A DNA stretch of 44,316 nt, from IMG/VR virus record IMGVR_UViG_3300047496_000013, positions 1 to 44,316 of that record, one strand, 5' to 3'. Below the pieces are notes generated by a model. That model searched no databases. It saw only the letters and a program-made list of their open reading frames with translations, and had not been told where the DNA came from. A program made the position numbers and the translations under genes. Below are positions 1 to 44,316 of this stretch, one piece after another (the first letter of the stretch is position 1; each line of letters opens with the position of its first letter). Source of the DNA: a virus.

Positions 1-345
1 AGAAAGTTTTCTTTCTTTCCAAATTGATCTGGATTTCCTTTATATCGTAATTCAAACCCTTTCTTATCCGGCAATTCTTTAATATCAAACTCCTCTGGAT
101 GAAAACCAGACTTAAAACCTTTATCCCGTCCAGCCTGCATCATGTCCGATTGAATTTCTTCAAGGTGCAATGATTTCTTACCATCAATCATCCTATCATT
201 CATTCTAACATGAGCTAGAATGTTTGGTTCATCCCAATGGGAGGATTTGTAGCCCCCGTTTAAAGTAATAGGTTTATCTTCTCTTACCGTATAATTATTC
301 TTAGCAGCCCAAGCATCAGCTTTAGCTTTATCGGTCCACGTGCTC
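1..345 (-). CDS. Large polyvalent internal virion protein, middle part (3' end off window)
   Basis: The reading frame opens with ATG inside the last codons of the preceding gene and runs off the left edge without a stop. It carries the signature of large phage polyvalent/internal virion proteins: SSHWDEPN, LAHVRMNDR and LHLEEIQSDMMQAGR, the last of which is usually EEIQSDWHQ. In homologues I know, this block continues directly from the PGGENYREKLLTLP block, which here sits at the end of the upstream gene. The two therefore look like one ancestral protein now split over two frames. Such proteins are typically packaged in the capsid and ejected with the DNA (family knowledge). Confidence in the family is high; whether it is translated alone or by frameshifting is open. 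Confidence 0.8.
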
Positions 346-1650
346 ATTAATAACTTTAAATTGAGGAAGCACATTCTTAGTAGGAGGCAACGTTAACAGC
401 TTCTCCCTATAGTTTTCACCACCGGGAAGCTGATAGGAATGATATTTGGTAGGATTATTAGGAAAATTGGTTCGGATAACTTCTTTTTGTGATTTAGACA
501 TTTTATCCCAATCTTCTTGTTTTATTTTAGATTGTTCCAATATAGCCTTATCTGATAATTCGCCTTTATCGACATCCTTAATCTCAACCTTATTATTAGC
601 CAAATGCTCCTGTAATTCAGCTTTCGTAACAGGTTCTTTACCCTTACTTTGTAAGAACTCTTTAGTTCCTGTCCAATCTAATTCTTCAGGCTTAACTCCC
701 GGTTTATTTTTTAAAGTTCCTAACCATTGTTCACCAGTCATTTTAGCTTGTGATATTTGATTTACATTATGCTCTAATGCAGAATAGAAAGGTTGTGTCT
801 TAGCCAAACTCTCTATCGCAGCCCCCGGCTTAGAACTATCCGCCAACATTGTACTAGTCAGCGTACCATACTTTGCATTCTGAGGATCAATCAAACCTTC
901 TTTAATTCCATAATCCAAAGCATCTTCCCGCTTTAAAAATTGTCCTTTATGGTTTATAAAACCAAAATCGTAATGATTAATATCTTCACCACTCATAGCT
1001 TTTTTATAAAAATCATCAGCTAAATGAGCCGGGATAGCATCGGAATGCTCTGCACCAAATCCTAATGGATTTTCAGCATCTTTGATCGGAGCTTTATAAA
1101 TTTTACCTTCAAATTTTAAAGCCGGTCTAAGCATGGGGCCAGCACCTAATGCCGCTCCTACACCTTCACCAGTACCAGCTAAACCACCTGTACCAGCCAA
1201 CGCCGACATTGCTTGCGCACCAGCAATTAATTGGGGAGAAGTAACAACTTCACCAGTCTCGGGATCAATAGAAGTTGTTGGTAAAGCTCCTGTTTTAACA
1301 TCATGAGGAACAGATAAAGCTTCCCTTACTACTTTCTCCGGCCACAATTGATACCGTTCTTCACCACCAGTACCAAATAATTGATTACCTAAAGGATGAC
1401 CTTCTGAAAAACTTGTTTCTGCTAATTTTTTAATAATTTTCTCCATAACATTATCCGAGGATAACTCAGGCATAGGAGCTACAGGCTTAGACCAATATTC
1501 CTCATCTGTAACAGGAGATTGAGGCGTAAATGGGGTTACTATTTCAGGGTTTAATGATCTTATATTAATTCCATTATAAGGCTGTTCAACTGGCAAACCA
1601 TTACCAGTTGTTTGTGGGTAATAATCGCTTAATTCTGCAAGACTAGGCAT
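328..1650 (-). CDS. Large polyvalent internal virion protein, N-terminal part
   Basis: About 440 residues from an ATG that overlaps the stop of the previous gene (ATGCCTAG). An upstream in-frame ATG at 1701 is possible but would overlap much more. A Gly/Ala-rich stretch lies near residues 150-175. The C-terminal half holds motifs shared by phage polyvalent virion proteins: MTGEQWLGTLKNKPGVKPEELDWTG, read as two short blocks, a VTKAELQEHLANN-type segment, and PGGENYREKLLTLP just before the end. It stops 15-18 nt into the next frame, which carries the continuation of the same family. It follows the portal gene in the late operon. Confidence 0.75.
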   Translation of the reverse strand: MPSLAELSDYYPQTTGNGLPVEQPYNGINIRSLNPEIVTPFTPQSPVTDEEYWSKPVAPMPELSSDNVMEKIIKKLAETSFSEGHPLGNQLFGTGGEERYQLWPEKVVREALSVPHDVKTGALPTTSIDPETGEVVTSPQLIAGAQAMSALAGTGGLAGTGEGVGAALGAGPMLRPALKFEGKIYKAPIKDAENPLGFGAEHSDAIPAHLADDFYKKAMSGEDINHYDFGFINHKGQFLKREDALDYGIKEGLIDPQNAKYGTLTSTMLADSSKPGAAIESLAKTQPFYSALEHNVNQISQAKMTGEQWLGTLKNKPGVKPEELDWTGTKEFLQSKGKEPVTKAELQEHLANNKVEIKDVDKGELSDKAILEQSKIKQEDWDKMSKSQKEVIRTNFPNNPTKYHSYQLPGGENYREKLLTLPPTKNVLPQFKVINEHVDR

Positions 1651-2113
1651 TTTGTACTTGTAACCATTGCCCGTTACTATTTTGTACATAGTGATTACCA
1701 TCTGGCGCTAATTGCGACATTGGCACTCCCGGCATACTTGGTAACTGTAATTTATTATCCGGTTCTACTTTAGAAAAATAATCTTGCATTTGTTCTGGTG
1801 TAAAATTATTTAAATTTGTAGCTCCCGGCTGGAAAGTATAACTTCCATTATCTTGTTTATTCCAAGCCCCTCCAAAATTTCCATCTTGCCCGTGATACTG
1901 GCTTTGATTAGAAAATGTTGGATGATTAGGTTTTTTAAAAGTATCTGGATAGTGAACACCTTTATCATTAGGATTAGCACCGGGGTTAGCCTTATACCAT
2001 CCTTGCATATCATAATCGTAAGCATCATTTGGTTTAAACTTAGTATTATAATCGGCCATTTCTTGAGCATTTAACGGCGTATTATATTGACTAGTTAAAT
2101 CAGGCTGCGGCAT
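1643..2113 (-). CDS. Conserved-looking late protein of unknown function
   Basis: 156 residues from an ATG overlapping the portal stop, with a GGAG-type ribosome site inside the end of the portal gene. A longer start at 2146 would lack such a site. The protein is Asn/Gln/Pro-rich with no signal peptide or membrane segment. The position between portal and internal virion protein suggests a minor head or head-tail component, but I do not recognise a domain. Confidence 0.6.
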   Translation of the reverse strand: MPQPDLTSQYNTPLNAQEMADYNTKFKPNDAYDYDMQGWYKANPGANPNDKGVHYPDTFKKPNHPTFSNQSQYHGQDGNFGGAWNKQDNGSYTFQPGATNLNNFTPEQMQDYFSKVEPDNKLQLPSMPGVPMSQLAPDGNHYVQNSNGQWLQVQNA

Positions 2114-4400
2114 TAGCCTGTCTCCATTGATTGTGAGCATTAACATCTAAAGGCGGGGCCGATAAAGAAGGTTCTGGTGTACCCTCCCCATCGCCCTGCT
2201 GCGCGTCTGGAAGCGTTATAGGCGTCCCCCCCTCCCCAACCCCCGGAGCTTTCCATACAAGCTCCCCATTGGCAACCATACCAGCTAGAAGTTCCTTTAA
2301 AACAGGCTGGATTTGTTCTTGACTGATGCCGGGGCCAGAATTACCCAAAGCTACAACCCGTTTGGTTTCTGCTTCATAATCCAACCTAGCTTGCTCTGCT
2401 GTAGCTTTCTTTAAATCTAAATCAAGTTGCAAACGTTTAATTCTCTGATCTTCTTCCTTATCTTGTACTTGTTTAGTTAGAGTTTGCAATTCTGCTGTTA
2501 ACTGTTGAATATGGTCTGCTGCCTGATGCATCAACTGCTCCTGTTGCGGATTAGGAGCATCACCAGTAATATTAGGCGGAATAACTTTACGCCAGCGTCT
2601 AGCAAGTTCTTGAGCTTCAGGGAAGTCAGCAACTTTCCAAAGCAAGTCACCTCCAATATTCATAAATTCTTTATTCTGTGCCGCGATCTGAGTTAATGCG
2701 TTAAATGCTTCTTGCCTTCTAGTTGCAAAACTTGGCCCCGTATCAGATTGAACGTCATATGTGCCCACATTAGGATTAAAAATAACGCTAACAATCTGTT
2801 GCTGATTGTCCATTTCAGGTTGCCCATCAGGGCTAGGAACTTTATTATATGCCTGTGGCGCATCGGGGGATATAGTTACGTCCATAATTGAGCCGTCTTT
2901 AGCTTCAATTCGAATAATTCTTTCAGTGTCACAAACCTTTGGTATTAAATCAATTAAAATTTTACCAGTAAATCTAATCGCAATAGCCTGATTATCAATA
3001 AAGTGATAAGTAGCTCTATCACCTTGGCGTTGCCTAGCATTAATAGCAACTCCAGATTTAGCATTTTCATTTTCTCCCATCTGAGCTTGATATTGCCCGG
3101 ACACCATCATCATTTCTTCTTGAGCAATTTTCATTTGCTCAACATAAGCTGGCGATGATTGAGGCGCAGCAGGACGTTGTGGCGGCGGAATAGGTTGCCC
3201 ATCTTCAGACATATGATTGTAGGGCAATACTGAAGCGTTATCAATATTAGCTCTACCCCATTTATCCTCAAAGCCTTCTATGGCTTCTGCTGGAGCTACC
3301 CATGGGGATTTAGTTTGTAGTGCTCCAAATTCAACGTTGGCACTGCTATTGATATTATATATTCGCTGAGGATCAAGTAATGCTCTAGTATGTCCTTTAC
3401 AATCCCAAATTCCATCAATGACAGTTTCGCTACCAATCAATCTGACAATTGGAATATATTTACCAATCCAAGGCTGTTTATCAATGATCCTGTTACCAGC
3501 AATCTTGTAAACCATGATATCGTCGCTTACAGTATCACGCTCTCTGTATTCACCGCCGGATTTTTTTACTTCTTTAAAAATCTCCTTAGCCTCATCTGGT
3601 AAGATGCTCCATTTTACAGGGCCAATAGGCTCGCCAGTATTTGGCAAAACAAAGTAAACTAACTTATCTTCTTTTTGTGTCTTTTTAAAATATTCACAAA
3701 CCCTAATCGTATCTCTTTGTATCCAGCCATAAGAAATTTCATTAAAAACTGTTGCGCCCCCAAATTCTTTAAATTTAGGGTATTCAATTTGATACAAATC
3801 TTTTGGCATATCATTAAAGATAAAACCAAATCTGGCATCTGATCCGTCAACCTCGTTTATATCAGGATCAAGATAAACTGTTCTAGGGTCTTTAATTCGC
3901 CTGATATAAATTTCCTTATCAAATGAATTATCGCTAATAGGTTCTACAGTTACTCGCCAATAACCCCAACCAGCATTAACCTGAAAAGTAGCAGCGTTAT
4001 CATAAACATTTTCAGCATTTGAAATATATTCAATATGCCTTACTACTTCCTGAAATACTTGAGCAGCTTCAAAGCTGGCGTCATCACCTACGGGGCGAAT
4101 GTTCACTCCCGGCTTATTCTGTTTTCCATCATTAATAATTTGTAAATTATGTTGCTGAGTTTTATTAATTGTTAAACAAGGTCTTTGATTAGTTTGCCTA
4201 TCCCCAATTACCCAATTATCCCATTGATACATATTATTGCTATCGCCATTAGCAAACTTGTAATCATACTCAAAATAAGTTCTGGCTTGGCTTTCCCAAT
4301 CCTCACAAATTTTAAAACGCTTCTGAGCTTCAGTTATAATCTCAATATCTTCTTCGGATAATTCCGAGGAAGCAAAGGAGGTAGACCAGCCGTCAGCCAT
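2100..4400 (-). CDS. Portal protein, P22-like family
   Basis: 766 residues, close to the roughly 725 residues of P22 gp1-type portals. The N-terminal third has family hallmarks: RPCLTINKTQQHNLQIIND, GVNIRPVGDD, and a GWGYWRV block near residue 145. The C-terminal 150 residues include a coiled-coil-like stretch rich in Lys, Glu and Gln around residues 620-680, as expected for the portal barrel, followed by a Pro/Gly-rich tail. The portal forms the dodecameric DNA entry channel at one capsid vertex and docks the terminase. It follows the large terminase with only a 42-residue gene in between. Confidence 0.92.
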   Translation of the reverse strand: MADGWSTSFASSELSEEDIEIITEAQKRFKICEDWESQARTYFEYDYKFANGDSNNMYQWDNWVIGDRQTNQRPCLTINKTQQHNLQIINDGKQNKPGVNIRPVGDDASFEAAQVFQEVVRHIEYISNAENVYDNAATFQVNAGWGYWRVTVEPISDNSFDKEIYIRRIKDPRTVYLDPDINEVDGSDARFGFIFNDMPKDLYQIEYPKFKEFGGATVFNEISYGWIQRDTIRVCEYFKKTQKEDKLVYFVLPNTGEPIGPVKWSILPDEAKEIFKEVKKSGGEYRERDTVSDDIMVYKIAGNRIIDKQPWIGKYIPIVRLIGSETVIDGIWDCKGHTRALLDPQRIYNINSSANVEFGALQTKSPWVAPAEAIEGFEDKWGRANIDNASVLPYNHMSEDGQPIPPPQRPAAPQSSPAYVEQMKIAQEEMMMVSGQYQAQMGENENAKSGVAINARQRQGDRATYHFIDNQAIAIRFTGKILIDLIPKVCDTERIIRIEAKDGSIMDVTISPDAPQAYNKVPSPDGQPEMDNQQQIVSVIFNPNVGTYDVQSDTGPSFATRRQEAFNALTQIAAQNKEFMNIGGDLLWKVADFPEAQELARRWRKVIPPNITGDAPNPQQEQLMHQAADHIQQLTAELQTLTKQVQDKEEDQRIKRLQLDLDLKKATAEQARLDYEAETKRVVALGNSGPGISQEQIQPVLKELLAGMVANGELVWKAPGVGEGGTPITLPDAQQGDGEGTPEPSLSAPPLDVNAHNQWRQANAAA

Positions 4401-4401
4401 T

Positions 4402-4530
4402 TTATTTATTCCAAAATCTTAATAATAATTCACTCTTAGCAATTTCAATTTCTATTTTATCTTTGCTAGTTTTTATAAATTTTAGTAATTGTATTTCAGT
4501 CATTGATTTTAAATTAGGAGGTATAGGCAT
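4402..4530 (-). CDS. Small protein between terminase and portal
   Basis: A 42-residue frame whose ATG overlaps the terminase stop (TGATG) and whose stop sits just before the portal ATG. Without it this would be a 128-bp gap in a tightly packed operon. It is Lys/Glu/Ile-rich and probably one long amphipathic helix. No known domain. The overlap architecture is the main reason to call it. Confidence 0.5.
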   Translation of the reverse strand: MPIPPNLKSMTEIQLLKFIKTSKDKIEIEIAKSELLLRFWNK

Positions 4531-5906
4531 CATAAACTACTCATCCATGCTCTAGGCATCTGCCTTAATCTGTCATTAGTTTCTTGCGTTTTTTTATTCC
4601 TAGTATCATCTTCGGTCTTTAATGAAAGTGCAAATGTCTGGAAGGCGTCTGCCCCGTGCGACCATGGCGTATCATGATCAGGCTCTCTACTAAAACTACC
4701 AGTTTCATCATTTACTTTATAAGCGTACCTAGATAAGCATTGCCAACCATCAGCAGTACCAGCTTCATCAAAATTACAAAGTTCAAAAATAGTCCTAGCC
4801 GCATTGATACCCACAACCTTCTTTGTGGGTCTCTGCACTACTATTACCTTAGCGTTAGGAAAAGCCTTTCTAGTCATACTAGCAATAGAGCGAGCAGCTA
4901 AAGTTTCATTATCAGCATCATGTGGTTGATAATGGACCGCGTAAGTATACTTTTTAGCCTCTAATACCTCTATGTAATGAGGAAGCTTTTTTAATCTATT
5001 TTCGTAATAATCAATTAAATTATATTCCATTCCTACTCTTTGAATAAACCAAATGGCTGTTTTATCGGATGACCCTAAATCCCATGCTGTGTAAACCGGC
5101 TTAGTAGGATCATGGGCTACTCGTTTACGTCTACCATCATGCAAGGTTTGTTTAATTTCATCTGCATAAACTGCACCGTCAAGAGTTTGCTTAGTAAAAC
5201 CTTCCCATACTTCTAAGTATTTAGTGTAATTATTAGCTTTTAAAAGGTTCATTTCCCGCTTCAAATCAGGCGGGAACCATTTATTATCAGTGTAATTAAT
5301 CTTTACCACATACGCATAACGCTCCATTTCTCCGGTAACTTCATTTGGTAGAAAATCAGGAGCGTATAATTCTTTATTTACAACATACCTATTATAAACT
5401 TCATCATCATCTAATTCAGGGTTAAACGATATCCATACTTCCGGTCCTTTTCTAAATGGACCACCTAACCCATCTTTACTACTTTCGTGCTTGCCTCGAA
5501 TTGTGGGCATCAATTTATCTAAAGAATTTTTAGATGTATTGTTAGCTTCTTCAATCCAAGCAATATCAATTTTGGCTAAAGATTTAATCGAATTAATTTT
5601 ATATCTTAAACCAGAAAAAATAAATCTAGATCCTGTTAGGGTACAAGTAATAGATTTATCTTTAATATCAAAGAAACTTTCTAGCTGATACTGATAAATA
5701 TAGCTCTCAATTGTTTCTTTAACACTTTCTTCGATGGATGTTTGAATTTCTCTGAGGCATAAAATACGAAGTTTCATCTTCATGGATAATATTATTAAAG
5801 CTATTGCATAGCCATCGCTCTTACCTGCGCCACGACCACCATAGGCTATTTTAAGACGCGCGGGAGAAAACAAGAAGGCAAGTTTTTCATTAAACTCAAT
5901 TTCCAT
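4530..5906 (-). CDS. terL: Terminase large subunit (DNA-packaging ATPase/nuclease)
   Basis: 458 residues with a clear Walker A motif (GGRGAGKS, about residues 21-28) and Walker B (IDIAWIEEA, about residues 113-121), followed by a Terminase_3-type region. The C-terminal RNase H-like nuclease starts at AWDLGSSDKTAIW, with the first catalytic Asp at about residue 271. A later Asp/His-containing block (GADAFQTFAL) is near residue 430. The enzyme cuts concatemeric DNA and pumps it through the portal. The start ATG overlaps the stop of the preceding secreted-protein gene. Confidence 0.93.
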   Translation of the reverse strand: MEIEFNEKLAFLFSPARLKIAYGGRGAGKSDGYAIALIILSMKMKLRILCLREIQTSIEESVKETIESYIYQYQLESFFDIKDKSITCTLTGSRFIFSGLRYKINSIKSLAKIDIAWIEEANNTSKNSLDKLMPTIRGKHESSKDGLGGPFRKGPEVWISFNPELDDDEVYNRYVVNKELYAPDFLPNEVTGEMERYAYVVKINYTDNKWFPPDLKREMNLLKANNYTKYLEVWEGFTKQTLDGAVYADEIKQTLHDGRRKRVAHDPTKPVYTAWDLGSSDKTAIWFIQRVGMEYNLIDYYENRLKKLPHYIEVLEAKKYTYAVHYQPHDADNETLAARSIASMTRKAFPNAKVIVVQRPTKKVVGINAARTIFELCNFDEAGTADGWQCLSRYAYKVNDETGSFSREPDHDTPWSHGADAFQTFALSLKTEDDTRNKKTQETNDRLRQMPRAWMSSL

Positions 5907-6331
5907 CAGCGATAACTAACAGTAATATCCCCTGCTGCGGTAGCTGTTACTATTGTCAGCCCGGTATTAAAAACCACGTCATAAGTAACACACACCGGAA
6001 CGGGCGATGCTGCTGCTGTTGTGATAGTGGAAATCTTGGTTCCTGACGCTGCTGTATTATCGTAAACAGTAGTAACTTCAGTAGTTAGCGGAGAGTTAAA
6101 ACATATTGTATGTAAAATACCTGCTCCTGATTTTACTACAGTAGTAGCATCAGTTGTAATGTTAGCGTAAAGGTAGGAGGATTGCACTGGCAAAGGCGAT
6201 GCTACACCAACTCCTACACAATTCTCATAATTAGTATTAGGAGAATTAGGATTATAGCAGGGATTGCGTTGGCTCTGAGCAAATGTGAAATTAGGTAGCA
6301 AAAGTAGAATAAGTAAAAGTAATTTTTTCAC
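5906..6331 (-). CDS. Small secreted protein with Sec signal peptide, late operon
   Basis: 141 residues from a GTG that overlaps the stop of a tiny upstream gene; GGAG lies about 9 nt before it. The N-terminus is a textbook signal peptide: KK, a long Leu/Ile run, then FTFA|Q. The mature part is Thr/Val/Ala-rich with three or four Cys and looks like an all-beta domain. A longer frame to 6409 exists but would bury the signal peptide. It lies between virion-type genes and the terminase. Function unknown; a virion surface or periplasmic role is possible. Confidence 0.6.
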   Translation of the reverse strand: MKKLLLLILLLLPNFTFAQSQRNPCYNPNSPNTNYENCVGVGVASPLPVQSSYLYANITTDATTVVKSGAGILHTICFNSPLTTEVTTVYDNTAASGTKISTITTAAASPVPVCVTYDVVFNTGLTIVTATAAGDITVSYR

Positions 6332-6411
6332 TTTGATTTGCTCCAAATATATAAAATAGTGCCACAAACCATAGCCGTACATACTATCCAAGCTATTGCC
6401 GAAGGCCACAT
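6328..6411 (-). CDS. Tiny single-span membrane peptide
   Basis: 27 codons, ATG to TGA, where the TGA overlaps the GTG start of the next gene (GTGA). Residues 3-23 form one hydrophobic segment (IAWIVCTAMVCGTILYIW), followed by SKSK. The overlap suggests translational coupling. No clear ribosome-binding site is visible upstream, so this is a tentative call. Confidence 0.4.
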   Translation of the reverse strand: MWPSAIAWIVCTAMVCGTILYIWSKSK

Positions 6412-6422
6412 AAAATTAATTC

Positions 6423-6456
6423 CAAAAATTTGCCCGCTCCTTTGTCTGAAGCGGGC
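6423..6456 (-). terminator. Rho-independent terminator candidate
   Basis: On the minus strand AGCCCGC pairs with GCGGGCA across a roughly 11-nt loop, followed by AAATTTTT. It directly follows the stop of the virion-type gene at 6472 and may reduce read-through into the secreted-protein/terminase genes. Confidence 0.5.
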
Positions 6457-6471
6457 TAGTCTAGGGGAGAA

Positions 6472-6879
6472 CTAAGAAGTAATAACTCGTTGCCAAAATC
6501 CGGCTTTAACGCAACGTAAATACCAGCAGACTAAAGTGGCCATAGCAACGGCTGTACTAGCGCCAGCATAACCAGTACCGGCGTTTTGAATTTGATCAGT
6601 GCCGTTAGGATAAATAAGAGTGGTATTAGCACTATTATTTAAAATAGCAATCGTCGCCCCAACTACAGCAGGAACTAACTTAGCACCAGCGTTGTTAACT
6701 GATCCTGCTGCAATTTCAACATTTGCTCCATCAATCAAAGCTGCGTCTGTTTGAGCAACACCAGCCGCAGTTAACAATTGATAGGAATAAAGAGCATCGT
6801 TCATATTATTAATAAGCTCGCCAGAAACTAATTGACGGCTAGCAATTAATCTAGAACGGGAACCTTTAGGGTAAGACAT
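6472..6879 (-). CDS. Small virion beta-domain protein (probable)
   Basis: 135 residues with a good ribosome site (AAAGGA). The middle follows a pattern common in short phage virion or fibre domains: AAGVAQTDAALI, then VEIAAGS, VPAVVGATIAILNNS, LIYPNGTDQIQN, an Ala-rich strand, and an aromatic WQRV near the end. In such proteins this segment folds as a small beta-sandwich or fibre head. Placed with other virion-type genes upstream of the terminase. Decoration or fibre-associated protein is my best guess. Confidence 0.55.
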   Translation of the reverse strand: MSYPKGSRSRLIASRQLVSGELINNMNDALYSYQLLTAAGVAQTDAALIDGANVEIAAGSVNNAGAKLVPAVVGATIAILNNSANTTLIYPNGTDQIQNAGTGYAGASTAVAMATLVCWYLRCVKAGFWQRVITS

Positions 6880-6910
6880 TTGTTTAATCCTTTCTGTTCA
6901 GATTAAACGT

Positions 6911-8359
6911 TTACGGTTCTGCCGAGGCTGAAATAATGCCTGTAGCAGAAGAAGTGCCTAAACTCATCCACTGATTAATTGTACCAGCAGCGCCAACAGT
7001 AGTAGCCGCAGCCTTAAACGTAAACCCTTTGTTAGAACTTACGGATGCTAGAGCCGTAGGAAGGGCTAAGCCTGACATAGCTCCAATGGAGGTTTCAGCA
7101 ACTTGTACAAACGCCTGAAAACCATCAGTAAACTTAACTGCCGGTACAATTCGCATGGGGGTAGGAAATACTACCATGCAATTAAGCGACGAAGTGCTAA
7201 GATTAGCACAAATACCCTCAGTAGCTAAACCAAGGCTCTGTTGCTCGTAATTAAAGTATAAGTAAGAGTATTGATAAGTGGCTTCAACAGAAGCTAGACG
7301 CCTATCAAACGCACTAGGAGAAGTAACCCCATTTGGCCTAAGAGAAGTAACAGCAGAAGATTTACCTTCTAACTGCATACCATTAATTTCGATATAGTCG
7401 GTAGCTACAGCGGTAGTTGCAGTAGGAGTCCAACAAATCGAAACACTAACTCCGGTAACAGGGGTAGTTGTACCGGGAGCATTAACAGGAATGTTGGCAT
7501 ACGCTGCGTATCGCGTCCAAGTAGTAGAAGCTGCAATAGTCGCTACACCAGCAGATACCGTACCTGTAGTGCCAGCAGACAAACCACTAACGCCACGGGT
7601 AAAATTGGTAGGACCAGCAGAAGCCAATCCAACATCGCCAAGAGCGGCTAATGAACCGTTACCACCAGCAAAACCGAGTGTAGCCTGTGTGCCAGCAGTA
7701 TCAGCAGCAGTAAAGTAGTCAATGTTTACAGTAATAGCAGCATTAGCCGCAGATTGAGTAGACCCGTTAGACTCATAGAATGAGAATACGGCGTTCTGAC
7801 CAATAAGAGGCGCTGCCGCAGCTTGGTCTAAAGTCTGTCCAACACAAACAATACCAGCAGCACCGCTAGAAGTACGAGCAATACGGAGAGCTTTGGTGTT
7901 ATTAAGAGCGGGAACAACTGCGGTAGACGCACTATCAATAGTAACAGTAACACCAGCAGCAGGAGCAATAACCCACCAGCGATCAGCAGTAATTACAGCA
8001 GCGGTAGGGGATAAAGTAGCTAATGCTGCAATACCCTTAGTGCTATTTAGGCGCTGAGCAAGATTAGTAGTCATATCACCACCAATCAAACGATTAATGG
8101 CGTTACCAAGCAAACCAGTAGGAATTAAAACAGTAGCGGGATTGTTAGTACCAGTATCAGCGGGTACTAATTCCTCACCCGTAAGCCCGCTAGGCCCAGT
8201 AGGGCTAAACTGATTACAAACACCATTATTGCCAAAGCTAAGGCAAGTGGTATTACCGGGATCACCAACAATAGGAAGTCCCTGAAAATATCCAGCCCCT
8301 AAAGCAATACCAGCAGTCAATCCGACTGCAAGGATAGATAAGCTAATCTTTCTAAACAT
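6911..8359 (-). CDS. Virion/fibre-like protein with carbohydrate-binding-type domain and signal peptide
   Basis: 482 residues. The start has a strong signal-peptide pattern (FRKISLSILAVGLTAGIALG). The central region (about residues 130-340) follows a jelly-roll pattern seen in phage fibre and minor structural proteins: ADRWWVIAP, a FSFYESNGST strand, TTWTRYAAYANIPVNAP, and YIEINGMQLEGKSS. The C-terminal segment begins RLASVEATYQYSYLYF, like the QRYY block that follows this domain in other phages. Very Ala/Thr-rich. It probably binds a surface polysaccharide or decorates the virion. The presence of a Sec signal is odd for a cytoplasmically assembled virion protein. Confidence 0.6.
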   Translation of the reverse strand: MFRKISLSILAVGLTAGIALGAGYFQGLPIVGDPGNTTCLSFGNNGVCNQFSPTGPSGLTGEELVPADTGTNNPATVLIPTGLLGNAINRLIGGDMTTNLAQRLNSTKGIAALATLSPTAAVITADRWWVIAPAAGVTVTIDSASTAVVPALNNTKALRIARTSSGAAGIVCVGQTLDQAAAAPLIGQNAVFSFYESNGSTQSAANAAITVNIDYFTAADTAGTQATLGFAGGNGSLAALGDVGLASAGPTNFTRGVSGLSAGTTGTVSAGVATIAASTTWTRYAAYANIPVNAPGTTTPVTGVSVSICWTPTATTAVATDYIEINGMQLEGKSSAVTSLRPNGVTSPSAFDRRLASVEATYQYSYLYFNYEQQSLGLATEGICANLSTSSLNCMVVFPTPMRIVPAVKFTDGFQAFVQVAETSIGAMSGLALPTALASVSSNKGFTFKAAATTVGAAGTINQWMSLGTSSATGIISASAEP

Positions 8360-8385
8360 TTTTATAAGCTCCTAAGTTTCAAATT

Positions 8386-9036
8386 TCAGGCACGTACTCC
8401 ACCAACTAGCTTTAATGTAATTGGTGAATTGGAAGAAACATCATTCTCAATTTTAGGCTTAGGGGCTAATTGAACTTCTTTAGTTTCAGCAGCTTTCACT
8501 AATTTAATTGTCATTTCATTATGATTAATAGTCTTAGTAGAATTATCAATCTCAACTTTACCAGTGTATCCCATAATTTCAGAATATAATTTGTAGGCAG
8601 CAATTCTATCCTTGGCTTCAACTGTGGGCACAACGACGCCAAGTTTAGGACTTAAAATTTTTTCGTCCGCTAAAGCCAGAACCTTAGCCGCCAATTGTTC
8701 CTTGTCAAGAGGTGGAGAACTCAATTCTAAAGTTTTTAAATAAATATCGCGCGAAGCAATAACCAAAGGATCATGTAACCAATTAAAACTTATCCACAAA
8801 GCTTTAGTTTGATCATCAGGAAAAAGTTTGCAAGCAGCGTCCAATGGATTGGTAGTTTTGGCTAATTCAATACCAAAAGATTTTTTTAAATTTTCATCGG
8901 ATTGGTATGCTGGCGCAATTTCCTTAACCCAAGGGGCTTTAGTAATTATTTGCTCATTCCAGCCGCCAACTGGCGCAAAAGCCTCAGTATTAGGCTTGCT
9001 GATTACAAAAGAGGGGGATGTTACCCAAGGCTGCAT
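8386..9036 (-). CDS. Possible terminase small subunit
   Basis: About 216 residues; I use the ATG at 9036, while a GTG at 9051 in the same frame is an alternative. Neither start has an obvious ribosome site, and a terminator hairpin lies just upstream. The central part (LAAKVLALADEK and later RIAAYKLYSEIMGYTGK) resembles segments of small terminases, and the C-terminus is charged. The gene lies upstream of the large terminase in the same operon, which is the usual place. Weak by sequence, so other late functions remain possible. Confidence 0.4.
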   Translation of the reverse strand: MQPWVTSPSFVISKPNTEAFAPVGGWNEQIITKAPWVKEIAPAYQSDENLKKSFGIELAKTTNPLDAACKLFPDDQTKALWISFNWLHDPLVIASRDIYLKTLELSSPPLDKEQLAAKVLALADEKILSPKLGVVVPTVEAKDRIAAYKLYSEIMGYTGKVEIDNSTKTINHNEMTIKLVKAAETKEVQLAPKPKIENDVSSNSPITLKLVGGVRA

Positions 9037-9052
9037 TGCCCACACATACACA

Positions 9053-9081
9053 GAAAAACAGCGCCCGTAAAGGACGCTGTT
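9053..9081 (-). terminator. Rho-independent terminator
   Basis: On the minus strand AACAGCG and CGCTGTT form a perfect 7-bp stem around an 11-nt loop, followed by TTTTTCTG. It follows the stop of the 9146 gene and precedes the next late gene. Confidence 0.65.
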
Positions 9082-9145
9082 AAACCCGGAGCTTTACCCA
9101 TAGTGTGCCGGAACTATCGTCTAGGCCATTAAGTTTCTATTAACA

Positions 9146-9826
9146 TCAACTCATACGAATTACAAGTACTCCATCACCTTCAGCCTCATTCCCATGAGAT
9201 AATTCATCGCCAGCGACTACAGACTTAACAGTAAAACTTGGCCCGAGAAGCTTAGGACGAAAACCAGATTTTATACCAAGCCTAGGTGTATCACCGTCTA
9301 ACTGAATTGTACCATCATCATTACGTTTCTTTTGATTGATGGCTACATCCTCCATTACATCATCGCCGTTTTCATCTTTTTCAACTTCTGAAGCTTGCTT
9401 GCGATATTGATCAAGTTGCTTGTGCATATGAATATGAAACTTATCCACATTCATATTTTCTGGCAATGGAATATAAATCCCTTGCCCTACTTTCAAATCT
9501 TCAAATGGATAAGCAAACTCATAATGACCATTAATAGGGATATGATGATTGAGCTTAAAGTTAGCTTTATCAATCATCTTAAATTCTTTTGGCTTGTTAG
9601 GATCAGCAACATTCTTTGAGGTAGGATGCATGGCGACAATAGGAGCGCCACGAATACCCATATCTTTACCGCTACCTTCAAAGGTTTGGGTATCACCTAA
9701 AGCCTGATGTTCTACGCGATTAGGATTAGGGTTATTAAAAGCATTGGGATCAGGATTAAGTGGTTTGCCGGTAAGGTTAGGATTAGGTTGCTGATCAGCA
9801 TTAGGCCAATTTGCTTGCGTTTCCAT
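9146..9826 (-). CDS. Phage protein with YPF-x3-VG motif, unknown function
   Basis: 226 residues from an ATG preceded by AAAGG; an ATG at 9841 lacks a ribosome site. The N-terminal 60 residues are Asn/Pro-rich and disordered-looking. The middle contains AYPFEDLKVGQGIYIPLP, the pattern of a small phage domain often written YPF(D/E)xLxVGxxF. The protein at 11837-12517 has the same pattern, so the two may be distant paralogues. An acidic stretch is followed by a beta-rich C-terminus ending VLVIRMS. First gene after the tRNA pair in the late direction. Confidence 0.55.
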   Translation of the reverse strand: METQANWPNADQQPNPNLTGKPLNPDPNAFNNPNPNRVEHQALGDTQTFEGSGKDMGIRGAPIVAMHPTSKNVADPNKPKEFKMIDKANFKLNHHIPINGHYEFAYPFEDLKVGQGIYIPLPENMNVDKFHIHMHKQLDQYRKQASEVEKDENGDDVMEDVAINQKKRNDDGTIQLDGDTPRLGIKSGFRPKLLGPSFTVKSVVAGDELSHGNEAEGDGVLVIRMS

Positions 9827-9895
9827 AGGATAGCCTTTCATGAGAGGTTAGGGCAAAACGCGAGAAGGGAGGGAAGGTTCCCGTTAAAAAATTAA

Positions 9896-9986
9896 TGGTG
9901 CCGCTACCAAGAATTTCACTCAGTGGCTAATAGCCAGATTTAACTTACTGTGACGCCGAAGCTGTTCACGGTTAAACCTTAGCGGC
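9896..9986 (-). ncRNA. 91-nt tRNA-like RNA with encoded CCA
   Basis: The minus strand starts GCCGCTA and ends TAGCGGC-ACCA, a perfect 7-bp acceptor stem with discriminator A and CCA. It begins three bases after the CCA of the tRNA-Leu. The interior does not form canonical D or anticodon arms. Instead positions 9-16 pair with 43-50 around a C(UUCG)G-capped hairpin, TGGCT/AGCCA forms a 5-bp hairpin at 51-63, and CTGAG/CTTGG (with wobble pairs) forms a T-arm-like stem with a 7-nt loop at 64-80. I read this as a tRNA mimic or a decayed class II tRNA. Confidence 0.5.
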
Positions 9987-9989
9987 GTT

Positions 9990-10065
9990 TGGTACGGGCT
10001 ATCAGATTCGAACTGATACTGAAAGCGTTTTAAGCGCCATCCCTCTGCCGTTGGGGTAAGCCCGC
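9990..10065 (-). tRNA. tRNA-Leu (anticodon UAA), class I shape
   Basis: 76 nt including an encoded ACCA end. The acceptor GCGGGCT/AGCCCGT pairs over 7 bp (one G-U). The T-arm is ATCAG-TTCGAAT-CTGAT, perfectly paired. The anticodon loop is CTTAAAA, giving anticodon UAA (reads Leu UUA/UUG). The D-arm has a CCC/GGG stem. The variable region is only 5 nt, whereas bacterial tRNA-Leu normally has a long variable arm. An AT-rich phage using many TTA codons would benefit from such a tRNA. Confidence 0.8.
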
Positions 10066-10536
10066 ATGTTGGAAGGTAGCACTAAATCTACCGGCGCAAA
10101 CTCTTGAACAAAACGGGCCTTCTTTACCCTTCTTCAAATTTCCTCTAACATTTCTCATAGATTTAGTAAATTCAATATCGCAAACGGAGCAAATTCCTAT
10201 GAACCACTCTTTAGCTTTATCAGGATTAGCTTTGAATGATTTTATAGCATTGGCCGGTCTAGTTAAGATTTGTAAATTATCTAAACTATCATTTGTAAAA
10301 TCTTCATCTATATGATCGGCGGTTTCATTATCTATTAATAATCTGCCTTCCCTAACTTCAACTAACGCTTTAGGCCAAGACAAAGTTCTAGTTTTATTAG
10401 GGTCGCCTTTAGACAGAGAAGTGTTATTAAAAGTTAAATGTTTTCTGCCATCCTTACGTAAGTAAGGCCCGGTCACTTTATCAAAAGCAGGATAAAGCTT
10501 TAACAATTTAATTTTAAATTCAGGGTCCAAAATCAA
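10030..10536 (-). CDS. HNH endonuclease (homing-type)
   Basis: 168 residues. The HNH core is at about residues 73-90: TADHIDEDFTNDSLDNLQIL, with the DH pair, the Asn and the L-x-N-L-x-L spacing typical of phage homing nucleases. A zinc-binding Cys cluster follows: C-SVCDIEF near residue 115 and FCSRVC near residue 145. The last 12 codons lie inside the tRNA-Leu gene on the same strand, and the TAA stop is exactly the anticodon triplet. A free-standing mobile nuclease inserted at a tRNA is plausible. Confidence 0.8.
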   Translation of the reverse strand: MILDPEFKIKLLKLYPAFDKVTGPYLRKDGRKHLTFNNTSLSKGDPNKTRTLSWPKALVEVREGRLLIDNETADHIDEDFTNDSLDNLQILTRPANAIKSFKANPDKAKEWFIGICSVCDIEFTKSMRNVRGNLKKGKEGPFCSRVCAGRFSATFQHAGLPQRQRDGA

Positions 10537-10733
10537 TTACTCTTAGCAATCTTAGCTAACTTAGCCTCATGTTCTTCCAATATAGTTATAGCTACATCCT
10601 TTAAATTTTTAAATGTATCTAAATTCATAGCAATACTATGAATTAGAGTTTGCCCATTTTGAGTAGTATCGACAAACTCAATCCTCACTACATCAGTGAT
10701 ATTAATTTTAATTCCATTTACATATTCACTCAT
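10533..10733 (-). CDS. Small phage protein, unknown
   Basis: 66 residues, overlapping its neighbours on both sides by 4 bases (ATGA type). The sequence alternates beta-like segments (IKINITDVVRIEFVDT) with a C-terminal helix (FKNLKDVAITILEEHEAKLAKIAK). No recognisable domain. Part of a run of short, coupled minus-strand genes. Confidence 0.6.
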   Translation of the reverse strand: MSEYVNGIKINITDVVRIEFVDTTQNGQTLIHSIAMNLDTFKNLKDVAITILEEHEAKLAKIAKSN

Positions 10734-10939
10734 TGCTTTGCTACCAGAGAATTTTTGATAAGATTAAAGTATTTACCAGCACTCTTAGCATCAATCAATT
10801 CATCGTAAGTACGCCTAGGAACATCAATGTAAGTATAAGACTTACCAGAAGTGAAAGTAACAGTAAGTTCTTCGCTTTCATCATCGTAAGAGCAATCTTT
10901 AAGCATAGAGCTATTTTCAAAACTATAGTGTCTGATCAT
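10730..10939 (-). CDS. KTSC domain protein
   Basis: 69 residues from the second ATG, which has AAGGA upstream; a start at 10960 is less likely. The whole protein fits the KTSC domain: SSMLKDCSYDDES, LTVTFTSGKSYTYIDVP, YDELIDAKSAGKYFNLIK. The domain is common in phages and bacteria and its biochemical function is not established; RNA- or protein-binding has been proposed for relatives. Confidence 0.8.
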   Translation of the reverse strand: MIRHYSFENSSMLKDCSYDDESEELTVTFTSGKSYTYIDVPRRTYDELIDAKSAGKYFNLIKNSLVAKQ

Positions 10940-10943
10940 TTTA

Positions 10944-11102
10944 TCATTCCTTATTTGCAATAATATTTATACATTCTAGAAAATTTACAATTAAGTCTAT
11001 ACCTGCATTAATTACAACTTTATCTTCTTCTTTAAGTTTAACTCCTTTAGAATATGCGTCTACTATAACATATACTCTACTTCTGATATCATTTTCTGTC
11101 AT
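10944..11102 (-). CDS. Small protein, unknown
   Basis: 52 residues whose ATG overlaps the stop of the zinc-ribbon gene (ATGA). It ends just inside the start region of the KTSC gene. Beta-alpha pattern (RVYVIVDAYSKGVKL, then VVINAGIDLIVNFLECI). No known domain. Confidence 0.5.
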   Translation of the reverse strand: MTENDIRSRVYVIVDAYSKGVKLKEEDKVVINAGIDLIVNFLECINIIANKE

Positions 11103-11215
11103 TCTTCATCCTCCTCGCTATCTTCATTCTCTGCTTCCCAACAATCTTCACAAATATAAGCTTCATCGTCAACTTCATTTTCCCCACATTCAATACATTT
11201 AAATTTATCAGTCAT
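11099..11215 (-). CDS. Mini zinc-ribbon protein
   Basis: 38 residues with two CxxC knuckles (CIEC at residues 7-10, CEDC at 22-25) and a very acidic tail (EDSEEDEE). Start and stop both overlap the neighbouring genes, which supports translation. Probably binds one zinc; partner unknown. Confidence 0.55.
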   Translation of the reverse strand: MTDKFKCIECGENEVDDEAYICEDCWEAENEDSEEDEE

Positions 11216-11447
11216 TTGCTTCCCCTTCCGCTTCAGCATCAACCAAAGCTATCGTTTCGATACTACAATGATTACTATAGGCCCAGAATGATAACGCTCC
11301 TAATGCCTTCCTATCCTCAAAATTAGAGTAGTTAAATCTCTTTTCAATGACTACCTTATCATTTTCTCTTAAGGAATAGACGATAGCTAAAATTGGGAGA
11401 TTATGTCTAATAGGGACATTTTCAGCGCCCTCTTTGTATTCAACCAT
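11208..11447 (-). CDS. Small protein, unknown
   Basis: 79 residues overlapping both neighbours by 8 bases. Contains a beta-rich middle (LPILAIVYSLRENDKVVIEKRF) and an acidic end. The overlap pattern indicates translational coupling. No domain recognised. Confidence 0.6.
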   Translation of the reverse strand: MVEYKEGAENVPIRHNLPILAIVYSLRENDKVVIEKRFNYSNFEDRKALGALSFWAYSNHCSIETIALVDAEAEGEAND

Positions 11448-11697
11448 TCTTATTAACTTTCAGTAAATCTACGCTCAAAACAGTTTTCTCTATTTCTTGA
11501 TATTGTTTTAGTTGAGCTTTGCCAATAATCGCAATATCCCCATCTTTTAAAAAATTATAAAGATTTCCCATCACTTCTCGCCTATTTACTTCAGCGATGT
11601 AATCTCTAAGAATGTGATGATAAATAGTTTGAACAGCGCGTTCAATTTGCGCGCGCTCATGATTAATTTTAAGGATGCTGTCTACAGCGTTGCTCAT
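11440..11697 (-). CDS. Small helical protein, unknown
   Basis: 85 residues, mostly alpha-helical with many charged residues (INHERAQIERAVQTIYHHILRDYIAEVNRREVMGN, in two blocks). First gene after a strong terminator, so it likely begins a transcription unit, although I see no clear promoter. Confidence 0.6.
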   Translation of the reverse strand: MSNAVDSILKINHERAQIERAVQTIYHHILRDYIAEVNRREVMGNLYNFLKDGDIAIIGKAQLKQYQEIEKTVLSVDLLKVNKNG

Positions 11698-11724
11698 TTT
11701 ATCATTCCCATTTAATTATTTAAA

Positions 11725-11769
11725 AAGGGGCTGGCGGCTAACCCTGATAGGAAAAAGCGACCAGCCCCT
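11725..11769 (-). terminator. Rho-independent terminator
   Basis: AGGGGCTGG and CCAGCCCCT form a perfect 9-bp GC-rich stem around a 26-nt loop; on the minus strand TTTTTAAATAATT follows. It closes the transcription unit of the 11837 gene. Confidence 0.8.
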
Positions 11770-11836
11770 ATAATATTCTTTCGTGATGCAATATCGAAAA
11801 GCTAACAGGGTTTTGTCTATCCTGCAAGCCTTATCT

Positions 11837-12517
11837 TCACTTAATTCGCCCAATCAAAGCGCCCGCTTCAGGAGCAACCCAATCCCCTGACTTGTAACCA
11901 GCCTCAACAGGACGGATAGTAAACTTGCGAGTATAATTCTTCACTGGCAAATGAACAGTCTCGGTCTGCTTAGTACCATCAGGATTAAGAACGGCCTTAT
12001 GGGTTTTCTTATCGCGTACAGCACGGGTAACAAGCTTAGTTTTAGGCTGATTAGTAGTAGGATCAATTACAGGCTCACTGTACTTGTTATTCTGAGCCGA
12101 TACAGTGCTACCCAATGCCTTAACAGCATCGCCTTTCTTGTGTTCGCTATTGCCAGAAAAAAACACCGCCCCAACTTCCATGCTATCAAACGGATACTTG
12201 GTAGGCGCACCAGAACCAGAATGATTACCACGGCGTTTTGCTTCAGGAAGCGCAACGCCAGTAAGTACCGCATACTTGTGAGCTTCAGCACCAGCTACAG
12301 GGGCGAGGTAAGCTGTAGCAGCAGCGGTAGCGCGGCAAGCCACTTTAGTTCCGTCCGCAGGATCAGTAATAGACGGATTGATTTCAATCAATGCAGGAAC
12401 ATGAGCCAACATCGGCTGGCCCTGCACCTGAGAAACAAACGAAACCGTTCCCGCAACAATCTGCTTAAGCAATTCCTTATCAATTCCGTCACTCAAAACT
12501 TTAGTCGCCTTAGCCAT
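11837..12517 (-). CDS. Phage protein with YPF-x3-VG motif, likely well expressed
   Basis: 226 residues from an ATG with AAGGAAA at good spacing. The N-terminal half is Ala/Thr/Val-rich. The centre has KYPFDSMEVGAVFFSGN and the C-terminus YTRKFTIRPVE ... GALIGRIK, together matching a small phage domain that also occurs in the 9146 gene. It is a single-gene unit: its own promoter-like motif lies upstream and a strong terminator downstream, and codon third positions are richer in G/C than in the neighbours. That is the look of an abundantly made protein. Function unknown. Confidence 0.6.
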   Translation of the reverse strand: MAKATKVLSDGIDKELLKQIVAGTVSFVSQVQGQPMLAHVPALIEINPSITDPADGTKVACRATAAATAYLAPVAGAEAHKYAVLTGVALPEAKRRGNHSGSGAPTKYPFDSMEVGAVFFSGNSEHKKGDAVKALGSTVSAQNNKYSEPVIDPTTNQPKTKLVTRAVRDKKTHKAVLNPDGTKQTETVHLPVKNYTRKFTIRPVEAGYKSGDWVAPEAGALIGRIK

Positions 12518-12558
12518 AATCAATTTTCCTTTTGGGTTTGTGAAAGCTAATAATGATC

Positions 12559-12586
12559 ATCTAGTAACTTAGTTTCATCTAGTCAA
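12559..12586 (-). promoter_or_regulatory. Promoter-like motif upstream of the 11837 gene
   Basis: TTGACT, 15-bp spacer, ACTAGAT on the minus strand. It matches the shared TTGAC-N14/15-TATAGA pattern found before six other minus-strand genes, although this -10 half is the weakest. Confidence 0.45.
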
Positions 12587-12763
12587 GAGACTTTCTACAA
12601 AATCTCTTTCATCGTCTAATATTTTTTGAGTAATCTTAACCGGAGCTGCTCTAATTTGACCAGAACAGTCCTCTTTAAGCTTATCGCCTTCAGCGGAGCA
12701 AATTTTGCAAAATGCTACCATATTGTAGCCATCCATATAATAGTCAATTGTGTGGCGTTTCAC
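12575..12763 (-). CDS. Small Cys-containing protein, unknown
   Basis: 62 residues with FCKICSAEGDKLKEDCSG, a zinc-knuckle-like pattern seen in short phage proteins. Overlaps the upstream gene by 4 bases. No defined function. Confidence 0.6.
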   Translation of the reverse strand: MKRHTIDYYMDGYNMVAFCKICSAEGDKLKEDCSGQIRAAPVKITQKILDDERDFVESLLTR

Positions 12764-12981
12764 TTTTTAGCCCTATTTTCTTCAACCTCTGCTTCAGTAA
12801 AAGCGCCAAACTCAATCCCATGAGGATAACAAAGGCTCTTACTCATACCCACACAAATATAAGCTTCACAATTGCTAATTTCACAACGCGGCCACAGCAA
12901 AGTTTCGCCATCGTCTAATTCAATTTTCCCCCAACCTCTGCGGCAATACGAATAATCAATATCTTTGTAAATTAAAGGCAT
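12760..12981 (-). CDS. Small protein, unknown
   Basis: 73 residues with five Cys spread over the first 50 residues (SYCRRGWG, RCEISNCEAYICV, SLCYPH). It could bind a metal, but the spacing matches no family I know. Coupled by overlaps to both neighbours. Confidence 0.55.
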   Translation of the reverse strand: MPLIYKDIDYSYCRRGWGKIELDDGETLLWPRCEISNCEAYICVGMSKSLCYPHGIEFGAFTEAEVEENRAKK

Positions 12982-13163
12982 TCTTTTACCTCATAAGGAT
13001 ATTTCTCTGTCAAAGCCCTAATGCCAATCTTACCTTCTTCCTCGCTTAACTCAATAATCTTTAACGTCTCCTTAGCCTTTCCGTTCCCATCGGTTTGCTT
13101 GCCAAACCAGATTTGAGCTTCAGGAAGGCCATGAGTGTTTTTGATCCAGACAAAATATTTCAT
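12972..13163 (-). CDS. Small protein, unknown
   Basis: 63 residues, starting as a beta strand (KYFVWIKNTHGLPEAQIWFG) and ending helical and charged. Start overlaps the stop of the upstream 51-residue gene. No recognised domain. Confidence 0.55.
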   Translation of the reverse strand: MKYFVWIKNTHGLPEAQIWFGKQTDGNGKAKETLKIIELSEEEGKIGIRALTEKYPYEVKECL

Positions 13164-13315
13164 TCTAACATTTCTTTCATCAATTCTTGTACCGCTTCTT
13201 CATAAGGCGTACCGTTAACAAGCATCTTAACTTTAAGTTTGCTCCACCAATATGCAACTAAACGATCAAGAATTTTTTGACAATCTGCTTTTTCTTCATC
13301 TGTTAATTCATTCAT
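13160..13315 (-). CDS. Small helical protein, unknown
   Basis: 51 residues filling the gap between two clear genes with overlaps on both sides. Helical, acidic at both ends, with a WWSKLKVKML segment in the middle. No recognised domain. Confidence 0.5.
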   Translation of the reverse strand: MNELTDEEKADCQKILDRLVAYWWSKLKVKMLVNGTPYEEAVQELMKEMLE

Positions 13316-13521
13316 TATTTAAACCTATAAGGAATAAGAGAAGCTGGCATTTTAATCAATTTACCTTGATCAACCAAATCAGCCAATATCCTATGTAGAA
13401 CACCATGGCCTATTTTCAAATTACCATAAATCTCTTTGTAAGACGGCATACGCATATGATATAAATGGAAGTCCTTTAAATATTTAAGGACTTCATCGTG
13501 ACGTGATACCCCGCGCGCCAT
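13315..13521 (-). CDS. Winged-helix DNA-binding protein, LexA-N-like
   Basis: 68 residues preceded by a perfect GGAGG. The sequence reads like the N-terminal winged helix of LexA-type repressors: residues 8-30 (VLKYLKDFHLYHMRMPSYKEI), then a recognition helix HGVLHRILADLVDQGKL and a wing ending PYRFK. It has no cleavage or dimerisation domain, so it would be a small stand-alone transcription factor. Confidence 0.65.
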   Translation of the reverse strand: MARGVSRHDEVLKYLKDFHLYHMRMPSYKEIYGNLKIGHGVLHRILADLVDQGKLIKMPASLIPYRFK

Positions 13522-13641
13522 TTATCCTCCGAACAAAATGGACAATACTGAGTAAATTATGCCAAGACTGGCAAAAATAGCTACACCTTTGATTGCTTCT
13601 TGAATAATAAATAGAGTGGTGGGCAACTGTTCAAAATCCAT
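13522..13641 (-). CDS. Small single-span membrane protein
   Basis: 39 residues with one membrane segment (about residues 17-36, GVAIFASLGIIYSVLSILFG). The last codons carry the GGAGG that serves the next gene. Overlaps the stop region of the upstream gene. Function unknown. Confidence 0.5.
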   Translation of the reverse strand: MDFEQLPTTLFIIQEAIKGVAIFASLGIIYSVLSILFGG

Positions 13642-13855
13642 CGCTCATTTCTCTTATCTTCTTTCTTACGTCCTCGCGGACCACTTCACAAACATTACCA
13701 GATTTAGTTGATGTAGACAAGAATATCTTTCTGGTTTTGTTATTATAATAAATTACTCCGCATATATGTCGGGTCCGATGAACAAAATCTATGGAAGCTC
13801 CTAGCTTTTCAGCTTCTAGCCTAGCTGCTTCTAAATGCTCAAGACGTTTTGGCAT
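13631..13855 (-). CDS. Small conserved phage protein
   Basis: 74 residues. The pattern HICGVIYYNNKTRKIFLSTSTKSG ... REDVRKKIREM resembles short phage proteins in which a two-stranded sheet is followed by a basic helix. Function unknown; nucleic-acid binding is possible given the charge. Confidence 0.6.
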   Translation of the reverse strand: MPKRLEHLEAARLEAEKLGASIDFVHRTRHICGVIYYNNKTRKIFLSTSTKSGNVCEVVREDVRKKIREMSDGF

Positions 13856-13856
13856 T

Positions 13857-14267
13857 TTATTTTAACTTTGCGGCAGCATGAAATACAGCAGTTACTTTCT
13901 TTTCAATAATGGTAGTAATCATATTATCGAGTTTTCGCTCAAGTTTTAGTTCATAACTGCGAAGTTCTCTAGCAAAAGTTTCAGTTGCCAATTGATCAGC
14001 TTTCTTTTCGTTAAATTTTTTAATTTCATCTTCAACAGCAGACTTGATAACTCTTAAAACTTGTTCAGGAAGATGATATTTATAATTAAGTCTGCTGTTA
14101 ATTTCAGAAACAGCATTATCATAAATAACTGATTTTTGTTCATTAATTTTACGCTTAAGAACTTCTGCAATTTGAGCAGACGCATTTTTAATCAATTCGA
14201 TCTCAATTTCAGGTTGAGATTTAAGCATTTCAGTTAGCACAGTAGCGTTAATCAAAATCTTGTTCAT
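13857..14267 (-). CDS. Helical protein, unknown
   Basis: 136 residues from the ATG with AAAGGAATG upstream; a longer frame to 14333 overlaps the ParB gene and lacks a ribosome site. Almost entirely alpha-helical, rich in Lys, Glu and Ala, with coiled-coil-like stretches around residues 25-60 and 85-120. It follows the ParB-like gene and may be co-transcribed with it. No domain recognised. Confidence 0.6.
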   Translation of the reverse strand: MNKILINATVLTEMLKSQPEIEIELIKNASAQIAEVLKRKINEQKSVIYDNAVSEINSRLNYKYHLPEQVLRVIKSAVEDEIKKFNEKKADQLATETFARELRSYELKLERKLDNMITTIIEKKVTAVFHAAAKLK

Positions 14268-14322
14268 TCCATCATTCCTTTCTTTAATAATTAAAAACAG
14301 GGGCTTTGTCTGCCCGGTACTA

Positions 14323-15153
14323 TCAATAATCAATCTTCTCCATCAATTCCGCCCAATCATCTTCAGACATAGACCAAGTGACCATATTTTCGGTATCATC
14401 AATCTTTTCTTCAGCATAAGCCTTTTCAACCAAGGCTTTCAGGTGCTTCTTCAGATTGTCCCTAGGAGCCGCAGACTTGCCCTCTGAGCCGCCTTCCTCA
14501 CCTTCGGTATCCTTGGGCATAGCTCGCTTGCGACCCTGCGTAGCAGCCACCGCAACCGCCCCTGTAAGCTCTGCAACAGTCAAGGCAACATCGCCGTTAT
14601 GCTTCTTGAAGGTATTCAGCACCATTGAAGCAGAAGCCTTGCCTTCGGTAATGAATTTCTGAAGCACCAGCGGTAAAGTCAGCAATTCAAGCAACTGACT
14701 AACGCGCCCGCCAGAGATACCAGCCTTAAGCGCAATATCTTTCTGTGCCCAACCAAGAGCAATAAGCCGTTTGAAAACGTTGGCTTGCTCAATGCCGGTA
14801 AGCGGTTTGCCTGAATTGTGAACAATTTGGCTGAAAATCCTATCAGCTTCATTTGAGTGGCGATCTTCAACCATCACCGGAACGGACTTAATTTCCACGC
14901 CAGCATTAACAAGCTGCATAACAGCAGCCAATCGGCAATGGCCGTCCGTTACATAGACAACATCGCTTTCCATATAGCAAACCAGCGGCTTTTTAACGCC
15001 AATTTCTTTAATGGAAGCAGCAAGCTCATTAATATGATTAGCGTTAGCCGGATCAGAAGCATCCCGGCTATTCCAATCTGCTTTAACTTGGATCAGCTTG
15101 GGATCAAGCCGATAAAGATCAGACCGACCTTGAGCAATGTTTTTGATAGCCAT
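14323..15153 (-). CDS. ParB/Srx-fold DNA-binding protein
   Basis: 276 residues. The N-terminal ParB domain contains NHINELAASIKEIG, KKPLVCYM and VTDGHCRLAAVM; the last corresponds to the GERRxRAA nucleotide-binding box of ParB but with DGHCRLAA. A central helix-turn-helix (QKDIALKAGISGGRVSQLLEL) spans about residues 138-158. The C-terminus is a charged Gly/Glu linker plus a helical tail. No ParA is visible nearby, so plasmid-style partitioning is not supported. Regulatory or genome-organising roles fit better. It has its own promoter-like motif overlapping a hairpin. Confidence 0.85.
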   Translation of the reverse strand: MAIKNIAQGRSDLYRLDPKLIQVKADWNSRDASDPANANHINELAASIKEIGVKKPLVCYMESDVVYVTDGHCRLAAVMQLVNAGVEIKSVPVMVEDRHSNEADRIFSQIVHNSGKPLTGIEQANVFKRLIALGWAQKDIALKAGISGGRVSQLLELLTLPLVLQKFITEGKASASMVLNTFKKHNGDVALTVAELTGAVAVAATQGRKRAMPKDTEGEEGGSEGKSAAPRDNLKKHLKALVEKAYAEEKIDDTENMVTWSMSEDDWAELMEKIDY

Positions 15154-15199
15154 TTGAGAATTTCCTTATTTGAGCGTACCGGGTTGGTACAATTTAATC

Positions 15200-15226
15200 A
15201 TTAAACGGGTAGGGATTGATTGTCAA
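15200..15226 (-). promoter_or_regulatory. Promoter-like motif for the ParB-like gene
   Basis: TTGACA, 15-bp spacer, TTTAAT on the minus strand, preceded by CCG at the position shared with the sister motifs. The -35 lies in the loop of a hairpin (see next entry). Confidence 0.5.
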
Positions 15227-15236
15227 CACCTACCCG
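15206..15236 (-). terminator. Hairpin overlapping the ParB promoter (terminator/attenuator candidate)
   Basis: CGGGTAGG and CCTACCCG pair over 8 bp; on the minus strand the loop holds TTGACA and TTTAATG follows. It follows the stop of the 15250 gene and could stop upstream transcription while the next promoter fires. Confidence 0.45.
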
Positions 15237-15249
15237 CTATTATTTTTAA

Positions 15250-15462
15250 TTATTTAGGCAATTGGCTGAAAGCTCTTTCTGCTACAATTCGAGGAACATT
15301 AATTCCGCGCCAATTATAGGCAAACTCGCCGTTGTTTCGAACAATAACTTCCAGCCAGTATTTACCAAGCTTCTTGCTGCAAAAACAATCAGCTTCACCC
15401 TTGGCAGTTTCTTCCATTTCCTCAAGAGTAGCTGTATTCCATCCAGTAAGAGAGTTTGTCAT
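15250..15462 (-). CDS. Small protein, unknown
   Basis: 70 residues from the ATG preceded by CAGGAG; an upstream start at 15486 is less likely. Contains ADCFCSKKLGKYWLEVIVRNNGEFAYN (in two blocks), a beta-hairpin-like core. Preceded by a promoter-like motif. No domain recognised. Confidence 0.6.
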   Translation of the reverse strand: MTNSLTGWNTATLEEMEETAKGEADCFCSKKLGKYWLEVIVRNNGEFAYNWRGINVPRIVAERAFSQLPK

Positions 15463-15492
15463 TTGCCAATCTCCTGTTGCCGACAATCATCC

Positions 15493-15519
15493 TTATATAC
15501 GGTTGATTTGGACAGTCAA
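15493..15519 (-). promoter_or_regulatory. Promoter-like motif
   Basis: TTGACT, 14-bp spacer ending ACCG, TATATAA on the minus strand, about 30 bp before the start of the 70-residue gene. One of seven similar motifs. Confidence 0.6.
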
Positions 15520-15538
15520 CTAGTATTTTGAAGCATCT

Positions 15539-15727
15539 TTAATTATTTAAGCTAATTAAGTGTAAATATTCTCCAATAATACTTTCAGCAGCATCCGCAC
15601 AATAAGCGCAAGAGCCTCTATCTTCATTACTATTAGTACAATCTGACTGCTCACAAGCTATTTTATACAGTTTGGTTAGAATTTCTCTATCTACTGTCTT
15701 AATATATTCTTTCCAATCCTCAGTCAT
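15539..15727 (-). CDS. Small Cys-containing protein, unknown
   Basis: 62 residues, helical, with Cys at CEQSDC and GSCAYCADA. Overlaps the stop of the DUF2786 gene by 4 bases, so it is translated from the same message. No defined function. Confidence 0.55.
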   Translation of the reverse strand: MTEDWKEYIKTVDREILTKLYKIACEQSDCTNSNEDRGSCAYCADAAESIIGEYLHLISLNN

Positions 15728-16377
15728 TTCAAATACCTCACTCCACCTTGCCCAACCGGCCTATCAAACCTAGCACTAGCACCAGCCGAATGCCCCATTC
15801 GAGCCGCATTCTGATCTACTTCGCGACCGCGACCACGGCTTTTTACCAAACTTAGCCCCATTTCCTTAACAATAAGTTCCTGCCTTTTAGCCCAATCAAT
15901 AGGAGCAAGCTCTTTTAGCTTCTCATTAATCCGAGCAGTACAGCCTACAACAAAAGAAGCAGATGTATGATTACTATTACCAAGATGCTTCTTAGCTCTA
16001 TCACTTTGGTACTGGCGCAAGGCTCGCATTACAAAGCGTTGAAGCGTATCCAATAGCCAAGTTGCGAAAAGAATATCGCTTTCTTTACCAGCGAAGTTAG
16101 TTACTTTTTCTCTGTCTCGAAACGCCTTGCAATTGGTAAATTTGCCCACATTTACAGACAAATTTCGCTTAATTTCATACGGATCAGAAGGAGCAGTTTT
16201 GAAGATTTGCGCTTTCTCAGCCTGATTAAGTTCACTTTCATCAATGTTATAAGTAGCCATTAATTCCCGCGCCTTAGCTAGCGCAGTCATGGCTTCTTCT
16301 TCGGTACAGCCGTTATCCATAGTCTTAGCCAAGATAGCCTTGACTTTTTCAAGCATCTTCTTACGGCTATCTTGCAT
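15724..16377 (-). CDS. DUF2786 domain protein
   Basis: 217 residues with the DUF2786 signature at residues 9-45: VKAILAKTMDNGCTEEEAM and ALAKARELMATYNI. The remainder matches the C-terminal part often fused to it in phages (GCTARINEKLKEL, then a Gly/Arg-rich segment SRGRGREVD and HSAGASARF). Widespread in phages and bacteria, function unknown. Its own promoter-like motif starts within the end of the VRR-NUC gene. Confidence 0.85.
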   Translation of the reverse strand: MQDSRKKMLEKVKAILAKTMDNGCTEEEAMTALAKARELMATYNIDESELNQAEKAQIFKTAPSDPYEIKRNLSVNVGKFTNCKAFRDREKVTNFAGKESDILFATWLLDTLQRFVMRALRQYQSDRAKKHLGNSNHTSASFVVGCTARINEKLKELAPIDWAKRQELIVKEMGLSLVKSRGRGREVDQNAARMGHSAGASARFDRPVGQGGVRYLK

Positions 16378-16401
16378 TTGGCTGTTCCTCTGTTTCCTCC
16401 T

Positions 16402-16429
16402 TTCTATACGTTTAATTATTTAAGGTCAA
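16402..16429 (-). promoter_or_regulatory. Promoter-like motif for the DUF2786 gene
   Basis: TTGACC, 15-bp spacer ending ACG, TATAGAA on the minus strand, followed by AAAGGAGG. The -35 overlaps the TGA of the VRR-NUC gene, so the new transcript starts immediately behind the previous gene. Confidence 0.6.
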
Positions 16430-16860
16430 CACCTTTTTAGGTAGTCTACAATCAAATCTCTAGCCCCTTCCCATGACCATTGAACGCTAGTCATATAGCC
16501 TACTGAGCTAAGATACTGTAACCATTCATCTTGTTCAATACTAGTTTTATTCTTTCCCGCCTTTAGTTCAATAAATAAACCAGCAAAATATTTTGTTGGG
16601 AAAGGCAACATCAAATCCGGTACACCAGCTTTAACACCTTGCGCCTTAAGCTCTACAGCTTCTCTAATGTGCCTTGATCCACCATTAGGAATATGCACTA
16701 ACCATTTGAGTTGTGGGTAAGTATTTTGATTTAAAGCTGCCCACACCATTAGAGCCTTCTGTTGCGAGCCTTCGGATTTGCCAGCAATCATTTCTGGCGT
16801 AATGAGGCTTCCAATCTTCTTTGGTGTTGGGGTTAAAGGAGGCGGATTTTTCCAAGTCAT
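16426..16860 (-). CDS. VRR-NUC domain nuclease
   Basis: 144 residues. Residues 50-130 fit the VRR-NUC (PD-(D/E)XK-type) fold: HIPNGGSRHIREAVELKAQG, VKAGVPDLMLPFP (Asp of the metal site), GLFIELKAGKNKTS (E-x-K), QDEWLQYLSSVGY. Such enzymes cut branched DNA. The first 28 residues are Pro-rich and recur, slightly diverged, in a scar about 200 bp upstream. Start overlaps the stop of a 55-residue membrane gene. Confidence 0.87.
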   Translation of the reverse strand: MTWKNPPPLTPTPKKIGSLITPEMIAGKSEGSQQKALMVWAALNQNTYPQLKWLVHIPNGGSRHIREAVELKAQGVKAGVPDLMLPFPTKYFAGLFIELKAGKNKTSIEQDEWLQYLSSVGYMTSVQWSWEGARDLIVDYLKRC

Positions 16861-17024
16861 TTTAAACAGAATACCGCAACAGCAAAAAACCCCATATTAA
16901 TAAACTTAGTTCTTGCTCTTGCTCCTTCTGGTAATTCATCTTTTTGAATTACAGTAGCAAGCAAAGCTATTTCTCCTAATACTGCATGTATTAAACAATA
17001 CCAACCTATAATTTGAACAATCAT
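16857..17024 (-). CDS. Small membrane protein
   Basis: 55 residues with an excellent ribosome site (AAGGAGAGGG). Two hydrophobic segments: residues 2-25 (IVQIIGWYCLIHAVLGEIAL) and 41-54 (FINMGFFAVAVFCL), with a charged linker between them. Its stop overlaps the start of the nuclease gene. Function unknown. Confidence 0.6.
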   Translation of the reverse strand: MIVQIIGWYCLIHAVLGEIALLATVIQKDELPEGARARTKFINMGFFAVAVFCLK

Positions 17025-17165
17025 TAATCCCTCTCCTTCGGCGCAATCCCGCCTTCTGTTATAATTTTAGATATAATAAGACGCACCAGCGATCATTTCA
17101 GGCGTAATAACTTTACTGGGCTTAGGCTTAGTTGGCTGTAGAGGGGGAGGGTTATTCCAAGTCAT
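17024..17165 (-). pseudogene. Chimeric gene scar: VRR-NUC N-terminus joined to C-terminus of a 17612-gene paralogue
   Basis: The first 27 codons read MTWNNPPPLQPTKPKPSK and VITPEMIAGAS, a diverged copy of the start of the VRR-NUC protein (MTWKNPPPLTPTPKK, LITPEMIAGKS). This frame stops after 32 residues. One frame over, the remaining DNA reads IISKIITEGGIAPKERD-stop, which matches the end of the gene at 17612 (IISKIVLEGQIKPKERE-stop). The piece is therefore a recombination product of two local genes, fused out of frame. The 32-residue frame still has overlapping start and stop signals, so a short peptide may be made. Confidence 0.7.
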
Positions 17166-17326
17166 TTGTTTAAAACTTTCCGAGCTAAACAACCGCTACA
17201 ATCATCTGAAAAAATTCTATCATCTTCTCTGCAATAGCCTTCGCAATATTCTTTAGCGTATCTTTGCAACGCTTCCTCCAACTCTTTAATCCTAGCTATT
17301 AATGCGCTTCCTGTTGGGTTGCTCAT
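17162..17326 (-). CDS. Small Cys-containing helical protein
   Basis: 54 residues. A helical N-terminus (ALIARIKELEEALQRYAKEY) is followed by CEGYC and CSGC, which may bind zinc. The stop overlaps the ATG of the scar and the start overlaps the membrane gene upstream. No known family. Confidence 0.55.
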   Translation of the reverse strand: MSNPTGSALIARIKELEEALQRYAKEYCEGYCREDDRIFSDDCSGCLARKVLNK

Positions 17327-17451
17327 TTAAATACCCACACAATGATTAAAGTTAAACCTATACCAGTAACAATCGAACCTAAAATACCTTGTGGATTTTT
17401 AACAAATATAAATAATCCTAACAGACATAGAATTATGGCTAACCAAATCAT
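17323..17451 (-). CDS. Small two-span membrane protein
   Basis: 42 residues from an ATG with GGAGAA upstream; a longer frame to 17505 lacks this. Two hydrophobic segments (IWLAIILCLLGLFIFV and GSIVTGIGLTLIIVWVF) flank a short KNPQG turn, forming a compact membrane hairpin. Function unknown. Confidence 0.55.
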   Translation of the reverse strand: MIWLAIILCLLGLFIFVKNPQGILGSIVTGIGLTLIIVWVFK

Positions 17452-17615
17452 GATTTCTCCAAATCTTCGCACATTGCGTAAACTGCTGAATAGACCAATA
17501 ACCAATCGTCATCTTCAAAAGTAGCCGCCATAGCTACAAATGGCTTTAAGCCTTGTTTCATTAAAACTTGAACTAACTGATATTTATCAATAAATTCTTT
17601 TGCTTTAGGTGTCAT
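17448..17615 (-). CDS. Small protein, unknown
   Basis: 55 residues overlapping both neighbours by 4 bases. Helical with an acidic EDDDW segment. No recognised domain. Confidence 0.5.
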   Translation of the reverse strand: MTPKAKEFIDKYQLVQVLMKQGLKPFVAMAATFEDDDWLLVYSAVYAMCEDLEKS

Positions 17616-17848
17616 TCCCGCTCCTTTGGTTTAATCTGGCCTTCTAATACAATTTTGCTAATAATATTTACCTTCAATATCTCCAACGCTGTTATTATAG
17701 CATAAGCTGAACCACCAGCCATAGCAATTTGCATTTCAGGTTCACCATCGTTATTGATCATTACAAAAACTAGCGAGCAAACTTCTCCATCAGCATTAGC
17801 TAGAACTAATTGTTTAATTGCATCTTCTACTGAAGCTTTGCTAGTCAT
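17612..17848 (-). CDS. Small protein, donor paralogue of the 17.0-kb scar
   Basis: 78 residues from the ATG overlapping the previous stop (ATGACTAG). Alpha-beta pattern: VEDAIKQLVLANADG, VCSLVFVMINNDGEPEMQIAMAGG, and a C-terminal ISKIVLEGQIKPKERE. The C-terminal 17 codons have a clear second copy in the chimeric scar about 600 bp downstream, so a paralogue once existed there. Function unknown. Confidence 0.6.
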   Translation of the reverse strand: MTSKASVEDAIKQLVLANADGEVCSLVFVMINNDGEPEMQIAMAGGSAYAIITALEILKVNIISKIVLEGQIKPKERE

Positions 17849-18035
17849 TGAGGATAGCATCTATTATTGCGTAATAAGCATCTTCAATGCCACCGGCAAT
17901 AATGCCTTCCTTAAGCCTAAATTTATAATCTTCTGGTAAATCACTCCACAAATCTTCTAGTAGTGGAATTAAATTTTCATTATATTTATCATAAACAGCC
18001 TTAGCAACTCTCTCAATCATTTCTTGATCAGGCAT
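17841..18035 (-). CDS. Small acidic protein, unknown
   Basis: 64 residues, helical, acidic (LIPLLEDLWSDLPEDYKFRLKEG in two blocks). Ends overlapping the next ATG and starts directly behind the zinc-ribbon gene. No domain recognised. Confidence 0.55.
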   Translation of the reverse strand: MPDQEMIERVAKAVYDKYNENLIPLLEDLWSDLPEDYKFRLKEGIIAGGIEDAYYAIIDAILND

Positions 18036-18344
18036 TTACATTTCTCCATACAATATAAAATCTTCCATTTTCTTTTGCATTTCTTTATTCATTTTCCAAT
18101 ACAATCGACGGATAGCTTTGTTTTTAATTTTTAAATATACTTGCGCCATATCTTTACGAATTGCTAGTCTGGCTTCTTTGTAAGATACCGGCTTTATCTT
18201 TTGAAAGCAATCATCGCAGACTAGCGCACAATCTTTGTCCTCATAACCAATACCAAAAATCAAATCTCGCTCTTGGCGAGCTTCTTCATCAGACCAACTT
18301 TTTTCAAAGGTCTGTTCACACATTGCACAAGTATAAGATTGCAT
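18036..18344 (-). CDS. Zinc-ribbon phage protein
   Basis: 102 residues. N-terminal YTCAMCEQTFEKSWSDEEA and CALVCDDCF provide a CxxC ... CxxC zinc ribbon that I associate with short phage proteins. The C-terminal half is a long basic helix (KNKAIRRLYWKMNKEMQKKM). Likely binds nucleic acid or a host protein; no specific function known. Confidence 0.7.
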   Translation of the reverse strand: MQSYTCAMCEQTFEKSWSDEEARQERDLIFGIGYEDKDCALVCDDCFQKIKPVSYKEARLAIRKDMAQVYLKIKNKAIRRLYWKMNKEMQKKMEDFILYGEM

Positions 18345-18350
18345 TAGCCG

Positions 18351-18539
18351 TTATCCTTGCCCTGCACCATGACTTATGACGTATCCAAAAGACTTCAGGA
18401 TAACTATTTTACTTCCCGGTGAAATTCGGAAGCAGATGACCCTAATGCTAGCCAATTCAGGAGTGATACGCCAAACTTACAGCATTATAGCAATTAAAGC
18501 CGTAATGCTTATTAGAAGCAATGCTGTTTCGCGCGTCAT
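18351..18539 (-). pseudogene. Interrupted small gene: membrane peptide plus in-frame continuation after TAA
   Basis: An ATG overlapping the stop of the upstream membrane gene opens a 20-residue hydrophobic peptide (MTRETALLLISITALIAIML) ended by TAA at 18477. In the same frame 41 further codons stay open (VWRITPELASIRVICFRIS ... SHGAGQG) and end six bases before the next gene. Either only the 20-residue peptide is made, or a gene was broken by a nonsense change, or the ochre codon is read through. No homology evidence is available here. Confidence 0.35.
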
Positions 18540-18862
18540 TAATATTTATCCCATAACGTACTAACCCATAAATAAGTAAGACCTGCTGCTGGTGGAATAA
18601 ATAGCAAAAATATTTTTGTACCCCCTTTACTAAAACTAATCCATATACAAATACTTATAAATACGAAACACATCCATATCATTATCAAATTTGCTACTAT
18701 CATCGAACCTTCAAATGCAGCGCTAAATCCTATCACATAAGCCAAACAAACACAAGACACAATAAAAGATATCAACAATAAATAATTTATTTTAGATTTG
18801 TGTTTCCGTTCTTCTTCTCTCAATCTATCGTTATCTCTCTTAATTTGCTCTTGATAATTCAT
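18539..18862 (-). CDS. Membrane protein, three spans
   Basis: 107 residues: a charged N-terminal helix (residues 1-26), then hydrophobic segments at about 28-48, 55-75 and 83-100. A short coupled reading frame precedes it. No domain recognised. Accessory phage membrane proteins often act in host takeover or exclusion, but that is only a guess. Confidence 0.6.
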   Translation of the reverse strand: MNYQEQIKRDNDRLREEERKHKSKINYLLLISFIVSCVCLAYVIGFSAAFEGSMIVANLIMIWMCFVFISICIWISFSKGGTKIFLLFIPPAAGLTYLWVSTLWDKY

Positions 18863-18899
18863 TTAAAATTTCCTCTACAATTTTTAAAGTTCTTCGCAA

Positions 18900-19007
18900 T
18901 CATATCTCTCGAACTTCAGCATTGAATTGGTCTATGTATTTATTTAAAGATGTTATTTCTTGTCTGATCCATTGAGGATTGGCAAGATAGGAATTTACTG
19001 TGGGCAT
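18900..19007 (-). CDS. Small protein, unknown
   Basis: 35 residues, starting ATGCCCACA, a start-codon context shared with the GIY-YIG and DNA polymerase genes and containing the dispersed octamer. A 14-codon frame overlaps its stop and runs into the ATG of the next gene. Helical, no domain. Confidence 0.4.
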   Translation of the reverse strand: MPTVNSYLANPQWIRQEITSLNKYIDQFNAEVREI

Positions 19008-19070
19008 TAATCACCTATAGCTACAGCATGATATTTCTGTTGCAAAGCTTATGTAATATAAATTCATTCC

Positions 19071-19499
19071 CTACTTCTCCCCACATTCAACACAATAAAC
19101 CTTATACCCCATTCCGTCAACATTCCATTTTACTTTCCAGCCTGCATCCGCTCTGCGTTGATTTAATTGTGCAAAGCTTTTGGTATGAGGATCAAATATG
19201 TTTTGACAACCTTCACATTGAAAATATAGGTAGGCTTGATCATCCACTAGATTAGAGCCTTGTTTAGTTAAATTATTCCACGCTTTTTCACTAACAGGAG
19301 CAGCTTCTTCAATCCAAGGAGTTTTATTATTTATATCGCGCAACGGGGTTAAATCTATATTACCTTCTTTATCAACCTCGCAAATAACCATTCCATCAAA
19401 TTTTACAGCAGGCCAATCTGCATTGGCACTGTAAGTTATAGTAGTTTTTTCTGTTTGAGACTTAGGCCACTCCTTACCCCATCCATCATCTTTAATCAT
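19071..19499 (-). CDS. Zinc-ribbon protein, unknown
   Basis: 142 residues. The N-terminal half is beta-rich (KTTITYSANADWPAVKFDG). The C-terminal half contains FQCEGCQNIFDPHT and YCVECGEK, a split CxxC pair forming a zinc ribbon. Its ribosome site (GGGAG) is paired into a GC-rich upstream hairpin, so expression may be controlled at translation. Confidence 0.6.
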   Translation of the reverse strand: MIKDDGWGKEWPKSQTEKTTITYSANADWPAVKFDGMVICEVDKEGNIDLTPLRDINNKTPWIEEAAPVSEKAWNNLTKQGSNLVDDQAYLYFQCEGCQNIFDPHTKSFAQLNQRRADAGWKVKWNVDGMGYKVYCVECGEK

Positions 19500-19508
19500 T
19501 TGTTTTGT

Positions 19509-19550
19509 CTCCCGATGGAAACCGGCTCCTGCGCCGGGGCCTCATGGGAG
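19509..19550 (-). promoter_or_regulatory. GC-rich leader hairpin masking a ribosome-binding site
   Basis: On the minus strand CTCCCATG pairs with CAT-C-GGGAG and an inner CCGGC pairs with GCCGG, giving a nested stem-loop. The GGGAG arm is the only Shine-Dalgarno-like sequence before the ATG at 19499, ten bases away. The segment is much more GC-rich than its surroundings. Confidence 0.5.
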
Positions 19551-19566
19551 CTTGCGTCAGGTCCGG

Positions 19567-19767
19567 TCATGGCCTTTCCCCATTAATCTTCAACCAAATA
19601 TTATCTGTTGTTTCTTTAACAAAAAAATACTTAGCATCTTTCATAGTAATATGAGTGTCGGGAGTTTTATCGGATTTTTTAATTGCTAAAATATTATCGA
19701 CATTTAAAATTATGGGGATTGTTGAACCGTTAGAATAAACCTCAGTGAGTTTTAAAAATTTATTCAT
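19567..19767 (-). CDS. Small protein, unknown
   Basis: 66 residues, beta-rich (IPIILNVDNILAIKKS and ITMKDAKYFFVKET). Reminiscent of small FlbD-like or phage beta-barrel proteins, but not assignable. Overlaps the upstream gene by 4 bases. Confidence 0.55.
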   Translation of the reverse strand: MNKFLKLTEVYSNGSTIPIILNVDNILAIKKSDKTPDTHITMKDAKYFFVKETTDNIWLKINGERP

Positions 19768-19949
19768 CCCTCGCGCTCCACGTTAATTAGTGTGTGCTTG
19801 CCCCAAATAGGATGACGACTAGAGCCATTACCTAACACAACCTTAACCTTATTGCTAGGCCAGCTAATAGAAGACCTAACAATGACCACTTCACCACTAC
19901 CCACAATATCACCGGGCTGAAGGTGTTGAGCTTGGACTTTGAGTTTCAT
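19764..19949 (-). CDS. Small SH3-like beta protein
   Basis: 61 residues. The LQPGDIVGSGEVVIVRS segment resembles the start of small SH3-like barrels. Its 5' end overlaps the 3' end of the ribbon-helix-helix gene by about 40 bases. Function unknown. Confidence 0.5.
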   Translation of the reverse strand: MKLKVQAQHLQPGDIVGSGEVVIVRSSISWPSNKVKVVLGNGSSRHPIWGKHTLINVEREG

Positions 19950-20076
19950 TTCTTTCCCTCATCCATTTCATTGCAGCCATTCTAAAGAAACCAGAACGAG
20001 TTAATCCATGTTCTTTACAATAAGCATCAATAGCTTTTAAAGTTTCAGCTTTAATTGTTATATTAATGCGCGCCAT
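19909..20076 (-). CDS. Ribbon-helix-helix transcription factor
   Basis: 55 residues (an ATG one codon upstream is equally possible). The first 42 residues have the Arc/MetJ/CopG layout: strand ARINITIKAE, helix TLKAIDAYCKEHG, and second helix LTRSGFFRMAAMKWM. The last 15 residues are polar and come from the overlap with the next gene. It probably dimerises and represses phage promoters. Confidence 0.65.
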   Translation of the reverse strand: MARINITIKAETLKAIDAYCKEHGLTRSGFFRMAAMKWMRERNETQSPSSTPSAR

Positions 20077-20082
20077 CATCAC

Positions 20083-20277
20083 TCACATCCCTCTCAGCCA
20101 CATAAACTTAGGCATTTCAGGCTGAGCCAATTGGCAGGCTACAAACCTATCAGTTTCAATCTTATTATACACGCGGCGTAGGCCAAATTTAAAAGCTTCA
20201 GCGTAACTAATACGCTTAGCTGCTACCATTGCTCTAGCTTCAGCGTGAGCCGCTTTAAAGATTTGTGATTTGGTCAT
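20083..20277 (-). CDS. Small conserved phage protein
   Basis: 64 residues. TKSQIFKAAHAEARAM followed by SYAEAFKFGLRRVYN matches a short helical phage protein type often found in early regions. Function unknown. A promoter-like motif lies 24-51 bp upstream. Confidence 0.65.
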   Translation of the reverse strand: MTKSQIFKAAHAEARAMVAAKRISYAEAFKFGLRRVYNKIETDRFVACQLAQPEMPKFMWLRGM

Positions 20278-20300
20278 TGTGTGTCCTTTGCTATAACTAC

Positions 20301-20328
20301 TCCTATACGTTAATACAGGAGCAGTCTA
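20301..20328 (-). promoter_or_regulatory. Promoter-like motif
   Basis: TAGACT, 15-bp spacer ending ACG, TATAGGA on the minus strand, upstream of the 64-residue gene. Member of the seven-copy motif set. Confidence 0.55.
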
Positions 20329-20339
20329 CGGATTAATTA

Positions 20340-20582
20340 TTAAAGTCAAGAGGAATGCGAAGAAGGGCTAAGGTCGCATTCCCATTTTACCCCTACTGAG
20401 CCTTTCGGCATTGCCCTAGTAACAACCTTGCTAGTTTGCGCCGATGCCATTCTAGCAAGGTAGCGCCTCTATGCATCCTGATTATTTGCCTAACAGGTAG
20501 CTCACAAGCGCCTAAGCATTAACTATCAGCCTTGGTATTGCGTTTTGTAACCTTTAATCATTGCTACATAGAGGTAGTAAAG
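20340..20582 (-). other. Structured intergenic region, possible ncRNA or long leader
   Basis: No gene found in about 240 bp. It holds two strong stem-loops: GGAATGCGA/TCGCATTCC (20352-20382, 13-nt loop) and ACCTTGCTAG/CTAGCAAGGT (20425-20461, perfect 10 bp, 17-nt loop). GGC-ATT-GCC blocks nearby could pair with the loop of the second stem, so alternative folds are possible. The first stem follows the 20583 gene by about 200 nt and could end its transcript, though without a U-tract. Confidence 0.4.
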
Positions 20583-20750
20583 TTAACGAGCATCAGCCAA
20601 TACAAAATTAGTATCTTCCAGCTTCTCAGTGGAAAGAAATACAGGATTGCTGTATTTAGTAACAGCTTCATCATAAAGCCGCTGAGCAAGTTGATTGACT
20701 ACAACGCGAGGCTGATTAGTATCAAGCTCTATTACAATTCTGTATCTCAT
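20583..20750 (-). CDS. Small protein, unknown
   Basis: 55 residues; its ATG overlaps the stop of the HTH frame upstream (GCATGAG). Beta-alpha-beta layout: RYRIVIELDTNQPRVVVNQL, AQRLYDEAVTKYS, VFLSTEKLED. The overlap with the HTH frame suggests that frame is, or recently was, translated. No domain recognised. Confidence 0.5.
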   Translation of the reverse strand: MRYRIVIELDTNQPRVVVNQLAQRLYDEAVTKYSNPVFLSTEKLEDTNFVLADAR

Positions 20751-20925
20751 GCTTGCACCTTCTGATACTTCCTAACCGGCTGCTTAACAGCCTTACCAGC
20801 AGGCATTCCAGCCCGAAGCCTCATGTAGAGGGTCATGTAAGGAATGTTTGCAGCTTCAGCAGCAAGCCGAATAGAACGAAACTGCTTCTTCTTGTTTCCA
20901 AGTGTTTAAATTCTACGTTAAACAT
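20747..20925 (-). pseudogene. Helix-turn-helix regulator with a frameshift
   Basis: The only ATG (after GGAGAG) opens a 30-codon frame MFNVEFKHLETRRSS-. One base out of phase lies a clear phage HTH segment: FRSIRLAAEAANIPYMTL, YMRLRAGMPAGKAVKQPV, then RKYQKVQA-stop. That frame has no start codon because a TAA precedes it. The gene is therefore frameshifted by mutation, by an assembly indel around AAGAAGAAG, or by programmed slippage. Expected intact product about 60 residues. Confidence 0.5.
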
Positions 20926-20950
20926 CTTGTCTCTCCATCTGTTACTGTTC

Positions 20951-20977
20951 TTCTATACGGTCCATCTACAATGTCAA
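20951..20977 (-). promoter_or_regulatory. Promoter-like motif
   Basis: TTGACA, 14-bp spacer ending ACCG, TATAGAA on the minus strand, before the frameshifted HTH gene. The best match to the shared motif. Confidence 0.65.
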
Positions 20978-20995
20978 CAGTTATTTTAAATTATT

Positions 20996-21286
20996 TTATT
21001 CCTTCTCTATGAAGGCATCATCAATCCTATCAACTTGTTTCCAACCTTTAGCCTTGCGTTGAGAATTACGCTTAATCAAACCCATATCACAACAATGAGC
21101 GCAACGATTAGTATGAGGAACTTCGCGAAAACTTAAGAAACCTACAATCTCAGAAGCCATGAACTGATACTTGTCACGGCCATTACTCCGAACTTTACCA
21201 TTCCCAATAGAACGTAGCGAGCAAATAGATTTAGCAATTTCTTCAGTCCTAGCATTTCCGCGAAGATGAATTTTGCGCTGCGCCAT
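20996..21286 (-). CDS. Small basic protein, unknown
   Basis: 96 residues. An Arg-rich N-terminus (AQRKIHLRGNARTEEIAK), a middle with SNGRDKYQFMASEIVGF, and a CAHCCDMG Cys cluster near residue 65. Probably DNA- or RNA-binding from its charge, but no family is recognised. A promoter-like motif lies upstream. Confidence 0.6.
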   Translation of the reverse strand: MAQRKIHLRGNARTEEIAKSICSLRSIGNGKVRSNGRDKYQFMASEIVGFLSFREVPHTNRCAHCCDMGLIKRNSQRKAKGWKQVDRIDDAFIEKE

Positions 21287-21314
21287 TTGCTTAATTCCTT
21301 CTCTCTGACAACCT

Positions 21315-21342
21315 TTCTACACGGATCAATTAGTCCTGTCTA
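21315..21342 (-). promoter_or_regulatory. Promoter-like motif
   Basis: TAGACA, 15-bp spacer ending TCCG, TGTAGAA on the minus strand, before the 96-residue gene. One of the seven-copy set. Confidence 0.55.
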
Positions 21343-21380
21343 CTATTATTTTAAATTATTTTATATTGCACTGCACAAAT

Positions 21381-21695
21381 TTAAGCGTCACAATCAAATT
21401 CCTTCAATTGAAGCTTAACCAATTCTTTAAACGTCCGCTTCCTAAGCCTCTCGTAATACTGGCGCGAAGTTTGTGCATTACTATTTAAATAATGTTCACA
21501 CATTTCTATTATGTAGCGTAATTCCCCTTGGGCTATCATTTTAAATGCTCCTGCAAATACAACATCAGTAAATGAGCTTAATATCAGCAAAGTATGGCAA
21601 CCATGCTCAAATATTAAATCATTTTCCTCATCAAACTTAATAACGTGAATATAGCCGCACTCTTCACACTTAAATTCTAATTCTTTCACACTCAT
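21381..21695 (-). CDS. Zinc-binding small protein, unknown
   Basis: 104 residues. FKCEECGYIHVIKF near the start and GCHTLL further on could form a zinc site. The C-terminal half is helical and basic (YYERLRKRTFKELVKLQLKE). No known family. Confidence 0.55.
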   Translation of the reverse strand: MSVKELEFKCEECGYIHVIKFDEENDLIFEHGCHTLLILSSFTDVVFAGAFKMIAQGELRYIIEMCEHYLNSNAQTSRQYYERLRKRTFKELVKLQLKEFDCDA

Positions 21696-21736
21696 TTCTT
21701 TAACTTCCTTATTTCAGTAGCTGATATAATAGCATT

Positions 21737-22069
21737 TTAAGGCCCGTCACGATTAGCTTGATCTACGCAATGCGCAGCCGCTTCTATCGCTTCATTCCAG
21801 ATTTCTCTATACAAGACGCTTTTTGCTGTCTTACCTTCATTTCTTCCACCGCCATAATTTATGCTCACATTACTTTCATTCCGCATTTCAATCGCCTCTT
21901 TATGCTGGCAACCTAGATCGTGACATTTCTCAAGCCAATGCGGACATTGTGATAGTATAGGGCAGACGTATTGTTTGCCCACAATATTACTATCACACCT
22001 TGGGCACATTATAGTTTCATTCTGAGTATCACATTTTGGACAGTAGCAAAGTTGGTAATGGCTGATCAT
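21737..22069 (-). CDS. Multi-zinc-ribbon protein
   Basis: 110 residues with CYCPKCDTQ, MCPRCDSN, and further Cys/His (CPILSQCPHW, CHDLGCQHKEAI), consistent with two zinc-binding sites in the first 60 residues. The C-terminus (EIWNEAIEAAAHCVDQ) is helical. First gene after the AT-rich repeat region. Function unknown. Confidence 0.6.
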   Translation of the reverse strand: MISHYQLCYCPKCDTQNETIMCPRCDSNIVGKQYVCPILSQCPHWLEKCHDLGCQHKEAIEMRNESNVSINYGGGRNEGKTAKSVLYREIWNEAIEAAAHCVDQANRDGP

Positions 22070-22083
22070 CTTTAATTCTCCTC

Positions 22084-22314
22084 TTAGATTTTCTAAAATC
22101 GCCTCTAAAACGTAAGTCTTTGTTTTTACTCAATATCTATATATCTAATAATATCTAATAAGGAGAGAAACAACATATATGTGACTTACATCACAGAGGG
22201 AGTGAGAGAGTAACCCCTATTAGATAATTAGAAACGTTAGATTTCGTCTATCTAATAACAATTTCAAGCACTTAGCTATTAGATTTTTGCGTTAGAAACG
22301 GCCAAATATCTAAC
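22084..22314. repeat. AT-rich repeat region, candidate replication origin
   Basis: About 230 bp without a gene. The 9-mer TATCTAATA occurs at 22142, 22152 and 22249, and inverted at 22218 (TATTAGATA). Near copies lie at 22134, 22277 and 22307, and TTAGAAACG is repeated at 22228 and 22292. The copies at 22218 and 22249 form a perfect inverted pair spanning 40 bp. Iteron-like repeats next to a primase-helicase gene are the classic look of an origin. It could also be an operator array. Confidence 0.5.
22180..22195. promoter_or_regulatory. CRP/FNR-type palindrome
   Basis: TGTGA-CTTACA-TCACA is the exact core consensus for CRP-family regulators (TGTGA-N6-TCACA), located inside the repeat region. 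Confidence 0.5.
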
Positions 22315-22322
22315 AGCCCTAA

Positions 22323-24620
22323 TTATTGATCCTCTAAAATAGACAAATCTTTAACCACAAAGCACCGCTGAGAAGTCCCATATTTTTCACTAGCCCAAAC
22401 TTTACCAAGCTCAGAAATTCTATCACTATCAACTAATGTTTGGATTGCTCGTTTCATAGCAACAGTTGCGCCAGCGCGATCTAAACGAAAAACGCTAGCA
22501 GCAGCTAAACGCTTATTCAAATACACATAAGGAATAACTTTATCATCATGAAGCTTTTGAGACTTAACCTGAAGATATTTTTCAACCTTACTAAAATCAG
22601 ACCTGATATAATCCTTAATCACTCTAATAATTTCTTTAGATTGTTTTATCTCATGAGAAGTAGAGCCAATTTCACCACTCTCAAAACGAGTAGACAAAAT
22701 ACGAATATCAGTTTGAACTAAATTAATGGCCCAATTTACATATTCAATTTTAACTTCAGGCTCAATCATATTAACACCAACAGCTATTAAAGCTGAAAGC
22801 CTTAGCACTTTCATATGTGCTCTATTCCACAACTCAGCAACAACATCATCACGAGCAGAATTAATTTTAAGGTCAGCCAGCTTATCAAACTTACGTAAAA
22901 TATTAGCCGCAGCGTCATCACATTGAATATTAATAACACGGTTTCCAGACATAACAGTTTCGCATTGAGCTATCAAAGATGCAAATTTTTCAATCAAACT
23001 AAAAGACGGTTGAATTAAATAAGCATTCTCATTGTTAGCCACTCTTTCTCCATCATAATCAATAATGAGAAAACGCGGCAATAATCCAGCAGCGATCATA
23101 TCTTCAGTCAAAGCCCCATAAAATAATTTGTGGGTACTTTCTCCTAAAATAGTAACAGCAGGAGCTTCAGTAACACCAACGCTATCTTCTCTTTTTGAAT
23201 AAATAGAAGCTTGCATTGTTTGCCCATAACCAGATTTATTGTATAAATCTAGCAACAGTTTATAAAGCATTTTATCGGCTGAGTTGGCATAAGGTTGACT
23301 GATACGATCAATCGTAATACCAAATTCACCAATAACAGATACAAAACAACGGGAAGTGTGATTAATATATTTAACCAAAGCTTGGCCGGAATTAATATCA
23401 CCGGGACCGCGAAACCCCGTAGAAGTTGGTACTCGCATTTTAACAGCGTTCATTAATTTATCTATACCTAACGCCGCAGCTTCTTTACCGCGTCCTGTTT
23501 TAGCTAATACTAACACATATTGATTTAATCCTGTACCGTTAATGTTATAAGCTCTACCAACAATGCCAGCCATTAAACCAATAGCAGCGGCTAATGCTAT
23601 TTCAGGTACAGGGCGCGGAGCTTGAGCATAAACAAATTGGGCTATTTCACCTAATAATCCGGGGGGAGGATTGGAAGCGGCACTAAGATTTGAACTTAGG
23701 TTCTCAGCGTCAAAGGCTGATGACTTAACCGGGCTAGTCGATACCGCCAAATTTAATTCTAACTGATCCTTAGCTAGCTTTAATTCTAAAGCATTCTTCA
23801 TCCCATCAAAATCAATTGGTGGAAGCATACGGTCGAAAGACCGGCTAATCATTCCTGATACGTAATCGACCCTTTTAGCCTTATCTCTAAATCCAAGGCT
23901 TGAACTTCTGAATATTCTTGTGATTTGATTTCTGTTTTGAGTATAGAAGCTAATAATGTCGATAAGCGCAAAATCTGCTTCGCTTTGACTGGTATATAAG
24001 TCTTGCCAGTCACCTTTGAACAAACGTGCAAATCTATCGCCATTTGTTGCATTTGTAGCTTTGGTAATAATTTCTTCATCGCTATAATTTTCCTTTTCAT
24101 CCCCTCTATATAATGACTGAGCAACAGGGCCACTACCCATTTGCTCCCAAAGCATTGTAAGTTGGCTTTGATAGTCTGCGATAGAAGAATTATTATGTAC
24201 GTTGCCAGTCATTGTAGCATAACGCTGGCTTGAATATATCTCTACTTTAGACCGTCGCCTTCCAGCTAATACCTTGCCCTTAACGATAATATGCAAGCCC
24301 ATACCTGAAGGAGATACTTCAGAATAACTATTAAATTCATGAGCTATTTTTAAGTGCGTGGCTAATATTGCTGCATCCCCGTTAGCATTGTCCAAATCAA
24401 TGAAGCTGTAAGGGTCCATATCGCTAAACACAAACCCGATGCCGATATTAAGATCAGATTGAGCTTTGACAACAGCATCAAATGTATTCCACGTATTAGG
24501 ATTAGTAACATCTGCCAATGCTCCGTTGACTTGATATGGTACTTTACCCTCTCGCCAGCATACCCATTGTTTGAGTAACCGTAGCTCAAGCGGTATGTTG
24601 GCGAAGTTAGCATTACTCAT
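22323..24620 (-). CDS. NrS-1-type primase-polymerase fused to DUF3987-like helicase
   Basis: 765 residues. Residues 1-165 match the archaeo-eukaryotic primase-like domain of phage NrS-1 polymerase: LKQWVCWREGKVPYQ, IGFVFSDMDPYSFIDLDN (catalytic D-x-D), SYSEVSPSGMGLHIIVKG (His), and VEIYSSQRYATMTGNV (Glu). A PriCT-like linker follows. From about residue 310 a helicase-type ATPase resembling DUF3987 begins: PRPVPEIALAAAIGLMAG, Walker A-like LAKTGRGKEA, then VIGEFGITID. It likely makes its own primers and unwinds DNA. NrS-1 polymerase starts synthesis at a specific 8-nt template, which makes the dispersed octamer in this genome notable. Confidence 0.87.
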   Translation of the reverse strand: MSNANFANIPLELRLLKQWVCWREGKVPYQVNGALADVTNPNTWNTFDAVVKAQSDLNIGIGFVFSDMDPYSFIDLDNANGDAAILATHLKIAHEFNSYSEVSPSGMGLHIIVKGKVLAGRRRSKVEIYSSQRYATMTGNVHNNSSIADYQSQLTMLWEQMGSGPVAQSLYRGDEKENYSDEEIITKATNATNGDRFARLFKGDWQDLYTSQSEADFALIDIISFYTQNRNQITRIFRSSSLGFRDKAKRVDYVSGMISRSFDRMLPPIDFDGMKNALELKLAKDQLELNLAVSTSPVKSSAFDAENLSSNLSAASNPPPGLLGEIAQFVYAQAPRPVPEIALAAAIGLMAGIVGRAYNINGTGLNQYVLVLAKTGRGKEAAALGIDKLMNAVKMRVPTSTGFRGPGDINSGQALVKYINHTSRCFVSVIGEFGITIDRISQPYANSADKMLYKLLLDLYNKSGYGQTMQASIYSKREDSVGVTEAPAVTILGESTHKLFYGALTEDMIAAGLLPRFLIIDYDGERVANNENAYLIQPSFSLIEKFASLIAQCETVMSGNRVINIQCDDAAANILRKFDKLADLKINSARDDVVAELWNRAHMKVLRLSALIAVGVNMIEPEVKIEYVNWAINLVQTDIRILSTRFESGEIGSTSHEIKQSKEIIRVIKDYIRSDFSKVEKYLQVKSQKLHDDKVIPYVYLNKRLAAASVFRLDRAGATVAMKRAIQTLVDSDRISELGKVWASEKYGTSQRCFVVKDLSILEDQ

Positions 24621-24622
24621 TA

Positions 24623-25135
24623 CTATACAGCCAGCTGAGACTTATTTAAATATTCATAAAGCTTCTGTACAGTATTAACACCCGGATTAATGCTTTTACC
24701 CCTACTAAACAGGCATAACCACTCATAGTTAACATTTAACTCTTTAGCTATTTCTTTTAAACTTTTTTCTCTTTGACTATTTAATAAGTGGATAGTCTTA
24801 TCTCTTAAAGAAGTGGCAGTGTTCTCTCCAAAAGGAAAAAACAATTTACCTTCATTCTTTTTTGCTCCACTACGCCTACCAATTAAAGAATTTAAAGTAG
24901 GCTGTAGTTCTTTAATTTTTTGATGTTCTTTTGGTCCTAGCCAATGAACTTCACAAGCCTCATACTCAATAGTTATACCATCTTTCACAAAAAATTCTTT
25001 TTTATGATGGTTTCTAAATCTAGTACGCAGTCGAATAGTACTACCTACATATAGTACTATCTCTCCATCTTTAACTATGTAAACTGCCGAAATATCCGGT
25101 AAGTCATTCAAATTCTTATATAATATTGTGGGCAA
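24623..25135 (-). CDS. GIY-YIG endonuclease with C-terminal DNA-binding helices
   Basis: 170 residues. The GIY-YIG core is at residues 15-85: SAVYIVKDGEIVLYVGST (GIY and YIG strands), the Arg helix LRTRFRNHHKK, a central WLGPKEHQKIKELQP and the closing LNSLIG. The C-terminal 60 residues look like a helix-turn-helix (KSLKEIAKELNVNYEWLCLFSRG). Such two-domain proteins are often homing nucleases. It sits directly before the primase gene, 2 bases apart, and starts with ATGCCCACA. Confidence 0.8.
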   Translation of the reverse strand: MPTILYKNLNDLPDISAVYIVKDGEIVLYVGSTIRLRTRFRNHHKKEFFVKDGITIEYEACEVHWLGPKEHQKIKELQPTLNSLIGRRSGAKKNEGKLFFPFGENTATSLRDKTIHLLNSQREKSLKEIAKELNVNYEWLCLFSRGKSINPGVNTVQKLYEYLNKSQLAV

Positions 25136-25183
25136 GTGAACAGTCCTTTGCTTTTTGAAGCAAGATGCCTCACAATAAAAAAT

Positions 25184-25230
25184 ATGGCAAGGTAAAATTT
25201 ACTCTTGACGCATGATTTTTTCCCTGCCAT
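25184..25230. promoter_or_regulatory. Imperfect inverted repeat between divergent operons
   Basis: ATGGCAAGG and CCCTGCCAT pair at 8 of 9 positions around a 29-bp spacer that contains TTGACG. It lies between the divergent GIY-YIG and replication operons, so it may be an operator that sets early transcription direction. Confidence 0.35.
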
Positions 25231-25232
25231 GC

Positions 25233-25261
25233 TTGAACCTATCGGCGGATCAGAAAATAAT
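25233..25261 (+). promoter_or_regulatory. Sigma70-like promoter for the plus-strand operon
   Basis: TTGAAC, 17-bp spacer, AATAAT. The only good -10 before the first plus-strand gene. The predicted leader would be very short (under 10 nt). Confidence 0.4.
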
Positions 25262-25274
25262 GGAATGAGAGAAT

Positions 25275-25499
25275 ATGAAAAATATTAGTATAACGGTTAA
25301 TCCAAACGCTATAACTTCGCTAGCTCCTCCTATGCTGCAACCTTTAGCGCCGGGACAGCAATCATATCCAACACCCAAACAAGTCTATTCAGTTTCAGCA
25401 AGCATTCAATTTGATGATGAAGTTGAGGCTATAGCTTATAGCATTGACTTAATCCAATTTATAGCCAAGTTTCAAATTGATATAGCAAAGGATAAATAA
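25275..25499 (+). CDS. First gene of the replication operon, unknown
   Basis: 74 residues. The N-terminal half is Pro/Gln-rich. The C-terminal half begins a beta strand and helix (SVSASIQFDDEVEAIAYS, IDLIQFIAKFQID). No domain recognised. Its position at the head of the operon suggests early expression. Confidence 0.6.
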   Translation: MKNISITVNPNAITSLAPPMLQPLAPGQQSYPTPKQVYSVSASIQFDDEVEAIAYSIDLIQFIAKFQIDIAKDK

Positions 25500-25502
25500 C
25501 TA

Positions 25503-25850
25503 ATGCCTGATATCCGCGACGTTCTAAAAGGTCTATCCCATGACGATAGAGCCTTATATGCCGAAGTTCGTATGGTAATGCGCAGAGCCTATCTCGCTGC
25601 TCATGCAAAGCTACTCCCAATTGATCAATATTCAATTGAAGATGACGCCTTTTGCGATTTGATTGATATTAAAGTAGCTACACTTTTTGATAGGGCTGGC
25701 GTATTTGATGCATCAACCGGCAATCTTCCAACTGAAGAAGCTGCTAAGATTGAGGCTGATGTTAGAGTAGCTGGCGAGAGTGCGGCTACTAGGATGATGA
25801 AGCAGCCGTTAATACAACAGCCTAATAATGGGGGATGGGGTAAGCAATGA
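25503..25850 (+). CDS. Early operon protein, unknown
   Basis: 115 residues, mainly helical (DVLKGLSHDDRALYAEVRMVMRRAYLAAHAK in two blocks), with a Gly-rich end NNGGWGKQ resembling the acidic/Gly tails of other proteins in this operon. Overlaps the next gene by 4 bases. No domain recognised. Confidence 0.6.
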   Translation: MPDIRDVLKGLSHDDRALYAEVRMVMRRAYLAAHAKLLPIDQYSIEDDAFCDLIDIKVATLFDRAGVFDASTGNLPTEEAAKIEADVRVAGESAATRMMKQPLIQQPNNGGWGKQ

Positions 25851-25990
25851 GCGAACACGATATAAATTTAATAGTTTATGCTGTAACTTTTATGTTGTGC
25901 TGTTTTGGATTTGCGGCTATCATTCAAGCTTATGCAAATGTTTTGTATAATAGATGGTTGAATGCTCCGCAAGAGGATGACAAGCAATGA
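25847..25990 (+). CDS. Small single-span membrane protein
   Basis: 47 residues with start and stop overlapping both neighbours. One membrane segment at residues 7-27 (LIVYAVTFMLCCFGFAAII), followed by a polar acidic tail. Function unknown. Confidence 0.55.
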   Translation: MSEHDINLIVYAVTFMLCCFGFAAIIQAYANVLYNRWLNAPQEDDKQ

Positions 25991-26505
25991 ATTGGCCTAA
26001 CTCTAGCCTCGATGCTCCACTAGCCTCAACTAATCAATGGCCTAGCGCCAATCCTCTTGATGCCATGTCAGAGGATCAATTGTTGATGCTATGGCAAGAG
26101 AAGAAAGCAGCTATTGAAGCTGCCAAGACTGAGGAAATGGATTTACGAAAGTACATTGTAAGCAGAGCGTTTCCAGCTAAGACTGAAGGAATGAACAATA
26201 AAGAGCTTGGTAATGGGTATCAGCTTAAGGCGGCCATTAAATACAACTATACTCTAGCTGATAACGATACCGTTGAAGCTACATTAGAGAAGCTATCAGG
26301 TCTTGGTAATGCCGGTTCTGCTATTAGTGATAGGTTAGTGTCGTGGAATCCAAATTTTTTGCTCACAGAATATCGACAGTTGCAAGAGGATAAAGAAAAG
26401 GGTAGTAAGTTTGCTGATGATGCTTTAAAAATCATTAACGAAATGTTAACTATTACTGAAGCTGCTCCTACGCTTGAGATAAAACAGCCAAAGGTGAAAA
26501 AATGA
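25987..26505 (+). CDS. DUF7173-like phage protein
   Basis: 172 residues. The pattern LWQEKKAAIEAAKTEEMDLR, KYIVSRAFPAKTEGMN, LGNGYQLKAAIKYNY, DRLVSWNPNFLLTEYRQL fits a phage family commonly found next to recombination ATPases and single-strand binding proteins. Function not known. The neighbours here fit that context. Confidence 0.65.
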   Translation: MNWPNSSLDAPLASTNQWPSANPLDAMSEDQLLMLWQEKKAAIEAAKTEEMDLRKYIVSRAFPAKTEGMNNKELGNGYQLKAAIKYNYTLADNDTVEATLEKLSGLGNAGSAISDRLVSWNPNFLLTEYRQLQEDKEKGSKFADDALKIINEMLTITEAAPTLEIKQPKVKK

Positions 26506-26693
26506 ACTGGATACTTATAGCAATTACATCTGGAATGTTGATGACTAAAGGATTTGATACTGAAGAAGCTTGCTTAGGCAGGAAAGCCATGTTAGAGAAA
26601 GATAAAATTACCAACTCTAAATGTATTGATATGTCTCCTAAAATGTTTTCTACAGGAAGCGGCACCCTGTTTTGTAGCAATGGAATTTGTTAG
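26502..26693 (+). CDS. Small Cys-containing protein, possibly exported
   Basis: 63 residues beginning with a short hydrophobic stretch (NWILIAITSGMLMTKG) that could be a weak signal or anchor, then four Cys (EEACLGRK, NSKCIDMS, LFCSNGIC). Function unknown. Confidence 0.5.
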   Translation: MNWILIAITSGMLMTKGFDTEEACLGRKAMLEKDKITNSKCIDMSPKMFSTGSGTLFCSNGIC

Positions 26694-26707
26694 TAGGTGA
26701 AGAAGAA

Positions 26708-26860
26708 ATGAACATGAAAAAGCCTAGAGAAATTAAAAGGCGTTTACCTAAAATTAAAAATAAAGGTTGTGTGATTAAAAATTCAGATAGAGAAAGGGCT
26801 AGGCGTAAACGCCAAATTGCTAAAGGTCAATTAAAAGTTGAAAATGGATTAGCAATATAA
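26708..26860 (+). CDS. Small basic protein, unknown
   Basis: 50 residues, strongly basic (KKPREIKRRLPKIKNKG, RERARRKRQIAKG). Stop overlaps the ATG of the next gene (TAATG). Probably binds nucleic acid. Confidence 0.5.
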   Translation: MNMKKPREIKRRLPKIKNKGCVIKNSDRERARRKRQIAKGQLKVENGLAI

Positions 26861-27582
26861 TGGATATGCGCGATTTAAAAGCTGCAGGAGAACACGCACA
26901 AAACTTTGGGTGCAAAACAATAGTATACGGGCCAACAGGTGTAGGAAAAACCCCAATTCTAAATACTGCTCCGCGTCCTGTATTACTCTCCATTGAACCG
27001 GGCTTGCTATCAATGAAAGGCTCAACTATCCCAACATTTGAAGCCCATACTTCACAACGTATTGATGAATTTTTTAAATGGTTCTTCAATTCAACCGAAA
27101 CCAAAAACTTTGATACATTAGGCGTTGATAGTGGTAGCTATATGGCTGATGTTTATTTACAAGCAGCTTTAAGTGGTAAAAGTAATTCTGGTAATAAAAA
27201 GCATGGTATGGCTGCTTATGGCGAAATGGCGACTAATACTATGGAACATTTGCGGACTTTATTTTATACTCGCTACAAGCATGTATATTTAATTTGCAAA
27301 GAAGAGATTGCTGATTTAGAATTTCAATCTGTACGGCGTCCTTACTTTCCCGGTAAAGTTTTAAATATTGATGTGCCGTTTCTATATGACTTTATCTTAA
27401 GACTTGCTAAAACTAATGTTCCGGGGATGGCTGGCGAGCAATTAGCATTTCAATGTATCGGTAATATGAATATAACGGCTAGAAATAGAACTGGTAACTT
27501 AAATGAGTTTGAAGAACCAAATTTTTCAAAATTGGTTGATAAAGCTATGAACGCTCCGCCATTGGTGAATTATTATGGGTAG
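26860..27582 (+). CDS. Sak4-like RecA-fold ATPase (recombinase accessory)
   Basis: 240 residues. Walker A IVYGPTGVGKTPIL at about residues 22-35, a first Asp/Glu strand (PVLLSIEPGLLSM), and Walker B-like FDTLGVDSGSYMADV near residue 86. The architecture fits phage AAA_24/Sak4 single-strand annealing ATPases, which act with an SSB and an exonuclease. All three are present in this operon. Overlaps the next gene by 8 bases. Confidence 0.78.
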   Translation: MDMRDLKAAGEHAQNFGCKTIVYGPTGVGKTPILNTAPRPVLLSIEPGLLSMKGSTIPTFEAHTSQRIDEFFKWFFNSTETKNFDTLGVDSGSYMADVYLQAALSGKSNSGNKKHGMAAYGEMATNTMEHLRTLFYTRYKHVYLICKEEIADLEFQSVRRPYFPGKVLNIDVPFLYDFILRLAKTNVPGMAGEQLAFQCIGNMNITARNRTGNLNEFEEPNFSKLVDKAMNAPPLVNYYG

Positions 27583-27784
27583 CAAACTTATAGATGTTGC
27601 AGCAGAATTACGTCATGAAACAGATAGTGCGTATCTGCTTTATGATGGTAGATCAGAAATTAAAAAGGGAGACACTGTTAAAAGCGAATTAAGAGTTTGG
27701 GTTCCTAAATCTCAAGTTGAAGATAATGGAGACGGTACTTATGCAATACCAGAATGGCTTGCTCTAGAGAAAGGATTTATTTAA
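27575..27784 (+). CDS. Small conserved replication-operon protein
   Basis: 69 residues. VAAELRHETDSAYLLYDG, VWVPKSQVEDNGDGTYAIPEWLALEKGFI is a pattern I associate with short phage proteins next to recombination genes. No known function. Stop overlaps the next ATG. Confidence 0.6.
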   Translation: MGSKLIDVAAELRHETDSAYLLYDGRSEIKKGDTVKSELRVWVPKSQVEDNGDGTYAIPEWLALEKGFI

Positions 27785-27993
27785 TGCAAACCAAAGCAGT
27801 AAATCTAACAGAAGATGAAATTGAAAAGCTAATAGCTTCTTATGGCATGAAATTAGCTAATACTACCACTGATCATATTATGGAGCGTTTAAACTACCTC
27901 CACAAACGTCTAAAAGCTTTCAAAGAAGTTGAGCTAACAGAAGTTAAATCAGCCAATACAGCAGCAGGATGGGGTACAGATAACAATGCCTAA
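27784..27993 (+). CDS. Small helical protein, unknown
   Basis: 69 residues from the ATG inside TAATG. Two helices (EDEIEKLIASYGMKLAN and DHIMERLNYLHKRLKAFKE), then a polar tail ending GWGTDNNA. No domain recognised. Confidence 0.55.
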   Translation: MQTKAVNLTEDEIEKLIASYGMKLANTTTDHIMERLNYLHKRLKAFKEVELTEVKSANTAAGWGTDNNA

Positions 27994-28279
27994 ATTCACT
28001 AAAGCTCATAGAGAAGCTTTAAGCAAAGCAGCTAAGGCTAGATATGCTAAGAAAGGAAAGAAACGTGGACGCAAGCCGGGAGTTAAAGTAGGACTGTATA
28101 AGAAGCATAAGCCGAGTAAGGCTTATTTGGAATCGTTGGCTGAGAGCCTTCCTCAGTATGATCCTAAACTTCCTTACACTCCTGCACCTTTATCCTTGTG
28201 TGGGCAATTGGAAGATGCTATCCTCTTATTTGAGAACCGTATCTCAAATGCTATCGCTAAAATTAACAGTTTGATGTAA
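27986..28279 (+). CDS. AT-hook-containing basic protein
   Basis: 97 residues. The first 45 are highly basic with a KKRGRKPGVK AT-hook and NUMOD3-like spacing (KAHREALSKAAKARYAKKGK). The C-terminal helix (LEDAILLFENRISNAIAKI) could dimerise. Likely binds AT-rich DNA. Confidence 0.6.
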   Translation: MPKFTKAHREALSKAAKARYAKKGKKRGRKPGVKVGLYKKHKPSKAYLESLAESLPQYDPKLPYTPAPLSLCGQLEDAILLFENRISNAIAKINSLM

Positions 28280-28290
28280 AGGAAAATAAA

Positions 28291-28506
28291 ATGCATCCAA
28301 GTACATTTGAATATTTAAAACCTACCGATGATCAAATTGCAGATATGAATAGAGTTAGAAAAGCTGCTGCTGATTATTGTGCAGTTTTAGAATTAAATCT
28401 TCCTGAAGGTCCAGATAAGACTTTCATTATCCGTAATCATCGTAGCAACGCTATGTGGGCTAATGTAGCCATCACTCGCTTGCCTGATGGTACTCCTAGG
28501 ACATAA
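28291..28506 (+). CDS. Acb2/Tad1-like cyclic-nucleotide sponge (probable)
   Basis: 71 residues in two helices: FEYLKPTDDQIADMNRVRKAAADYCAVLELNLPEG (in two blocks) and FIIRNHRSNAMWANVAITR. This is the layout of the Acb2/Tad1 hairpin family: a first helix, a Leu-Pro-(E/D)-Gly-type turn, and a second helix with xAMWAN. Acb2 binds cyclic oligonucleotide signals and blocks CBASS/Thoeris defence. Assignment is by pattern only. Good ribosome site (AAGGAAA). Confidence 0.6.
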   Translation: MHPSTFEYLKPTDDQIADMNRVRKAAADYCAVLELNLPEGPDKTFIIRNHRSNAMWANVAITRLPDGTPRT

Positions 28507-28507
28507 A

Positions 28508-28717
28508 ATGTTTAAACAATATCGCAGAACACAAATCGCTGAAATGCGTCCTTATATAGAGAATGAACAGCTATATGATGTTAGCATTTCTAAGCCTGAT
28601 TTAGAAGCAGGTTCACCAAAAATAGGAGATATGATAGCCCGTAATCCCAAAAATCATGCTGATATGTGGCTGGTAGCTAAACAATATTTTGCAGACAACT
28701 TTGAGGAACTAAACTAA
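28508..28717 (+). CDS. Small conserved phage protein
   Basis: 69 residues from the ATG right behind the Acb2-like gene. The sequence (KQYRRTQIAEMRPYIE, SISKPDLEAGSPKIGDMI, ARNPKNHADMWLVAKQYF) is a pattern seen in many unrelated phages. Function unknown; the recurrent pairing with the previous gene type is worth noting. Confidence 0.65.
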   Translation: MFKQYRRTQIAEMRPYIENEQLYDVSISKPDLEAGSPKIGDMIARNPKNHADMWLVAKQYFADNFEELN

Positions 28718-29334
28718 TGAAAATGAACGGAGTTTTCAACGCCAATCAATACGAACCAAATCAAGGAATGTCGGGCCATCCCCCGGCTTTAAAAATTCCT
28801 TTTACAATTACTAATACAGCAATTGTAGAGAACAAGTCTAAGGATGGTGGATTTTTTCAAGTGGAATTAACTTCTCCGCTTGGAACACAAATCCAGCGTT
28901 ATAATATCTGGAATAAAGAGCCTAAAGCAGTAGAAATTGCTCACGGGCAACTATCAGCACTTTGCCGCGCTACCAACATTTACCAAATCGATTGGCAGAA
29001 TGAAGGTGCTGCTTTGCGTGGTGGTAAAGGTCTGATGGATGTTGGCTATCAGAAAGGTGAAGAACCGAGCGAAGCTAAACCTCAAGGCGGTTATACCGAA
29101 CTTAAGAAAGTATATGATCTGGCTGGCAATGAGCCGGGTAAGGGTAATACTGCTCCCGCTCAACCGCAACCCAATGGCCCTACGCCGCAAGTACAGCAGC
29201 CGGGAGGGGGATGGGCTAGCCAGCCTCGACAGAACCAAAACCCTAATCCAGCGCCCGCTAATCAAGCTGGCGGGGCATGGCAACCGGGAGGTAATGCTCC
29301 TGCTGTTTCCCCGCCTTGGGGGTCGAGGGGTTAA
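28717..29334 (+). CDS. Single-stranded DNA-binding-like protein
   Basis: 205 residues. The N-terminal 125 residues are beta-rich (ALKIPFTITNTAIVENKSKD, GFFQVELTSPLGTQIQRYN) with a helix containing LSALCRATNIYQID, like DUF669-type phage SSBs. The C-terminal 80 residues are Pro/Gln/Gly/Asn-rich and disordered, ending PPWGSRG. Lies between the Sak4-like ATPase and the exonuclease and ends in a strong terminator. Confidence 0.65.
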   Translation: MKMNGVFNANQYEPNQGMSGHPPALKIPFTITNTAIVENKSKDGGFFQVELTSPLGTQIQRYNIWNKEPKAVEIAHGQLSALCRATNIYQIDWQNEGAALRGGKGLMDVGYQKGEEPSEAKPQGGYTELKKVYDLAGNEPGKGNTAPAQPQPNGPTPQVQQPGGGWASQPRQNQNPNPAPANQAGGAWQPGGNAPAVSPPWGSRG

Positions 29335-29358
29335 CCACTAAGAAACTAAAAACAAACT

Positions 29359-29401
29359 GCTCTGCTAGTGAACTCCCCCTGTAAGCTAGCAGAGCTTTTT
29401 A
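29359..29401 (+). terminator. Rho-independent terminator
   Basis: GCTCTGCTAG and CTAGCAGAGC form a perfect 10-bp stem with a 17-nt loop, followed by TTTTTA. It separates the SSB-like gene from the exonuclease gene, so the operon is divided here. Confidence 0.85.
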
Positions 29402-29412
29402 ATAGGTGAACT

Positions 29413-30273
29413 TTGCTAGACTTAACAAAACAATCTGATCGTGAAAAGCTAGAAGATTTTCTTAAAGAAGATATTAATGAATTTTGCACTGATTACTACG
29501 AACAAGGCCACCGCGATCATTTAGGCGCTTCAGAGCTAGGCGAGGAATGTTGGAGAAAATTGTGGTATTCGTTTAGGTGGTGTAAACAAGAACGCTTTGA
29601 CGGTCGCATGATGCGATTATTTAATGTGGGGCACTCCGCAGAACCTAGATTTGTTACTTATTTAAGAGGTATTGGTTTTGAAGTTAAAGAATTTGACGAG
29701 AAGGGTAAACAATTTCGCATTGAAGGAGCTATGGGGCATTATGGTGGTAGCTTGGATGGAATGTGTAAAGCTCCAAGCAGATATAAATTGTCAGAAGATT
29801 TGGTATTTCTCCTTGAAATGAAAACTAATAATACTGGTAGCGGATTTACAAAAGTATCTACAGAACCATTGAGCAAATCCAAACCCCGCCATTTTGCTCA
29901 AATGTCGCAGTATGGGCAAAAAATGGGATTAAAATATGGGCTTTATATTATTGAAAATAAAAATGATAGCGATTTAATTTTTAAAATTATTGAATTAGAT
30001 TGGAACCTTGGAAGCCAATTAGAAAAGAAAGCTAACGATATTATTTTTTCTAAAGAGCCTCCACCGCGAATTTCTGAAAATCCTGCTTTTTTTAACTGCA
30101 AGTTTTGTAATTTTACAGATATATGCTTTAATAATGCTAAGGTAGAAAAAAATTGCCGCTCTTGTCGTAATGCAACTCCAATAGCAGATGCTAAATGGCA
30201 TTGCGCTATTGCTGGGTATGAAATTCCCGAAGCTGTAATTAAAGAAGGATGCCCCCAATGGTTGCCGATTTAA
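29413..30273 (+). CDS. PD-(D/E)XK exonuclease, Cas4/RecB-like
   Basis: 286 residues from a TTG start with AGGTGA 5 bases upstream. Core motifs: GASELGEECWRKLWY near residue 36, the GHSAE helix near residue 74, MGHYGGSLDGMC (catalytic Asp, about residue 115), LLEMKTNN (E-x-K, about residue 137), and HFAQMSQYGQKMG (Q-x3-Y type). A Cys-rich end (CKFCNFTDIC, CRSCRNATP, WHCAIAGYEIP, GCPQW) may hold an Fe-S cluster or zinc. It likely resects DNA ends for recombination. Confidence 0.82.
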   Translation: MLDLTKQSDREKLEDFLKEDINEFCTDYYEQGHRDHLGASELGEECWRKLWYSFRWCKQERFDGRMMRLFNVGHSAEPRFVTYLRGIGFEVKEFDEKGKQFRIEGAMGHYGGSLDGMCKAPSRYKLSEDLVFLLEMKTNNTGSGFTKVSTEPLSKSKPRHFAQMSQYGQKMGLKYGLYIIENKNDSDLIFKIIELDWNLGSQLEKKANDIIFSKEPPPRISENPAFFNCKFCNFTDICFNNAKVEKNCRSCRNATPIADAKWHCAIAGYEIPEAVIKEGCPQWLPI

Positions 30274-30274
30274 A

Positions 30275-31864
30275 ATGATCCAACTTCGTTCCTATCAACA
30301 GGAAGCATTAGACGCACTCTACAATTACTTCCTTACCCATCATACGGGTAATCCCTTAATTGCACTTCCAACTGGTACAGGTAAGTCTGTTCTTCCTGCT
30401 GCTTTTATTAATGGTATTCTTCGACGTTGGCCTAATCAACGTTTCGGAATGATCACTCACGTTAAAGAATTAATTCAACAGAATGCAGATGAACTTTTAC
30501 AATTGTGGCCCGAAGCTCCACTTGGTATTTATTCTGCTGGTCTTAAGCGTAAAGATATAGCCCATCCGATTATCTATGGAGGGGTTAGGTCTATGGTAAA
30601 ACATCCAGATTGGTTTGGTCGATTTGATATAATTTTTATTGATGAAGCTCATTTATTATCGGCTGATGCAGAAAGTGAGTATCAAACACTCTTAGGATAT
30701 TTAAAACTGGTAAACCCATCCCTGAAAATTGTGGGCATGACTGCTACTAAATACCGCATGGGGATGGGGCTTTTAACTAACAACGGAATTTTTACAGATA
30801 TAATTTACGATAAAACTACACTAGAAGGATTTAATGAATTATTAGCTGCTGGTTATATGGCTCCTTTAATTCCGCTCCGAACTAAAACAGAATTAGATGT
30901 TTCTGATATATCTGTTCAAGCTGGTGAATTTGTTCAAACTCAACTACAAGGAGCAGTCGATAAAGCTCCTATAACTTATAAAGCTTTACAAGAGTTAGTA
31001 CATGCCGGGCAAAATAGGAAAAGTTGGCTTATCTTCGCGTCGGGTATCGAACATGCTGAACACATTGCAGAACAACTTGGAGCGTTTGGAGTTGATTGCG
31101 CGCCGGTCCACTCGAAAAGGCCAAATGATTATAACGATGAAGCAATTAAAGCATTTAAGAAAAATGAGCTTAGAGCTATCGTTAACTACGGTAAACTTAC
31201 AACTGGTTTCAATCATCCCGAAATAGATTTAATTGGAATGCTTAGGCCAACTCTTAGTGTGCCGTTATGGGTACAGATGCTAGGAAGAGGAACTAGACCG
31301 GCTAAAAAAGATTGCCTTGTATTGGATTTTGCTCGCAATACTCCAAGGCTAGGTCCAATCAATGATCCTCAAATTCCCAAGATGAAAAAAGGGGATATTG
31401 GGGAAATGCCAATTAAAATTTGCGAAAGCTGCGGTACTTACAATCATATCTCTGCTAGAACTTGCTGTAATTGTGGGGAAGATTTTTCCTTTCAAGTCAA
31501 GTTAGTTTCTAAATCTGGTACTGATGAATTAATTAAAGCTGCTATAACAGAACCAACTCCGATTGTAGAAACTTTTAATGTTTTAAATGCGACTTATGTA
31601 AAGCATCAAGGAAAGACTGGCAAACCTCCTACAATCAAGGTAACATATTTTACCAGTGGTTTAGCTTTTAAAGAATATATTTGCTTGGAACATTCGGGAA
31701 TGGCTGGTAAGATGGCTAGAGATTGGTGGAGACGTAGGATTGCAATAGAACCTCCAGCAACAGTAGATCAGGCTTTAGAGCATATTGCCAAGCTAAAAGT
31801 GCCTAGGTTTATCAGAGTGCATGTTAATAAAACTTATCCAGAGGTAATTGGATGCGAATTTTAG
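30275..31864 (+). CDS. SF2 DEAD/DEAH-box helicase with zinc ribbon
   Basis: 529 residues. Motif I LIALPTGTGKSVLP (about residue 28), motif II FIDEAH (about 125), motif III GMTATKYRMG (about 155), motif V-like VNYGKLTTGFNHP, and motif VI LGRGTRPAKKDC. From residue 382 a four-Cys zinc ribbon (CESCGTYNH, CCNCGEDF) precedes a C-terminal beta-rich extension. Typical of phage replication/recombination helicases. Starts 2 bases after the exonuclease. Confidence 0.9.
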   Translation: MIQLRSYQQEALDALYNYFLTHHTGNPLIALPTGTGKSVLPAAFINGILRRWPNQRFGMITHVKELIQQNADELLQLWPEAPLGIYSAGLKRKDIAHPIIYGGVRSMVKHPDWFGRFDIIFIDEAHLLSADAESEYQTLLGYLKLVNPSLKIVGMTATKYRMGMGLLTNNGIFTDIIYDKTTLEGFNELLAAGYMAPLIPLRTKTELDVSDISVQAGEFVQTQLQGAVDKAPITYKALQELVHAGQNRKSWLIFASGIEHAEHIAEQLGAFGVDCAPVHSKRPNDYNDEAIKAFKKNELRAIVNYGKLTTGFNHPEIDLIGMLRPTLSVPLWVQMLGRGTRPAKKDCLVLDFARNTPRLGPINDPQIPKMKKGDIGEMPIKICESCGTYNHISARTCCNCGEDFSFQVKLVSKSGTDELIKAAITEPTPIVETFNVLNATYVKHQGKTGKPPTIKVTYFTSGLAFKEYICLEHSGMAGKMARDWWRRRIAIEPPATVDQALEHIAKLKVPRFIRVHVNKTYPEVIGCEF

Positions 31865-32089
31865 ATGTATAAACAACCCAAACCAATATTAAGGCAAGAA
31901 GCATGGCTAACTCTTAATTCAGCCTTAGTACATCATATCACTACAGCAGATATTTTTCAAAATTGTTTAAATTGTATGAATTGGGATTTAGCTGGCGATA
32001 AGTGTAAAAAGTATGACGCAAAGCCGCCAGCAGAAATTATTGTGCATAGTTGCCCTGAGTACGTCGATGGAATGGAGATACCATTTTAG
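31865..32089 (+). CDS. Small Cys-rich protein
   Basis: 74 residues with CLNCMNWD, DKCKKYDAKPPAEI and SCPEY. The same arrangement ends the exonuclease encoded two genes upstream (CRSC ... WHC ... IPEAVIKEGCP). The shared pattern suggests a common metal-binding module, here free-standing. Confidence 0.6.
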   Translation: MYKQPKPILRQEAWLTLNSALVHHITTADIFQNCLNCMNWDLAGDKCKKYDAKPPAEIIVHSCPEYVDGMEIPF

Positions 32090-32097
32090 GAATTAAA

Positions 32098-32271
32098 ATG
32101 CAAAAATTAACTGTAGAACAATATGAATATTTAATGGCTAAAGTTAATGAATTAGCTCATTTAATAGATATGGCAAAAGTAGAAAATGCCCCTAATAAAA
32201 TTATTCAACAATTTGAAAAGAAATTAATGGAACTAGAAAATAGAATTAGTAGCTTAGTTAGTGTGAATTAA
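32098..32271 (+). CDS. Small coiled-coil protein
   Basis: 57 residues, one long helix with heptad-like Leu/Ile spacing (YEYLMAKVNELAHLI, IIQQFEKKLMELENRI). AGGAATTAAA precedes the ATG. Function unknown. Confidence 0.5.
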   Translation: MQKLTVEQYEYLMAKVNELAHLIDMAKVENAPNKIIQQFEKKLMELENRISSLVSVN

Positions 32272-32276
32272 ATACA

Positions 32277-33281
32277 GTGCCTCCTAAACCCCGCTCTAAA
32301 CCTCAACCCTCAAACGCTCTATTAGAAGCATTAAGCTTCTGTAGCGTAGTTTCTGAGAAGCTAGGGGCAAGTTATGAGACACATATTGGGTTACGTAACA
32401 ATTGGGCTATCGCTTTTAACGGTATTATTGCTGCTGGTGCTCCAATTGTTGAGGATATTCAAATTCATCCCCACACTCTGTTGTTAATTGAGGCTCTTTC
32501 TAAATGCGATGAAAACTATTCCTTAACTCAATTAGACAACGGAAGATTATCTATTAAGTCTGGAAAATTCAAAGCTATTGTACCTTGCCTCGATCCTGCG
32601 TTAATGCAAGAGGCTAGCCCTGATCCTCAAATAGTTGCAATAGATAATCGTTTTAAAGACGCTGTAGAAGCTGTAGGAGTATTGGCTAGTGAAAATGCAC
32701 AACACGTACTAACCGCTTCTGTATTGATGAATGGTCAATCTGTAATCTCAACTAATCGCGTTATGCTCCTAGAATACTGGCATGGATTAGACCTGCCTCC
32801 TAATATTCCATTACCAAAACAATTTGTAGCTGCATTAATAAAACAGAAAAAAGATTTAACAGGGTTTGGATTTTCTAAAAGTAGTGCTACATTCTGGTTT
32901 GGCGATTGTTGGCTAAGAACACAATTGTACTCCGATGAATGGCCTGATGTTAGTTCAATTTTAAATCGTAAAGCTAATCTATGGTCTATTGATCCTTCTT
33001 TCTTCAAGGCTCTTGACGCTATTGAACCATTTTCAGAAGATGGTAATGTGTACAGCGATACAAACTTATTAATGTCGCACAGCGAAAATCAAGGGGCTAG
33101 TTTTGAAGTAACAGGGCTACCAAAAGGTTTTGTCTATCCGATTAAGCAATTAAAAATTATGCGTCCATTCGCGAAGAAGGTGGATTGGATGGCGAGTGGA
33201 GTGCATGATAGTAGTTATTGTTTGGTATTTGAAGGGGACTTGGTTAGAGGAGTTATAAGTGGGAGAATGAAGCATGCCTAG
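32277..33281 (+). CDS. DNA polymerase sliding clamp-like protein
   Basis: 334 residues from a GTG start, near the length of DnaN (about 366). The repeating strand-helix layout and the ISTNRVMLLEYW segment (compare ATDGHRL in DnaN domain 2), LPKQFVAALIK, and WLRTQLYSDEWPDVSSIL (compare the EFPD-type segment) point to a beta-clamp fold. A clamp next to a family B polymerase would raise processivity. Weak pairwise similarity, so a structural search is needed to confirm. Confidence 0.5.
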   Translation: MPPKPRSKPQPSNALLEALSFCSVVSEKLGASYETHIGLRNNWAIAFNGIIAAGAPIVEDIQIHPHTLLLIEALSKCDENYSLTQLDNGRLSIKSGKFKAIVPCLDPALMQEASPDPQIVAIDNRFKDAVEAVGVLASENAQHVLTASVLMNGQSVISTNRVMLLEYWHGLDLPPNIPLPKQFVAALIKQKKDLTGFGFSKSSATFWFGDCWLRTQLYSDEWPDVSSILNRKANLWSIDPSFFKALDAIEPFSEDGNVYSDTNLLMSHSENQGASFEVTGLPKGFVYPIKQLKIMRPFAKKVDWMASGVHDSSYCLVFEGDLVRGVISGRMKHA

Positions 33282-33864
33282 CCTATATCAGCGTAGTAAA
33301 CTAAAATCGACTAATGTTAAACAACCGACACCAAACAAACATGTTGGAGCTATTACAGATTACGCTAGCCGTAGATATGTAAAAGAAGGCTATCCTATAG
33401 AAAAATCTTTTAATTCAATAGACCAAATAAAAGAATATTTAAGCAAACCTAAATTAACTTGCCTACTATGTGGAAATGAATTTAAATGGTTATCTGGAAC
33501 ACATTTTAAAAAAATTCATAATATAACTGAACGAGAGTATAAAGATAGATACAATTTACCATATTCTATTGGTTTGATATGCGAAGAACTTAAAATAAAA
33601 AGAACACAAGTCGTAATGAAGCATTATAAAACATCACTAGACGGATCACCTCCACAAATTCAAAAAAATTACAAAGTAAATAAAGGAGTTAGTGCTTATA
33701 AGCGATTAACTAGCTCAGCAAATGCTACAAAAACACCAACTCATAATAAAAAATGGCCTCATGAGAAAGGTTATAAGTGCACTTGTGAAGAATGTAGATT
33801 GAGAAGAAATGACAATCACAATAAAGCATATAGATTGCGACATGCCCACACAACTAAACTCTGA
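33274..33864 (+). CDS. MucR/Ros-like zinc-finger protein
   Basis: 196 residues. Residues 60-110 resemble the Ros/MucR domain: LTCLLCGNEFKWLSGTHFKKIH (Cys2His2 site, read in two blocks) followed by ITEREYKDRYNLP, the hallmark of MucR (MTPEEYRxKWxLP). A second Cys-rich patch (CTCEECRLRRND) lies near the end. Ros/MucR proteins are alphaproteobacterial regulators, so this is a host clue. Starts within the end of the clamp-like gene. Confidence 0.65.
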   Translation: MPSLYQRSKLKSTNVKQPTPNKHVGAITDYASRRYVKEGYPIEKSFNSIDQIKEYLSKPKLTCLLCGNEFKWLSGTHFKKIHNITEREYKDRYNLPYSIGLICEELKIKRTQVVMKHYKTSLDGSPPQIQKNYKVNKGVSAYKRLTSSANATKTPTHNKKWPHEKGYKCTCEECRLRRNDNHNKAYRLRHAHTTKL

Positions 33865-35785
33865 CGGCCTAATCACCCTATCAAAATCCGCTCAGCTTCT
33901 CCCTTACGTCGCTCGCTCCTTTCCAGAGCGAGAATATCTTACTGATGCCGAACTTCTAAATAATGTGGGCAAAACATTATTTCTAAACGTAGAAAGCTAC
34001 CCAAATTATTTTGTCATAACTTTTAAACTTCATCAGACAAACAAATTCTTACATTTGGAAATACCATTTAATTCCAGATTTCTTAGCTGGATAATGAATA
34101 ATTATAGGACGGTAGGTTTTAACAGTTTAAATTACGATTTGCTGATGATATGGCTTGCTTACAGTGATCAAGATATATCACGTATTAAAGACGCAACTAA
34201 CGATTTAATTTTAAGAAATATGCGAGAATATGAATTAAAAAAAGAATACTCATTCTTCACTTTTAAAACTAACCATATCGACTTAATTCAAGTAGCTCCA
34301 CTCAAGGGAAGTCTAAAACTTTATGGAGCTAGGATACATACCAAAAGCATTGAGGATCAGCCATTTGATATTAATTCTGATCTTTCGAAATTTGAGATAG
34401 AGCAGTTAAAAGGTTTTAATTGTAATCAGCTTGATATAACCGAGGAACTTTTTAATTTTTGTAAAGAGCGCATTGAATTACGCGAGGCAATGGGTAATGA
34501 GTATCAAGAAGATTTGCGTTCAAAATCAGATGCTCAAATAGCTGAAGTAGTTCTTACCAAAGAAGTTGCAAAAATTAATGGAGTAAAACCTAAGAAAATT
34601 ACTATTGAACCGGGGACTACTTATCGGTATTCAGTTCCAAATTATTTACAATTTCAATCTCCAAATTTACAAGAGCTTTTAAATAAAATTAGAACAGCTA
34701 AATTCATTGTAAATGGATGGGGGAAGATAGACCTTCCTAAAGAGCTTGAAACATCAATAAAAATTAATAAAGCTAGCTATAGATTAGGTATAGGAGGGTT
34801 ACACAGTGAAGAAAAATGTGTTGCTTATGTAGCTACTCCCGAATGTTCGATTGTTGATCGTGATGTTGCTTCTTATTATCCTCGCTTGGTTACAACATTA
34901 GGTCTTTACCCTGCTGCTTACGGTCCAGCCTTCTTAGTAGCCTATGAAACTATCATTCAATCTCGTTTAAAAGCTAAAGAAGCTAAACGAAAAACTGAAG
35001 CAGCAGGAAAAAAGATTGTTGTTAATGGAGCAGGAGGTAAATTTTCCGATCCTTACTCTTTTTTATACGGTCCCGATTTAACAATTCAAATGACTGTTAC
35101 AGGGCAACTAGCCTTATTGCTTTGCATTGAAGCTTTAACTCTTTGTGGGTTAGAAGTTATATCAGCTAATACAGATGGTATCGTCACTTTAGTACCAAAA
35201 GATAAAGAGGCTGATTATCAACGCTGTTATGAATGGTGGGAAAATACCACAGGCTTTTTTACTGAAGAAACTCGTTATAGCTCTTATTTTGGGCGCGATG
35301 TTAACAGCTACTATGCCGTCAAAGAAGGAGCGGCTAATAGAGAGGATGTAAAACTTAAAGGTCCATGGTCCGAAAAAGGTTCGCAATCCGGCACACAGCT
35401 AGATACTAATCCTACTAGCTTAATTTGCACTGATGCTATATGTGATTTATTGATTAAAGGAACACCAGTAGAAGAAACAATCCAAAATTGTAAGGATTTC
35501 ACAAGATTTGTAACCGTAAGACAGGCTAAAGCTCCCGGTGCCCACAAATCAGGAGTGCTGCTAGGAAAGGTAATTCGCTTTTATTATGCCAAGGGAGAAA
35601 CAGGAATTATACAGTACGTTCAATCAAACAATAAAATTCCTGATACCGATGGAGCTAAACCAGTAATGGTTATGCCTGATAGCTTTCCAGAGGATGTGAA
35701 TTTTTCATGGTATGTGGGCAAGACGAAAGAAATTTTAGAAGATATTGGCTATCTCCAACGTCCAAAACAATTAAATTTCTTCTAA
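33842..35785 (+). CDS. Family B DNA polymerase
   Basis: 647 residues from ATGCCCACA; an ATG at 33809 in the same frame would add 11 residues. Polymerase motif A: VDRDVASYYPRLV. Motif B: KIVVNGAGGKFSDP. Motif C: SANTDGIVTLV. All are typical of compact phage family B enzymes. The N-terminal exonuclease-like region has FLNVESYPNYF where Exo I normally reads D-x-E, and VGFNSLNYDLL for Exo II. It is the main replicative polymerase candidate alongside the primase-polymerase. Last gene of the plus-strand operon. Confidence 0.88.
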   Translation: MPTQLNSDGLITLSKSAQLLPYVARSFPEREYLTDAELLNNVGKTLFLNVESYPNYFVITFKLHQTNKFLHLEIPFNSRFLSWIMNNYRTVGFNSLNYDLLMIWLAYSDQDISRIKDATNDLILRNMREYELKKEYSFFTFKTNHIDLIQVAPLKGSLKLYGARIHTKSIEDQPFDINSDLSKFEIEQLKGFNCNQLDITEELFNFCKERIELREAMGNEYQEDLRSKSDAQIAEVVLTKEVAKINGVKPKKITIEPGTTYRYSVPNYLQFQSPNLQELLNKIRTAKFIVNGWGKIDLPKELETSIKINKASYRLGIGGLHSEEKCVAYVATPECSIVDRDVASYYPRLVTTLGLYPAAYGPAFLVAYETIIQSRLKAKEAKRKTEAAGKKIVVNGAGGKFSDPYSFLYGPDLTIQMTVTGQLALLLCIEALTLCGLEVISANTDGIVTLVPKDKEADYQRCYEWWENTTGFFTEETRYSSYFGRDVNSYYAVKEGAANREDVKLKGPWSEKGSQSGTQLDTNPTSLICTDAICDLLIKGTPVEETIQNCKDFTRFVTVRQAKAPGAHKSGVLLGKVIRFYYAKGETGIIQYVQSNNKIPDTDGAKPVMVMPDSFPEDVNFSWYVGKTKEILEDIGYLQRPKQLNFF

Positions 35786-35810
35786 TGATCAATACTGATC
35801 ACGCTTTAAT

Positions 35811-35888
35811 TTAAAATTGCTCTATACCAAGCAATGCGCTGGTGGTTTTACCCAAAGTTCCCGCCGCTGGAACCAAGGGCGCAAGCAT
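35811..35888 (-). CDS. Possible tiny hydrophobic peptide
   Basis: 25 codons (LAPLVPAAGTLGKTTSALLG core) behind the RlpA-like gene. In the same frame a further 8-10 hydrophobic codons precede the ATG, nearer to an AGGAG. Low confidence; it fills the gap between convergent operons. Confidence 0.25.
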   Translation of the reverse strand: MLAPLVPAAGTLGKTTSALLGIEQF

Positions 35889-35918
35889 GGCTGCGATCAG
35901 AGCTAGCTCGCTCCTATC

Positions 35919-36314
35919 CTAATCGAGAGTTACCCGCGCTAGACCCTGTTTCGAAGATAGCCCCAAGCGATTTGCAGCCCCTTGGGTAAGGTCGATCACC
36001 CGCCCCTTCAGGAATGGCCCCCTGTCATTAACGCGGCAACGGACGGCCTTCCTGCCAAGCCTAACGGTCACGTAAGAGCGGCTAGGGCATATCCCCCGCT
36101 GATCCTCAGAAGCGGTACAGAGAGGGCGGGAGCGATGGGCGCAAGTTAGCGCCTTGGCGTCAAAACGCTCGCCAGAAGCCGTCCTATGGTCATTGTAGAT
36201 GCTCGCAATGCCAATTTCTTCTGGTAAGCGAGCAATTCTAGCGTCCCATTCATCAAAAGCGTGAGCTGGTGTAGTAATTATCAATAATAAGCTAATGTAC
36301 CTGCTTCTTGTCAT
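35919..36314 (-). CDS. RlpA-like double-psi beta-barrel protein, secreted
   Basis: 131 residues. A signal peptide (SRYISLLLIITTPAHA) precedes an RlpA domain: GIASIYNDHRTASGERFD, LTCAHRSRPLC, VTVRLGRKAVRCRVNDRGPF, VIDLTQGAANRLGL. The catalytic-type Asp in NDRGPF is kept. RlpA enzymes cleave glycan strands of peptidoglycan, and here it may act as a secreted or virion lysin. The domain is clearly more GC-rich than the neighbours and the signal region, suggesting recent transfer of the domain. An extra Cys pair is present. Confidence 0.75.
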   Translation of the reverse strand: MTRSRYISLLLIITTPAHAFDEWDARIARLPEEIGIASIYNDHRTASGERFDAKALTCAHRSRPLCTASEDQRGICPSRSYVTVRLGRKAVRCRVNDRGPFLKGRVIDLTQGAANRLGLSSKQGLARVTLD

Positions 36315-36486
36315 CTACACCTAACGCAATTGTATTTAAATTTTCAGCAGCTTTAACTAACTCTTGAGTAGCTTGCTTTAATTTATTTTGGGATATACGG
36401 AGTTCTTCTTCTTTTTTTGTGAAGTCTACATCACCAGAACCATTGTCTGCATAGATACGGCGAAACTGTTGAAGAAACCTATCCAT
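36292..36486 (-). CDS. Small coiled-coil protein, lysis region
   Basis: 64 residues, helical (FTKKEEELRISQNKLKQ, ATQELVKAAENLNTIAL). Overlaps both neighbours. Lies beside the anchored coiled-coil protein and could partner with it. Confidence 0.5.
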   Translation of the reverse strand: MDRFLQQFRRIYADNGSGDVDFTKKEEELRISQNKLKQATQELVKAAENLNTIALGVDDKKQVH

Positions 36487-36757
36487 TGGATTTATTAGAC
36501 CTTGTTTCTAAAGCTAAATTTTCTAAAGCTTTAGCTGCATTGTTAGAAGCGGTCGCGCTATCATGAATAGCCCCTGCTATTCTATCAGCAGCAGATATTC
36601 GTTCATCATAACTTTCAATTAATTGATTTTCTAGCATCTGAATACGAATATCTTTTTTTGCTTCTCTAGTTTCAGATTTTTGTAGCATTACCCACAATAC
36701 TATGGATACTACAGCCGTTGGACCCCAAGACTTCAATAGCTCTAAAACTAAATCCAC
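36479..36757 (-). CDS. Membrane-anchored coiled-coil protein (spanin- or holin-like)
   Basis: 92 residues: one membrane span near the start (WGPTAVVSIVLWVMLQ, residues 11-26), then a charged helical domain (SETREAKKDIRIQMLENQL). The N-anchor plus coiled-coil layout resembles inner-membrane spanin subunits. The gene lies in a lysis-type cluster. Confidence 0.5.
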   Translation of the reverse strand: MDLVLELLKSWGPTAVVSIVLWVMLQKSETREAKKDIRIQMLENQLIESYDERISAADRIAGAIHDSATASNNAAKALENLALETRSNKSNG

Positions 36758-36777
36758 CTTGGGTATTCCAATTCAAG

Positions 36778-37086
36778 TCAAGTAGCGGGAGGAATAGCAG
36801 CATCTTCGGCTAAAGCATTAGTAGCTGCTGCTTCAAATGCTGCATCAATTTGAGTTTCTAAAGCATTCAAAGTAGCAAGCTGGTCAGCCGTAACTAAATT
36901 ATTGCTCTTGAGAAGCGTAATAACATTCTGAATAAATGGGATTACGCTTTTGTATTCGGTAATTAATAGAGGAACTAAAGCTACCAGACCCTCAATAATT
37001 TTACCGATTAAAGTTGCGTTAGCTCCTGCTAACTGCGGAGCAACTTCTTCCAATAGAGTTAAAGCTAGCTGAATGATTTGATCCAT
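36778..37086 (-). CDS. Hydrophobic helical protein, lysis region
   Basis: 102 residues, mostly Leu/Ala/Ile helices (DQIIQLALTLLEEVAPQL, GLVALVPLLITEYKSVIPFI), ending in an Ala-rich acidic tail. Could be membrane-associated. No domain recognised. Confidence 0.5.
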   Translation of the reverse strand: MDQIIQLALTLLEEVAPQLAGANATLIGKIIEGLVALVPLLITEYKSVIPFIQNVITLLKSNNLVTADQLATLNALETQIDAAFEAAATNALAEDAAIPPAT

Positions 37087-37088
37087 TT

Positions 37089-37487
37089 TTAATTGCCAAT
37101 GTTGTATTGAGCTAAGATAGCTTTGATGGTATCAGTTGAAGTAGTCAAAGCATCATATAAGCCTTGAGTACCTAACTGGTTAGGATGATCAGTTAAAAAT
37201 TGAGTTGCGTTATTCCTAGCAACCCTACCAGACCTAATAGCCGGGATAAGTTTAGCAGTTGCTTTAGGATCACGGCAGAACGGAGCATTGATAGGGCATT
37301 TCTTTAAAAGAAGATAATTGGTAGCTGATACTTCAACAGCATCAAACGAATTGCGCGCAATATAAATTGCTGCTGGTGATACAGTACCAGTCGCTACAGT
37401 TTCAACAGTGGTGATAAAATCACCTATGCGAGTACCCGCACAACCTGATAACGTTAAAGCGATACAAATTATTAAAATCTTTTTCAT
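37089..37487 (-). CDS. Predicted lipoprotein
   Basis: 132 residues. The N-terminus is a lipoprotein signal (KKILIICIALTLSGC, lipobox LSGC with Cys at residue 16). The mature part is helical with one further CPINAPFC pair. It overlaps the holin-like gene by 4 bases. Possible outer-membrane partner in lysis; much longer than typical o-spanins. Confidence 0.65.
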   Translation of the reverse strand: MKKILIICIALTLSGCAGTRIGDFITTVETVATGTVSPAAIYIARNSFDAVEVSATNYLLLKKCPINAPFCRDPKATAKLIPAIRSGRVARNNATQFLTDHPNQLGTQGLYDALTTSTDTIKAILAQYNIGN

Positions 37488-37921
37488 ACGGATTTTACCT
37501 TAGCTGAAGGAACCATATCTGCCAACGCAGGATCAGTAACTAAAATTGGCTTAGCTAACGGGGAAGCTTCAGCAGCAGCATCAAGAATAGAAGCTGTAGC
37601 TTCTTTACTGACAACTGTATTAGGGTCTTTTGCAGCAGCTTGAACAGCAGCAGCTTGGCTATCTACCTTAGCTGATTTACTAGCTATGCTCGCCATCCAT
37701 ACGCCAATTATCGGAAAAGCTACAACTAGAATTTGCCATAGTGAAGTTGCTCCATGAGCAATTTGAGATAACCCGTTAAAGATTTCATTTAAAGCATCCA
37801 TAAAACCTTTCTGTTGAGCGGCGGACATTAAACCAATGCCGCCAATAAAACCAACAATCGTACTAGTATAATTTCTACCTGAAGCTAAAAGCCTGCCAAT
37901 CGTTTCAGTTGAAAATGCCAT
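37484..37921 (-). CDS. Putative holin
   Basis: 145 residues. Two membrane-like segments at about residues 20-35 (STIVGFIGGIGLMSAA) and 58-78 (SLWQILVVAFPIIGVWMASI), followed by an Ala-rich soluble tail. The FSTETIGRLLASGRNY start resembles a holin-type family seen in alphaproteobacterial phages. Adjacent to an M15 endolysin. Confidence 0.55.
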   Translation of the reverse strand: MAFSTETIGRLLASGRNYTSTIVGFIGGIGLMSAAQQKGFMDALNEIFNGLSQIAHGATSLWQILVVAFPIIGVWMASIASKSAKVDSQAAAVQAAAKDPNTVVSKEATASILDAAAEASPLAKPILVTDPALADMVPSAKVKSV

Positions 37922-37936
37922 TTTTAAAAGTTCCTT

Positions 37937-38392
37937 TTATCTTGATACAGCTTCGAAGTGCATCCAGTCCTTTCTTCCACGGTAATCTCCACCCCATAAC
38001 CAACTTTCGTTTTTAAAAGCTGCTACAATAATTGGTGACATAGTTCCTACTTTACGTCCCAATTGATTATTTTCAGGGTCTAAGTCTATAGCTGCTGCAA
38101 AGGCATGATTTGAAATATTAGAGGAACCACGAATAGAACGATTGTTATAGCAACCTGCGTACACACTCGCTCTGATTGCGTCAACCTTCTTTTGATCGTG
38201 CCCACATTTATCTAGGATTTCGTTAAAAACTTTAAGCAGAGAAGTTGCCACCATCTTATTTACAGTAATAGTCTTTAAAGCATGACCATCATAGTACATC
38301 TGAAAAGGTGGAGTAATTGGTACTAAATTAGTACCGGGTTTACCAAAAAATTTAATTTTTGATGCTGTGTCGTCATGGGGCCAAGCGGTCAT
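37937..38392 (-). CDS. M15-family peptidase (endolysin)
   Basis: 151 residues, no signal peptide. The zinc-peptidase motifs are clear: SNISNHAFAAAIDLDPENN (S-x2-H-x6-D type) and KDWMHFEAV (catalytic and ligand His). LWGGDY lies between them. It would cut peptidoglycan peptides (D-Ala or L-Ala-D-Glu bonds). The neighbouring holin-like protein provides a route to the wall. Confidence 0.85.
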   Translation of the reverse strand: MTAWPHDDTASKIKFFGKPGTNLVPITPPFQMYYDGHALKTITVNKMVATSLLKVFNEILDKCGHDQKKVDAIRASVYAGCYNNRSIRGSSNISNHAFAAAIDLDPENNQLGRKVGTMSPIIVAAFKNESWLWGGDYRGRKDWMHFEAVSR

Positions 38393-38625
38393 TTCTTTTC
38401 TTCCTTCTTTTCTTCTTTGTCCTTAGCAGCTTTTTCATCAATAGCTTTTTGTGCCAAAGCTCCTAGAGCCTGCATCAATGGTACTGAAAATTTAGCAGGC
38501 TGCTCCCCAAGATAGTTCATAAGATCAGTATGCTCTTTAGGAGTGATTGTATAAGGCACTATTTGAGGTGCTTGAGCAAAAGCAGACGTAGAAATTAAAC
38601 TAAAAATTAAAACTAGCTTTTTCAT
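38389..38625 (-). CDS. Small secreted protein
   Basis: 78 residues from the ATG 10 bases after GGAGG; an upstream TTG is less likely. Signal peptide KKLVLIFSLISTSAFA|Q, then a helical part and a Lys/Glu-rich tail (AAKDKEEKKEEKK). Overlaps the endolysin start. Function unknown, perhaps a periplasmic lysis accessory. Confidence 0.6.
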   Translation of the reverse strand: MKKLVLIFSLISTSAFAQAPQIVPYTITPKEHTDLMNYLGEQPAKFSVPLMQALGALAQKAIDEKAAKDKEEKKEEKK

Positions 38626-38626
38626 T

Positions 38627-38710
38627 TTAACCAATCCTCCAAGGTGCTGGCTGCTGTGCTACAGCCATAGTCGGCAAAAGCAACGCACTCACGATAATAA
38701 ATGCTCTCAT
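38627..38710 (-). CDS. Tiny secreted peptide
   Basis: 27 codons. RAFIIVSALLLPTMAVA|Q is a complete signal peptide, leaving a 9-residue mature QQPAPWRIG. Start overlaps the tail-fibre stop (ATGA), and the end contains the GGAGG for the next gene. It may exist mainly to couple translation. Confidence 0.5.
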   Translation of the reverse strand: MRAFIIVSALLLPTMAVAQQPAPWRIG

Positions 38711-41700
38711 CTTTGGTTCTCCAGTTTGGTTAGCCGCTGTTCAAGACTATCATTATTAATTTTAAGTTGCTGGATAGCATGAAGCGCTACAGGCAACAGC
38801 GCACCAATATCGAAGTTGACAGCTTCTCCTTGGGCATCATAGCGCACAAGGTCCGGCATCACGGAAGCAACGCCTTGGGCAGTCAACCCATATTGCAGTC
38901 GCTCACCATTGTCTCCAAAGCCCTCCTTATAGCGGTAATTCAGCAAATCAAGCCGCGTGATTTCATCAATACCGGCGACCATGGGCTCAAAAGCGGTTTT
39001 GAATTGTCGCCCTGACGTTCCGAGGCAAATACCAAGGGTGCCTGATCCAAAGAATAGTTGACCATTGGAAGTCTGCTGGCAAACCGTCCTGTCCGTCTTG
39101 GCAGCGTCTGTAGTGAGGCCTGACAAAATGAGTGTACCGCTGGTAAAAGTAGTTGCGACCAGATCGGTCCAGACCGAAGCTGTGGTAACGCCATAATTCA
39201 TGATACTGGAATTAGAAATTCGAAAATCCATGAAGCCGCCTGAATTGAAGTTCGTAACACCATTTATACCCTGAATGACATAATTGCTGGCACCGCAACT
39301 GGTTCCTGCAAAGCATAGAGTGCCATAGCCACCGATTTGAGCAAGACGTGCAAATTCAATCGGAGTAACATCGGCGGTAGCCCCTCCAGCCGAACCTAAA
39401 TTGGGGCCGTTAAAAATAATCACTCCGTTCAGTGCGCTGGTGCCACCGGCATTTCCGGTGGCTATGCCTGCCGACAGCACGAGGTTTCCGCCTTGCAGGT
39501 TACTTCCGCCTGAAGTCGCACCGCCCGCTTGCACGGTGAGATTATTGCCTGCGGTCGAAGCCGTAGTTTCGCGATACATCGCGATGGTTTCCGCGACTTG
39601 TCCTGACATGGCGACTGTGTAGGTATTCGTTAGCGTGACGCTGCCTGCCGCCAGTGGCGGGCCGCCGAGATAGAGCGTGCCGGCGTTGGTGATCGTAACT
39701 GCCGAAGCGTCGGTATACGTCGGCTGATAGATCGAGAACTTGTTGAAGCCCTGCCCCGTTGTGACAGCAGTTGTGCCAGTGATGGTAGTGGTCGCAGCCT
39801 GTAATTGCAGATCGTCGAGGGTCGCGCTGGTAGCCGACGCGACCGTGGTTGCTACGTTGTGATTCACCGCCCCGGTAATGGTGCCTCCAGTAAGCGCGAG
39901 ATCGAGCGAGGCGTGACCGGTCAATGCTCCGCTGAAAGTGGTTGCCGATGCTGTCGTGAACGTCGCTGTTGTTGGCGTTGTTGCGCCTACGGTGCCGTTG
40001 ATGTTGATGCTTGCCGTGCCCGTCAAGTTCGTGACCGTCCCGCTGGACGGTGTGCCAAGGGCACCGCCGTTGACCACAAATGCGCCCGCTGACCCCGTAT
40101 TGATACCAAGCGCCGTCAGCACGCCTGTCCCGGTCGTTGTGGTTGAGGGTGCGGTGCCGCTTCCGCCCCCAATCATAATTGCATTGGCAGCTAAAAGCGC
40201 GGATGACGCCCATGTCGTCGTGCCGGAAAAATAGGGAATACCGCCCGAGGTGCCCGCCACCGTAAGCGCAGGAGTTGTCGTCGCCGTCGCAACCGAAATT
40301 AGACCTCCAGTAAAACTCACACTAGTAACCGTGCCTGATCCACCACCTCCACACGTTGTTCCTGCATCAATCAAATTATGGTTAACATCAGATTTGACAC
40401 AATTGCCACTTGTGAATGTACCCGTAGCCGAAGCCAGTTCTGCAACATTACCTGAGATAGAACTAATTGTTGTTCCGGCGATTTTGAACACGTTGCCAGT
40501 GCCGCCAGTATCAAATGTCTTGTGGGTGAATGTGTCCGTTGTGTCCCTGTAAACAAAGGTGTCTGTTGCAGCCTGCAAAGTCTGACTAACTGTGCCCAAC
40601 GCGCCGGTCGGAGCCTGTACAGTAATCGAACCTGAGGTTGCGTTAGCAAAGATCAACGGGAAGGCAAGTGAACCGCCAACACCGAGAGTTAGACCACTGG
40701 CGTTGAATGTTGCCCACGAAATCGAAGCGTTACGATTCCTGAAAGTATGAGTCGTATTGCTGTAAAAATTCGTCGCATTGCTAACGCTGATGTCAGCAGC
40801 ACCGGCCTGATCGAACAGATTCGTTGCAGTGCCGTCAAAAGCCATTGCCTGATAATTATGCCCGTTACTGTTCAGATAGTATGACAGCGCTGTCACGTTG
40901 CCCGTCCCATCTACACTGAAGCCGGGGGAAATGAAGGCCGCCGTTAGCACTGAACTCGATGCAACAGCATAGCCAACGTCAAATTTTTGCCCTGTGCCGT
41001 ATATCAGTGCACCAGCACTAGAACTGTTGGCTCCGATCGCTTGCACGAATAGCCCGATATGTCCGCAAGTCGATCCGCCGGGAACAACGCTTGCGTAAGC
41101 ACAATCCGCTCCGGAAGAATTGTTGTTGACCGTGTTCAATCCAACAGTGCCGTTCGATGTCCCCGTGGAAACAGCGTTGGCAAAAAGACCAATCGCGGAA
41201 TAGCGACGGCCAGTGCTTGTACCGCTAGCATTGGTGACGTTGAACACGCCACCAACTTGATCCCCGTTGCCAATCTGATTGGCGTTTACTGTGATGCCGT
41301 TCCCTTGCGCATTGATGCTGCCGTTGACGGACGTACCGTTGGTGATCAGCGAAATCGCCAGCGGCGCGTTCTGGCCACCTTCAGCATCCAGCGATATGGC
41401 CTCATATCGCGATAGCGCGACGGTCGGCGATACCGCCGTGATCGGATTGGCCATACTGCCGGCCGCCATCTGGAACAGCGTCGGGTTCACGCCGGGCGTC
41501 TGCAGGTTGAAAAAGACTGCGTTGGGAGTTGAGAAATTGGCAAATCCGTTAAGGGTTGCCTTCGAACCAGCGACCGTCGAGCATTGTGCCCCGCTTCCCG
41601 TGCCTACTAAAAACCCTCCTAACAAATTACAATTAGCTGGAAACACAACACTAATCGTATTACCAGTGCAAAGCGTTCCACTCCCACAAGCAATGCTTCC

Positions 41701-42885
41701 CGTCATTCCACCTAACGATGTAACCCCGCTCGCTGTAGCTGAATTAGCGTCAGGGGTAACTTTAATAATATAATTTGAAGTTTTGGTTGGTTGTACAGTA
41801 GCGAAAGCAGTTGATGTGCCTCCTTGTGCGGTGCCGGTAAATACTTGCGCAGTAGCAGTGCCCGTGGAAGCTATAGAAGTAACTTGTGAACTGCCTGTTG
41901 ATGCGCTTCCAGTTAACCCCGGATTACCTCCACCGTAGTTGGCTAAACTAAGTCCTGTTGCAGAAACAGATACAGCAGAACTAGCGTTAGTTCCAGCAGG
42001 AGTATAAGGAGGTAAATTAGCCGTCAATAAAACTTTACTCTGACTACCACCAGCAGCGCCAATAGAATTAGGATTAGCAGAGCCAAAATAAGTAGTAGTA
42101 AGAATTGAACTCGCTACCCCGCCCATGTTATTATTACCAGCTATAGCAAAACCTCTAAAGTCTGGTAAATTAAAAGTTGTAGTTCCGTTACCATTACCCC
42201 AAGGATAAATAATAGCATTAGTATTAACAGTAACGTTAGCGTTAGCATTTAAAGTTATGCTAGTAGAAGTTTTAGAAAGAATAGTTGAACTACCAGAAAC
42301 TACGCAAGATATTTCGACTGCTGCCCCAATCGGGAAATTAGTAGTATCTGAAAGACCACTTAATATAGGGCTACCACTATTACAAAAAACAGATTGAGTA
42401 GAAGTGATAGCTGTATAAAGAGCGGAGTAAGTAGTTCTAGAAACTTCTTGTCCATAAGTAAACATATACTGATTAGGTGCTGATAAACCAGCCCAAGGTT
42501 TGATAGTGCCAACTAAATCACCATCGCCTGTCGCAGTTGGTGTAGAACCTCCGCTACCAGTAGAGCTAGTAACCTGATCCCAAATTAAATTTCCCAACCT
42601 ATCTTTAACGACTTGGCGATAGCTGCCAGAACCTAAAATTAAAGCTCTACCGGCCCCGTCTAGAACAACCGGATTTGTATTCGGAATAGTTTCAGCCGCA
42701 TCTTGCCAAGTTGTCTTGCGAGTAGTAGTGCTAGGTATATAAAAGTCCACTGTACCAGACGTTAATGGTTTTCCATTCTGATCTAGGAATACCGTTTTTG
42801 CGGGAGGAAGTATAGATGCCGTTTGAGCAAATGCTAAATTACTCATCAAGAAGGTAAGGAATAAAACTTTAATGGAAAACTTCAT
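38707..42885 (-). CDS. Tail fibre/spike with collar domain and S74 chaperone
   Basis: 1392 residues. Residues 1-21 look like a Sec signal peptide ending LAFA|Q. Residues 30-105 form a fibre head (VFLDQNGKPLTSGTVDFY, VLDGAGRALILGSG). Residues 120-260 are a phage tail-collar domain (GTIKPWAGLSAPNQYMFTYG, TTTFNLPDFRGFAIAGNN). A long Ser/Thr/Gly-rich beta shaft follows. The last 100 residues are a peptidase S74 intramolecular chaperone (SGRQFKTAFEPMV, LLNYRYKEG, GLTAQGVASVMPDLV), which trims itself after trimer folding. The shaft and C-terminus are GC-rich, the first 420 residues AT-rich: a mosaic receptor-binding protein. Confidence 0.9.
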   Translation of the reverse strand: MKFSIKVLFLTFLMSNLAFAQTASILPPAKTVFLDQNGKPLTSGTVDFYIPSTTTRKTTWQDAAETIPNTNPVVLDGAGRALILGSGSYRQVVKDRLGNLIWDQVTSSTGSGGSTPTATGDGDLVGTIKPWAGLSAPNQYMFTYGQEVSRTTYSALYTAITSTQSVFCNSGSPILSGLSDTTNFPIGAAVEISCVVSGSSTILSKTSTSITLNANANVTVNTNAIIYPWGNGNGTTTFNLPDFRGFAIAGNNNMGGVASSILTTTYFGSANPNSIGAAGGSQSKVLLTANLPPYTPAGTNASSAVSVSATGLSLANYGGGNPGLTGSASTGSSQVTSIASTGTATAQVFTGTAQGGTSTAFATVQPTKTSNYIIKVTPDANSATASGVTSLGGMTGSIACGSGTLCTGNTISVVFPANCNLLGGFLVGTGSGAQCSTVAGSKATLNGFANFSTPNAVFFNLQTPGVNPTLFQMAAGSMANPITAVSPTVALSRYEAISLDAEGGQNAPLAISLITNGTSVNGSINAQGNGITVNANQIGNGDQVGGVFNVTNASGTSTGRRYSAIGLFANAVSTGTSNGTVGLNTVNNNSSGADCAYASVVPGGSTCGHIGLFVQAIGANSSSAGALIYGTGQKFDVGYAVASSSVLTAAFISPGFSVDGTGNVTALSYYLNSNGHNYQAMAFDGTATNLFDQAGAADISVSNATNFYSNTTHTFRNRNASISWATFNASGLTLGVGGSLAFPLIFANATSGSITVQAPTGALGTVSQTLQAATDTFVYRDTTDTFTHKTFDTGGTGNVFKIAGTTISSISGNVAELASATGTFTSGNCVKSDVNHNLIDAGTTCGGGGSGTVTSVSFTGGLISVATATTTPALTVAGTSGGIPYFSGTTTWASSALLAANAIMIGGGSGTAPSTTTTGTGVLTALGINTGSAGAFVVNGGALGTPSSGTVTNLTGTASININGTVGATTPTTATFTTASATTFSGALTGHASLDLALTGGTITGAVNHNVATTVASATSATLDDLQLQAATTTITGTTAVTTGQGFNKFSIYQPTYTDASAVTITNAGTLYLGGPPLAAGSVTLTNTYTVAMSGQVAETIAMYRETTASTAGNNLTVQAGGATSGGSNLQGGNLVLSAGIATGNAGGTSALNGVIIFNGPNLGSAGGATADVTPIEFARLAQIGGYGTLCFAGTSCGASNYVIQGINGVTNFNSGGFMDFRISNSSIMNYGVTTASVWTDLVATTFTSGTLILSGLTTDAAKTDRTVCQQTSNGQLFFGSGTLGICLGTSGRQFKTAFEPMVAGIDEITRLDLLNYRYKEGFGDNGERLQYGLTAQGVASVMPDLVRYDAQGEAVNFDIGALLPVALHAIQQLKINNDSLEQRLTKLENQR

Positions 42886-43009
42886 CGCTTTAGTCTTTCT
42901 TCTACTAATATTTTTAAAATTTAAAAATTATATCTGGATGCCCACAATACTGATTTTAGCCGCTTACGCAAAGTGGAAAATTTATGATCCTATAAAATTA
43001 CAAATTATT

Positions 43010-44316
43010 TTATGGTCCTACAAGCAATCGAAGCTTACTGCGACGCGAAAGTCTAGGCTGCTGTTGATTAGCAACCGCTTCAAGACTTCTGATTAATTGA
43101 TCCCTATCTGGCCCTTGTGTGGGTAAAGCATATTTAGCTAATTGCAAATTGCGTTCTTGCTCTATAGCATTTATTATTTTACTTTTAGCAAGCGATGCGC
43201 TTTTACCTACAATTAACCCCGCTAAGGACGCGCCTGTACCAAGAACGCTACCTACTCCACCACCCATACCAGCAATTTGCCCTCCAATTTCTGAAGCAGC
43301 CCCTATAGCGGGAATAATATATTTAGCTATTCCGCTTTGCTGATCAGGTTTATCTTTAGTCAAAGCTGTAGCTTCTTTGTTAGATAATCTGACACTAGTA
43401 TCAGAACCTTCTATTATTTTATTATCAACATGTTTGATTGATCTTGTATTTTCTAAATTGCGGAGTAATTTTTCTGTTTCTTCTTTACCAAAAACAATTT
43501 CCATTTTCTTTTGATTAAAATCTGAACGTCCTAAATTGGTTCCGGCTAAAGAGCCATTTTGAGCTGCCCCCATTCGGCTATCAATAGCTAATCTCACTCC
43601 TTCCTTAGCAGCTTCTTTCTCATGATTGGTTAAACCATCAAACCACTCTTTAGTAAATTCAGGTCTATTTTCCATTTTAGTTGAATTTGAAAAAACACCA
43701 TAATACCCATCATGAAATGCTTCATCTAGTTCTTTAGACCCTCGATAAGCAGCTAATCCTTCTTTATAACCGGGTGCAGAGGCATGTATATCATTTACAA
43801 GATTATTGCGAACATCCATTAAGTGTCTACCTAAAGAGCGTTCACTAGCATTACCGCTGTTGAGCATATTTTCAGCAGTACGTCTTAAAGTAGATTGAAA
43901 TTCATGTAAATCTTGTGGATCAGTACGCATTTCTTTTTTATTAGCTAAATAATTTCTAACAGTAGCTAATTCACTTTTAATATTAGATAAAGGTAAGGTG
44001 CTATCACCTTTTTCAAACTTACTCCAAACGCCGGGTTTTAAAATTTTATCAATTTCAGAAACAGTATTAGAAATATTAACAGGTTTAGCTGCTGCTAAAG
44101 CCGGATTAATCATTTCGCTGCCAACTTTTTTAGCAGCATCTTTTAAATCAGCAAGCTTTTGTATTACATTTACAGGAATACCACCAGCTTCATTAAAAGC
44201 AGCGGAGGTATCATTTTTTAAATTAGAAATTCTACCCTTTGAAGCATCGAACAAATGACTTTTAGCGGCTGGATTATCCTTAGCAAACATATCCTGAGTT
44301 AGAGCTAAAACATTAG
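43010..44316 (-). CDS. Internal virion protein, C-terminal part (5' end off window)
   Basis: The frame is open to the right edge, so the first visible Met (44290) need not be the start. Helical with long charged segments (EFQSTLRRTAENMLNSG, LGRHLMDVRNNLVNDI, NHEKEAAKEGVRLAIDSRMG), then a Gly/Ala-rich hydrophobic stretch (IIPAIGAASEIGGQIAGMGG, VGSVLGTGASLAGLIVGKSA) that could insert in a membrane during DNA ejection. It resembles the C-terminal part of large internal/polyvalent virion proteins and may belong to the same operon as the gene leaving the left edge. Confidence 0.7.
   Translation of the reverse strand, partial: NVLALTQDMFAKDNPAAKSHLFDASKGRISNLKNDTSAAFNEAGGIPVNVIQKLADLKDAAKKVGSEMINPALAAAKPVNISNTVSEIDKILKPGVWSKFEKGDSTLPLSNIKSELATVRNYLANKKEMRTDPQDLHEFQSTLRRTAENMLNSGNASERSLGRHLMDVRNNLVNDIHASAPGYKEGLAAYRGSKELDEAFHDGYYGVFSNSTKMENRPEFTKEWFDGLTNHEKEAAKEGVRLAIDSRMGAAQNGSLAGTNLGRSDFNQKKMEIVFGKEETEKLLRNLENTRSIKHVDNKIIEGSDTSVRLSNKEATALTKDKPDQQSGIAKYIIPAIGAASEIGGQIAGMGGGVGSVLGTGASLAGLIVGKSASLAKSKIINAIEQERNLQLAKYALPTQGPDRDQLIRSLEAVANQQQPRLSRRSKLRLLVGP

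Follow-up and report, generated by a model that had tools for sequence, protein, structure and literature searches.

The octamer TGTGGGYA, dispersed over a phage genome, as a likely start signal for the phage's own primase-polymerase

Results

Replication genes and octamer sites of the window

The window, that is, the whole stretch of DNA analysed here, is a virus record of 44,316 bases that encodes a P22-type portal gene. It contains a primase-polymerase (PrimPol), a set of other replication and recombination genes, and a ParB-like gene.

14323-15153, ParB-like gene
22323..24620, minus strand, PrimPol of 765 aa (phrog_3022), the proposed octamer reader
23868..23987, minus strand, helix-bundle domain (PF22763), PrimPol residues 212-251
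24623-25135, GIY-YIG/HTH fusion, adjoining PrimPol
26860..27582, plus strand, Sak4-like annealing protein
28717..29334, plus strand, single-strand DNA binding protein (SSB)
29413..30273, plus strand, Cas4-domain exonuclease
30275..31864, plus strand, superfamily II (SF2) helicase (ResIII/DEAD)
32277..33281, plus strand, DNA polymerase processivity factor (clamp)
33809..35785, plus strand, DNA polymerase (phrog_1252), the proposed primer extender

The octamer TGTGGGYA occurs at 26 sites between positions 1613 and 43125, 12 on the plus and 14 on the minus strand. A previous sequence-only reading had counted 17 TGTGGGCA and 7 TGTGGGTA sites; the first number was found again, and the second is 9 in our recount.

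1613..1620, plus strand, TGTGGGTA site
2762..2769, minus strand, TGTGGGCA site
4808..4815, minus strand, TGTGGGTA site
5502..5509, plus strand, TGTGGGCA site
8623..8630, plus strand, TGTGGGCA site
9037..9044, minus strand, TGTGGGCA site
12846..12853, minus strand, TGTGGGTA site
16143..16150, minus strand, TGTGGGCA site
16712..16719, plus strand, TGTGGGTA site
16738..16745, minus strand, TGTGGGCA site
17332..17339, minus strand, TGTGGGTA site
18999..19006, plus strand, TGTGGGCA site
19898..19905, minus strand, TGTGGGTA site
21976..21983, minus strand, TGTGGGCA site
23129..23136, plus strand, TGTGGGTA site
25127..25134, plus strand, TGTGGGCA site
28199..28206, plus strand, TGTGGGCA site
30730..30737, plus strand, TGTGGGCA site
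33843..33850, minus strand, TGTGGGCA site
33964..33971, plus strand, TGTGGGCA site
35539..35546, minus strand, TGTGGGCA site
35713..35720, plus strand, TGTGGGCA site
36689..36696, minus strand, TGTGGGTA site
38199..38206, minus strand, TGTGGGCA site
42939..42946, minus strand, TGTGGGCA site
43118..43125, plus strand, TGTGGGTA site

The octamer is selected at the DNA level

These numbers are far above what a third-order Markov model predicts (0.75 for TGTGGGCA and 0.83 for TGTGGGTA), in agreement with the enrichment on both strands that had been proposed. When 8-mers were ranked, TGTGGGCA was the first outlier among 2942 scored, with a log-likelihood ratio of 36.8. The pattern read backwards, used as a control, gave 0 sites in the window. 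Nearly all one-letter variants of the octamer are close to expectation (TGTGGGAA, TTTGGGCA and AGTGGGCA were each found 0 times), the only raised ones being TGTGGGGA (4 versus 0.4) and TGTGAGCA (4 versus 1.0).

Synonymous codons were then shuffled 300 times within genes, keeping every protein and the codon usage of each gene. The shuffled windows retained 9.15 +/- 1.46 sites, a mean that includes the 7 intergenic sites untouched by the procedure, and never more than 15, compared to 26 in the real one. Since shuffling loses sites, constraint from the encoded proteins fails to account for the 26, as the sequence-only reading had argued, and the excess indicates that the octamer is selected at the DNA level. 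The sites are not concentrated between genes (7 intergenic versus 7.8 expected).

PrimPol shares its primase and helix-bundle domains with NrS-1 polymerase

The PrimPol of the window is composed of an N-terminal AEP primase-polymerase domain, an NrS-1-type helix-bundle and a C-terminal MCM-like AAA+ ATPase. The helix-bundle is recognized by PF22763 with 31.8 bits (cut-off 27.9), and phmmer relates the protein to NrS-1 chains with E values of 2e-17 to 3e-17. Residues D75 and H110 are invariant in both alignments that were made, and D77 is invariant in one and conserved at more than 90% in the other. In the predicted model (mean pLDDT 84), the N-terminus matches the folds of 6a9w (NrS-1, E 1e-12) and 3m1m (Sulfolobus islandicus primase-polymerase), and the C-terminal half that of MCM-type AAA+ helicases. 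The initial description of the protein as an NrS-1-type primase-polymerase thus holds for the N-terminal primase and the helix-bundle, but not for the C-terminus: the C-terminal head, DUF5906 and tail domains of NrS-1 are absent from the window PrimPol, which resembles an MCM-type AAA+ protein there instead.

In vitro, NrS-1 polymerase uses 5'-GTGG-3' and 5'-GTGA-3' as its most efficient template sites, with synthesis beginning for the most part at the base immediately 5' of them; its helix-bundle mutants prime weakly, and in relatives the recognition site is bound by the helix-bundle domain (PMC8718748). The NrS-1 template site given in the sequence-only reading, TTTGGTTA, is indeed used, although GTGG is stronger and provides the better link to the octamer (PMC8718748). 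TGTGGGYA contains T-GTGG, including the expected start base. In the genome of NrS-1 itself, GTGGTT scores highest among hexamers (31 versus 11.1); it is not evenly spaced, no evenly spaced array was found, and TTTGGTTA occurs exactly once.

A TGTGG word accompanies PrimPol in related phages

Full-length PrimPol of the window's family is found in 28 ranked genomes or contigs, a tally that leaves out NrS-1, AEP-only phages and PrimPol-less records. In 25 of them the first-ranked outlier is an 8-mer that contains TGTGG. Words with this core stand out in PrimPol phages ranging from 36 to 59% GC and infecting many hosts. In the remaining three such a word ranks lower, fifth in G004, which is a fragment, and sixth in both G007 and Me-ZS1; G004 and G007 have a close PrimPol and few exact octamer sites. 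TGTGGGCA is the word of most of the window's group, Septimatrevirus, Kilunavirus, Titanvirus, Lokivirus and others, with 19 copies versus 0.26 expected in the Septimatrevirus phage 73. The letters that follow the core vary by lineage: TGTGGTTA in Seurat (38 versus 2.0 expected), one letter away from the TTTGGTTA of NrS-1; TGTGGTCA in PaMx25 (32 versus 1.1) and 9g (30 versus 2.1); TGTGGCCA in G008 (23 versus 0.99); and TTGTGGGT in BP63 (32 versus 1.6) and S144 (32), whose PrimPol is very divergent. The word of G006 is TGTGGGGA. Phages of one host may carry different words, as Seurat and Halfdan do in E. coli and PaMx25 and phage 73 in P. aeruginosa.

Two further searches gave the same picture. 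Among 80 IMG/VR loci retrieved by PrimPol alignment, TGTGGGCA is at or near the top in most of the longer loci, and one clade has TTGTGGGG. Relatives of the window found through portal or terminase include five large contigs with PrimPol, which contain 12-43 sites. Motif classes change 10 times on the PrimPol tree against a mean of 13.6 after shuffling (as low in 0/200), a clustering expected of any vertically inherited trait.

The TGTGGG core is also conserved at aligned sites, in 15/22 cases versus 36/199 for 6-mers of the same composition between phage 73 and KL1, and in 34/49 versus 200/514 between BP63 and S144. Upstream of 295 pooled TGTGGGYA sites, A is found at -2 in 186 (79 expected) and T at -1 in 133; these two positions also tend to lack C. 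This bias falls where the first bases of a primer would be templated.

Genomes without this PrimPol served as natural controls. In the Casjensviridae AH2, RcSalem and AchV4, which share the DNA polymerase (PolB) family and in which PrimPol was not detected, TGTGGNYA is at or below expectation (2/3.0, 5/6.4 and 4/5.5 observed/expected, respectively), so PolB was rejected as the correlate of the motif. Moraxella phage Mcat24 has homologues of the SF2 helicase, Cas4 exonuclease, SSB and Sak4, no PrimPol and no motif enrichment, and these four genes were rejected likewise. Phages whose AEP primases are more distant (9NA, LP-101, phiadh and CaptainTrips) showed no word of the TGTGG kind. Three distant terminase relatives without PrimPol have 0, 0 and 2 sites, and are weak controls because they are fragments of 22-26 kb. 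In a 50-kb piece of E. coli, the host of several relatives, the phages' words are not enriched, and host bias was rejected on this ground. Altogether, the motif tracks PrimPol: relatives with it have the octamer or a variant, and genomes without it do not. The clamp is a near companion in this co-occurrence, and the association by itself cannot separate PrimPol from the clamp.

Sites are evenly spaced on each strand in most relatives

In 20 of 21 genomes, gaps between sites of one strand vary less than the average for random placement (Stouffer z -12.5, a value that overstates independence as some of the genomes are related). With one genome per group (13 genomes), the summed z is about -11 for gaps and about -8 for the strand shuffle. 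The coefficient of variation (CV) of strand-wise gaps is typically 0.31-0.65 versus about 0.9 at random and about 0.97 for control 6-mers; examples are Halfdan (0.31), RcSpartan (0.32), V1207B (0.37) and phage 73 (0.50). RHEph06, with CTGTGG, has a CV of 0.41, and 0/2000 simulations were as low. The exception is G008, in which sites are clustered. When strand labels were shuffled over the same positions, most of the evenness was lost (z -9.4), indicating that the regularity belongs to individual strands, which fits priming on a single-stranded template and not duplex binding.

The window itself displays a trend only, with a strand-wise gap CV of 0.71 versus 0.90 at random (p about 0.08). Its mean site distance is 3.7 kb on the plus strand (12 sites) and 3.2 kb on the minus strand (14 sites), with single-strand gaps as long as 8.1 and 11.9 kb. 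The looser motifs TGTGGG and TGTGGG[CTG]A are no more regular there, and GTGGGYA gave p 0.03 as one among ten patterns tried. Segmentation of site orientation was seen in none of the genomes tested, and an origin-type strand switch was therefore rejected.

Discussion

What reads the octamer?

Chi sites are oriented, over-represented octamers, and TGTGGGYA could similarly regulate recombination by the phage's Cas4-domain (RecB-like) exonuclease and Sak4, which share one gene module. The octamer resembles Chi in orientation and over-representation, but differs in that it is not tied to the exonuclease when PrimPol is absent. The association with a RecB-like nuclease is broken both ways, since Mcat24 combines Cas4 exonuclease, Sak4, SSB and helicase with no PrimPol and no enriched word, while Axy19 has the array and no detectable Cas4 exonuclease. 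In addition, the motif core is identical to a site at which NrS-1 polymerase primes in vitro (PMC8718748), and we regard a Chi-like role as very improbable. A site on duplex DNA, bound by a ParB-like protein or by the small DNA-binding protein whose gene lies immediately upstream of that for PrimPol, might be suggested by the ParB-like gene and the GIY-YIG/HTH fusion beside PrimPol in the window, and by the small HTH-like or RHH-like ORF common beside PrimPol in relatives. However, most genomes with the motif lack ParB, and the motif-negative AH2 and 9NA have it; ParB was rejected as the reader for this lack of co-occurrence. In some genomes the small neighbour resembles an HTH protein and in others, from reading its sequence by eye, apparently an RHH protein; none was found in G005 or 9g, where the motif stays. 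Its type and presence do not track the motif, and it was rejected too. As TGTGGGYA is asymmetric rather than palindromic and its regularity belongs to the individual strands, a duplex site seems extremely unlikely.

Sequence bias can also yield over-represented short words, through methylation or restriction, the host or codon usage. No methyltransferase was seen among the approximately 30 window proteins scanned, the 50 kb of E. coli and the different words of same-host phages speak against the host, and synonymous shuffling removes the excess; the chance that such a bias is the cause appears very small. Another possibility is that the sites are indeed read by PrimPol, but chiefly to fire an origin or restart forks, as proposed for NrS-1 polymerase (PMC8718748), and not to prime the lagging strand routinely. 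Tens of sites, evenly distributed on each strand, suit repeated priming of the whole template better than one origin, and we consider this role unlikely, though worth keeping in mind.

Proposed mechanism

TGTGGGYA is very probably the template recognition site of the phage PrimPol. Enrichment, association with PrimPol and spacing in relatives, all computational, support the earlier suggestion of a priming site, and the most likely role of the octamer, in this phage and its relatives, is that of a start signal for their own primase-polymerase. The genome itself would then seem to specify where new strands start. During replication, PrimPol may scan the exposed single-stranded template, with its helix-bundle domain reading 5'-TGTGG(G)YA-3'. 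The primase domain would begin a primer opposite the T that immediately precedes GTGG and copy through the upstream bases, where A is favoured at -2, before a putative hand-off to the phage DNA polymerase and clamp for extension. As chance would supply too few octamers, selection would be needed to keep copies on both strands, and these would set the likely starts of lagging-strand fragments. Copies on both strands genome-wide with no orientation switch imply that either strand serves as a template for priming throughout the genome, as would be the case if replication proceeded by strand displacement or recombination with forks moving both ways.

More broadly, we think it likely that a large group of phages encodes its lagging-strand fragment starts as about 20 to 50 primase-specific octamers, kept by selection at even spacing on each strand, so that the template specificity of PrimPol and the fragment length could be read from sequence alone. 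Sequence-specific priming in vitro is already known; we did not find a description, in the open-licence literature, of long primase sites arrayed at even distances over a whole genome, although one could exist elsewhere, and a literature search with the octamer letters returned unrelated sequences only. If correct, this proposal would make the priming signal predictable from the genome in Septimatrevirus, Queuovirinae, Lokivirus, Rosemountvirus and others, and would offer many natural variants for learning how the helix-bundle domain reads DNA. The sites would mark lagging-strand fragment starts, allowing a direct test of how these phages replicate, and PrimPols whose start word is known could become tools for sequence-directed DNA synthesis.

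Comparison with known priming systems

Among the closest known systems is NrS-1, which shares with the window the AEP domain, the PF22763 helix-bundle, GTGG in the motif and a start, expected in the case of the window, one base 5' of it. It differs by its head/DUF5906/tail C-terminus where the window has an MCM-like one, and by an in vitro requirement for just GTG or GTGG, whereas the octamer is longer and strict. The pRN1 ORF904 primase, for which no genome-wide spaced array was found in the literature searched, resembles the window PrimPol by its fold, its helix-bundle domain and a GTG core, but is a plasmid enzyme with the trinucleotide template 5'-GTG-3'. T7 gene 4 and E. coli DnaG likewise prime lagging strands at sequence-specific template sites, which are trinucleotides and abundant by chance. 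Unlike these three-base sites, the octamer must be maintained by selection.

Distribution of motif sites and other recurrent words

In Axy19, RcSpartan, BP63, S144, PaMx25, 9g and Loki_W9, which are among the relatives bearing the octamer TGTGGGYA or a variant with its TGTGG core, the density of this proposed priming site is skewed to one strand by up to 2.7 times (e.g. 19 versus 7), which perhaps reflects the main fork direction or the composition of the coding strand. The sites of G008 (L028-L030), a relative with the primase-polymerase (PrimPol) and its own motif variant, are clustered and not evenly spaced.

Other words recur as well. The top over-represented hexamer of the window is CAGCAG/CTGCTG, found in many places (81 occurrences versus 26 under a second-order model). 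Salmonella phage 9NA (L145-L147) holds about 13 copies each of overlapping words around AGCATAAGC and CATAAGCAG, far more than expected, and the GC-rich genome of G008 repeats TAAATTTAA-type words (8 versus 0.03 expected). A further feature is possibly a repressor operator.

PrimPol and ORFs beside the replication genes

The C-terminal half of PrimPol (window 22323-23678) is predicted by the model to adopt an MCM AAA+ helicase-like fold, and is DUF3987-like in one relative. A gene for a ROS/MucR-type regulator (PF05443, window 33274-33864) lies between the clamp and polymerase genes, overlapping both. Directly upstream of PrimPol, the ORF at 24623-25135 appears to fuse a GIY-YIG endonuclease match, albeit a weak one, to an HTH-like end, whereas relatives carry at this position a small stand-alone ORF that is HTH-like or RHH-like.
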